Below, piece after piece: positions 1-64,000 of a stretch of 64,000 bases of DNA; the stretch's first letter is position 1; every line of letters starts with the position of its first letter. This stretch comes from Urechis unicinctus (Eukaryota > Annelida > Polychaeta > Xenopneusta > Urechidae): the NCBI GenBank assembly GCA_034190875.2, contig CM067343.1:55217445-55281444 (forward strand), read 5' to 3'. A program made the translations under genes and the position numbers. The notes beneath the pieces were generated by a model. That model searched no databases. It saw nothing but the letters and a program-made list of their open reading frames with translations, and was not told where the DNA came from.

Positions 1-2420
1 GCTAAATGTAGTGAAAAATCTAGATTCTTTCTACGGAGGTAAGCAATTAACCCTAATGCAAGGTTCTTCGTAATGGGAGCTTTTTCAAATCAATGAATGA
101 GCACATGTCTATGGCTATCACCCTTTGTTTTTACGGCTCAATGGGGTGCATGTAAGGCCCAAGAGGGTGCGATAATCAAGTTATGACATTATGCTGTAGA
201 ATATTGAATGCGCTTACCGTCCAACAATAATCGGCATCAATGTTTTGGTGCCCGAATACAGCGCAAATTTGCAAATGCCCAACAACATATGTGTATATAT
301 TTGTGTGTGTTTATTTGTGTAAATATATATGTATATACATGTATATATATGTCTATATATTAATGAAATCGTTACTACCATCCTCTTGAATTACGATTGT
401 ATACTCGCGAAAAACAAGGACGACAGATGTACTTATCGTCTTTATTCTGTAAATATGTTACCTGTTAAATAGTCCCGTATGCATGTTTCAGTCGTTTGTT
501 TGTGACCGCGTTCATTTCAAATACTTGTCAAATATTGGCTAAATAGAAACATTCTGCTTTGTGGTGGTACCACGTTGATGCAAGTATAACTATATGGTGG
601 ATGCTTTTACATTGACAAGGACAGGACTATTAGCACTACTGGTTATATCTCCTACTCTCGCTCTCTCTTATCCTCTCTCTCTTGTCCTCTTTCTATCTCA
701 TCATAACTCTCATTCACTCTATCTATCTGACCGTCTCAATTTACACGATGTTTGAAGATTATACGCATGGTGCCCCAAAAAGTCCATTATGAATGTATAT
801 GCGATAAATGAGCAATTGAATCGAGTAATATCGGCATTTATAGCAGGCTTAATAAATCAGCTAACAGTATAATAGATCATAGCAATGACAATTAATTAAA
901 AATGAGGCTGAGGCGTGGGGCTTGGATTGGCAGTATTTAAGAATATGATTGATATACATCTGTTAAAAGTTGTTACAAAATATAATTACGTTAATACTAC
1001 AAATATTCCGTCCAAGACCTTGCACATGATATATCATCAGCTTTCATTATATGAGACCTAAAAGAATTTTAAATATACATATGAAGGGCGCAGAGAGGAG
1101 TAAGCTACAAACAATGGTGAGGCAGGTATTAATGGCTTATGTGCAAATATTCGCAAATGCAGCGTAGTAACATTTTCCCTGCAGGTCGTAACGGCTTTCA
1201 ACCTAGAAAATGTTCTCATCACCATTTTATTTTATCTTCAACGTGTTAACCTGATGGAAGCAATTTCGAAAGTGCATATTGTTTACTCGGGTGTCACTAC
1301 AACACACATATTACATTAGATTAATGTTGTAGTAAAAACAGAACATCGTCTGCAATGAAAACATCCACAACAATCAAGTCAGAGCCGGTTGAGTGCAACT
1401 GGTGCGCGCTTTCAGCGTTATCCACTCGCAATCGTGTTCGTTCAAATTGTCTGACATTTGCCACATGGGATGAGTTTACACAGAAGTAAGTGAATATCAA
1501 TTTACCTTTTCCATTTATATATTATCAACACTGTGTTGCACATTAGCTCTTTTACTGTTCAAAGACGTAACAGGAATCCATATGGTCCAGTAGACTATAT
1601 AAGTAAAGTGAACCATTACAATAATAAATTAATCATCTTGAGCAGGTGTATAGAGAAACCCAAATTAATGGACACATATTCGAGGCTCCGTTAACACTGT
1701 GCGTAGAATAGTAACAAAATTCAGCATTTGCGCAGAGAATGTAAGGCCAGAGCTCTCTGGTAATTGATTCAGCTTTCAGAAAAACTTTTACCCTTCAGAC
1801 GATAATCAGCCAATTAATTACGAAACAAAAAGTTTTCGCTACCGGAAATTTTCGAACTGCTTGATTTTAGTTAACGATGCTTTAGTTACAATTAGACGTA
1901 TTAAGAAAACATTTACAATAACATTAAACTATCGGAATATGTATACTCTTTAAAAATCGATTATTATACAAGAAGATATCAAGCATTGTCCACTTTTGTT
2001 GACATTAGGACCGACCCCACGATTTCTCGACTTGGGACGCTTGGGACATCTGCTGGTTTGATGTCCTTATATATCTTTAAAAACAGTTTGCTTAAAAATT
2101 ATATAAACTATGGAACAATCCGACCATTACAAATTGTTAGGAATACTAGTTTTCCACTTTTTCGATGACTGTAACCTTAGCTTGCGGCCAAAGTCACAAC
2201 AAAACCTCTGGATTCTGCGCATTAATGGGGCCTACCATTCAGAAAAACCAATTCGGAGAAGCTTTGAACATTGCGATCTACATCTCCTGCCAAAAAGTGA
2301 GCTAAAAACTTGCATACCTACATATATTCAGAATACAAATAAACATTATTAATAGCGGGCATGAATCCTCTTGTGCGTTTGTTTATAACCTTGGCATGGT
2401 TTGAATTAAATGTATATTGT
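1..2420. other. Anonymous AT-rich sequence, no gene seen
   Basis: I see no convincing coding region, exon or RNA gene here. The longest open frames are 60-80 codons, overlap one another in different frames and show no family motif. A short mixed GT/AT tract lies at about 288-357 and a CT-rich tract at about 655-727. The stretch has no detectable copy elsewhere in the window, so it lies outside the tandemly duplicated blocks that start at 5.3 kb. Confidence 0.6.
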
Positions 2421-2423
2421 TCT

Positions 2424-3463
<1,040 letters not shown>

Positions 3464-3510
3464 GATTACTGTGTCGGGCTTGACAGCACACGTTATATTG
3501 ATTGTGCATG

Positions 3511-3580
3511 ATAGATGGCGAGTTTATAAACAAGTTCATTACTGAGAATTTGTGGTGCTTCCAATATTCACGCCATCTAT
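3511..3580. repeat. Perfect 10-bp inverted repeat with 50-bp spacer
   Basis: ATAGATGGCG at 3511-3520 is matched by its exact reverse complement CGCCATCTAT at 3571-3580. The pair lies just right of the TA satellite. It could be the terminal repeats of a tiny foldback element or a chance hairpin. No second copy was noticed in the window, so no function is claimed. Confidence 0.4.
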
Positions 3581-3645
3581 AGTCTCTGTAGGCTCTTCAG
3601 TACTGACCAAAACTTCATCACAATAAATATCATGTCCATGGTGCA

Positions 3646-4176
3646 TTAACCCTCGTGATTCATAAAGCGTTGCGGTCGGAACAGCTTGATTGACGACAAA
3701 CGCCGATGGTAAATGTAGCGAGAAGTTTTTTTATTATAGCGAACAATGCTAAGTGCGCAGAATCGGTTCGATACTTTGTCGCAGCCTTTTGCAATTGAAT
3801 CATATATATTGAAGGGTATATGACTGGAGTTTGTTTTCTGTCAGCCCAGTGATTCGATGAAAGTGGTTGAGAACTTGTACCTTCTCTCTTGGAGCGGGTC
3901 GAGATTTGTAACGTCGGGGGCACGAACAGGATACAGTCCATATGGCACAGCGGAGTAGGGGTTGGCGTTCTTGTAGTTCATGCTGTGGATTCGAACAGAC
4001 ACTCCAGCTTTGGTGTCGTGTGAGAGGGTGACAACCGCGATTCCACGGGAGACGTCCCTTTAGACAGGAGTGATCTTGTCTTCGACGATCCAATGGTTTG
4101 GGCGGCACTCCAACAGAAACATGATACGAAGCTGGTATTTGCCGTGGGGCATGTCTATGATGATGCTTCTTGCCAT
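3646..4176 (-). pseudogene. Unrecognised decayed reading frame with two internal stops
   Basis: Read on the minus strand from the ATG at 4176, this frame runs 177 codons to a TAA at 3646-3648. It is interrupted only by a TAA at codon 39 (4060-4062) and a TGA at codon 112 (3841-3843). The composition is protein-like, unlike the surrounding AT-rich DNA: mixed hydrophobic and charged residues, with segments such as MPHGKYQLRIMF and NPYSAVPYGLYPVRAP. The frame stays open for about 22 codons upstream of the ATG. I do not recognise the family. A retroelement or virus-derived gene and a lost host gene are both possible. Base composition is clearly more GC-rich than the flanks, which suggests an inserted segment. 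It has no second copy in the window. Confidence 0.4.
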
Positions 4177-4182
4177 TTTATG

Positions 4183-4600
4183 TCGAGAGTTCAGTCTCTC
4201 TCGGGCGCCTTCCAGATGATGTAGACCATCGCCATTTTATAGACTAGTCGCCATAGTTGTTCATGTGGTGGCCATAACATATTGACCCGCATCTCATTGG
4301 TTGCAAAACTCTTTAATAGCAGCAACTTGTGCTGGGAGCTGTGCTTTGGACCTTGCGTAGGGATACTGAACGTCTGCCTCATCTTTGGTCTCTTTACAAA
4401 CCCTCCTTGCTTTCTGCGAGTGGGTCTCTCCTCTTTTGGATGGCAACCTGTCCTCGAGCTATGCCTTTGACCTCGTGTACAGAGGGAAAACGGTGGTCTC
4501 TCTATGAACTCCCCATTCTATATCAGGGTGTCTGTCCATGGTGTGGCTGGTATACACTGTCCCAATCTCGATTGGTACTTTGAGGGCTGTCATCAGTCTG
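4183..4600 (-). other. Possible upstream part of the same decayed coding segment
   Basis: The minus strand between about 4570 and 4270 contains a stop-free stretch in another frame, with charged, protein-like content (for example ETKDEADVQYPYARSKAQ). It could be the upstream part of the broken frame at 3646-4176, separated by frameshifts. I cannot name a family. The support is only coding-like composition and the higher GC content shared with its neighbour. Confidence 0.2.
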
Positions 4601-4671
4601 TAACTGTCAGATGAGTGTATAAATAACGGCTATACCTTCGGGTCGAGATCGGCCCTTGAAAACAAGTATAT

Positions 4672-4868
4672 ATATATATATAGGAGAGAGAGAGAGAGGG
4701 AGAGAGAGAAAGAGAGAGAGAGATTTAGAGATAGGGAGATTTATATAGATGGAGAGAGAGAGAGAGGGATATAGGGAGATATATAAATATATAGATATGA
4801 AGATATATAGAGAGAGAGGAGAGAGAGAGAGAAAGGATAGAGAGATAGAGAGAGGGATATATAGAGAG

Positions 4869-4899
<31 letters not shown>

Positions 4900-5242
4900 A
4901 CGGAGAGAGATCTCCTAGATAGAGAGATATAGATATCTAGAGAGAGAGAGAGAGTCTAGAGATATAGAATAGAGATATCTCTCTCCTCTATATAAGATAG
5001 AGAATCTATATATAGAGGATCCTCTATCTCTCTCTAGATCTCTCTCTCTCCTCCTCTATCTCTCTTCTCTCTCTCCCTATAGATATCTCTCTGTATCTAT
5101 CTCTCTCCTCTCTCTATCTCTATAGAGATCTATATATCTATATATATCCCTCTATATCTCTCTCTCTATCTATCTCTATCTCTATCTCTCTATATATCTC
5201 TATATCTCTCTCTATATATATATCTCTATCTATATATATATA

Positions 5243-5288
<46 letters not shown>

Positions 5289-5306
5289 ATATCTCTCCCC
5301 CCCCCC
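4672..5306. repeat. GA-rich then TC-rich compound microsatellite (quasi-palindrome)
   Basis: From about 4682 to 4975 the plus strand is almost all GA/TA units. From about 4980 to 5300 it is almost all TC/TA units, ending in a run of C at 5297-5306. The two halves are roughly reverse complementary, so the 0.6-kb tract could fold into a long imperfect hairpin. It ends about 20 bp before the start of duplicated block A1. Confidence 0.9.
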
Positions 5307-5642
5307 GATATAGCTGTCGACCTTTTAAAAGCCTGTGGGAAATGCGCTGTTTAATTATGCATGTCTTTTGTGAATACTATCGCACTTTGTATAGCGGGTC
5401 GCTATGGCGATGTAAAATCTCAATCCTCGTCAAGTGACGGCAGAGATTGATTTTATGTAGACATTGTTGAAAGAGAACAATCCAATCTCGCACTATGTCA
5501 TATTGACTGCCGCAATAAATCTATTGCTTATAGTTAATGCAACAATCAGGGTGCTTCGAAGCATGGCATAGACGCTGTCCGACAGAGGGATCCTGTTTAG
5601 TGTGGTTGATATATGCTGGCACCCATCTTGTAGACACACGAT

Positions 5643-8600
5643 ATGGCATCCGCAAGGAAGATTAACCACACTAGTCAATTAAGTTAACTGCTGTAATGTG
5701 ACGTTTTACGAGATGGAGGTTCATAACTTCAAAATTGCTGGATATTTAGGAACCCATTTCTGCAAAAACAAGCATGAATGTGCCCTGCAGTGTTTGCTTC
5801 AAGCTGACTGCTGTCATATTGGGCTTCATCAATTGGATGACGGATTTCATTCCTACAGGTTATCAGATCCAGCTTGCGACCCGACGTATAGGGCCGTTTA
5901 CAATCAATCTGTTGGTAAGTCCGGTTTATTACTTACATAATGTTTTGCAAGGAGGACAAGTACCTAGGCGCGTGAATCAACTAAGTTATACCGCGACTTG
6001 AAAAGTCTTGCAGGTCGATCAATTCGACATATCTGGCGCCACATCTTGTTTGTTAATCATACAATACCGCATTATTAACATCCTTCGTACTGAGGTATTG
6101 TTATCATTCTCTGCATTGACGTATATATTTTGTCCTGGTCAACTAAGTTCGACTTCATTAACAAAACATATGGTTAGCACATAGTGACGAGACTTGAAGA
6201 ATATGGCCAGAAATTCTTTGGTTGGTTGTGACATCAGCTTTCATAGCGAAGTAACTTACCCGGTTTGGCGACATAAGGCATGTCATACGCTCTGAATTTG
6301 TCACCTCAAAACATTACCTTTCATCTACTACTTGCTTTCATGCTAGCACAACTTGAGTTTAAACAATTAATTGACTACAATCCGCCAACCTGTATTATTG
6401 CATCATAGAGCCAAAATATCATTTAACTTTTTTGTTGTTGGTCGCAGTGAAGTGATCGATTGCCTTCTGTTGATACTGACGTAAGCCATTGCTTTTTATT
6501 TCCTGGTCTATATGGGTAGTATCGTTAAATACGCGGGTTACGTGCTGTATATGTATGTAGTATGTAGTAGGTTCTTAGATGAAAAGTATAAACAACATGT
6601 TTGTTACGATTCCTGCTTTGTAGCGTTCGGGCTATTGGTGCCGTTCTGTTTCCGTGGGTTATGTATAAGTATTTTCCAGTGAATTAGGAAAGCATTGTGT
6701 AAAAGTTTCTGTCGTAAAGGATCTCAGGTGGGTTTACACCTGGTGCGGAAAGTGGAGTCGTCCAGTATATTGCTTGATAAGTGATGAAAGATCTCTTTTG
6801 ATGTCTACTTTCTGTTTGTGCAATGCATCTTCGATTATCTAGAGGTTTGTTTGTCCATCGATCATCCCAACTTGCCCTAATGTCCACATTGTTACCGTTA
6901 AGGATTGAAATTAATGCGACTTTTTAATCCGCAAACTTGAAATAGTGAATACACATGGGTATGCAGAATAAGTAATAATATCAACTTCAGGTCCAAAAGA
7001 AGACTTCTGATAAACACCATATAAGCATGTGGGTCGCTCTTTAATTTATCGTAATGTCTACATAATAATAATAATAATACAATTCATTGTTCTGGTTTTT
7101 GTTGTAAAGCGGTACAGATTTATCGGGATATATATGTATATGGTATACTTTGTCCTATTTTAAACATTGAATGAAGTTGCGCATAACTTAGTCGGTAAAG
7201 TACAATCATTGTTCTAGATGGGAGCAAGCCGACTCTCTAAACGAGCTTGTGGTTGGGCTATCCTGCACATTTTTTTTCGGTTTGATGCGGTATCTTATTC
7301 TAATTGATGGATATTTCAGGGGCTATATTCCCTGGTCCTTTTGGCGCAGCGATAATGATATTTTCTCGACCAAAAGCATTTTGCCACACGTTTGATAGGA
7401 TGATAAATTCACAGTTTGCAACTTGTTTTTTCATATCAGAACTGATGCATAATCGATTTCCTTTGGCAATGTCAAAGCCGGCAGACTCCATATAAAGCAA
7501 TAATTGCATTTTATGAATCTGCTGACATTTTCAGGATATGGGGAGCTCGTACCACAGGACTGCGTCGAATTGTACACTGCAGGGTTCGTCGAGTCCGGTT
7601 TGTACACAATATACGCACACAGGTCTGGTCAGCTCCAACCAATAGCTGTTAACTGTGATATGGAGACCGACGGTGGAGGATGGATGGTTAGTCAACCTGT
7701 TGGTTGAGGTTCAAACAACTCTTAATTGTCCATTTGATCACAACGCATTTCGATGTATATTGATATTTTCGGCATCATAACATTTTGGATTACCTAAAAC
7801 ATTATTCATAATAGTTCATCAACAATTCAAGGCCACGAGTAATGTTCTATTAATGCATTTACCCTCGTTAAGCAGAGTAGCATACCTCACCAGATATGTG
7901 CTTCTCCGAACATAGTGGATTGACAGGTGTATCACTATGCGTCAAATGCCACATTGACGACAATGGTTTGCTGCAGTTACTATTTCTTGCTTAAAGGTTT
8001 TCCAAAGACGGCAAGATGGCTCGTGGACTTCTACCAGAACTGGGAGGCTTATGCTAAAGGTTTTGGCAACATCAATTGGGAGTTCTGGATTGGTATGTTT
8101 ACTGCTCTTAGACCGTGTATACGTTAAATGCGACAACGCACCGTTGTTACTATGCATTTAATTAAAACACGCCACTATAGAAGACGTTTCCAGAACATGT
8201 GACGTCAGTCAAAGGGTACAAACATACTTGAAAGTATCAATATGTTCATATATTTTGTAAGAATAAAAATGTATGCAATACCAGGTAATGGCTTCTCCAC
8301 CTCCCAGAAACCTCAGCAGCTTAGAGTAGACCTAGTCGATCACGAGGGATTTATCGCTTACGCTCAATATGACCACTTTTACGTTGGCTCATCATCGGCA
8401 AAGTTTGCAATGAACATCAGAGGCTATACCGGCAGCGCAGGTGAGCAGTCCGCCGGCCACTAAGTCTGCGCTAAACACTTCGACACGGTATTCATATGTT
8501 TTAGCGTGAAATTGGCACTGGTATATGGTATTGATCGGACACATGAGTGAATTAAGTTTGTTCACGTCATCTAACAATAAACAAATGCGTATTTTCCAAG

Positions 8601-8905
8601 TACATATGCGTAATCTTTTGTTATCTTTAGGGGATGGCCTGAGTGTACATAATTCTCAGAAGTTTACGACTCTGGATCAAGACAATGACAGTATTAGTCC
8701 AAACTGTGCCCGATTGTTCTTTGGAGGTTGGTGGTATAACGCATGTCATCTCTCAAACTTGAACGGGTTGTACGCAGAGACCGGCAATCATAACATGACG
8801 ACATATGCTCAATATGTGACCTGTTATCCTTGGCGGGGTCATCACTATTCTCTCAAATTCACTGAAATGAAGATGAGATCATACGACGTTCAGCTCCGTA
8901 ATTAA
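5643..8905 (+). pseudogene. PAN/FReD secreted lectin pseudogene (copy 1, five exons)
   Basis: This is the decayed paralogue of the intact gene at 43987-47246. Recognisable exons are about 5643-5914 (PAN/apple-like), 7535-7686 (start of the fibrinogen-related domain, with GGGWM), 7997-8092, 8285-8440 and 8631-8905, with the same GT-AG introns as copy 2. Lesions against copy 2: the first exon has a 1-bp deletion and an immediate in-frame TAA after 14 codons, then a loss of about 58 bp that removes the hydrophobic signal segment. Exon 3 is 96 instead of 97 bp (a G missing near 8022), shifting the frame inside the VDFYQNW region. The conserved NGEFW is NWEFW. Exon 4 lacks 9 bp, so NELLHLLT becomes NGFST. 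A Trp near the C-terminus is Cys. The stop is CAG, extending the frame by four codons. PAN, calcium-loop and WWY motifs are still readable, so decay is fairly recent. Confidence 0.88.
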
Positions 8906-9279
8906 TTAACCTTCCCCGAAGTGGAGCTGTACTAGAAGGATTATGTTGACATCAGTTGATTCAAATGGGCTTCAGAGGTTACTAGTTGTTACAACAAGCC
9001 GGATGATTCTCCTTTTCAGTGGAACACTGATATCAGTCTAGTTATGGCCGCATTTCTATCAGACCACCGCTTTGCACGGGTGGCTGAGAAAATATAATGA
9101 AAGTAATCTATGCTTACAGATTAATACATCTAACTATATACTGTTCATATATAGAAGGAAAATCGAAGAAAATTGCGTAAATAAGTGCGGCCTACGTCCG
9201 CTTGTAAACATGCACATCGTTCCTCATGACTATATCATTGTGCTGTCGGAAATGTTCGCATTGGCATAGTGTTTATCCG

Positions 9280-10140
9280 GCAGCTATATGGGCTTGGTAA
9301 GATGCAGTGACTACAAAGACTGCTTCCGGTGCTATGGCTACATAAGCTTGTGTAGTGGCTATATTTGCTAGGTCGAGTTCATTGGCAATATAGGCTGGGT
9401 CAGGTGCAGTTGCCAAATAGGCTGGCTAATGAGTAGTGGTAATTTAAGCTGTGTCAAGTTAAGTGGCTATTCAAGCTGGCTCAGGTGCAGTTGCAACATG
9501 GATATAGGAGGGTTACTCAAGTGGTTAGCTGGATAGGTTTGCTAAAGTGCAATAGCTACATAGGCTGATTCATGTGCAGTTGCTATTTCAATTAGGGCCA
9601 GGTGAAGTGGCTTTATAGGATCGATCATGTCCAGTGGCTTTATTGGCTGATTGAGTAGCAGTTGCTATGCAAGCAGCAAAAGACACAGTGACTTTATTTC
9701 CGGGTCGAATGCAGCGGCTATATAGGCTGAGTCAAGTGCAGCAGCTTGAAGGGGTCGTGATGAAAGGTTAAAGTGGCTAGATAGGTTGGTTCAGGTGCAC
9801 GGCTAAATAGTCTGGTTTGGGCGCTGTTGCTTTATAAGTGGAGCCAGTTGCTATGGCCATATAGGCCTTTCAAGATTCGGTTGCTTGAAAGGCTTCGTCC
9901 AGTATAGTGGCTACACTGGCTGACCCAGGTGCAGTAGCTGTAAAGGTTTGTTTAGATGCTGTTGATAGAAAGGCCCGGTCAGTTGTAGTGGCTATACGGG
10001 CTGGTTAATGTGTAGCAACTGAAAAGGATGGGTTAGGTGTTGTGGTTTTATGGGCTGGTTTGGTTGAAGAGGCAAGAAAGACTCGGACAGTTGTAGTGGC
10101 TATACGGGAGAGTTCAAGTGCAATGGCGTCATCGGCTGGT
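9280..10140 (+). repeat. Degenerate 27-bp minisatellite (block A1)
   Basis: About 860 bp of imperfect tandem units of roughly 27-28 bp, with a rough consensus of TGGCTATATAGGCTGG followed by CTCAGGTGCAG, some 30 units. Units differ by substitutions and small indels, so the array is old. An orthologous, similarly degenerate array of about 760 bp lies at 47625-48383, which shows that it predates the duplication. No open frame persists through it. Confidence 0.85.
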
Positions 10141-10152
10141 CAGGCGCAGATG

Positions 10153-11330
<1,178 letters not shown>

Positions 11331-11338
11331 TTTGTATT

Positions 11339-12420
11339 GTGCTTTTCACAAAGGAGTGGATAGTAGAGCGCGATGACTTGACTAGAGGTGACACAAGCCT
11401 CCAAACTTCACAAAAGCCCTCAGCTGTTCCGCTAAAATCAGAGTGTGAATCCCCACGTCCCTACCAGTATAATGACCAGGACAGTGGTCATCCCAACATT
11501 TGGGCAAATGACTTTTCCCTCCATAGTAATGTAGTCGCGACCCGTCCCGTTAACAACTACTCATCCGCTTCCTTATGTTACCTTGCTCACACCACAGCTA
11601 CTCAACAATTCCAATTGATGGGGCATTGCTGATAGCTGAGATGACTGGTTGCCTCAGTACACGCGCTATGCCCAATCGGCTAACCGGTCGGAAGCCGCAA
11701 ATGTTTCTGCAATGCCTACCTTCCTCTCGGGCCGAGCCAGCGTACAGTACGAAACGATTGTGCGTGATGAATGTATCACCGAATTCGCTGCTCGCGCGAT
11801 AAATTATTTTTGGCGTTTCGGATTCCCACTTGCAGTCAAACATGTTTATCACACATTTGCGGCCATGTTTTTGAATTGAGCTCACGTTGTCGTTCCAACG
11901 TACACATAGCTGAACGAAATCACGTAAGCGTAATCACGTTGCGTCACCATATACGAAATCAGACAATCAAGTGGGCGCTTTTGCTGATAGACGCGGCAGA
12001 TCTCGAGAATGCCTGGACAGTATTCTCAACTGCGCACCTTCTTGAATGAACGTAAAAGAGATGTGAGAGCCTCGTACAAGACCCCATCCTTATCGCGTTA
12101 CCCGTCGTCATCTAAAAGATCCACACCTCACTATGATCGCCGTTCAAGGGACAGGATGGACCGTCGTTCTCAGCGTACGTCAAGATCCTACTCCCCGCGA
12201 CAGAAGGACGTCTTCGTCTCCACGTCGCTCGTCCATGCAACAATGATTATGACATGATGATTATGACAACGAATTCACACCAACAAGCCGCCGCCGCTCC
12301 ACTAACATTAGGCGCTAGCGCTCCTCCAGCAGGTCCCGCTGACGATCGCCAACACCAAGCGCTACAGATGCGGCAAAGAATGGAGCATCGTAAGGGAAGG
12401 TACTTTAAAATAAGCAATCA
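11339..12420 (+). pseudogene. Ty3/gypsy-like gag remnant (block A1)
   Basis: A decayed retrotransposon gag region in several frames. The first frame (about 11339-11632) matches copy 2. A second contains a WLPQYTRYAQSAN-like segment (about 11648-11690), resembling the start of retrotransposon gag capsid domains (PPKF...W..WL..F...A). A third ends in an Arg/Ser-rich basic tail (about 12060-12230) that continues in broken frames to about 12420, as expected for a nucleic-acid-binding gag C-terminus. Compared with copy 2, the segment holding PPKF has been deleted. No zinc knuckle and no pol were found next to it. The gag assignment is by inference from motif and composition. Confidence 0.5.
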
Positions 12421-13530
12421 AGTTTAAATAGTTTGAGGAAAGTTAAGAGAGTTCAATCAAATAATTCTGTCAACTCCGCCTTCTTTAGGATCAAACGGTG
12501 CAAATTAAGATTAAAAAAACTCATCCTGCACATCATTGGACAATGGCGCGCGAATTTTATGCATCGACAGCCTTTTTTTAAGAAAATTGTCTAGTAATAT
12601 TCCCCCTGTTATCGATGCATGAAATGAAGTTGGAATGGGCAATAAAGGTGTTATAATCCGAATATTAATCATTGTAGATATATGATTTTGTTAATATTAA
12701 GGTAAAAGACATTGAAGATTGACCATAAACAGAAAATTATAGCAAACCGCCTTGTGCGAAATAGCAGAGTAGGTTAAGTTGCTATCATAACGTAATTTCC
12801 GGTTTGCATACATTGGCGCATGCGATCACAGCAATCCACATCGTCATCTTCACCATTATCGTCATGCGCATATCAAATGGACGAATCAACATAAAGAACC
12901 TTAACCTAAAAGTCCACATCAGAGGGCACGAATAATTCCATATCTCAGACCAAGCTTCCATGTGTAAGGAACACATCCACTGGTTTTATCTTTTCCACGG
13001 AAAGGGCATTAAACTAATCAGTTGAAATGTTATTTGCGATAAAAAGAACTATATATGAATATTGCCGATATAACTATTTTAGTACCATAGTTGTGAACTG
13101 ATCAAGTGCTACAAAATATCCTGTTCACGCTTAGTGACAACTGACGATTTATCTCTGTAAAGTAATTCACGGGTGAATATACGGTCCGTTTTTGCGCCCA
13201 AATTGCTAATTTGGAAAAGCCCACACCACTCACTCTGTTGACGACAGGTCATTGTTATACCCTGGTAAGTGTTCGAAGGTTAGCGGGAATCGAAATAGAT
13301 TCAGGGTGCACAAAGTACATCAGCATCGGGTTTGTCTGGTTGTTGCATGCCCTGCAATTATTTATTTGGGTGGTATGAATCGTTTGCGGTGGAACTAACA
13401 ACTCGTCATGACCAAGTTAAGAAAAATATCCCTTTTCAGAAAATAGGGAGTCTGCATCCCAATTAAGAGAATAGCTGACTTTTGATTTATCATTGGTAAA
13501 GTCTATGACTAGAACGAAGTGGCATGCTCC
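12421..13530. other. Anonymous sequence, no gene seen
   Basis: No supported exon, repeat or mobile-element domain. About 45 bp near 13197-13240 (AAATTGCTAATTTGGA and following bases) reappears at 50523-50563 in unit 2, between blocks A2 and B3. At least this scrap was therefore part of the ancestral unit, and unit 2 has lost the sequence around it, or unit 1 has gained it. Confidence 0.5.
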
Positions 13531-13534
13531 GTTG

Positions 13535-13881
13535 TTATATATATATATATAGAGATAGATAGATAGATATATATAGATAGAGAGAGAGATATATAGAGAG
13601 AGAGAGATATATAGATAGAGAGATAGAGATATAGAGATATATATATATAGAGAGAGAGATATATATAGAGATAGAGAGAGAGAGATATAGAGATAGAAGA
13701 GATATATATAGATATATAGAGATATATATAGAGATATATACTAGAGAGATAGATATAGAGAGAGATATATATATATATAAATAGTATCTATATCTATATA
13801 TATATGTACATATATATACATATATATATGTATATATATACATATATATATATATATATAGATATATATATGAATATTTTT

Positions 13882-13919
<38 letters not shown>

Positions 13920-13962
13920 GTATATATGTATATATATACATATATATATGTTTATATGATTT
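13535..13962. repeat. Compound GA/TA microsatellite
   Basis: GATA/GAGA-type units from 13535 to about 13775, passing into TA/CATA repeats up to about 13962. The block is absent from the corresponding place in unit 2. Open frames across it are repeat artefacts. Confidence 0.93.
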
Positions 13963-14099
13963 ATTCAGTTTATTTTACCATTTTTTCAATGTATGTTTAT
14001 ATTTTATAAGGCTAGTTGCACCGCTATGACCTTTTAGTCGTTAAACCTTGTTAAAATATATTTGAAGATTTATATTAGAAGGTTGTTCCAGTGAAGTAT

Positions 14100-15250
14100 T
14101 CCTTGCATTCATAGAGAGAACGATGAAAATTTTGGGTATGAACCACAGACATGAAGAGAATGAATTGTTTGGCTATATTATTCAAATCTGGGCATGACTG
14201 ATCCAGGGTATCGTTAATGCACAAAGCAAGTTAAGGGATGGCATGACCAAAAAAATTTGGGGGATGGATCGTCATATAAAAGGCTGCATTTTCGGAATTT
14301 GATTTAACTTTTATAGTATATTAATTGCTAGTTACCGCCGTTAGATATCTAGTAGAGCCGATTGGCCTCCATATGACGAAATGGAATTGGGGAGGTCTTA
14401 AAAGCTCCGAGCCAAAGTTTGAGAGCCTTATTTTAGGATAGTCTCCCATTCCTTCAAATATGACGGACGGCTAGATGTAGTGTTTCAAATGCAGCGGGTT
14501 TGATATTTGACAGAGCTGAATATATAAAGAAGCACAACCTTAAAGCAAAGAATTTTCATTGGCTTGCCAATGCCCTGTAGGAGGGAAATAGCGGTGTAAA
14601 ATATTTCGGCTTGGGCTTGTTTGTGTTCCAAAATATTGGGAAGTGGTCATTTTTTCACTGGTCTTGACCATTCAATTACAATGATGGCGAGCATAAGCTT
14701 AGGGCTACGGCGGATAGTGATTTGCGGTCGAAAAAGAATAAAGTTTAATTTCCTCAAAATTCGACTGAAATCCTCGACAGTTCTTTTCGATGATTGAATT
14801 AGCCATTTGGTGGCTTTTTATTAACCCAAGGTGGATACCTAGGGCAGATTGGCGCAGATCCCTACTTGGAGGCTTATTACAGATCATTGTCAAGATTCAT
14901 GACGTCAAAGCTGTCTTATCTGTTATACACTTTGATATGATCTGAACAGTACAAGGTATATTGGGACCTATAAGCGTCCTTTTAAATGATTGGCGTTTTT
15001 GCGATTGATCTGTTGCTTCTACTAGTGTGCTCGTTTCCGTTGTTGACATTGTGGATGATTTTACAGTGGTTTGAGAATCGACAGATGAACGTTGGGTGGG
15101 AGCATCGCTGGTCCTTAGCTATGTTAACTCCATTTGAGTAGCATTTTATTTCGTTAACTTAGCCACGGGGTTTGTCCCTACCATCACACTGGTGTATGAT
15201 AAAATGATGTGTCATGCAGTTCCCATAGCCAGAGAAGAATGTAAACCAAA
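14100..15250 (-). mobile_element. I/jockey-like non-LTR retrotransposon remnant
   Basis: The minus strand carries two recognisable pieces of one LINE. Near 14790-14740 the segment EKNCRGFQSNFEEIKL resembles the start of the apurinic-like endonuclease of I/Nimb/jockey elements (usually QWNCRG..AN.EEI..L). Near 14440-14330 the segment KALKLWLGAFKTSPI, followed by HMEAN, matches the end of the reverse-transcriptase/thumb region (LGAFRTSP...VEA). Only about 300 bp separates them, so most of endonuclease and RT is deleted. A Ser/Thr-rich stretch upstream (about 15150-15000) could be the end of ORF1. Many stops and frameshifts make it inactive. The ends are uncertain. It has no counterpart in unit 2. 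Confidence 0.6.
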
Positions 15251-15545
15251 ATAATTGAACATATCTCTGTGAAGGAAAACAATATGCTACCGTTTAAATC
15301 AGAGTCCACAAAAAAACCATTATTCTTTTTACGCTTAACCACATGCAAAAGAACGCCATCCAGATAAGAGTCGCCTCAAGTGACTTGCCCTCACAGATCA
15401 AATATAGCGGTACAATTATTAAATATGCATGTTTTGGTTGTGTAATGGCTACTAAACCGCATGTCAAAGAAAGTTCAAGTCAGATAAACGACTAAATGTC
15501 AGATGAGTTGATGTCATTGAAACGCAGAAGAAGTACAGATCAGCA

Positions 15546-15577
<32 letters not shown>

Positions 15578-15701
15578 AATATTTATATATTTATATGTAT
15601 ATATAAATAAATATATATATATACATGCATATATATAAATATATATTTATGCATATAGGTGATTGTACATTTGTACGTATTTGTATGCATATATTTATAT
15701 G

Positions 15702-15745
<44 letters not shown>

Positions 15746-15806
15746 TGTATATATATACATATATGTATATATATATATTTATATATATGTATATATATAT
15801 ACATGA

Positions 15807-15837
<31 letters not shown>

Positions 15838-15839
15838 CA

Positions 15840-15901
<62 letters not shown>

Positions 15902-15905
15902 CTCT

Positions 15906-15987
<82 letters not shown>
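15546..15987. repeat. (TA)n-rich microsatellite
   Basis: TA repeats with interspersed ATTT, CATA and CTCT variants, and a short non-repetitive island at about 15650-15690. It abuts the left end of block B1. At the matching position left of B2 (23.88 kb) no TA tract is present, so the tract is private to this copy. Confidence 0.93.
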
Positions 15988-15988
<1 letters not shown>

Positions 15989-15990
<2 letters not shown>

Positions 15991-18900
15991 GCAATAGCAT
16001 CAAGAGCAGTTTCGTACTAGCATGAATGAATTATGCAAGCTGGTTACCAGGTGAACACATATTGGGCCACCAACAACTGACAGTCGTTTCAGTTATTGAC
16101 TTTATATAATGCTGAATATACCCACCACCTAATAGCTGCAAATAAAACAGTGTGCGCCGCAGTGCTGGTGTCCTATAATAGATGCAGCAACTAACGATCC
16201 AATGGCAACACAATCACAGCCAGTGCTTGTTTTTCCTAACTGCGAACTTGCTGAGGTTATCTACTTCAGCTCAATCCATTTCCACTGTCGTACCAGTTAA
16301 ATGGTACTTTCCAGGTAGCATGACTTGGATGAAGGCATTAACCCACACATGAATACAATATATTCCTTATATCAACAGCTCTATACTATCAACTAATCAC
16401 CATCCAGAGTCGTTCGAATTTCATTTCGTCGCCACATTTATTCGCAACTGACATGGTCCACACTTTTACAAGTCTAGTTAACACAATTTCATTGACCACA
16501 CATTGTTAACAGAGGTCATGTTATGTTGAACAGCATATAACTTATTATAGTTAACGGGTGGTTCATTTCATCAGCGCATAGATGGAAGAAGATATTTTGG
16601 CAAGAATCCAATCGGCATCCCCAGATAATAATGTTCATTCTTTATTTATTGGCAAACAAATAATACTCGTTCTCGCCCCTGTCCATACAGTATGTCTATT
16701 CTGAAGAGAACTTAGCATTTGTATCATAATGCAGTCAAACAATGATCTCACAGGCATATGGGTTAAACCTATATTCAATTTGTGATACTATGCCATGCCC
16801 CATTTGTCGTGATGAATTGTTAGCTGAAGACATTGCCAGCATTGAGCGGTTGCATCCGTCGGGGTCTGATTAAATCACAAAACAACACTTAACAAGCCCC
16901 AGGGGCATAATAATTGTTCTGTTTGTTCACGACGTTACCTGTTCCAATTACCTTTTCCAAACATAACATTTTGTTGTTTATTGGCTATGTGTTTGGTTGC
17001 TAGTACGATGGCCTAAGTGGTTTGTATCGGCATTGTTATAGTCTTATTGCCGACAAGTGCAAATATGACGTGTATAAAAAGATACAGTGCAAGATATCTT
17101 CAGCAATGTTGTATCCCAAATAGCTACGAACGTTATGTAATGGGTAGTATTGCTACATTATCTGTGCCGACAATATCAAGCTTCGACATAAACGACACAA
17201 CGGCAGTAAAACCGATGAATTGCTGGTACCTCTTTGCTTTCTCGGTCTTATACTATTTATCGAGTTCTTTCGACTTGTGAGATCATCACACCATTTAAGA
17301 AGCACAGTCAGAGTACAGCAGAATTTAGACATAGGACACGTCAGGTTTTGTATATTTAGGTGAAAACCTTAGGTTTGAAATCCTTGAAATGTTCCTGTCC
17401 CTTTGCCCTCTTCTTTACTTCCTTTTAGTCTGCCATGTCGCTATCGACCATTGCCACGTCCAGCATCGTTACGCTTCGTGTCCATGGAGGGTAAAACACG
17501 GATGGATTATATGCTTTTATTCACTAAAGCATTACTATGCTCCAATATTCGCTTCGTGCTGGAGACTTGACTAAGCTTAGACGAGGCACAATCGACCTGT
17601 AATTCAACAATCAGACTACCGAGCTGCATAGAATTAATGCAGAATACACTTGTGCATAACTTTCTAGGATTATGTGAACCCGGTCGGTTTTACAAGGTGT
17701 AGTAGCAATAACAAATGTGCTCACAGCATCGTTAGAAAACAATATTTTAAACGATGTGTAGCGTATACAAGTGGGAATTTCTAGCAGAGCAAAACTATTT
17801 TTTCCCTATTTACCACAATGGCCATTATATAATTATGCGTGCTTACCAGCCGCATCCAAAAACCATGACTATTCTCTTAAGTAATTGCGGTGTTGTTAGA
17901 AGCTCCCCGCAGCTTTCATTTTCATTTTTATTCAATGTGTTGATATGTGAGCGAAGCAACCAAGGTCACGGCCATTGCTGTTAGTGACTAAAAGCCGTAT
18001 CTCTGCACACTGTTTGATTAGCAAGGAACTGATCTAGAATCAATTCATCACATCCTTATGCAAGATCGCTAATGTATCATTTTCATAATGCTTGAATGTA
18101 CGCATTGGTTAATTGTGCACGTGCTTAACGTCTTTTTGATATTGAGTATTTTTAACCATTTTCATTGCATTATTAACAATGGCACAGAACAATAATTATT
18201 GAACTATAACGGATGAATGACCTTTCCTGCGCTACCAAATTGACACTTGATATGCGGGAATTAAACAGGATGACTACTAAAGGCGCATGACATGTGCTTT
18301 TAAATATCATTTGCCAAGGTTAGGTGCGATGTTATATCATGGCTCGTGGATATATTCAGCAAAAGATGAACTATGATAATATTCATTAACACCTGTCCTC
18401 AATTAATCTTATATTGGGCTAGATGGGACGTGCCCGTCCCCCTACAATTGTATTTTACTGTTCGACGAACGCGCATTATTTTGGCCGTTATTTTGTAGTA
18501 AACACAAATCAATAAATCTTTGCGTCTTCGACAGTGTCGTATCCATATATTAGGCTTGTGTTGTGCATCAAAGCATTTCAAAGAGCCAATATAAGTCTGA
18601 TAATTTCCTGACATATTTCCCCACTATGATGATAGACACTAGGCTACATTATCATCCCTTTAAACTCTACCCCGTTGTTTGTTGTGACATGTTTATGCCA
18701 CTCTCTATATAGTACCAGCAACGTACCGAAGAGCAGTATACCATCTAAACGGAACACAAGGTAGAAACAGTTCGACATTATATTAGCATCTTGCCTGCCA
18801 ATCTTCTATTTAGAACAACCGAGAACTGTCTTAGAGCGCTATTCAATGGCTGGCTTCATATAACGATGGAAATAATGAAATCTGGTATCTGAGCAGTGTT

Positions 18901-20286
18901 TCTTAGCAATCGAGGTGGTTTTGTAAGTTGTGCGCATGGCATTCGAGTGAAATGTCAAACAAACGACAAGTAGGTAACACAGATTGAACTTGCTTCCTCT
19001 GCATTAGCTCTTAGCAACGCGTGTATGAATACGTCACGTCTTGGAAAGCTTTAATAAACATTGACACTACTTCTATAATGCACAATGGAATCAGATTAAA
19101 ACACAATCTTGAGAATGTGTTTTGTCTAATGATCATATCTAATGTGAATGGGTTTTGTATAATTATGCTGTATTTTATCGGCAGCAATGCACTAAATATC
19201 GATTGAGACGCCAAATCATGTCTTGCCAAGTAATCTTGACAAGTGTCATAGAAAATATTATGGCGCCTGTATTTAGCATTAATTTAGCTTTATAATTGAC
19301 CAACTCGCTCGGGGATGAGCCATCAAACGGCGCCACACTATTGTAAATAGCAATGAATTCATCTCCTTTCGACCTTTTGGTCAAGAATGCAACATCTAAG
19401 AAACGTGGTCAGAGCATGTTTATCAATAATTTAATCGTATAGTAGGCATAAGAGCATATTTCTTAAAAAAGTTGTTGGACATTATAGCATAATCCACATT
19501 ATAGTCCAAATAGCGTAGAAAAACACGAATCTGCGAGTCGCAAATACAAGAATTGCAAGCATCATTTATGTGGTGAGAAAGGCGCAAGAATCTTGCATGA
19601 AATCACACTTGAAAACAGGTATTTTGAGAGAGTTTTTCGAGACACCCATATGAAGGGATGTCGCGTTTTAAAGGTGCAAGTAATAATGACACACCACATT
19701 AGGGTTTGCACGACTCCATGATACTATAGATATAGTTTTATCAAGTCTGATGGTTAGCGCCACAGGGAAAATGACAAACTTTATTGGGTACTAACTGCCC
19801 AATATCTCTTTCCTTTATGGTAAAAATGCATGTATCATACTGCTGTATTTTCATTACATTTATAATTATTTTTTGACATACGTCAGTAGTCTAATGTGTT
19901 GACTGTGTTTATAAATCGAATGTTAGATACCCAGATTCAGAGCAGAATACCGGTTGCAAAAAATGTTCCGCTATGATAAAAACAGAGCAGATATGTTCAC
20001 TGATTAATGGCAATGGCGCGCGTTCTGCGGTGTATAAAGCATGCACAACTACTCCCACTTGTGGACTAATTCCCATTTAGTACCCCCTGGTGTATTTGTG
20101 CTTTGCATAATTGGTAACTTTTTAAGAGGCACTGTCATGCAACAGTTTGCAGAAGAGTTCAAAAGTGGACCCAACATATTGGATGTTTAAAATGTTATCT
20201 ATAACTAGGACTCACAGAAATGCAGGTTGAAGTGTTGCAGCAACCCAGATAAAAAACAAGTCACAATTGCTGAAATACAAGTAGGG
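15989..20286 (+). repeat. Segmental duplication block B, copy 1
   Basis: Homologous in direct orientation to 23889-28320 and, from about 16807 onward, to 50570-54963. All three share landmarks such as the AGCAATAGC(A/G)TCA start (B1 and B2 only), the GCAGAATACAC segment, the TTATTAACAATGGCACAGAACAATAAT segment (B1 and B2) and the CGGCAGCAA(T/G)GCACTAAAT segment. Open frames are short and not conserved between copies, so I see no gene. Homology ends sharply at 20286, where a Ty3/gypsy-like insertion starts. Confidence 0.9.
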
Positions 20287-21090
20287 TGTTATGATATGTA
20301 AATGTGTTCGCTGACGTCAGCAATAAACGCCACGCATGCGCGTGCACTTTACACGAAACTCCGTCTAACTTGAACATGGTAGCAGCGGTGGGGCCGAAAA
20401 ATAACACTTTTTCGGTGGATCCCGTTGTTCTGAAGTAAAATTCATGGTAGCCGAAGACTAGCGTTTATGTCAGGAACCGATTGATTTGGATGTCGGTCAT
20501 TTTGCGCACATTTTGACCTTGATTCAGGCATCATATTCTCGTCATGGCAGTTCACAGCAGCGGTTTTCCGACAGTTCGCAAAGGAATGAGACTTGAGCAT
20601 CTCTGTAGCAGCCCAGGAAATAGCAAAGCGAACGGTAAAGCCGAATCCGCAGTCAAAACGGCCAAGCGACTCATGACAAAGAGCAACAAGGTGCATTCCG
20701 ACCCTTACCTAGCGTTGTTGGACCACCGTAATACGCCTTCTCAAGGACTGAATACAAGTCCAGCCCAACGCCTCATGAATCGCCGCAAGCGCACACTTCT
20801 GCCGACAAAATCATCACTTCTTGAGCCCAGAGTGGTGAAGGAGCACGAAAGCATGAAAAGACGAGCGAAGCAACAAGCAGAATATAAGAACAAATTTGCG
20901 AAAAATCTCCCACCACTAGATGAAGGAGATACAGTCCGAATGCAGCCCCTAGTCCAAGGGCAGAAAAATTGGGAGAAAGCCATTGTGCGTCGCAGGTTCG
21001 ATGAGCGATCATACGCCCTTCAGGCGCATATCGCAGAAATCGCGTTCATCTCCGCAAAACACATATATTGACTGCTAAGAGAATAGTCGG
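20287..21090 (+). mobile_element. Deleted Ty3/gypsy retrotransposon: LTR end, PBS, integrase C-terminus
   Basis: The insertion starts with TGTTATGATATG exactly where B1 homology stops. A 90-bp LTR-like segment (20287-20376) contains AATAAA and ends in ACA. It is followed by TGGTAGCAGCGG, a candidate primer-binding site. A large internal deletion then joins to the end of the integrase. A QFTAAVFRQFAKE segment lies at about 20550-20590. The main frame (about 20594-21030) holds SSPGNSKANGKAESAVKT, RNTPSQGLNTSPAQRLMNRR and the C-terminal KNLPPLDEGDTVRMQP. Lesions are a Trp-to-TGA change and a 1-bp loss near 20587, deletion of the core DNGP motif, and a frameshift near 21028 before a YRRNRVHLRKT-type end. 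The element is not active. Motifs fit Mag-like gypsy integrases. Confidence 0.82.
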
Positions 21091-21225
21091 CAGATGAACA
21101 AATGGAAGGCATTATATTGATAGAACGTTGTAATGGAGAATAGGACGAGAACCACTCTTTGCTATTCTCTCGTTTCGTTTGCTATCGATCCTTGTGCTGC
21201 TGCAGCTTTTATCATTTGTCTAATA
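21066..21225. repeat. Segment homologous, inverted, to part of block C
   Basis: Immediately after the integrase reading frame, about 150 bp matches the reverse complement of 55650-55830 and 28870-29060 in blocks C2 and C1. Shared landmarks are GCAGATGAACA, AAGGCATTATATTGATA, ACGAGAACCACTCT and TTGCTATCGATCCTTGTGCT. Because it directly follows the gypsy integrase, it is probably the element's 3' untranslated region. That would mean block C contains an old gypsy 3' fragment on its minus strand. Confidence 0.6.
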
Positions 21226-21229
21226 TGCG

Positions 21230-21985
21230 CACGAATATATGTTCAAAATTGAACATCTGCTGCATACGGGTAGATTACAGACTGTTAAGGATTTTTTAAT
21301 GATACCATGTTTCAATATTCGCAATCAATAAACGGACGATATAACATCTCTATCCCAGATGTATCTTTTAATAAATAAAGATACCCGCTTGTCTACCAAT
21401 CGACCACAACATAGAACAATATCAAGGTAACGACTGCTTTATCATTGACGTCGTCATCGTTCTTATGTGACTATGCCGTGCACTATCGTTTTATAAATCA
21501 TAAATATCAACAAAAAACAAATATCAAAGACCATTTAACAGACAGTTTTGCGACCCTCAAATTCATTCTTATTTGTGGCATTTGACTATCAAATACTTTA
21601 AGTTTGTATGTGATGGCTACTATGTTAGTACTTAGTCACAGTAATAATGACAGGCCAGAATTTGTCAAGCAAAATAGAAGCAGAGACACAACCATAATGC
21701 ACCTAATGAATGCGCAGTTATGACATATAACTATACAGAACTAGTCGAACTTGCTTCAGTCAATACTACCTACAACCGACCCTTTGATTGATAGAGTGCT
21801 TTGTTATTGAATTTTTCCACACTCTTTATGTCACCAAATGGGTGCATTGTTGAATTGCAAAGTTCATCTTATTACAGTCCTTACACCGTTCAGACCCTGG
21901 TGGCAACATGCTGATGCTTCGCTACAACTTAAGCTAGACCGCTTGCAAGTTTTCTCCGAGATAGCGGTATTGCCTTAAGAAATTA
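21230..21985. other. Anonymous sequence, no gene seen
   Basis: No supported coding region or structural repeat. The right end of the gypsy-like insertion should lie in or near this stretch, but I could not find a second LTR copy. Confidence 0.5.
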
Positions 21986-21987
21986 TT

Positions 21988-22288
<301 letters not shown>

Positions 22289-22671
22289 GTCTATTCTTTC
22301 TTTGCTGCTATGATAAAGATGATAACACTCTAATAGCTTCAGATCTACCGCATATAATAGCTTTATATCTATCGAATTTGTATAATTTATGCTAACTTTA
22401 CTCAACCTTTGCAAGCTTGAATGACACCCACATAGAATGATTTATGCGAAACGAATCCTTAATGTATTAGAAAGGTTTGCAAAGTTATGGAAAAGACCGA
22501 TATATCATCCTCATTCGATGACACCCGTTGCGGCAATAACAAGATACCCACATATCATTGCCTTGTTCATAATCACACGTGGCTGCATGTGTCATCAAAC
22601 GTTGTCATGAGTTTCACATTTTTGTCTACGGGAGTCGACACAGGTTTTGCAACATTCAAATTAAACTTCCG

Positions 22672-23540
22672 CTAGCATTTCTCCGTGCACTCTGGCAGTC
22701 CCACCCAGATACGGTGTCTTTTCTGGTTAACCTTTGCACTTAGAAATGACGCTATATCATCAAGTTCTTCTGTGTCAAAGCAGGCTGCAATGACTTCCAG
22801 CAGTGAGCTGTATTTAATTATCATGCTGCTGTGATTTGTCTTCTTTCGGTGTTCGCGTACAAACAAAGGCCACTAATTGACTGTCCTAACTGCCTTACGT
22901 GAACGTCTTGTGCACTGTTCCAGCGATGCTGTGATTGTCTAAATCCATAAAAAATATTTACACTACACGGGTCCTGTATCACTCCAAATAAACTGCATCG
23001 CCCTTGTTCTTGAACCCAAACTTGCTGCCCACGACTTAACGTTCCTTTAGGAAGTCCCAAACCTCGGTGGAGTGATTTCAACATTGGATAGTTTACATCA
23101 TCCACGGCCTCTTTGAGTTTTGTGGGGCTCAATAGGCGCCATATTAACCAACGCACCTTGTCGATAAACGGATCGTCTCACTCGTTCTGGGTTATCTCGT
23201 CGATGTCTTTGATAAATCACTAGCTGTTAAATAGCTCGCAAGTATTCGCTTTTCAGACTGTGAATTAGTCTCATCAGGTACATTGCCTTGTCTTCGAGTC
23301 CATTATTCTTCTACAATCTTTTTCTATGTGGGCATATGCTGTACAACTGAACATATGTAAAGGTGATCCACTTAACTTGATATCAGTTAGAGCCTCGTTT
23401 CGCGTCATCTATAGAAATGCCTGGATCAGACTGCACTTCCGCAGGCACACTGCAGTGGAGACAGACAACCGGTTTCTGTACACGAGTTGTAGAATTCTAC
23501 GTTTTCTTGGTTTTATGCAATATTTTCAGTGGACAGCTTT
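22672..23540 (-). mobile_element. Ty1/copia retrotransposon pol remnant
   Basis: On the minus strand, signatures appear in copia pol order. Near 23345-23285, FSCTAYAHIEKD...DSKTRQC corresponds to the integrase end usually reading VFGC.AYAH.P...R.KLD.K...C. Near 23120-23030, TKLKEAVDDVNYPM resembles the start of the copia reverse transcriptase. At about 22955-22850, YGFRQSQHRWNSAQD followed by SGLCLYANTE matches YGLKQSPR.WN..L, ending in D.CLY. At about 22790-22680, CFDTEELDDIASFL and HRIWVGLPECTEK match the FDM.DLG....FLG...I.Q and QP.YTE segments. Stops, frameshifts and loss of the catalytic YVDD stretch make it dead. Copia elements are a minority class in animals. No LTRs were identified. 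Confidence 0.75.
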
Positions 23541-23888
23541 GCAAAATATGTCCATACCAAATGTCTGTACATTTTGAGCTGCAGCTTTTCACTTGTCTCA
23601 CTAGTGTAGACTTGACTGGTGTCCTCACTTGCTTGTTGGTGATGTACCTGACTGTAAATATAGTAGAGATACCTTAACCAAGTGACTTCCATTGCCAGTC
23701 TTAATGTCACATACAGCGTAACATGGACAACAATCCTTGTCACGGTAAAAGTGAAGGAATGTACGTAATACTATGCAATCTAAGGACCTAAGTGTTCTGG
23801 TTTGCTACATTACCATTAGTTGTTTACTGTCAATGCCTGTCCATCCCTTCATTTTCCGTTAAGTCACTACTTCCTTCTTGGGAATTTC

Positions 23889-26800
23889 AGCAATAGCGTC
23901 ACGAGCAGTACCCTACTAACTATATGAATTAGACAACCTGGTTAACAAGTAAACACTTATGTAGTCACCGACCGCTGACACTTCGTTGACGTTTCAGTTA
24001 TTGACTTTAAATGATGCGTAATATACCCATCTATTAGTTGCAAATAATAATGCGCCGCAATGCTGGTGTCTATCAACAGATACAGCAACTAACGATCCAA
24101 TGTCAACTCAATCGCAGCCACTGCGATTGTCTTCCTTACTACGAACTTGACGAGTTTAGCCACTTCAGCTCAATCCATCTCCACTGCCGTACTCCGTAAT
24201 CTGTTTTTCATTAGGATCATTTGACATGGTACTTTCCAGGTTGCAAAACTGAAAGCGAGTAGAGACATAATCTCACTTTTGAATACAATACCATCCTCAT
24301 ATCTGCAGCTTTATACCATCAACTGATCATCATCCAGAATTGTTCAAATTTCATAACGTCGCCACTTTTATTTTGCAGCTGACATTGTCAACACAATTTC
24401 ACTGACCACTAGCTGCTAACAGAGTTCATATTATGTTGAACAGCATATAACTTATTATAGGTAGCTTATGGTTCATTTAATCAGCACAAAGGTGACTTGA
24501 GATTTTATGGCAATAATTCAATCGGCATCCCCGGACACTAATGTGCATCAAAGTTCATTCTTTATTTATAAGAAAACCAATAATACTCGTTCGCGCCTTC
24601 GTCCATATCAAATGTCTACTCTGAAGTGATCTTAGCATGTACTACAAGGCAGACAAACATTGATCTCACAGGCATGTGGGTAACAACTATATTGAATTTG
24701 TGATACTGTGCCATGCGCCATTTGTCGTGATGTCTTGTTAGATGAAGACATTGCAAACACTGAGAGGTTGCATCAGTCGTGTCTGATTAAATCACAACAC
24801 CCCATGGGTCTTATATTTTGATGTGTTACCATAACGAGCCCTTTCAAGCCCCAGGGGAGCAAGCATTTTTGTATATATGAAAACCACGGAAAATGACATT
24901 AGCTTTTCCAATTACCTTTTCCAGTCAAAACAACATTTCTATTGGCTATGTGCATGTTTTCCAAAACGGTAGGCCCAAGTGATTTGTATTGGCATGGTCA
25001 TAGTCTTATTGCTGTAAAGTGCAAATATGGTGAGTATAAAAATACATTAGCACAGTATCTGCAACAATGTTATATCCGAAATAGCTTAGAAAGATATGTT
25101 ATGGCTGTGCTGGCAACATCAAGCTTCGCAATACACAGCATAAGCGGCAGCAAAACCGTCATTGGTGAATTGCTGGTACCTCTTTGCTTTCCTTATACTT
25201 GTTATCGAGTTCTTCTGACATCACGTGATTTATGGCAAATAGCATGGATAGAGCAGCATTGGTAGAATACGGGATGAAAGATGCTTGCAACAATAAGGGT
25301 AATAGGTGTATGCTACTTCCGGCTTTGTATATTTCGGAGAAAAGCGTATGAAATCGAGAAAAATTTACTTGATTTTGTGTGCCTTGACGCTCTTGACCCT
25401 AGCAACGTGCAGCATCATTATGTTTCTTCTCCGTGAATGGTCAAACATGGATGGATTAAATGCATTTATTAGCTAACTAACTAGCAACACTCGGTCTCTT
25501 TGCTTCAATATTCGCTTCGTGCTGGCGACTTAACAAATCTTAGACGAGGCACAATCAAACACTACGGAGCTGCAATGCCGATGGTAATTGTTATTGATCG
25601 ACTCGATGGTGACAACCATATTGCCTTTGCCGATAAAAATTTTGCTGTTTTGCCAGCAGAGCAAAACAAAACAGCAGCGTTTCCTTGTTAGCCACAATGG
25701 ACACTATATCATTATGCGTGCTTCCCAGCCGCATCCAATAATTTTGGCTATTCTCCACTGTAATTGACTAACATTAGGTATTGTAGAAAGCTACCCGCAG
25801 CTGTCTCTTCCTTTTTATTCCTTGTGTTAATATGTGAGCGAGGCTAGCTAGGCCACGGGCATTGCTGTTAGTGGCTTGAAGTCATTTGTTTGCGCACTAT
25901 TTGATAACCAAGGAAATATGATTCTATCATTAATCATTATCATAATGCTTGAAAATACGCATCGGTTAATTATGCACGTGCTTAATGTCTTTGTTATATA
26001 GAGTATTTTTAACCATTTTCGTTGCATTATTAACAATGGCACAGAACAATAATAATGAAACTATAACGGATGAATGTTTTTGCCATTGTTTCCTCTTTCC
26101 CGTACAACCAAATTTAACATCAGAGAAATGAACAAGATGAATTTGGTTAACATGTGCTTTTTACATGTCATGTGTGATGTGTTTTATGGTATGAAAAGTA
26201 TGCCCTGATAATATTCATCAACACATGTGTTCAATGTTTCTAAATACAGGCCAAATAGAACATGCCAGTTCCTCCATAGTTGTATTTTAATGCTTCTTTC
26301 TCTACACATTAATTTTGTTTTTCATTTCCATTATTTTGTTATAGCCTCTGCGTCTTTGACAATGTCGTATCCTTTCAATAGGGTTGTTTAGAGCATTAGG
26401 GCATTTCAAAGAGCAATATTTCCTGACATATTTGCTTCCACTATGATTACAGACACTAGATATTATCATCACCCCTCTAAACTCTTCCTCGTTGTTTGTT
26501 GTGACATTTTTCTACATTTAGTAACAGTAACTTTAGGAGGGGCAGTAAACCATATATATGAGACACACGATAGAAAAACATTATATCAGCATCTTGTCCG
26601 CCAATCTTCTATTCAGAACTAGCGAAATCAATCGTGGAGCGGATTTCAATGTCTAGCTACATATAACGATAGGAGTTATAAAATGCCTCTTCGCAATAGT
26701 GGTGGTCCAGTACATTATGTGCATGGCATTCCGAGTGAAATGTAAAAACAACAGTGGGAAACACATAAAGTACTTGCTCTTTCTGCTTTTAGCTCTTAGC

Positions 26801-28320
26801 AATCCGAGTATGAATGCGTCACCTCTCGGTCTGTTCTATCAATCACTGACACTGATTCCATAATGCATAATGGGATCAGACTGATACACATTTATGAGAG
26901 GGGTTTTGTCTACTGATCTGTTCGTAATGAGAATGTGTTTTGTCTACCGATGCAATGCTTATTCGGCAGCAAGGCACTAAATTTCGATTGAGACGCCAAA
27001 GCATGTCTGGTCACGTAATCTAGACACGTGTCGTAGAATCTGCTCAGCGGGGATGAGCCATCAAACGGCGCCACATAATTGTATTTAACATTACATTCTT
27101 CTCACATTATGGCCGACACTAAATATCACCCCTCTCTTGTTTGTGTTCATATTCATCGCTTTACCGCAGATGCAAACACGTGAGCATATATCTGAATATC
27201 TTTTCGAAACGTTGCTGGACATTATACTTTGATCCACATAATAGTCAAAATAGCTACACGAATTTGAATAAATTGCAAGCATCATCTATGTGGTGAGATA
27301 CCCGTTAGTCGGGTGGCCAACTAAACACTTCGAATGTGGTTCGTCTCGACTTTTGTAACTTTAATCTTCACAGACATTTGAATATACTCCCTCGACAATG
27401 GGGATATAGAGTTCACATATGCGCAGACATTTACGTACCTCTGGATACATCAAAATATTGTGTAAGAACATGTTGTAGATAATATAAAATACAAAATGCA
27501 AATTGAGCGTTGGTGTCGCGAGGTAATGCGACAATGCACCAACTGGTCAATGCGTCCGCGGGGACGATACGCCCTCGTGTTACAGAAAGGAAGTGAATGA
27601 TTATGCAACATATTGTATTTATTAAGGAACAGTATTAATGAATTAATATTTGCCGGTATGAAATAAATTCTAAGCATAATGACTACCGCCAAGAGCAATA
27701 GTGTATAGCATATCGCCCCCGGATAGAGTGCTGCAGAGGCGGCAGGTCTCGGCCAGGCGAGTCGCTTCGGGATTACAATACATGACTTAATTTATAAAGA
27801 AAGGCGCATTCTTAAACAGGCATGTTGAGAGAACTTGCCAAGAAACCCATATGAATGGATGAAACGTTTTTGTCCCTTATATAAGTGTAAGTAATAGTTA
27901 CTCATTGTGTTTGCGCGACTTCATTTTTCTACAGTCTGATGGTTAGCGCTATTTAGAAATTAGTACTACCTGCCCAATAACTCCGTCCTAAATGGTAAAA
28001 CTAATTGAATGCATCATATTACCGCATGTTCGTTACCATGATAATTATTTATTCATATACATCAGTGGTCTTAACTACTGACTGTGTTCATAAATCGAAT
28101 GTCATATACCAAGATTCAGAGCAGAATACCGGTTGCAAAAATGTTTCGGCATGATAAAAACACAGCAGATATGTTCATTGATTAATGGCAATGGCGCCCC
28201 GTGCCTCTATACGGTCGTTTTACGGTTTGTAAAGCTTACTCAACTGACTGCTCCCGCTTGTGGTCTTATTCCAATTTAGTACCCCTGATGTATTTGTGCT
28301 TTGCATAATTGGTGAAAATT
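23889..28320 (+). repeat. Segmental duplication block B, copy 2
   Basis: A second B copy within unit 1, about 7.9 kb right of B1 and in direct orientation. It runs into block C1, as B3 runs into C2, so B2 is the positional equivalent of B3 and B1 is the extra copy. It carries a private insertion at about 27300-27790. Against unit 2 it has lost about 360 bp at the B-C junction (54830-55190 has no match). No gene is supported. Confidence 0.9.
27300..27790. repeat. Insertion private to block B2
   Basis: B1 reads continuously through TGTGGTGAGAAAGGCGCA (about 19570). In B2 the same flanks (TGTGGTGAGA at about 27289 and GAAAGGCGCATTC at about 27799) are split by roughly 490 bp. The insert has no coding motif that I recognise. 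A GGTTCG-containing segment near its left end recalls a tRNA-type B box, but without a good A box this is weak, so a SINE identity is only a possibility. Confidence 0.5.
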
Positions 28321-28374
28321 AAGGAGGCCCTTTACGGCCCAACAGATCAATTAGTATCGTTTATCTTGATGCGA

Positions 28375-31300
28375 TGAGATTGGATGGGTTTTCATGGGTT
28401 TCTCGTTACTCCTTAAACAATCAATAAACTGCCGTTTTATAAACCAAAACCAAGGACATTTCCTAATTACCCATCTAGGGCATGATACACGTAAATTGTC
28501 GATCATCAGCATGCTAGGATCAATAAAAGGCTATTATAACTGAAAGAGTATGTGTCTTTTTTAGATTATTTAGACCACGCTCAAATCTGCTGCCTGGAAT
28601 GGATCTTGTTCCAGTCAATCATAATCTTCATACCATCCAAGGTTCAGATTGATCTATTGATCTGAATGGTAAGAAAATGTCGGAAGATAAATTGACACCC
28701 AGACTCGTTGTGGCATAACTATCGCCAAGACACAAAGAAGCAGGTGTCATGGGGTGTAGTACCAATACAACGTGCATTGTGTAGTCCTGCATAAAGTGCA
28801 TGAATCATCCACCAACACAGCGGCCCATGGGAGTGGGTAGAGTAGAATCAGCTTTATATATGAGGGGTGTGACCAATGGTAAAAGTTGCCGAAGCACAAG
28901 GATCAATAGCAAACGAAACGGGAGCAAAATGTCTTGGTCTTGATTGAACCGAGAAAAGTGTAGAGTGGCTTCTCGCCTTACTGTCCATTAAAACGTTATA
29001 GCAATGTCATGCCTTACATTTGTTCATCTGATGTGCATTTTCAGAGCAGTAAATGTATGAAATCTCTATAAATTTTCTCCCAGAACACAACTTTATGCAA
29101 TATAAACATGAAAACAATCCTTAAATTGTCTATGACGTACGATATATGGAGCATTTTATACAGAAAAAAACATGAGTTGCATAGAATCCTATTTTCAAAC
29201 AAGTATGCTGAAAACATAGCAGGAACATTGTATTAAAAACCAATATTGCCAATATTGCTTGAATACAAACCGAGAACAGTGTTTTACTTGCTCCGATCAA
29301 ACAACAGCTACACTCCAAATCAAATGTTCACCAACTTGCATATTGTAGGACGTGACACTACTTTCGGGGCTTCAATTCTTTCATTGGATTATTTCAGTAT
29401 TCATAAATACAGATATCGTAGAATGCTTTATTTAACTCATTAAGGATGACGTAGCAGAATTCGAGTAGTGCGCTTGCATCAGATAACTTGCTGTTACGAT
29501 AGGATTTCAAAGAAACATGACGTATCTTATGATATGTAATAATAAACAATGCATCAATCCATGACACTGCAGTTATTCATTGTTGTAGTTATTGCACCAT
29601 TTATACTTCAGTGATGAATCTCGCACTGACACTAGTCTGTTATATGGAGCGAGTTGTATAAGAGCATTGCATGACTGCAATCATGAGGCATCAGGGTCTG
29701 TACCTTTTCTGAAATAGTATCATCATCATTTAGGTTTTGCGATGAATAACCTGAGAGATGTGTTACTCAGAAGTATGTGTATATATCCTACCAAAATTAT
29801 AAAAGATTGATATCGGTCATGAACTTAATATTGCACTCTGTAGTGTTGCGTTGTTGCGCTGTTGTTATTCACAAGACATGATGGGACTGATATTTCAACA
29901 CCGAAATAACCAACAGGCGCAATTCAAGGTAATAAAGAAATCGGAATATGCAGTTTGACCGACCTGGGCGTGTTTTGTCAGCTGATATCATAGCCCCGGC
30001 TTCTGTCCCTCCATGGCTTTCACCCACTCAGTGGAGTCTTCAGAAAAACCTGATCAGTTAACTGTCTTTACACCATGGGTCGAATTAGGGTTGCATTTGA
30101 CCTGAAATCAATATAAAGTGTTTAGTGTCTTTAAAGTGTGGTAGTATTCTGAATGATTTACATAAATTTAATTACTTTTCTGTGTGGCCTTCGAAGAACA
30201 CAAACCTTTGCCGTGAAAATGCTAACATATTGCTACTTACGGTGCAACAATCTAAACAAACACATCTATGTCAGGCAATGTCTTATTTTTCGTTGTGGTT
30301 GATAGTATTGCCACGATATTTCTCTATAGACAGATTTCTTTGGACATTGTTCGTGGCTAAGTAGCAAATTACACTGACTGTGATGACTGCGCCTTCATAT
30401 GGTATCGTCGTTACTCATCACCAACATCCTATCTATGTTCTGTGCACCAGGTGTATTTTTTACATTATGGTGGTAGACCTTATTTGGTTGATGGTTTATT
30501 TAAAAAAAACAAGTATCTCAACATTTGTTTGGTACCTACTGTGACAATATTCCAAAAGAATTAATCAATATTTGTCAACCAATGAGCAACCGCTGGCAAG
30601 CGATGTGGAAATCATAGCATCTCGTCTGTGTGTTCGTTTTGTAGCTTAGTGTTGCAGATAGAAAAAGACCATATATTCCGCGGGCTCATTCTGTAGGGCT
30701 TTGTAAATATATAGAGATAAATCATGCGCTATGTATTTTGAAAGAACTGCAAATTATATTCGAGGTTCCGAAATTTAACTTCGCACATTTACTTTGGATT
30801 TACATGAAAAGAATAATTGTAATTTGTCTTTTTGAGCAACATTTTAGGCGGGGGTACTTTGATTAAATTGCCTCAATGAATAATGAGTTTGAATGATGGG
30901 TAAAAAATGTATGCCTTGCGCTGTTATTCAGATAGAGTCGTAATATGTAGCTCATTAGGGCTACAGTAACTCAATTGTCATTGCATTTGCCAAGTTGCAA
31001 TCATTAAACTCCTGATTACCCTGATATGTCATTAATGTAATAGATGACAAACATATGCCTGGATCTTTGTATGACAGACACGAAGAAAACCACATTACAT
31101 TGATGTTGAATCGCCAGCGTGTGCTTATTTGTTCGATGGATTGTTTCTATGAATATAATGGCGGACCTCTTCAGAACTTTATACAATGACCCGGCTGTTG
31201 TCTCTGACGATAGGTAGCTATTGTCGGTTAATATTGACTCTCTGAAATGCTTAAGACAATTGTATAGCATCACAATATTTTGGATATTAATATATTCTGG

Positions 31301-33345
31301 TTTGTTAAACACTTAAGTGCGTCTCCGTTTGAAAACTTTCCATGTAATTTACAGAGAGGTGTGGAAAATGTAAATCGCGTTGGTAAAGAAAAAATGATGC
31401 GCATTTACCACAAGAAAGCTTCGGGTACAAAACACAATACACTCGGGTTATCCCGTTTATCGGATGTCTGTTCTATGAATAAACTGCTTGGGACAAGCTC
31501 CTGAAGTGGCAGACGACTGCAGCTGTATATTTCCCGATAGCTAATGACCTGACATAGGCAATACCTTTCCGTCACTTCTAAATCCTAAACGCTTGATATG
31601 TTTATTATTGCACATTGCTGGACGAGCAATAAGTGACTGCATTACAGTTATTTCCATAGCTCACCAGACTTCACCTCGCCAAAAGAGACAGCAAACACTC
31701 GCGATGTCGATGACCCGTGCCAATCATAACACATGTTACGAAAAATAAACCAACGCAATAATCTCAAGAAAATCGATCAGGAACACCTATTTTATAACTG
31801 ACTCAATGGAACTATCCGGGGAGATTGTGCTCAGTGTATAGGTCTGCAGGATAGGTATTATGCCGCTTAACCAGTACCGCTGCATAGGCTCACCCCGCCC
31901 TGACTTCCTCCGTACAAAGTTTGCAAGAGCATTATTTTCGGAACACATATTAACAATGAAAGGATAGGAAGACATGGTCAACCAGTCTAAAGACCAACGT
32001 TGGATTATAGTACAGATCATATTCGATTTACTGATAGGCAGAGGGAATTGGAAGAAAGCATGATACACATATAACGTTCTATGATACGGTTAAGACGACG
32101 CAACCAAACGCAGATATGTGTGTAAAAGAAATTTGGTTGTAGTTAATTATTAAGGAGGTTAAGGATTGAATTTCTTCCACTGATTACAGTTCGTTGTTTG
32201 TGTGTTCTCATTAAATAACCTGCCAGTGACCATAAATAAGTAGGAGAGCTATTACCCAATTCTTATAAGCGTTATTTGTTTGACCTAAACGCCTTGTAAC
32301 ACAAAACTCATTGACTCGAATCGCGACCGTAATTCACAAGACATTCCACTATTATCACGAAGTGCAGTAATGTCATAATAACGTAGATTTCAGTTCAGTT
32401 AGTGCATATCATTGACTCTATCCAACCATACAATACATGTGATCAGCAGAAATGTTCATCAACAGTTATATTTATTAGTCAGCAAAGTAAGGAATTTTTT
32501 CAACAAGCAAACGCATACAACCTTTAAAATGCATTCAGTCATGTATATTGATTGGCGCCTTCACGCCTATTTTAGTTTGTCTTAGAAGATACAGGCAAGC
32601 AAATGGGTTCTACATTTGATAATGATGTAGTCTCTTCATTTCTCTTAAAATGGCCAACGCCTATGGTAAGAATAAAGCTGCAAAAAGTTGCCAATAATGT
32701 TTTGGTTTAAAGATAATTTCTCTTGTTAAAAGCTCAAATTTGTCAATATTGCGTTGACACGTCGTATGGCGGTCATATCTTCATGGAGCAATGCCATGTC
32801 ATACGCAATTATGGCCAGCATCGTAATGATTGCCAGTAAGGCAAGGGCTTCACAATGTGTGTCACAGTAGTTTGACATTCACTTTAAGCTATTATCCACA
32901 GCAGTCGTCATAACGCGCATCAGCGGAAAACTGTCAGAGGCAGACTAGGCGGATGTACCAATTGAACCAAAAATTACTCTTGCATAGCCAATCAACACTG
33001 AACTGTTGTTTGAAGTCAATTAATGACAATGTACAATATAAAAAAACCAAGATGTGAGTCACAGCATATACATATGTATATGTATAAATTTAAATTGTGT
33101 TGCATGATATATGTGAATGTAGTGAAATGCTATAACGAAAAACGGTAAGGAATGTTTTGTCCATAAACGAATACTTACGACAAAAGCCTGATGGAACGCT
33201 GCATCCTTACCAGTAGTGATAGATGGCTTACACAAGTGAACTTCTGCCCTCTTTTGTCATTTATGTGCTCTGACCTTGCCCTCCAAGGCTTAGATTTGAT
33301 GGCCTATTACATGCACTAGGACAATTCTGCAATACTTTTCAGTAC
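28375..33345 (+). repeat. Segmental duplication block C, copy 1
   Basis: Homologous in direct orientation to 55195-59437. Landmarks include GGATGGGTTTTCATGGGTTTCTC at the left end, the segment TTCCGCGG(G/A)CTCATTCTGTAGG, the segment AATATTTTGG(A/T) near 31270, and TGTGAATGTAGTGAAATGCTATAACGAAAAA near the right end. The middle (about 29140-30550) does not match the corresponding part of C2 (55960-56520). No gene could be supported. Small open frames are not conserved between the copies. Confidence 0.88.
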
Positions 33346-33369
33346 TAATATATATATATATATATATAT

Positions 33370-33414
<45 letters not shown>

Positions 33415-33782
33415 TATATATAGATAGATATATATCTATATAGGAGATAGATCTATATCTATAGAGAGAGAGATATCTATATATATATATATATATATAT
33501 ATAATAGTATATCTATCTATATCTCTAGTATCTCTCTCTCTCTATATATCTATCTATCTATATATTCCTATGTATCTCTCCTCTATCTCTCTATCCTACT
33601 CTCTCTCTCTATCTATCTCTATCTATTCGTATATATATATATTAGTATATATACATATTAGTATATATGTACATCTCTATACATATATATATCTCTATAT
33701 GTATGTATGTATATATATATATATATATCTTATACATATATATGTATATATATACATTTAGTGTATGCTTTTCAGTACTAAT

Positions 33783-33813
<31 letters not shown>

Positions 33814-33885
33814 CTTATATATATACTTATATATATATATATATACATATATATACATATATTTGTATAGTTATATTTGGATATA
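33345..33885. repeat. TA/GA/TC compound microsatellite
   Basis: TA repeats with GATA, GAGA and CTCT sub-tracts, partly self-complementary at 33420-33600. The border motif CTTTTCAGTACTAATA at 33335-33350 recurs at 33768-33783 inside the array, so the array and its flank were partly duplicated. The corresponding place after C2 (about 59437) has no such array. Confidence 0.93.
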
Positions 33886-33889
33886 TGTA

Positions 33890-36401
33890 TATAAATTGTT
33901 GAACGCTACGGGTGGTGTAATGGTACTGAATAGTTGACAACATTCATATACTATTGGATCGTTTTCATGCCTAGGGGAAACATATTCCATGTAGATGGCT
34001 GGAAGCACTACACCGCATATATCTTATAGGCTCTTAGGTTCTATATGCCATGCATTACAAAGCCCTATTTAAGGACAACCAGTAAGCAGCGCCCTATCCG
34101 GCTTGCATGTTACCTTTAATAGGAATGAATATTGAAGATGCATTTAGACACACAGTCTCTGACACAACACTAATATAGCCTAAATCATTAGCAGCATTAG
34201 CAGCAATCCGTCATAGTCACCGTTGCCGACGTCAATACCGCTGCTGCATGGCTACGTTTATCATACACCTTTGAACATATGGTTATATCGATCAATTCCA
34301 AATGTAAAGTGTGTGCATTATTTACCTGGCGTTTCCTCTCTCGGCTTTTGTGATATGTGGCTAACTTGCAAACACGGTTGTGTTCGACATGGCTGTGCAT
34401 GGTAGAATAACAGATGAAGGAAACGAGATCCAAGACGGAAACTTATCTACTCTTACTCTAACTAGTCTTCCTTCTGATCAAAGCGCCTTCCTCAATGCAA
34501 CAAATATCTGTTGCAGTTCGAACTGCTTTGATGCCCGTCGTATTGGTTAAGTGCCGGGATGCAAGTAAATGGTAAAACAAGTACTAATATTTGCTCAAAC
34601 TATTACCTTACTAAGAATATTGTGACATATATTGATTGTGTGGACCATATCGTGTTCATTGATTGATTTTAATAACATTGATAGAATAACATATATGTTG
34701 CAGACACATTTGTGCTCGGCAGTAGTTATGACGACACGCACAATGGTAAAACAGTCTTAACTAAATTCTGTTCGCTGGATTCTTTCTTCCCGTGATCTAC
34801 TTGAGAGAACATCGAGTACTGCACTACACACAGCAAGGATACAGTGGCGTTAGTGCTCCAAGTATTGGAAAGTGTTTTCATCCCTTTTTTTCACGGTAGG
34901 ATTCGAATGTGTATAGCGTCATTTGCCGGTTCATTGTGTAGAGAACAGTGAAGTGTACGGAAGTCACGGCTGTTTTACTTTTCTCATGTAGCTTCACGAT
35001 AACATACATGCATAGTACTTTCGGTAAAACATTAGACACACACCGTGCATTAGTGGTATGGGGCATCAAAACGTACATTTGCTTAAATGCATAACATCCT
35101 CATTATAGCCAACTAGACATATTTCATTATATCATGTACTAACATTGTAGGAATCAAACTATTTCCATTTGTATAACAATACGCAAACGATACGCCGCTT
35201 ATTTCCATTAGGGTCATTTACGATTCTGACATTTACCTATTATCTGTGTTTCTTCTATTGTGTGCAATGATGGATTACATATTAACAGCTGTCGTCCGTG
35301 TACAACAATCCGCAACTTAATCTTATGTTTTTGGTGAGAGATATTCCATTCCTAACAAATAGCTTAAACAATCACATGTATTCGACAATAATTGAAAAGT
35401 GTGCAGAAATAAAGCAAATCTAATTAAAGATGCGCAACATTTAGAACATGCACACATACACACACACAATGACGTGGGCTAGCAAATAGATTATCCCCCA
35501 AAATGAAGTTCGTTATGCAGTTATGTTGACAGTATTTATTGCTGTGGTGTTTTTGGAAAACGGTTGATACAGAAAGCGATTTCTTGCGACAGGCTGTATA
35601 AAATGACCTCTATAAACGTCGTTTATTTCATAATACCACCTTCTATTGATAACGAAAGAGGTCATCAGATGAGAGATGCGCTGAATTAGATTTGTCAAGC
35701 TATTTACGCATACGTGGTTGGTGATCGATTTCGGTGGGCTGTTTTGCTTATAAGATGATACATGAAATATGGATGTTTGTTTTCTATTATTATCATGAAT
35801 ATCATAGTCAAGCAGAATGATACCGAGTCTGTTTTATAGGACTAGTCGGCACAAACAAAGAATGAGTTTTGAAACCGGAAACTGGAATTCGTTCTACACG
35901 TCTCGAACGTGGCGATAGGCAACTTGCCATTTACTCGGACAGAACGGCTTGTGATGGCGTGAAGGTGTACGGAACGCTAAGACGAAAGATAAGTACAAAT
36001 TCATGTTGGTATATGAATATATGTCTCATTCCGCTACTGCACCCTGATAAATAGATTTGGCGAGTTCATATTTTGCAGCAAATTATCATCATGGAAAATA
36101 TTCCCACAACTATCCCACAAACCCTTGGCTGCTGCTCGAATATACCACATTAATTGTGAATCTAGTTAAAATATCTTAAGTACTGACAAGGGGCGAAAGT
36201 CATATAAAATTAAAGTATTGACGAGAAGAGATGCAATAGTTGTTGCACTGGGCAATCTAAGAAGAGCCTTGTTGCCGACTATCGCTGATTTCCAATCGTT
36301 GGCACTGTAAACAACCAACGCCATGATGTGTCAAAAAGGAAGCAATTTTATTTTAAGGGCAAGGTTATTCCATCCGGTGGATGCATAAACAACAACGTAA
36401 C
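33890..36401. other. Anonymous sequence; right end probably includes a gypsy LTR
   Basis: No exon, known repeat or homologous copy was found for about 33890-36100. The rightmost part, ending at 36402, is probably the 3' LTR of the minus-strand gypsy element to the right. On the minus strand it begins TGTTACGTTG immediately after a purine tract. I could not define its other end. Confidence 0.4.
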
Positions 36402-38395
36402 ATCTCCCTTTTTCTTAAAAGGAAATCTCTAAATCCAAAATTACCTCAACCTTGACTTAACTGAAAAGTCTTATGCATTTAAAACTTAAATTCCTTGATG
36501 TACAATCAACTGAATCACTTTGCAATCTTTGACAGGGTATTTATCGACATCTCATCTGAATCGCTGAGGTTTGATCACCTCTCTACCACTCCGAGTAAAC
36601 ACCTTTGAACCATCAGACTGGCTTTGTTCAGCATTACAATGTTTTTCAGTTGCTGGCACAGTTTGATTTTCACTCTTCGTAACCAGATCAGCTGTTTCGG
36701 GTCAAACACCTTTTTCAGGCACGCTCGCACTCATTACCCTTTGATCAATAGTTGTATGCAGATCTTGTCGATTTCTATGGTACTCATGGCCATTCCTAGC
36801 CACAACATATGACCTAGGGTCAAGCCCTACTTTGGTCACCTTTGCTAGTAACCAGTCTTCTGAGGTGTTATTCCTCACTTTCTCTCCTAGACTCAGTTGT
36901 TCTCGTTCTTTGGACAAGGCCATTTTGTCATACTGAGCCTTATACTATGCTGCCTTATCTTCCAGACCAGTAGTTAGCTTGACCATAATGAGTTTTGGTC
37001 GAAGCTGTTTCGACGTAGTCGGTTCTGCTGAACGCAACCTACGACTTGCGCAGGTGTCTTATCAATGTATCACTTGTTCAGCAGTTTTTCACAATGTTGA
37101 CCTGGCTTTCCGTGAATCCATTACTTTGCGGGTAAAAGGGCGATTAAGTCACATGCGCAAACCCGTATTTCTTGTCTAAATCAGCGAATTCTTTACAAGA
37201 ATACTGTGGACCATTGTTGGATACTACTTGCTCTGGTATGCCATATGTAGCACACAGTTCGGTGATTTCACCTGTCATCCAAAAGAATATATCTTTAGCT
37301 ATTTTCTTACACTTTTCAATACCTAGGTGGCTTCTGTGGATTTGCTGCAACATTGCAGCTCTCATCGACACAGGAACAATTACTCTCTCACCTCTAAGCA
37401 CAAAACCTTCCGACACATAGAGTTCATCTCTGACACACCAGTAAGGTCTACATGCTGTTGGAATGAGATGTTTTACAGTTTGCTACCCCTGGTTGACAAA
37501 CTAAATCACCATTTGTAATGACATATCTCGATCTGTTTATGCTTTCAACTCAGCTAACCTGACATCACTGATTGGAAGATGCAAAACCGTATGCATCTCA
37601 TATTCATCTAGATCACTTAGCTCATCAGGAGACGTCACTGGTGCAAGACTTTAAGTGTCTGCGATGACGAACGTTTTGCCTTTCCGCCAGACTACCTTCA
37701 ATATGTACTTTTGCAGCATTAATATCATCCGCTGTATGCGAGACGAAGCTGCACTCAGGGGTTTACGGAACAAAGCTTATAGCGGCTTACAGTCGATCTC
37801 AACTGTCACATCTTGTCTTACATAAATGTAATCGTGAAATGTTGTACAACCTCACATGATAGTCAACATCTCTAATTCAATTTGACCATAGTTCTTTTCA
37901 CACGATGTCAACCCACGCGAGACATTAGCCACCGGTTTTTCATTCTGTAACAGACACGCACCTAACCCATACGCCGATGCATCCACTGACACCGTAACTC
38001 AAGTTATAATAGCTGAGTACAGGGGTTTTCACTACATCTTTCTTCAACTACTCAAAGGCATCTTGCTTGGGCTTATCCCAATGCCATGCTGTTGTGGCAC
38101 ACTGAAGGGTCCGCAACAGTGCGGCTTTCTCAGACAACTTTGGAATAAATTTTCCATCATTCGTCACCATTCCAAGCCACCATCATCATCATTCTCAGGT
38201 TCCTAAAACTCGTGATCGCTCTTATCCTCTCAGGATCAATACACACCCTATCCTCGAACAAAATGTGACCCATAACTGAATTAAAGTTCACCCACTCAGT
38301 TGGTTCGGTGACAGGCTCAATAATTGCTTGATCCACTGGATTGTCTAGGGAGCTCTTCAGGGGTTACCAAGGACGATTTTACATGATTTTCACTT
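36402..38395 (-). mobile_element. Internally deleted Ty3/gypsy element, minus strand
   Basis: Reading 5' to 3' on the minus strand: EPVTEPTEWVN (about 38310, RT start), then GHILFEDRVCIDPERIRAI (about 38255, RT end, with the catalytic core deleted between), FIPKLSEKAALLRTLQ, then the RNase H start [20 protein letters not shown] (about 37990). Next comes the integrase zinc region HRSHLGIEKCKKIAKDIFFW (about 37340), fused by deletion to YGIPEQVVSNNGPQYS (about 37220), in which the catalytic Asp of SDNGPQ is Asn. The integrase C-terminus is LSLGEKVRNNTSEDWLLAKV, with YHRNRQDL, at 36923-36702. A purine tract at 36418-36403 followed by TGTTACG marks the 3' LTR start. Many stops make it dead. It is absent from unit 2. 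Confidence 0.88.
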
Positions 38396-38531
38396 CTGAC
38401 ACGATAAGTGTTTCCTTCATTTTGATATTTCCGTGCATATCAATATAACATTATATATACATTAAAGTATATTGTATAGCCATCTATTCCATTTGAACAC
38501 AAGACGCATATATATAATAAGTAGGGATTCG

Positions 38532-38905
<374 letters not shown>

Positions 38906-38929
38906 GATATCAGTTATCTGTTTAGTCAC

Positions 38930-41900
38930 GAGTAGGCTACGTATAAGTTCATGAGTTCTACGACGGTTAGCCGAAGAACTGATTTCGACTGACTGGCAAT
39001 AAATAGTTTAATCTGTCATATATGTAGATATCGTCATTACCGCATTGCAATCCCTTGGTCAGTCAACTTTTATCTACTGAATATTCCGTCTTGCGAGTAA
39101 GGCATTTTTGGTCGCTTTACAGTCACGTATGAATGATGCAATCCGAGTTGCCAAACTGATGTTTTGACAAATATTTAACGGCGGGTGTCACACAACACAA
39201 CGCGATGTATCCATTCCCTGTTCCTAAAGCTTTACATTGGGAGCGTTTTGCTCATGAAGCAGTATGGATTAGTCAGAAGCTAGTTGACTATGAAATCATA
39301 GCACGATCAATGTCATCATTAGATGATTGCAGCATAGAGACATCTTTACCGTGGAATCTGGAAGATTTCAATAAGATATATTCTGTGCTCACGGAATCAT
39401 ATTGCGGCAAAGGTACTTAGTAAAACCATCATATCATTTGAAGATATAACTGGTAGAATGTTTATCGAACTAGACAATGCAAATAATGCTGCACTGTCAT
39501 AAACTCGAAAATACTCTATTTGAAGCATACATATACACCATCTGTTATGCGAGTATGGAACAATACCGTACTCTTGTAGCGATAATTGTATACTGATTAA
39601 AAGTAACTGCATAAGAACATATATCCTAATGGGTCGTCATTATAATATGTTCTTACTAGGTAAAGATAATGCCGTTTTCAACCAGCTTTGACCCAAAACG
39701 TCTGATTTATTATGTATATAACATGCAATGAACCAATTCTGTTGCTAGGATATAAAAGATCAGTTACAGGTTATACCAAAGATAAGCAAATCCACTAAAT
39801 TTCAGAAGTGTCAATATTATAGTGTTTATAGCACGTGTTATATAATGTTCCTATTAAGACACCAATAATTGTAAACGTTAAACTTTACGGAGAAAGATGT
39901 GCATACAAGACATTTGAATTGAATATCGTTTATAATTCCCAATATAATCATCTAGCCAACATCAGACACTATACGTCAAGCAAGTTAATTGATAATTGTA
40001 TGGCATAAGCATCGGAACAGTTTCACAGTTACACATAGATGGTTCCATAGCGCAAAATATAGTTGTCGATGTCGGATGCTCTATGTCTGTTTATTTCATC
40101 AATTTATAGCTTGGTCAATTACGACAATTCCAGAAATATTATTCCTGAAGGTATATTCTAGTATTTATGTGAGAATGATGTGGTCTGAAGCAAACTTGGC
40201 ATAACCAGACGTGTATGAAGGCATAGTCATAAGTATCACAGCAACGAAATCGTATTGAAATACTCATATGCTTAACTGCAAAATGTCAGCACTACCATAC
40301 ATATTGATCATAATTCCAACGGTAAGCACGCCATTTATAATTCCCTAGGCGATTTTATGTCCGGCGATCCCCTACAGTATATCAGACCGCTTAAAGCAGT
40401 GGCAAAACTGCATGATAATACATAATATCTTTTTTACACTGCTGTAAAGTTGTCCGGGTAGATGAAAAATGCTGGAGTTGATGCCTGGAAGCAATAGACA
40501 CACTGCAGTAACTGCGGAAAATGATTATCGTTCTGGATATTGATCGGTGGGACGGGTTATTTAAGTGGACTTAAAAGCCCAACGGTACAGTAAGTGTTGC
40601 TCTTCCTCTGGTGAATGATGACCCGAGTTAGTAAATAACGGCCTAATGGCAGCTTGGATGCTGTACCCCATGTCGGTTCTACTGGTTGAATCAAACCAAT
40701 GGCCTGCTCATAGCAGATAACGCGTGGCTATAACATTACAAACCTGAATTGATTCAACAGCAGTCAGTTACAAATTTCAATGAATGTCTATTCACGCAAC
40801 ATCAAGGTAAACGTGCTGATGTTATCAGAGTGATTTATATCTGACTGAGCTGTTCATGTTTTGGCTTATCTAGCGTGCATCTGGTTAGAAAACCCATGTG
40901 GTTTGGTACGTTCTAATGCACAGATGACGATTACCTCAATATAAAATTCCCCCCCCCATCCCATATAGATCGTCACTTTTGTGACATCTACAATTATTGT
41001 CGGTCAAAAGAGTTCTCTAAATAATCCAGTAAAGCGCTAAAATGTAGAACAATTCTTCGTATATGCATGATGTTAACTGTTTGCTATGGCTCCCTGTCGA
41101 CAAAGAACTGACATGCATACTGATGTACAAGTAAGCGAGGTTTACTAACGATGAAATATAACCACTTATGATTGAAAGCGAATTATATCTGACTGGGCAG
41201 CTCAAGATATTTGCTTGGGGCGTATTTCATTCTAACAATACGGAAGACAAACGACTGCCAACTTCTTTGGAGCATGTTCAGGGATTAGTTGCCCGGAGCG
41301 ATCAGTTTAAGGCCGAAGTGCATTGGCTTAATTTGTCCTAAAGTATTGAGTAAGCGGTCAGAAGAACTATACAGAGCTACTTACGCTTCATTTGTATGAG
41401 ACTCAAATGTCTTACAAAGCAGCATTGAACCAGAGTTTATTGACAGCAGGGCTAGTGAGCACATCATAGTGTAACTTGAGGGAAGTACACTGAGTAAGGT
41501 ACAGCCGCCAAAATCTTATATTTACTCACATACCACTGAGCTACATGTAGGAATATGTCAATTTGGTTGACATGGAGAGGCTAAACAATTTCCTTATTGA
41601 ATAACTGCCCAACGAATTTGGTCAGCTTTCTCGTAACGAATCATTGGCGCGGTGAAGAACAGGATGCTTGCCGTTGATCTGTTGAACATTGACAATAGTA
41701 GAAAGGGCACACATTTTTCACAGACATGTTTATGATCCAAACACATTCAAGATCCGAAGCATTCAACAAATCCATGAGTGAGACAGCGCATTGGAAACTG
41801 GATTGTGTTGTATTTGACACCAGCGATGCGATAAATTATGTTGTTTTATTTAATGAGTAGGTAATCATGGCTATTATTATTGATGTACAGACGGGATATA

Positions 41901-42345
41901 AATCTATTATGCCTCATGCCTAGAACTAACATTGATCACACTGTAAACAGCGGCCGCTTTGAGCGTCTAATGAACATACCAAACGCGTGTCTGAGGTCTC
42001 GATTTGCCCTTCATAATGATACAAGCGTCAACTTCAGTTGTCTCTATGACACACGTTTGTCACACCTATCATGTTGCCAAGTGTTTTTTTTATCTCTGTG
42101 TAATATTGCCGGTTATTATAGTATACCTTCTTTTATATAACCTTCGACCATTCAACAACCATTAATGTCTCATGTAAGGTAAAATAGGTATATTGAAAGG
42201 CTTTTGCTAACTTAAATTTTTACGTCCAGTTTAATTCAGCCATTGACTCTAGTTTGGGAAGTGATACAACCATTCCTGCAAAAGCTACATCATTCATGAC
42301 AATAGCTTATGCCTGAGAAGCTCTGCGCAATGCATAGTTGGGCAT
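38930..42345 (+). repeat. Segmental duplication block D, copy 1
   Basis: Homologous in direct orientation to 59843-63150. Landmarks are GCATAACCAGACG/CATAACCAGACG, ATGGCAGCTTGGATGCTGTACC, the segment AATGGCCTGCTCATAGCAGA, and AAATCTATTATGCCTCATGC. A run of nine C at about 40947 corresponds to sixteen C in D2. A 71-codon frame at 39205-39420 ends at a possible splice donor but is broken by stops in D2. No gene is supported. Confidence 0.9.
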
Positions 42346-43154
42346 TAATGTATCACAGGCTGTTTAACCTGCAGTGGTTTTGAAAGAGATTGGTCCCTTG
42401 CTCAGCTTGTGAAAACACATTGAACCTTTACTGACAATATCTTCAACAAAACACATTGAATCGAAAATGGGATGCACTTTCTGTTATCACTGGGGGCAGG
42501 GGTATTCATTATTCGTTCGAAATTTTATGAGGGGGTTCGATTAAACGTCCAACACTTTAAACTGTATTGCGGAGGCCTGAGCCTGGGTATGGGTAGTTGT
42601 CTATACGCCACAACTGCAATGTCGACGCAGCGACATATTGCTCTCGCTATTCAATTCCCGAACCTTATGTATCTGTAGAACTATCTCTTCCATATGATTT
42701 TGTCACTCGCTATGAAGTGTCAGGTCTAAATCGATGGTCGTCCGTCATCAACGCCGTCATTTGATAAGTGAAAGATCCCGAAAATGAGGTAAAAAAAGGG
42801 CTTATACAAGTGGAAACATTAAGACCAACAGTAAACCAGGGAATAAGCCAGCACACGAAATCCATGCGGGCCGACGGAAATTTCGCATATCTGAATGCAT
42901 CAATTGAATTTCATTGATACGCCAGTAAATAATGCAAACAAATACGGCGCATCGAGATGGCATTGTTTGTAAAACCATATAGCCATGCATCCTTATACTG
43001 AACTTTTTATGGTTTATGGTGCAATTCATGCCATGCTGGTATTAACGATGACGATAATAATGGTACTGATGATAATGCTGAAGCTGCTGATGACGATAAC
43101 ATGATGCTAGTTTCGTGAATGTAACACCCTGATAGGCGAACTTAAATATTAACG

Positions 43155-43155
<1 letters not shown>
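42346..43155. other. Junction between duplication unit 1 and unit 2, no gene seen
   Basis: Sequence between the end of D1 and the microsatellite before A2. It resembles neither the sequence left of A1 (4-5.3 kb) nor that right of D2 (63.2-64 kb). Two overlapping small frames (42472-42678 plus, 42802-43029 minus) lack recognisable motifs. This is where the tandem-duplication junction must lie. Confidence 0.5.
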
Positions 43156-43157
<2 letters not shown>

Positions 43158-43199
<42 letters not shown>

Positions 43200-43463
43200 T
43201 ATATAGATATAGAGATAGAGATATATATATATAGATATAGATATAGATATATATATAGATATATATATAGAGAGATAGATAGATATATAGATATATAGAT
43301 ATATATATATATAGATATATATATATATATATATACCTATATATATAAATATATATATATACACACATATATATATGTGTATATATATACATATATATAT
43401 ATTCACATATGTATAAATATATACATATATACATATATATACATATATATACATATATATATA

Positions 43464-43531
<68 letters not shown>

Positions 43532-43580
43532 ATGTGTGTGTGTATGTGTGTGTGTATGTGTGCATAGATATATATATAAC
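43158..43580. repeat. TA/GATA and (GT)n microsatellite
   Basis: TA repeats pass into GATA/GAGA (43190-43330), back to TA with CATA variants, and end in a (TG)n stretch broken by TATG at about 43517-43562. It lies about 85 bp left of block A2. The GA-rich tract left of A1 occupies a similar place but has a different composition. Confidence 0.94.
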
Positions 43581-43986
43581 ACTAATTTTGTACAGTGGCC
43601 GCTCTCATGCCATTACTGACATTATTCGACACTTTTTACTGCTATATGCACACTAATAGAGCGATAAAGCTTGTGGGAAATGCGCCGTTTAATTTTGCAT
43701 ATCATTATTGAATACTATTGCATTTTGTATAGCGGGTCGCTATGGCAATTTAATAATTCATTCGTCGTCGTTTGACGGCAGAGATGGATTCTATGAGACA
43801 TAGTTGAAAGAGAGCGATCAAATCCATTTCGCACTGTACCATTTTGAACGGAACAGACATTGCTTATGAGTTATGCAACGTAGCTATATTCAGAGAGTTT
43901 CGAAGCATGGCATAGACGTTGTCCGACAGAGGGACCCTGTTTAGTGTGGTTGGTATATGCTGGCACCCATCTTGTAGACACACGAT

Positions 43987-46900
43987 ATGGCATCCGTGAG
44001 GAGAATTAACCATACTGGTCAATGTATGTTAACTGCTATAATTCTTCTATTAATAACCAATACTGAGGCACATCACTCCAATTACGGGAATGTGTCGTTT
44101 TACGAGATGGAGGCTCATAACTTCAAAATTGCTGGATATTTAGGAACCCATTTCTGCAAAAACAAGCAAGAATGTGCCATGCAGTGTTTGCTTCAAGCTG
44201 ACTGCTGTCATATTGGGCTCCATCAATTGGATGACGGATTTCATTCCTACAGGTTATCAGATCAAGGTTGCGATCCGACGCATAGAATCGTTTACAATTA
44301 CGTTGTTGGTAAGTCCGGTGCATTACTTACATAATGTTTTGTAAGGAGGACTAGTACCTAGGCGGGTGAATCAACTGTATTATACCGCGACTTGAAAACA
44401 TCTTGCAGGTCGATCAATTCGAAATATCTGGTGCCACATGTTGTTTGTTAATCATACAATATCGCAATATTAACATCCTTTCGTACTGAGGTATTTTTAT
44501 CATCCTCTGCATTGACGTCTAGATTTCGTCCTGGTCATCTTAGTTCGACTTCATTAACAAAACATATGGTTAGCACATAAGGACGAGACTTGAAGAATAT
44601 GGCCAGTAATTATTCGGTTGGTTGTGACATCAGCTTTCATAGTGAAGTAACTAACCCGGTTTGGTGACATAAGGCATGTCATGCGCTCTGAATTGATCAT
44701 CTCAAAACATTACCTCTCTTCTACGATTTGCTTCCATGGTAGCTCAACTTGAGTTTGAACAATTAATTTGGCTGCACTCCGCCAACAGGTTTTATTGCAT
44801 CAAATAACCAAGATATCATTTGGCATTTTTGTTGTTTGTTGTAGTGAAGCGATGGATTGCCTTCTGTTGATACTGACGTTAGCCATTACCTTTTATTTCC
44901 TGGTCTATATGGGTAGTATCATTGAATAAGCGAGTTACGTGCTTTGCATGTATGTAGTATGTAGTAGGTTATTAGATGAACGGTATATTTAACACGTTAA
45001 TTATGATTCCTGCTTCCTAGCGTCTAGTCTATAAGTGTCACTATAGCCGGTCCTTCCAGTGGGTTTTGCATGAGTATGTTCCAGAGAATTAGGAAAGGAT
45101 TGTGTAAAAGTTTCTGGCCTAAAGGAACTCAGGTGGGCTTACACCTGGTGCGGAAAGTGGCGTCGCCCAGTATATTGCTTGATAGGTGATGAAAGATCTC
45201 TTTTGATGTGTACTTTCTGCATGTGCTTCGATTATCAAGAGGTTTGTTTGACCATTGATCACCCAACTTGGCCTCATGTATACATTTTTACCGTTGAGCA
45301 TTGGAACTAATGCGACTTACAAATTCGCGAACTAGAAATAGTGAATACACATTGGTATCCAGAATAAGTAATGATATTAACTTCAGGTCCAAAAGAAGAC
45401 TTCTGTTTAACACCATATATGCAAGTGGGTCGCTCTTTAATGTGTCGTAATGTCAACATAATAATAATACAATTCATTGTTCTGGTTTTGTTTTAAAGCT
45501 GTAAAAATTTATTGGGATAAATATGTATATGGTATACTTTGTCCTATTATAAGCATTGAATGAAGTTGCGCATAACTTCGTTGGTAAAGTACAATCATGT
45601 GATGACTATTATGGTCGACAGTTTGTCCAAGGAACATAGGTATGGTTGCTGACATTTTTCTAGATGGGAGCAAGCCGACTCACTAAGCAAGTTACTGTTT
45701 GGGCTCTCCTCCATATAAGCAAAATTTTCTTTCGGGTTGGTGAGGTATCTTATTCTAATTCATGAATATTCAAGACCTGTTCCTCTTGGCGCAGCGATAA
45801 TGCTATTTTCTCGTCCAATAGCATTTTGAGACACGTTTAATGGGATGATAAATACATAATTTGCGACTTGGTTTTTCATGTCAGAACTGATGCATAAACG
45901 ATTACCTCCGGCAATGTTAATGCCGACAGACTCACAAAAGCCAATTATTGCATTTTATGACTTGCCATAACATGTCTGGAGACATTTGCAGGATATGGGG
46001 AGCTCGTGCCACAGGACTGTGTCGAATTGTACGCTGCAGGGTTCGCAGAGTCCGGTTTGTACACAATATACGTAAACAGGTCTGGTCAGCTCCAACCAAT
46101 AGCTGTTAACTGTGATATGGAGACCGACGGAGGAGGATGGATGGTTAGTCAACCTCTTTGTTGAGGTTAAAGCAACTGTTTATTGTCTATTTGATACCAA
46201 CGCATTTCGATGTATCTTGATATGTTCGGCATCATAACATTTTGGATTACCTAAAACATTATTCATAAATGTCCACTAACAATTCAAGGCCATGAGTAAC
46301 GTTCTATGCATGCATTTACCCACGTTAATCATGCTTAAAGGTTTTCCAAAGACGCCAAGATGGCTCGGTGGACTTCTACCAGAACTGGGAGGCGTACGCT
46401 AGAGGTTTTGGCAATATCAATGGAGAGTTCTGGATTGGTATGTATACTGCTCTTAGACCGTGTTAACGTTAAATGCGACAATGCGCCATTGTTACTATGT
46501 GTTTAATTAAAACACGCGATTATAGTGGACGTTTTACAGGACATGTGGCGTCCGTCAAAGGGTGCAAACATACTTGAAATATCAATATGCTCATATATTT
46601 TGTAAGAATAAAAATGTACGCAATACCAGGTAATGAGCTTCTCCACCTACTGACCTCCCAGAAACCTCAGCAGCTTAGAGTAGACTTAGTCGATCACGAG
46701 GGATTTATCGCTTACGCTCAATATGACCACTTTTACGTTGGCTCATCATCGGCAAAGTTCGCAATGAACATCAGTGGCTATACAGGCAGCGCAGGTGAGC
46801 AGTCCACCGGCCACTAAGTCTGCGCTATACACTTCGACACGGGATTCATATGTTTTAGCGTGAAATTGGCACTGGTATATGGTATTGATCGGACACATAA

Positions 46901-47246
46901 GTGAATTAAGTTTGTTCACGTCATCTAACAATAAACAAATGCGTATTTTCCAAGTACATATGTGTAATCTTTGGTATCTTTAGGGGATGGCCTGAGTTAC
47001 CACAACTCTCAGAAGTTCACGACTCTGGACCAAGACAACGACGGTTACAGTTCAAACTGTGCCAGATTGTACTTTGGAGGTTGGTGGTATAACGCATGTC
47101 ATTACTCGAACTTGAACGGGCTCTACGCACAGACCGGCAATCATAACATGACGACATATGCTCAATATGTGACCTGGTATGATTGGCGGGGTTATCACTA
47201 TTCTCTCAAATTCACTGAAATGAAGATGAGATCATACGACGTTTAG
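43987..47246 (+). CDS. Secreted PAN/apple plus fibrinogen-related domain lectin (5 exons)
   Basis: Spliced gene with exons 43987-44308, 45992-46143, 46341-46437, 46630-46794 and 46984-47246 (999 bp, 332 residues). All introns are GT-AG and the phases agree. Residues 14-28 form a hydrophobic signal segment; a second Met at codon 14 is an alternative start. Residues about 36-107 are a Cys-rich PAN/apple-like module ([12 protein letters not shown], then CC). Residues 108-332 are a fibrinogen-related domain: Cys117, [10 protein letters not shown] at 148-157, [29 protein letters not shown] at 191-198, the calcium loop DQDND at 261-265 followed by [18 protein letters not shown] at 277-291, and [19 protein letters not shown]. 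Cys117/148 and 271/284 are the usual disulphide pairs. Ficolins and tachylectin-5 of this family bind acetylated sugars, with calcium holding the pocket. A secreted recognition lectin is the inferred role. The PAN module may mediate self-association. No polyA signal or promoter is evident. Confidence 0.9.
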
Positions 47247-47624
47247 CTCCGTAATTTATCAACCTCCCCCGAAGTGGAACCATACTAGAAGGATTATGTT
47301 GACATCAGTTGATTCAAATGGGCTTCAGTGGTTTCCAGTTGTTACATACAAGCCGGATGATTCTCCTTTTCAGTGGAATACTGATATCTGTCTAGTTATG
47401 GCCGCAGTGCTTTTTGCACGGGTGGCTGAGAAAATATAATGAAAATAATCTTTGCTTACCGATTAATACATCTAACTATATACTGTTCATAAACAAGTAA
47501 AATCGAGGATAATTTAGTAAATAAGTGCGGCCTACGCCCACTTGTAAACATGCACATCTTCCTCATTACTATATCATTGTGCTGTCGGAAATGTTCGCAT
47601 TGGCATAGTGTTTATCCGGCTGCT

Positions 47625-48382
47625 ATATGGGCTTGGTAAGATGCAGTGACTACAAAGACTGCTTCCGGTGCTATGGCTACATAAGCTTGTGTAGTGGCTA
47701 TATTTGCTAGGTCGAGTTCATTGGCAATATAGGCTGGGTCAGGTGCAGTTGCCAAATAGGCTGGCTAATGAGTTGTTGTAATTTAGGCTGTGTCAAGTAA
47801 AGTGGCTATTCAGGCTGGCTAAGGTGCAGTTACAACATGCGCTGGGTCAAGTGGAGTGGTTATAGACGAGGGTGAAGTATAGCCTGGTTCAAGTGTAGTT
47901 GCTGGATAGGCTTACTCAAGTGGAATAGCTACATAGGCTGATTCATGTGCAGCTGCTATTTCAATTAGGGCCAGGTGAAGTGGCTTTATAGGATCGATCA
48001 TGTCCAGTGGCTTTATTGGCTGGTTGCTATGCAAGCAGCAAAAGACACAGTGACTTTATATTCCGGGTCGAATGCAGCGGCTATATAGGCTAGGTCAAGT
48101 GCAGCAGCTTGAAGGGGTCGGGTGAAAGGTTTAAGTGGCTAGATAGGTTGGTTCAGGTGCACGGATAAATAGTCTCGTATGCGCGCAAATGTTTTATAAA
48201 TGGAGCCAGTTGCAGTGGCTATATAGGCTGTTTAAGATTCGGCTGCTGGAAGGGCTTCGTCAGGTGCAGTGGCTACACCGGCTGACTCAGATGCAGTAGC
48301 TGTAGAGGTTTGCTCAGATGCTGTTGATAGAATGGCCCGGTCAGCTGTAGTGGCTACAAGGGCTCGTTAAGGTGCAAGAGAG

Positions 48383-48383
<1 letters not shown>
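47625..48383 (+). repeat. Degenerate 27-bp minisatellite (block A2)
   Basis: Orthologue of the array at 9280-10140, with about 27-28-bp units built on GGCTATATAGGCTGG and TCAGGTGCAGT. It is about 100 bp shorter than copy 1, through loss of whole or partial units (for example near 48010-48025). At its right edge a TA array begins, as in copy 1. Confidence 0.85.
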
Positions 48384-48417
<34 letters not shown>

Positions 48418-48835
48418 TAGAGAGATATATATATATATAGATATATATAGAGATATATATATATAGAGATAAGAGAGAGATAGATATATAGAGAGAGATA
48501 GATATCTAGAGATATCTATAGATAGAGATAGATCTCTATCTATAGATCTCTCTAGATATATATATCAGAGAGATATAGAGATATAGATATCTCTATAGAG
48601 ATATCTAGAGATATAGATCTATCTATCTCTATACTATATATAGATATACACATCATATATAATATATATATATTTACATATTCATATATATAGGAAATAT
48701 ATATATAAAATATCTATTTATGTATTTATATATATATATTTATATATATTTATTCATATATATATATTTATTTATATATATATATTTATATATATATGCA
48801 TGCATACATGTATATCTGTATATATGTTTTTACAT

Positions 48836-48880
<45 letters not shown>

Positions 48881-48937
48881 TATCAAATATATATATATGT
48901 ATATGTATATATTTATATATATATTTTATATATTATA

Positions 48938-49020
<83 letters not shown>
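48384..49020. repeat. TA/GATA/TC compound microsatellite
   Basis: TA, then GATA/GAGA and CTCT sub-tracts (48415-48640, partly self-complementary), then TA with TTTA and CATG interruptions, ending in pure TA (48938-49018). It sits where copy 1 has its (TA)n array at 10153-10652, but the internal composition is different. Confidence 0.94.
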
Positions 49021-49022
<2 letters not shown>

Positions 49023-49547
49023 GATGAGCGTGGATAATAGGCAAAGTAGAAAATGGTGATGGCTTCTGATTTCTATGCATTATTACAAATGGATGGACAC
49101 GTTCTTCTGATAATATCTGTGTATTTTCTTCGATCTTTATAAGATCTAAGGAAATAGATTTATTGCATGTACATTGTCTATTTTCATTGGAAGTTAGCGC
49201 AGGGATAAATGCAACATGTGTTGACTGATGATTGTAATTATCTGTGCTAGTTGTAAATGATATGTTAATGTCACGCAATATATATTGATGTACTCGTTAA
49301 TGCAGATCTTGCTTGGCACGTCCAATAAATATTAGTAATACATCAAATTTGTTCCAGCAAATATTACCTTTCATTCTCCCATATCATACATAGCAAACAC
49401 GGGAACTATTTATGGAGTTATAGACAAACGGCCATGTCGAATCCATATAACGTAAATATACAGCATGCCTTCATATCTCCTATACGATAATGCCTCTAAT
49501 CAAGCGTATAACTATATGCTGCTGTATTTAAATGGTCTGTTTGTATT

Positions 49548-50520
49548 GTGCTTTTCACAAAGGAGTGGATAGTAGAGCGCGATGACTTGACTAGAGGCTA
49601 CACGAGCCTCCAAATTTTACAAAAGCCCTCAGGTGCCCAGCTAAAATCAGAGTGTGAATTCCCATGTCCCTACCAGTATAATGACCAGGTCAGTGGTGAT
49701 CCCAACATTTGCGCAAATGACTTTTCCCTCCTTAGTAATTTAGTCGTCAACCGCCTCGTTAACAACTACTTATCCGCTTCTCTAAGTTACCTTGCTCCCA
49801 TCACAGCTACTCAACAATACCCATTGATGTGACAGCCACCTAAGTTCAGGGACATAACTGATAGCTGTGATGACTGGTTGCCTCAGTACGCGCGCTATGC
49901 CCAATTGGCTAACTTGTCGGAACCCGCAATTGTTTCTGCAATGACTAACCTCCTCTTGTGCCGAGCCAGCGTACAGTACGAAACGATTATGCGATTATGC
50001 GATAATGTGTCACCAGATTCGCTTCTCGCGCGATGAATTATTTTTGGCGTTTCGGATCCCACCAGGACCACTTGCAGTCAAACATGTTTATCACACATTT
50101 GCGGTCATGTTTTCGAACTGAGCTCAGAGACTGCGTCCTTCCAACGTTCGACGTAGCTGAACGAAAGGCGTTGAACGTAAGCGTAAGTTAGAACATTGCG
50201 TCACCATATGAGAAAACAGACAATCAAGTGGTCGCTTTTGCTTATAGACGCGGCAGATCTCGAGAACGCCTGGACAGTATTCTAAACAGCGCACCTTCTC
50301 GAATTAACGTAAAAGAAATTAGAGAGCCTTCGCGCGTCATCCGTCGTCACCTAAAATATCTACACCCCACCATGATCGCCGTTCAAAGGACAGGATGGAC
50401 CGTCGTTCTCAGCGTACGTCAAGATCTTACTCCCGCGACAGAATGACGTCTGCGTCTCCACGTCGCTCGTCCATGCAACGCGGCCATAATGATTATGGCA
50501 GCGTATTCCTGCCAACAAGC
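49548..50520 (+). pseudogene. Ty3/gypsy-like gag remnant (block A2)
   Basis: Better preserved than copy 1. One frame runs from 49548 to a stop near 50035, broken only by a TGA at 49830-49832. Directly after that TGA come QPPKFRDITDSCDDWLPQYA and RYAQLANLSEPAIVSAM, the pattern of a retrotransposon gag capsid start (PPKF.G....WDDWL..F...A). A short tandem GCGATTATGC duplication lies at about 49988. Later frames include WSLLLIDAADLENAW (about 50230) and an Arg/Ser-rich region (to about 50480), disrupted more than in copy 1. No zinc knuckle or pol follows: the next recognisable sequence is the duplicated B block. Since both A copies carry it, the insertion predates the duplication. Confidence 0.55.
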
Positions 50521-51140
50521 CGAAATTGCTAATTTGGAACAGCCCATACCACTCACTCATTTTAACGACTCGTGATGAATTGTTAGCTGAAGACATTGCC
50601 AGCATTGAGAGGTTGCATCCGTCGGTGTCCGATTAAATCACAGCACAACACTTTACATGCACCAGCGGCTTTATAATTTTTGAACAGACGACCGACCTGC
50701 AAAGAATTTATGCAGAATACACATTGACATAACTTTCTAGGATTTTGTGAACCCGGTCGGTACTGCTGTATGTTATAGCAATAACAAATTTGCTCACGGC
50801 ATCGTTAGAAATATTTTAAAAGGTGTGTAGCGTATACAGCTGGGGATTGCTAGTAGAGCAAAACTAAACGGCAGCGTTTCTCTATTTACCACAATGGCCA
50901 TTATATCATTATGCGTGCTTCCCAGGCGCATCGAAAAACCATGACTATTCTCTGAAGTAATTGACTTACATTCGATGTTGTTAGAAGCTCCCCGCAGCTG
51001 TCATTTTCTTTTTCATTAATTGCGTTTATATGTGAGTCCAGGCTCACGGGCATTGCTGTTAGTGATTAAAATCGGTATTTCCGCACAGTGTTTGATTAGC
51101 AAGGAACTGTATTTCTCGAATCAATTCATCATATTATCAT

Positions 51141-51360
51141 GCAAGAACGTAATGTATCATGCCAGAACGTAATGTATCATGCAAGAACGTAATGTATCAT
51201 GCAAGAACGTAATGTATCATGCAAGAACGTAATGTATCATGCAAGAACGTAATGTATCATGCAAGAACGTAATGTATCATGCAAGAACGTCATGTATCAT
51301 GCAAGAACGTAATGTATCATGCAAGAACGTAATGTATCATGCAAGAACGTAATGTATCAT
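51141..51360 (+). repeat. 20-bp minisatellite, 11 near-identical copies
   Basis: Eleven head-to-tail copies of the 20-mer GCAAGAACGTAATGTATCAT. Unit 2 has GCC for GCA, unit 8 has GTC at the GTA position, and the rest are identical. Block B1 has a single related unit at about 18060-18080 (GCAAGATCGCTAATGTATCAT). The array therefore arose in this copy after duplication, and its near identity marks it as recent or homogenised. Confidence 0.97.
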
Positions 51361-52261
51361 GCGGAAATTGAAAAGGATGAAGTTTGACTACTGAAGGCGC
51401 ATGACATGTGCTTTTTAAATATCCTGTGCCAAGGTCAGAGGCAATGTTATATAATGTCTAGTCGATATATACAGCACAAAGTGTGATATGATAATATTCA
51501 TCAACACATGTACTAAATTTATCTTATATTGGGTTGAATGGAACATTCCCGTACCCCTACAATTGTATGGTACAGTTCCTTTTCTTTACATACGGTTTAT
51601 GATTGCCATTATTTTGTAGTAAACACAAATCAATAAATCTTTGCATCTTTGACAATGTCGTATTCATATATTAGGTTTGTGTAGTGCATCAAAGTCTTTC
51701 ACAGAGACAATATTAATCTGATTAGTTCCTGTAATATTTGTCCCCACTATGATGATAGACACTAGACTACATGATCATCACATTAAGCTCTACCCCGTTT
51801 TTTGTTGTGACATGTTTATGCCACTCTTTATATAGTACAAGCAACGTACCGAAGATTAAACCATTCAAATGGAACACACTTGAGAAACAGTTCGACATAA
51901 CATTAAAATCTTGCCTGCCAATCATAAATTTAGAACAAACGAAGCGGTATTAAATGACTGGTTTCATATAACGATGGAAATAATGAAATCCAATACTAGA
52001 GCAATGTCTCGTAGCAATTGAGGCGGTTTTGTAAATTGTGCGCATGGCATTCCAAGTGAAATGTCACAACGAACGACCCGTAGGAATCACAGATTAAATT
52101 TGCTTCTTCTGCTATTAGCTCATAACAACCCGAGTATGAATGTGTTGCGTCTTGCTTCGATAAACATTGACACTACTTCTATAATGCACAATGGAATCTG
52201 ATTACAACACAATTATGAGAATGGGTTTTGTTTTATGATCATTTCAAATGAGAATGGGTGC

Positions 52262-54335
52262 TGATAATGATAATGATTATTTATTTAAAGCCCATTCCAT
52301 ATACATCTCAACAGGCTGTACAAGTTATAGCAATCAACAATGATAAATAATACAATACAAGACTAGCAATGATTAAAGTGTACAGCAATAATAGGCTACG
52401 GCGAATTAATCGATTGCACGTTCATATAATTTGATATATCACCGGTTAAAAGCGATCCTAAAAATGTGCGTCTTGAGTGCTCTCTTGAAACTCTTGTATG
52501 TGCTGATCGAGCGGACACGTTCGAGTAGCTCTTTCCACAATCTCGGTCCAGAATGATACAGGGATCGCTCACCATAACGGTTTAGTCTCTTGGCCTCACT
52601 AAGTGGAGGCGGAACTAATCGTATCTCCGAGGAACTGCGAAGCCAGTGAAGCTCTTGAAGGATCGGTGTCATTTCTTGTCGTGATTTGAATGACATCCTG
52701 GTGACCAGTCGAGCTGCAGAATTTTGTATCAGCTGCAATTTTCTGATTTGATAGTTGGGGAGGCCGAATAGTAAACTGTTACAATAATCTAACCGGGATC
52801 CTATGAATGCATGTACCAATATCTCCGTTGTTGGTTTGCCCAAAAGATGCCTAATTTTGCCGATTCTTTCACAGAGCGTACGACGCAGCGCTATACACAC
52901 TAGAGATGTGATCCGTCATAGAGCCGTAACTATCTATAACCACTCCTAGGTTGCGAGCAGACTGTGAGGGGAAAATAGTGACTTCACCCACCCGTACGTC
53001 AGTCACCGGTGCCCGGTCCCCGACTTTCTTGTGCTTAGAGGTGAACCAGAGAAGTTCCGTCTTACTCTCATTGAGAGCAAGCATATTAGAACGCATCCAG
53101 AGCCGGATCTGGTCCACACAGGCCTCAATGGAGGCAACGTCAGAATAGTCAGTTCGTGATCGGCAAGTGACATACAGTTGGGTGTCATCAGCAAATATTA
53201 CAGTATTTAGGCCATAGGCCGTAATGATATCTTCCAATGGGGACAAATACAAGGAGAATAGACCTGGTCCAAGTACGGATCCTTGAGGGACACCGTAATC
53301 TAATGACTGTGGCTCCTTCGACACCATTGAACCAATTGTAACTTTCTGAGTACGGCCACGAAGGAAGGACTCGAACCAATCGAACACCATCCCCGAAATA
53401 CCCAACCGCTTACGTAACCTGTTCATCAGTATGTCATGGTCAATGGTGTCGAAGGCAGCTGAAAGATCAAGCATGATTAGGATGACATCCCGCTGCTCAT
53501 CGAGAGCGAGCATAACATCGTTCTGCACTCGAAGGAGTGCAGTCTCGGTGCTATGTCCCTCACGATAAGCAGACTGGAATTTACCATATAAAGAATTAGA
53601 GCTAAGATATTCATTCAGTTGCGAGAAAGCACACTTCTCCAATAACTTGTTTAGGAAGCTACAATTGGACACCGGTCTGTAGTTTTTAAACTCGTTCCTG
53701 TCCAAGCCAGGCTTTTTGATCAATGGGCGTACCATCGCCGACTTACACATTTCTGGGAATATACCTGTGGCAAAAGTGCCATTGATTATTCCCGCCAGAA
53801 CGGGGGCTACGCAGTCAATACAATCCTTCAGTAGCTCGGTTGGAACCGGGTCCAACGAGCACGACTTGATAGGCATCGCCTGTACCATTTTGATGGTGTC
53901 CTCGACTGATACAGGTGCAAAGTTCGTCAACTGGCATGGTGGCGTATACGTGGATTCAGGTGAAGATTTGCCCCTGCAATCCTCTCACGAATGTCCAAAA
54001 TCTTTTGACTGAAGAACGATGCAAACTTATCAGGAAGACTGGCTAAGTCACCGACACAGTCTGGTAGTATCTGGGGTGCTGACTTCTTCGAACCGGATAT
54101 CTCATCAACAATTCTAAATAATGAGCGTTGGTCCGCGACGTTGATGCGATCACGATGGTATTGGGACTTTGTATCATCTAGGAGGCTGACGTACGCTTCA
54201 CGTGCGCCCTTGAAAATCTGTTTGTCAACCTCAAGACTGGATGATTGCCACTTCCTCTCTAGGCCGCGTCGTGTCCGTCGCTCATCCATAATTACCGTGG
54301 TGAACCATGGCGCGTGTTGTTTAATGATGCTTTCT
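52262..54335 (-). mobile_element. 5'-truncated CR1/L2-like LINE with RT domain
   Basis: The minus strand encodes the second half of a non-LTR pol. A linker after the endonuclease comes first (54376-53927, with HAPWFT and RRGLERKW), then reverse transcriptase (53930-52870, with NYRPVSNCSFLNKLLE, LDLSAAFDTIDHDIL, GVPQGSVLGP, the catalytic FADDTQLY and RNLGVVID), then the C-terminus (52900-52439, with RLDYCNSLLFGL and LQELHWL). Two breaks are visible: a frameshift near 53970 and, near 52875, one extra A plus a CGA-to-TGA change after SYAL. The 3' end is a short TGATAA-type repeat followed by AATAAATAA-like sequence on the minus strand, typical of CR1/L2 tails. It interrupts block B3 only, so it inserted after the duplication. 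The endonuclease is missing. Confidence 0.92.
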
Positions 54336-57300
54336 TTTTTCGGCAGCAAGGCACTAAATTTCGATTTAGACGCCAAATCATGTCATGTCAAGTAATTTAG
54401 ACCCTATTATGGCGCCTGTGTTTAGCATTGCGCCTTGCTCAATAATTGACTAACTCTCTCGGGGATTAACCATCAAACGGCACCAGACTATTATAAATAG
54501 CATTGCATTCATCTCCTTTTGACCTTGTGGCCAAGAATGCAACATCTTAGACAGGCTGTCAGAGCATGTTTAATAATAAATTATGCATATAGTAGGCATC
54601 ACGATCAGGCAAATTTCATTAGAGTTCACACCTCTCTTGTTTGTGTTTGTATATATCGCTTTGCCGAGCATATGAGCAGATATGTTCATTGATTAATGGC
54701 AATGGCGCGCGTTCTACGGTGTATAAAGCATGCACAACTACTCCCACTTGTAGACTTCCAATTTAGCCCCCCCCCTTCAGTGTATATGTGCTTTGCATAA
54801 TTGGTAACTATCTAAGAGGCACTGTCATGCAAATGTTTGCAGAAGAGTTCAAAATTGGACCCAACAGGCTCACAAATATTGTTTAAATTGTTTTGTAGAA
54901 CTATGTCTTAGAGAAATGCAGGTTTAAGTGTTGCAGCAACCCAGATCAAAAAAGCCAAAATTGCTAAAAAAAAATCAAGCAGGGGATAAAAACTAGCGGT
55001 TTCTTTTTACACTTTTTACAATCACCCATAGGTAGATGCCAAATTGAATGTTGACTTACTAATACCTCATGGTGTGGTCCATTTAACCATTTGTCACGTG
55101 CACATTTCGGTGCCACATGATGCTATTTGCTGTGACATTAATACCGCCTGCAACGTCAACTCGAAATCTTATCGGTTTTTCAGATTAACTAGACTCGGCG
55201 ATCGTGAGGCGAGGAGTTTGGATGGGTTTTCATGGGTTTCTCATGACTCCAAAACATATGTTGTGTATAGCGCAAAGCATGGGCATTTCCCTATTACCCA
55301 TCTTGGGCATGATACACGTATATCATCAGTAATGCTAGGATCAATAAAAGGCTATCATAACAGAAAGAGTAAGTGTCTTTTGTAGATTATTTACAACACG
55401 CTCAAATCTGCTGCCAGAATGGATCTTGCTCAAGTCAATCATATATTTATTGATCTGAATGGTAATAAAATGTCGGACGATAAACTGACATCTAGATTTG
55501 TTGTGACATAACTATCGCCAAGACACAAAGGAACAGATGTAGTACCAATACAACGTCCATTGTGTAGTCCTGCATAAAGTGCATGAATCATCACCCTCCA
55601 CAGCGGCCCATGGGAATGGGTAGATAGAATCAGCTTTATTAATGAGGGGTGCGACCAATGGTAAAAGCTGCAGAAGCACAAGGATCAATAGCAAATAAAA
55701 CGAGAGCGAAATATATTGCCCTTGATTGAACCGAGAAAAGCATACAGTGGCTTCTCGCCCTATTGTCCATTAAAACGTTATATCAATTTAATGCCTTCCG
55801 TCTGTTTATCTGATGTCCATTCTCTGCGCAGTAAATGTATGAAATCTATTTCTATACTTTTTCTTCAAGAACACATCTTTATGCAATATAAATGTGAAAA
55901 AAATCCTTTAATTGACAAAATGGGGCAAATCTACACACCACAAGCAATATAAATCGAGTCCGCACAATATATTCATAGCTTCCGTTGACGTCCGCTGCTA
56001 ATGTTTCGATACCAGAAGAATTGAACGTTAATGCATGAATTTCATAATGACTGTTGGGGGGCGTTGTTCAATAAACATTAAAGAAGGCTGTCCGTCACTA
56101 TCAGAGGAGGCGTTTTGGAACTATTGCTACTGCTAAGACTTATACTGCTGCTACGTTTTCCGTTGCTGCTTATGTTCATGAGGGTACTTCTTGTTATTCA
56201 ACTATGAACTATGAAATCTACCAATGAAGTCGTCGGAGCACTACACTGGAGCTCATAATAAAGAAAGCTGTAAAAAAGTCACACAAATCATATATCGTTA
56301 GCATGTTTTGATAGAGATATGTAATGATTTTCTTAAAATGAACATTTTGATGAAGACATTAGCATATATATAGCAATAAAATCTAAACGGATAAAAAATA
56401 ATTTGATAGCGGATGAAATAACTACATAGAAGTAATTATCAATATCGCCCATATTTTTCCCATCATCGATTTATCTACGACCGCGCATGGTCCCATTTCC
56501 CTCGGTAGTGCTCTTCGTGGTTATTGTTTGTAAAAATTAATCAATATTTTTCTACCAAAGAGCAACCGCTGGCCAGCTATGTGGAAATCATAGAATCTCG
56601 TCTGTGTGTTTCTTTTGTAGCTTAGTGTTGCATAAAGAAAAAGACATTATATTCCGCGGACTCATTCTGTAGGGCTTTGTAAATATATAGAGATATATAG
56701 AGATATTCAAGGTTTCGAAATAAAACTGCACACAACTACATTGGATTTACAGGAAAAGAATATTTCATAATATTTTGATTAAATTGCCCTAATGAATAAT
56801 GAGTTGGAATGATGGGTAAACACAAGTATGCATTGCGCTGTTATTCAGCTAGAGTTATAATATATAGCTCATTATGGCTATATTAGCCCAATTGTCATTG
56901 CACGATAACCCTGATATGTCATTATTTAATAGAAGACAAACATATGCCAGGATCTTTGAATGGCAGACGCGAAGAAAACCTAAAGATGACCACATTACAT
57001 TGGTGTTGAATTGCCAGCGTGTGTTTTTTGTTCGAGGGATTGTTTCCATGAATATAATGGCGGACCTATTCACAAGGTTCATACAGTGACTTGGCTGTTG
57101 TCTCTGACGATAGTTAGCTATTGTCAATTAATATCGACTCTCTGAAATGCTTAATACAATTGAATGGCATCACAATATTTTGGAAATTTATATATTCTGG
57201 TGTGTTAAACACTTCTCCGTTTGAAAGCATTCCACGTGATTTACGAAGAGGTCTGGAAAATGTAAACCGCGTTGGTATAGACAAATTGATGCGCATTTAC

Positions 57301-57990
57301 CATTAGAATGCTTCGGGTAAAAAACACAATACACTCGCGTTTTCCCGTTTTTCGGATGTCTGTTCTTTAAATAAACCGCTTGAGACAAACTAGTCGCTTC
57401 TAAATCCTAAACGCTTGATATGTTTATTATTGCACTTTCCTAGACGAGCATTAAGTGACTGCATTACAGTTATTTCCTTAGCTCACCAGACTTCACCTTG
57501 CCAAAACAAACAGCAAACACTCGCGATATCGATGACCTGTGCCAATCATGACCCATGTTACAAAACATAAACCAACGCAAAAATCTCGAGAACATCGACC
57601 AGGAAACACCTAGATTATAATTGACTCCCTAGAACTATCCGGGGAGATTGTGCTTAGTTTAAAAGTTTATAAGATAGGTAAAGGAAGCAGTACCGCTTAT
57701 ACCGCTTAACCAGTACCGCTGCATGTGCTAACCCCACCCTGCCCTCCTCCATACAAACTTTACCAGAACAGTATTTTCGGAACACATATTAACAATTAAA
57801 GTATAGGAAGACATGGTCAACAAGTCTAAAGATCAACGGTGGAAATATAGTACAGGTCATAATCGATTTACTGATAGGCAGAGGGAAATCGAAGATTCTA
57901 TGGTACGGTTAAAACGACGCAACCAAATGCAGATATAAGTGTTTGAAAGAAATTTGGTTGTTGTTAATTATTAAAGGAGGTTAAGGATTG

Positions 57991-58439
57991 AATTTCTATT
58001 TAATCAGTAGATTCTACTGATACTTTGGGATACAAAATTTCAGTTCAATTGGGGCATGTCACTGGCTCTATCCACCCATGCAATACATGTGATCAGCAGA
58101 AATGTTCATCAGCAGAAATGTTTATGGGTCAGCATACAACCTTTAAAATGCATTCAGTCATGTATATCGATAGACGCATAAGCGCCTATTTATAGGTTTT
58201 TTTAGAAGATACAGGCAAACATATGGGTTAAATTTCTATTTAATCAGTAGATTCGACTGATACTTTGGGATACAAAATTTCAGTTCAATTGGGGCATGTC
58301 ACTGGCTCTATCCACCCATGCAATACATGTGATCAGCAGAAATGTTCATCAGCAGAAATGTTTATGGGTCAGCATACAACCTTTAAAATGCATTCAGTCA
58401 TGTATATTAATAGACACATAAGCGCCTATTTAGGCAAAC
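57991..58439 (+). repeat. Tandem duplication, 240-bp period, two copies
   Basis: AATTTCTATTTAATCAGTAG begins at 57991 and again at 58231, exactly 240 bp apart. The copies differ at only a few positions (for example TCTACTGA/TCGACTGA near the start). The second copy is shortened at its end by about 30 bp. Block C1 has this sequence once (about 32390-32610), so the event is private to C2 and recent. Confidence 0.96.
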
Positions 58440-58910
58440 ATATGGGTTCTACGTTTGATAATGATGTAGACTCTTCACTTATCGCATTATGGTCAACGTC
58501 TATGGTAACATTAAGGCTGGAAAAAGTTGCCAATAAATATATGGTTCATAGATAATGTTTTTTGTAAAAAGCTCGAATTTGTCAATATTGCGCTGACACG
58601 TCGTATTGCGATCCTATCTTTATGATGCAATGCCATGTCATACGCAATTATAGCCAGCAGCGTAATGATTGCCAGTAAGGAAAGGGCTTCACAACGTGTG
58701 TCATAGTAGTTTGACATTCACTTTTAGCTGTTATCCACAGCAGTCGTCGTAACGCGCCTCAGCGGATAACTGTCTGAGGCAGACTAGGCGGATTTACCCA
58801 GGTGGCTTAACCAATTGAGCAAAAAGCCAACCAACACTGAACTATTGTTTGATGTCATTGTATGGCAATGTACTCGGAATAAAAAAAACCGAGGGGTGAG
58901 TAACCACAGG

Positions 58911-59173
<263 letters not shown>

Positions 59174-59628
59174 CACTTGTGTGGCATGGTATATGTGAAT
59201 GTAGTGAAATGCTATAACGAAAAATGGTAAGGAATGTTTTGTTCATAAACGAATACTTACCGCAACTGCCTGATTAAACACTGCATCCCTACCAGTAGTG
59301 AAAGATGGCTACCACAAGTGATCTATTCGGAACGTCTGCCTTCCTTTGTCATTAATATGCTCTGACCTTGCCCTCCAAGGTGTAGATTTGATGGCCTATT
59401 ACATGCACTAGGACTATTCTGCAATATTTTTCAGTAGATACTGAGCAAGATATAACCAAATATAGAGCTATCCGTCATGCTCTATAAATGATCGTGTCCT
59501 CAGATTACTCATCCATCATCACATTTGATTTGGATAATAGGACGATGTTCTATAGAACATCATCATTTTTATGATATATTAACTTCGCATAATCAAAACA
59601 CTTATCGGCGAACTTAAGTAGGCATATA

Positions 59629-59629
<1 letters not shown>

Positions 59630-59711
<82 letters not shown>

Positions 59712-59830
59712 ATATATATATATATCTAAATATATATATATATATAAATATATGTATTTATAAATATATATATATATATATGTATATATATCTATATATG
59801 CATTAATATATTTATGTTTATGTATAAATA
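59630..59830. repeat. (TA)n microsatellite left of block D2
   Basis: TA repeats from about 59630 to 59727, then TA mixed with AAATA and GTATA to 59830. The preceding 59437-59625 stretch is unique to unit 2 and holds nothing that I can identify. Confidence 0.95.
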
Positions 59831-59842
59831 TATAAAATGTAT

Positions 59843-62800
59843 ATCAATTATCTGTTTGACAGCAAATATGTTAAAAGAGTCATTTAATCCTACGATGGTT
59901 ATTCGCAGAGCTGATTTCCATTGACTGGCAGTAATTAATTTTTTCTGTCACATATGTAGATATCATCATTACCGCATTGCTATCCCTGGGTCGATTCATA
60001 TTTATCTATTGAATATTCCATCTTGCGAATATTACCTTTTTCCCGCTTTCCAATCACGTACGTAGCAAATAAAATCAGGCACAGAATCATGCAATCAGTG
60101 TTGCAAAAAGGGAAATGATTTACGGCGGATATTACACAAACAAACGCGGCGTGTTCAATCTGTGTATCTTTAGTTTTACATTGTTAACGTTTTGCTAATG
60201 AGGCCGTTTGGATTAGGGGCATGTTAAAACTAAATTCATAGCACGATCAAGACAAGGAATTGTTGATTGCAGCATGGAGACATCTTTGCCATGGAATCGG
60301 GCAGATTGCAATAAGATATATTCTATTCTCATGGAATCATATTGCGGCAAAGCTACCAAGAAAAACCAGCATTTCATTTGAATATATAACTGGTAGAATG
60401 TTTATCGAACTAGATCATGCAAGTGGAACATTACTTACTCTTTTTAAGCACGATATACGCCATCTGTTATGCGCGTTTGAAACAATGGCATGTTTTAATT
60501 TGTGAACGCGCAATAAATCCATTCCAAACAAATAGAGCTGTTTTCGTTATTGCGAAAATATCGATATTCTAATTAGTAATGAATGAAAGGTGTGAAGGGA
60601 CCGTACTCTTGTAGCTATAATTGTATATTGATTAAAAGTAACTGCGGAAGACCATGTATTATAATGGGTCGTAATTATGGTATAAATATTATAGTGTATA
60701 CAGCACGTATTATATAGTGTATCTATTAAGACACTGATACTTAAAAACATTAAAATTTGCGGACAAAGATGTGCATACAGGACATTTGAATTGATTATCG
60801 TTTATGATTCCGAATATAATCATCTAGCCAACATAACACACTATATGTCAAGCAAGTTAATTGATAATTTCATGGCTTAAACATCGGAGCAGTTTCATTG
60901 TTACTCATAGATGGTTCCATAGCGCAAAATATGGTTGTCGATATCGGATGCTTTGTCTGTTTATTTCATCAATTTATAACATGGTCAACTACGATAATGA
61001 CAGAAATATTATTCCTGAAGGCATATGTTAGTATTTATGTGAGAATGATGTGGTCTGAAGCAAACTTACCATAACCAGACGTGTAATCAGGCATAGTCAT
61101 AAGCATCAAAGAAACCGTATTAAAATATTCATATGCTTAACTGCAAAACGTCAGTACTACCATACATATTGATCATTAACTCTTGTATATTCTAATGGTG
61201 AGCATGCCATTTTTAATGGCCTCGATGATTTTATGCCGGGCATGATAATTCATGAAAAACGCTGCTGTTAAGTTGCCTGGGTAGATGAAAAACATTGGCG
61301 TTCTTGCCTAGAAGCAACTAACACACTGCAGTAATTGCAGAAAATGGTTATTGTTCTGCATATTGATCAGCAGGACGGGTAGCGGTACTTTAAGTGGCCT
61401 CAAAAAAAGCCCAACGGTACAGTAAATATTGCTCTTCCTCTGGTGAATGATGACCCGGGTTATTAAACAACAGCCGTAATGGCAGCTTGGATGCTGTACC
61501 CCATGCCGGTTCTACTGGTTGAATCATACCAATGGCCTGCTCATAGCAGATAACGCGTGGCTATAACATCAGCAAACTAAATAACAAGGCCATATTGTCG
61601 TAGCAAAAGTAATGCACCGGTGGTTCACCTGAATTTATTCAACAGCAATCAGTTACAAATTTCAATGCATGTCTATTCACGCCACATCAAGGTCAACATG
61701 CTGATATTACGCAGTCAGACCCTAATATACAGTTTACCCCCCCCCCCCCCCCTCCTTCCCATAAAGATCGTCACGTTTGAGACACTTACAATTATTGCCG
61801 GTCTTATAAGTCCTCTAAACAATCCAGTTAAGCGCTACAATGTAGCACAATCCTTCGTTTATGCATGATGTTCATTGTTTGCTATGGTCTTGCTTGTTGG
61901 TGTCAAACTGACATGCATACTTATGTACACGTAAGCGAGGTTTACTTAAAATGCAATCTCACCATCTATGATTGAAAGCGATTTATATCTGACTGGGCGG
62001 CTCAAGATGTTTGCTTGGTCCGTATTTTCTTCTTACTATACGCAAGACAAACGGCTGCCAACTTCTTTGCGCCATATTCAGGGATAAGTTTCCCCTAGCG
62101 ATCAGTTTTAGGCCCGAAGTGCATTAGCTTAATCTGTCCAAAGTATTGCGTGGGGGTCAGAAGATCGATACAGAGCCACGGAACGCTTTATTTGTATGAG
62201 ACTCAAATATTTTACAAAGCAGCATTGAACCAGCATTCGTTTATTGACAGCATGACTAATGAGACATCATAGCGTAACTAGAGGAAAGTACACTGAGGGA
62301 GGCAAAGACGCCTAAATGTAATATTTACTCAAATACAATTTAGCTACATGTAGGGATATGTTTCTTTTGTTGACATGGAGTGGAAAAAAAATTGTTATTA
62401 AATTACTGCTCAAACAATTTAGTCAGCTTTCTCGTAGCTTAACAAAGGCGCGGTGAATCCCAGGAGGCTTGCCATTGATCTGTTGAACATTGACAATAGT
62501 AGAAAAAGTACTACACATTTATCACAGTGAAAAAGGCATGTTTATGTTCTAAACGCAGACATGATCCGAAGCATTCCACATATTCATGAGAGAGACTGCG
62601 CATTAGAAAATGGATTGTGTTGTATTTGACACCAGCGATAAATTGTGTTGTTTTATTTAATGAGTAGGTAATCTTGGTTATCATTATTGATGTAAAGACG
62701 GGATATAAATCTATTATGCCTCATGCTTAGAACTAACATTGATCACACTGTCAACAACGGCCCTGGGTGTCTAATTAACATGCCAAACGCGTGTCTAAGG

Positions 62801-63150
62801 ACGTGATTTGGCATTTATAATGATACAAGCGTCAACTTTAGCTGCCTCTATGACAAGCTTGTGCCAAGTGTTTTTAACTGTGTAATAGTTTCGGTTATCA
62901 TAATATACCTTCTTTTATATCACCTTCGCCCATTCAACAACCATTAATTTCTCTTGTGGGATAAAATAATTTTGTTTAAGGGTTTTTTTTTGCCCTTTTC
63001 CGCTGGTCTGTGTAATAATTTTCAAGTCCAGTTTAATCAACCTTTGACCCTTGTTCGGGAAGAGATACAACCATTCTTGCAAATACTACATCATTAATAG
63101 CGATAGCCTATGCACGACATGTTCCGCGCGATGCATTGTTGGGTAGTGGT
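59843..63150 (+). repeat. Segmental duplication block D, copy 2
   Basis: Direct homologue of 38930-42345. It lacks a segment near D1 40835-40925, has a private insertion near 61560-61620, and has a run of sixteen C at 61737-61752 where D1 has nine. The homologue of the small D1 frame at 39205-39420 is broken here by in-frame stops. Homology ends near 63150, the right limit of the duplicated region. Confidence 0.9.
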
Positions 63151-63520
63151 AGTGACTTTATGTACCTCTTTACACCCCATTTTTGATCTGGGGAGGACGT
63201 GGGGTTTCTTTGGAGCGTTCAATGCTGCAGCGTTGATTTTGCTGGGGATTGCGCTGACGGATTCGGTGTGCGCTATTTTTGGGTGATGAGGTAAGTTGTT
63301 GATTGAAAGGTAAAGTGTTGAAGATATGCTGATGATGACTTTGTGAGGGGTCTTAGGAAGGAGTTTTAAATGGCTATTAAAAGTTAATAAGCGGCGATGG
63401 TGTTGATAGATTGAGATGACAAGGGTAGTGTTATTGTTAGCTTGGCGTGAGTTTTCACCTGTTTCTCTTAATATGAAGATGGTCTTTACAGGGTTATTAG
63501 TAGCTATTAAAGGGAAATGC
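63151..63520. other. Unique sequence right of the duplication, no gene seen
   Basis: G/T-rich on the plus strand and with no homology to the rest of the window. No exon is supported. Confidence 0.4.
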
Positions 63521-63524
63521 TACA

Positions 63525-63725
63525 GTTCACTGCCGCGCCACCCAGCGGCCGTCGCGTAACTGCGCGTCCTTTGGCGGGAACCACCTTTGACGCGCTGCGC
63601 ACATTTTCGCGCCCGGTGCGACCGCGTCTGCGCCACAACGAGTTGGTTTCAAAGAAATTTGTGCGCACATAGCGGCGAATTATTTCCTTTGAGTTTAGTT
63701 CAAAGTCACACTTCATGTACGACAC
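63525..63725. promoter_or_regulatory. CpG-rich stretch, candidate promoter
   Basis: About 200 bp with many CpG dinucleotides and GC content far above the rest of the window (GCCGCGCCACCC, GCGCGCCC-like clusters around 63530-63640). It lies about 90-290 bp upstream of the ATG at 63812. Such a contrast is typical of a promoter-associated CpG cluster, although a GC-rich transposon end is an alternative. No TATA box is claimed. Confidence 0.35.
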
Positions 63726-63811
63726 AATCCAAGTTCAAATATAAATGACCTAAGGTTCAGAAAGAAAATATACTTCAACTTGGTCTCTGGCCTGTGCTAC
63801 GCATAATCAAG

Positions 63812-64000
63812 ATGAAATATAAAGGAAAATTTGCCAAGGCGGGCGTGCTAGAGCGACGAAGAGCAGCTGCAGCTCGGATGGTGAATCTAAATAAAGCAGT
63901 TATCAGCAGTTGTGAGCATGATCTTCGATCTGATGAATGTGGTGACGATGTGTCGTGTAGTCAACAGACTGACGATCACCATGGGGTAGTTTCACTCACA
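63812..64000 (+). CDS. Start of an unidentified open reading frame, runs off the window
   Basis: An ATG at 63812 opens a frame of 63 codons that is still open at the last base. The N-terminus is strongly basic (MKYKGKFAKAGVLERRRAAA), followed by a more acidic Cys/Asp-rich part (CEHDLRSDECGDDVSC). It lies just downstream of a CpG-rich stretch and outside the duplicated blocks. I do not recognise the family. Short YKGKF-type basic starts occur in some animal transposase-like proteins, so both a host gene and a transposon-derived gene remain open. The next bases beyond the window would decide. Confidence 0.4.
   Translation, partial: MKYKGKFAKAGVLERRRAAAARMVNLNKAVISSCEHDLRSDECGDDVSCSQQTDDHHGVVSLT

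Follow-up and report, generated by a model that had tools for sequence, protein, structure and literature searches.

A probable old tandem segmental duplication among duplicated modules that surround a fibrinogen-C-domain lectin gene in Urechis unicinctus

Two collinear units and the modules around them

The locus is very probably a real and old tandem segmental duplication, set amid a cluster of duplicated modules round a fibrinogen-C-domain lectin gene and followed by loss and insertion. The window, the whole 64,000-nucleotide stretch analysed, is contig C2:55217445-55281444 of a 1.19-Gb assembly of 926 contigs. Self-BLAST of the TRF-masked window showed the order A–B–C–D repeated collinearly in unit 1 (5328-42342) and unit 2 (43666-63143) (Table 1). 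Twenty-four of the 25 inter-unit matches were direct, and the lone inverted one spans 189 bp (21062-21220 / 55841-55653). Part of the direct matches are secondary, coming from B' against B2 or from a 27-bp minisatellite, and the principal matches keep a single order. First-order Markov shuffles of the window were free of off-diagonal matches in all five cases. The original prediction of four blocks with conserved order and orientation, and the block coordinates, were borne out by this self-comparison and by a block-wise divergence check. Its two further statements also held: noncoding DNA and exons align about equally well (K2P 0.063-0.138 in intron and 3' DNA, compared with a coding dN of 0.063 and dS of 0.169), and the extra B block, B', is real, being 67-72% identical to B1 and 66-76% to B2 over the longer matches and up to 87% over 77-89 bp.

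Two parts of the original prediction needed revision. Homology was placed to end at 63150, yet the tail of D in unit 2, V2, matches beyond the window at 74274-74613. Since V2 resumes past an inserted element with terminal inverted repeats (TIRs), 63150 is an insertion edge and not the end of the duplication. V1 matches V2 at 82% identity up to 42715 and weakly further on; the similarity of 42716-43154 to the DNA after V2 is weak, with a score that beats all 200 shuffles. A tandem segmental duplication is still the best reading, but a lone two-unit event is not, as the units are part of a larger cluster of duplicated modules in which block E belongs to the wider unit besides A–D.

Table 1. Coordinates of the units' blocks, genes and inserted elements (window positions unless a contig is named)
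Feature	Position	Strand or orientation	Basis or remark
A pair	5328-12290 / 43666-50522	direct	82-91% identity
B pair	16807-20280 / 50570-54974	direct	80-89% identity
C pair	28447-33344 / 55274-59436	direct	76-87% identity
D pair	38902-42342 / 59836-63143	direct	75% identity, gapped
A1 module (A + A+ + A++)	5328..15544	+	counterpart around A3, contig C2:50637298-50646311
A1 gene copy, broken	5643..8902	+	three-way alignment and translation
B1 block	15990..20280	+	self-BLAST, wider-region comparison
Unit-1-only stretch	20281..23885	+	ORF 20523-21071 integrase-like by eye; elsewhere only 0.1-0.2 kb matches
B' block, extra more divergent B copy	23886..28331	+	self-BLAST, K2P
C1 block	28343..33344	+	self-BLAST, wider-region comparison
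E block	33894..36305	+	further copies at -44.5 kb, -10 kb, 114 kb and 121 kb (inverted)
Unit-1-only stretch	36306..38533	-	ORF 37144-37482, integrase-type
D1 block	38902..42342	+	self-BLAST, wider-region comparison
V1, tail of D	42343..43154	+	directly adjoins D1, as at 118500-118728
(AT)n/(TG)n array between the two units	43155..43562		repeat finding
A2 block	43666..50522	+	its A3 match starts at 43605
A2 gene, open, 332 aa	43987..47246	+	translation, Pfam, three-way alignment
A2 exons	43987-44308, 45992-46143, 46341-46437, 46630-46794, 46984-47246	+	GT/AG junctions, 332 codons
B2 block, LINE-split	50570..54974	+	self-BLAST
Non-LTR-type retroelement (LINE) in B2	~52272..54313	-	RVT_1 E 3.7e-30
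C2 block	55181..59436	+	self-BLAST; contains 240-bp tandem repeat
D2 block	59836..63143	+	self-BLAST, wider-region comparison
~11-kb TIR element, left end	63149..64000		right end 74222, outside window

The wider comparison covered 224 kb, that is, the window plus 80 kb on each side, in which five blocks of 2.5-5 kb (22.5 kb) read N; positions outside the window are given in window coordinates. Inverted copies of B lie near -72 and -30 kb and inverted copies of C near -75 and -31 kb. Copies of D occur near -41, 117-118 and 142-144 kb. E precedes D at -44 kb and 114 kb, and V directly follows D at 118500, both as in unit 1. The surroundings of A3 and of four other loci served as controls; their 102,986 readable bases lack B, C, D, E and V, but the loci were picked for their A matches and hence are not random. 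Two larger structures were also seen: an inverted duplication downstream of the window with arms of ~7 kb that are 79-93.5% identical (84014-90795 / 103552-110747), and, upstream of it, a direct duplication of some 25-30 kb that bears the inverted B and C copies (-75.3 to -43.5 kb / -34.4 to -9.6 kb).

Such a neighbourhood could also arise if the blocks were mobile or dispersed repeats, each independent of the others, that had come into their shared order secondarily. In favour, both orientations of the modules are found locally, their trees differ in part, and A stands alone at 50.6 Mb. The prevalence of one orientation among the inter-unit matches, the single order of the principal ones, the lack of the other modules in the control bases, non-random as these are, and the nature of A as a multi-exon gene with introns make this very unlikely.

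Inter-unit K2P values range over 3.6-fold across slices, at 0.06-0.14 for A, 0.13-0.21 for B, 0.13-0.17 for C, 0.18-0.23 for D and 0.16 for V. Within noncoding A, the first intron stands at 0.138, the DNA immediately past the last exon at 0.063 and the 3' end at 0.133. Distances from the third copy, A3, to the unit copies are 0.14-0.20 in noncoding slices, compared with 0.06-0.14 between A1 and A2. Among 933 variable A sites, a count that takes in a stretch of poor A3 alignment, 436 group A1 with A2 against A3, and the other two groupings have 238 and 210. Trees of the other blocks are less uniform. The D_a tree pairs D2 with the -41 kb copy (0.869), at a distance of 0.198 compared with 0.229 for D1–D2. 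For B1, the raw distances are 0.196 to the -72 kb copy, 0.178 to the -30 kb copy and 0.213 to B2, despite which the tree pairs B1 with B2 (0.988). The D_a grouping and the B1 distances suggest that modules may have exchanged sequence or arisen in separate events. D_b distances of ~1.1 to the 143 kb copy were set aside for poor alignment at the edge of the sequence compared. Gene conversion between A1 and A2 was considered but finds no support: the longest run of A1=A2 sites (17 sites, 9299-9424; 0 of 5000 permutations) falls where A3 aligns badly, at the 27-bp minisatellite. The longest runs of the other two A groupings are not unusual (P 0.16 and 0.09).

A duplication of this kind could be false (heterotype), the assembler having laid two divergent haplotypes of one locus end to end. 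Both units are on a single contig with a simple-sequence array at their junction, and a false join would likewise make homology stop exactly there. False duplications reportedly come mostly from divergent haplotypes, leave two divergent copies adjacent on one scaffold, as here, and characteristically have gaps between the pair (PMC9516828). The 6-23% divergence would be compatible with alleles, given the neutral diversity of 16-20% reported for extreme animals (PMC8270832). However, the window has no N and so no gap at the junction, there are more than two copies, one of them far away, and the indels are polarised. The A copy 4.58 Mb off exceeds the mutual divergence of the units by a modest margin only, and B, C, D and E each recur in the vicinity, in some cases inverted. 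Moreover, the left edge of A2 lies within ~60 bp of that of the A3 module, where an arbitrary contig end would match by chance only, although this argument is weakened by the arrays at these edges, which stop alignments. A false duplication is thus unlikely.

A real tandem duplication would have begun with an ancestral unit A – B – (B') – C – E – D – V that was copied side by side, in a neighbourhood likewise built of duplicated and inverted modules. Either unequal exchange or the repair of a break may have made the copy, the breakpoints lying within simple-sequence arrays or next to them. From unit 2, A+/A++, a part of B, all of E and probably B' would since have disappeared, and the LINE and the 11-kb TIR element would have entered it; unit 1 would have acquired pieces of retroelements, and its gene would have been lost rather recently.

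Among smaller features, the 240-bp tandem repeat at 57991-58432 in block C2 is not doubled in C1 and so counts among the likely gains of unit 2, and a 20-bp minisatellite at 51135-51362 (11.4 copies, 98% matches), found in B2 only, is probably young. Rfam at gathering thresholds and ARAGORN returned no hits.

Probable loss and insertion since the duplication

About 19 kb of DNA is found in unit 1 only. By hand sums, 6.6 kb of it has counterparts in outgroup copies, B' makes up 4.4 kb, and ~5.8 kb is without counterpart; the rest consists of simple repeats and unresolved DNA. A+ and A++ (12498-13481 and 14012-15544) also adjoin A3. The start of B recurs as well, 15990-16807 having a counterpart in B' and near -29 kb, and part of 16919-17593 being present in B'. 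A 0.3-kb piece of C that is absent from unit 2 has a counterpart near -74.7 kb. Because of these counterparts in outgroup copies, loss of A+, A++, the start of B, the C piece and E from unit 2 is the more likely course.

B' also looks older than the split of the units. In the main B slice, its K2P distance is 0.30 to B1 and 0.41 to B2, compared with 0.21 between B1 and B2; in the short B_c slice, the excess over B1–B2 is within error. B' was probably lost from unit 2 as well.

The stretches 20281-23885 and 36306-38533 have no counterpart beyond 0.2 kb within the 224 kb. They are likely private insertions of unit 1, as the LINE and the 11-kb TIR element are of unit 2. Pfam gave no match for the ORF at 20523-21071; that at 37144-37482 matched Integrase_H2C2 with E 2.4e-5, at 24.8 bits against a cut-off of 25.5. 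The LINE site is empty in B1, B' and the -72 kb copy of B. A target-site duplication was sought for both elements of unit 2: at the LINE, the BLAST edges overlap by 15 bp (19152-19166) but the bases form no clean repeat, and at the TIR element none is claimed, as the bases likewise hold no clean repeat. The TIR element sits between D2 and V2, which resumes by 74274, and its site is empty in other copies. Its TIRs are 63149-63254 / 74222-74117 (91.5% identical) and 66590-66775 / 74081-73894 (83.5%), the left repeat apparently being split by a nested insert of ~3.3 kb. Its broken ORFs look somewhat like those of a Polinton/Maverick, but Pfam does not bear this out: the 8 of 11 listed ORFs that were scanned gave no match of any kind above cut-off, and thus none to DNA polymerase B or capsid genes.

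These data bear on the alternative that the short form, unit 2, is ancestral and that unit 1 owes its greater length to insertions. The ~5.8 kb of unit 1 that lacks a counterpart above 0.2 kb in the region, with its integrase-type ORFs, would fit such growth, and the 4.4 kb of B' could be a private extra copy. Set against this, ~6.6 of the ~19 kb has counterparts by A3, in B' and near -74, -44, -29, -10, 114 and 121 kb, and B' is more divergent than the units are from each other in the main B slice, if only within error in B_c. We regard this account as slightly less probable even than dispersed repeats.

The size difference had been attributed mostly to retroelement fragments, microsatellites and an extra B block. 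Insertion does appear to explain ~5.8 kb, but 6.6 kb was likely lost from unit 2. Similarly, the relative timeline proposed from private insertions is only partly right: the LINE, the TIR element and the two unit-1 stretches are likely private insertions, whereas A+, A++, the start of B and E have outgroup copies. The locus shows how a timeline of insertions shifts once outgroup copies are considered: at least a third of the DNA that unit 2 lacks has counterparts elsewhere and is probably ancestral.

The fibrinogen-C-domain gene and its copies

Block A contains a gene of five exons whose product, a fibrinogen-C-domain protein, has 332 aa; the gene is intact as a reading frame in A2 and A3 and broken in A1. 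A3 lies on the same contig, 4.58 Mb from the window (contig C2:50637566-50640277); it agrees with A2 in its five exons and 332 codons and carries A, A+ and A++ with a left edge nearly as in the unit copies. The A2 protein starts with a hydrophobic stretch that looks by eye like a signal peptide. Residues 114-329 match Fibrinogen_C over its full length (Pfam E 1.2e-73, profile positions 2-220 of 221). The cysteine-bearing N-terminal segment has no Pfam match above cut-off. A PAN/apple domain, suspected there by eye, was discarded after no PAN match appeared at E 0.01 with the exon 1 ORF or at 0.1 with the whole protein; the sole other Pfam match was PIF3 (E 0.065), below its cut-off.

The best solved relatives of the A2 protein are ficolins, followed by tenascins; with the last exon by itself, tachylectin-5A and MFAP4 match about equally. 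Like A2, ficolin-1 and tachylectin-5A have a full Fibrinogen_C domain, and their DQDND-type loop and CHxSNLNGxY stretch, which we take to be the Ca2+ and acetyl-group sites, align with A2. A2 differs from lectins of the ficolin/tachylectin type in its cysteine-bearing N-terminal segment without Pfam match, in place of which ficolins have a collagen stalk. A2 and A3 probably make a secreted ficolin-/tachylectin-like glycan-binding protein. Between them dN is 0.045 and dS 0.153, a pattern that points to purifying selection, and both copies look constrained.

The A1 copy keeps the start codon and the splice-site words. Its frame closes after 14 codons, with a 49-bp deletion in exon 1 and a single-base deletion in exon 3, and it lacks the stop at the position common to A2 and A3. 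Along the reading frame, A1 and A2 differ by a dN of 0.063 and a dS of 0.169. Private nonsynonymous/synonymous changes number 14/13 in A1, 7/7 in A2 and 13/9 in A3 (310 of 332 codons kept). These counts do not show relaxed selection in A1, since by this measure neither A2 nor A3 is clearly more constrained. Therefore the break of A1 looks recent, with constraint having probably acted on this copy for most of its history. The single-base lesions could instead be assembly errors; the 49-bp deletion is less easily explained so. As assembled, the duplication yields no second open gene locally: the nearby duplicate of a lectin-type gene broke, apparently recently, and the distant copy remained open.

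A genome DNA search with A found at least three strong copies and four weak places. Across what is readable of the 224 kb, the only exons of the gene that tblastn located at E 0.01 are those of A1 and A2. Relatives of exon 1 occur at four further loci on contigs C2 and C13, most with internal stops, which suggests a wider, partly decayed gene family. One of the four (contig C2:40.41-40.42 Mb) has such relatives at two places, and another also carries a sequence related to the gene's first fibrinogen exon (49%). About 16 kb upstream of A3, 15 residues that match the last fibrinogen exon at its end (contig C2:50621539-50621583; 80%, E 0.009) may be left over from a further copy. The regions upstream of A1, A2 and A3 have no clear mutual match, their scores being reached by 33, 9 and 18 of 200 shuffles.

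Simple-sequence arrays at module edges and comparison with an immune-gene cluster

The A1 module has its left edge near a (CT)n array (5022-5297) and its right edge at an (AT)n array (15547-15987). An array lies within ~45 bp of each of the three left edges of A; for the two right edges that are complete, the distance is at most 250 bp. Over hand-picked module edges, 8 of 20 have an array within 100 bp, compared with 2.9 expected (P 0.0045). Alignments stop at masked repeats, which biases this test, and we give it weak weight, for the A edges only.

The locus resembles in part the Sp185/333 (SpTransformer) genes of the purple sea urchin, which are clustered immune-type genes with segmental duplications edged by short tandem repeats, inferred deletions and both orientations (PMC5103432). 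The sea-urchin system is described as having 15 predicted genes in three clusters, almost identical duplications, an almost complete lack of pseudogenes, and GA and GAT arrays (PMC5103432); in the present locus the gene encodes a fibrinogen-C domain, one copy is open and another broken, the divergence is older and the arrays are of AT/CT type. The locus probably works like other invertebrate immune-gene neighbourhoods (compare PMC5103432); it is of modest interest and otherwise represents ordinary gene-cluster evolution.

The neighbourhood might be one in which a lectin module, bounded by simple repeats, was repeatedly copied and trimmed, arrays setting the edges and one copy moving 4.58 Mb. 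We consider this doubtful, if somewhat less so than a false duplication; if true, it would be a second system working like the short-tandem-repeat-bounded immune clusters of sea urchins. As a natural experiment of modest reach, the locus can help to test whether duplication edges are marked by simple-sequence arrays. The window holds many long simple arrays, among them an AT-rich one of one kilobase at 2429-3451.
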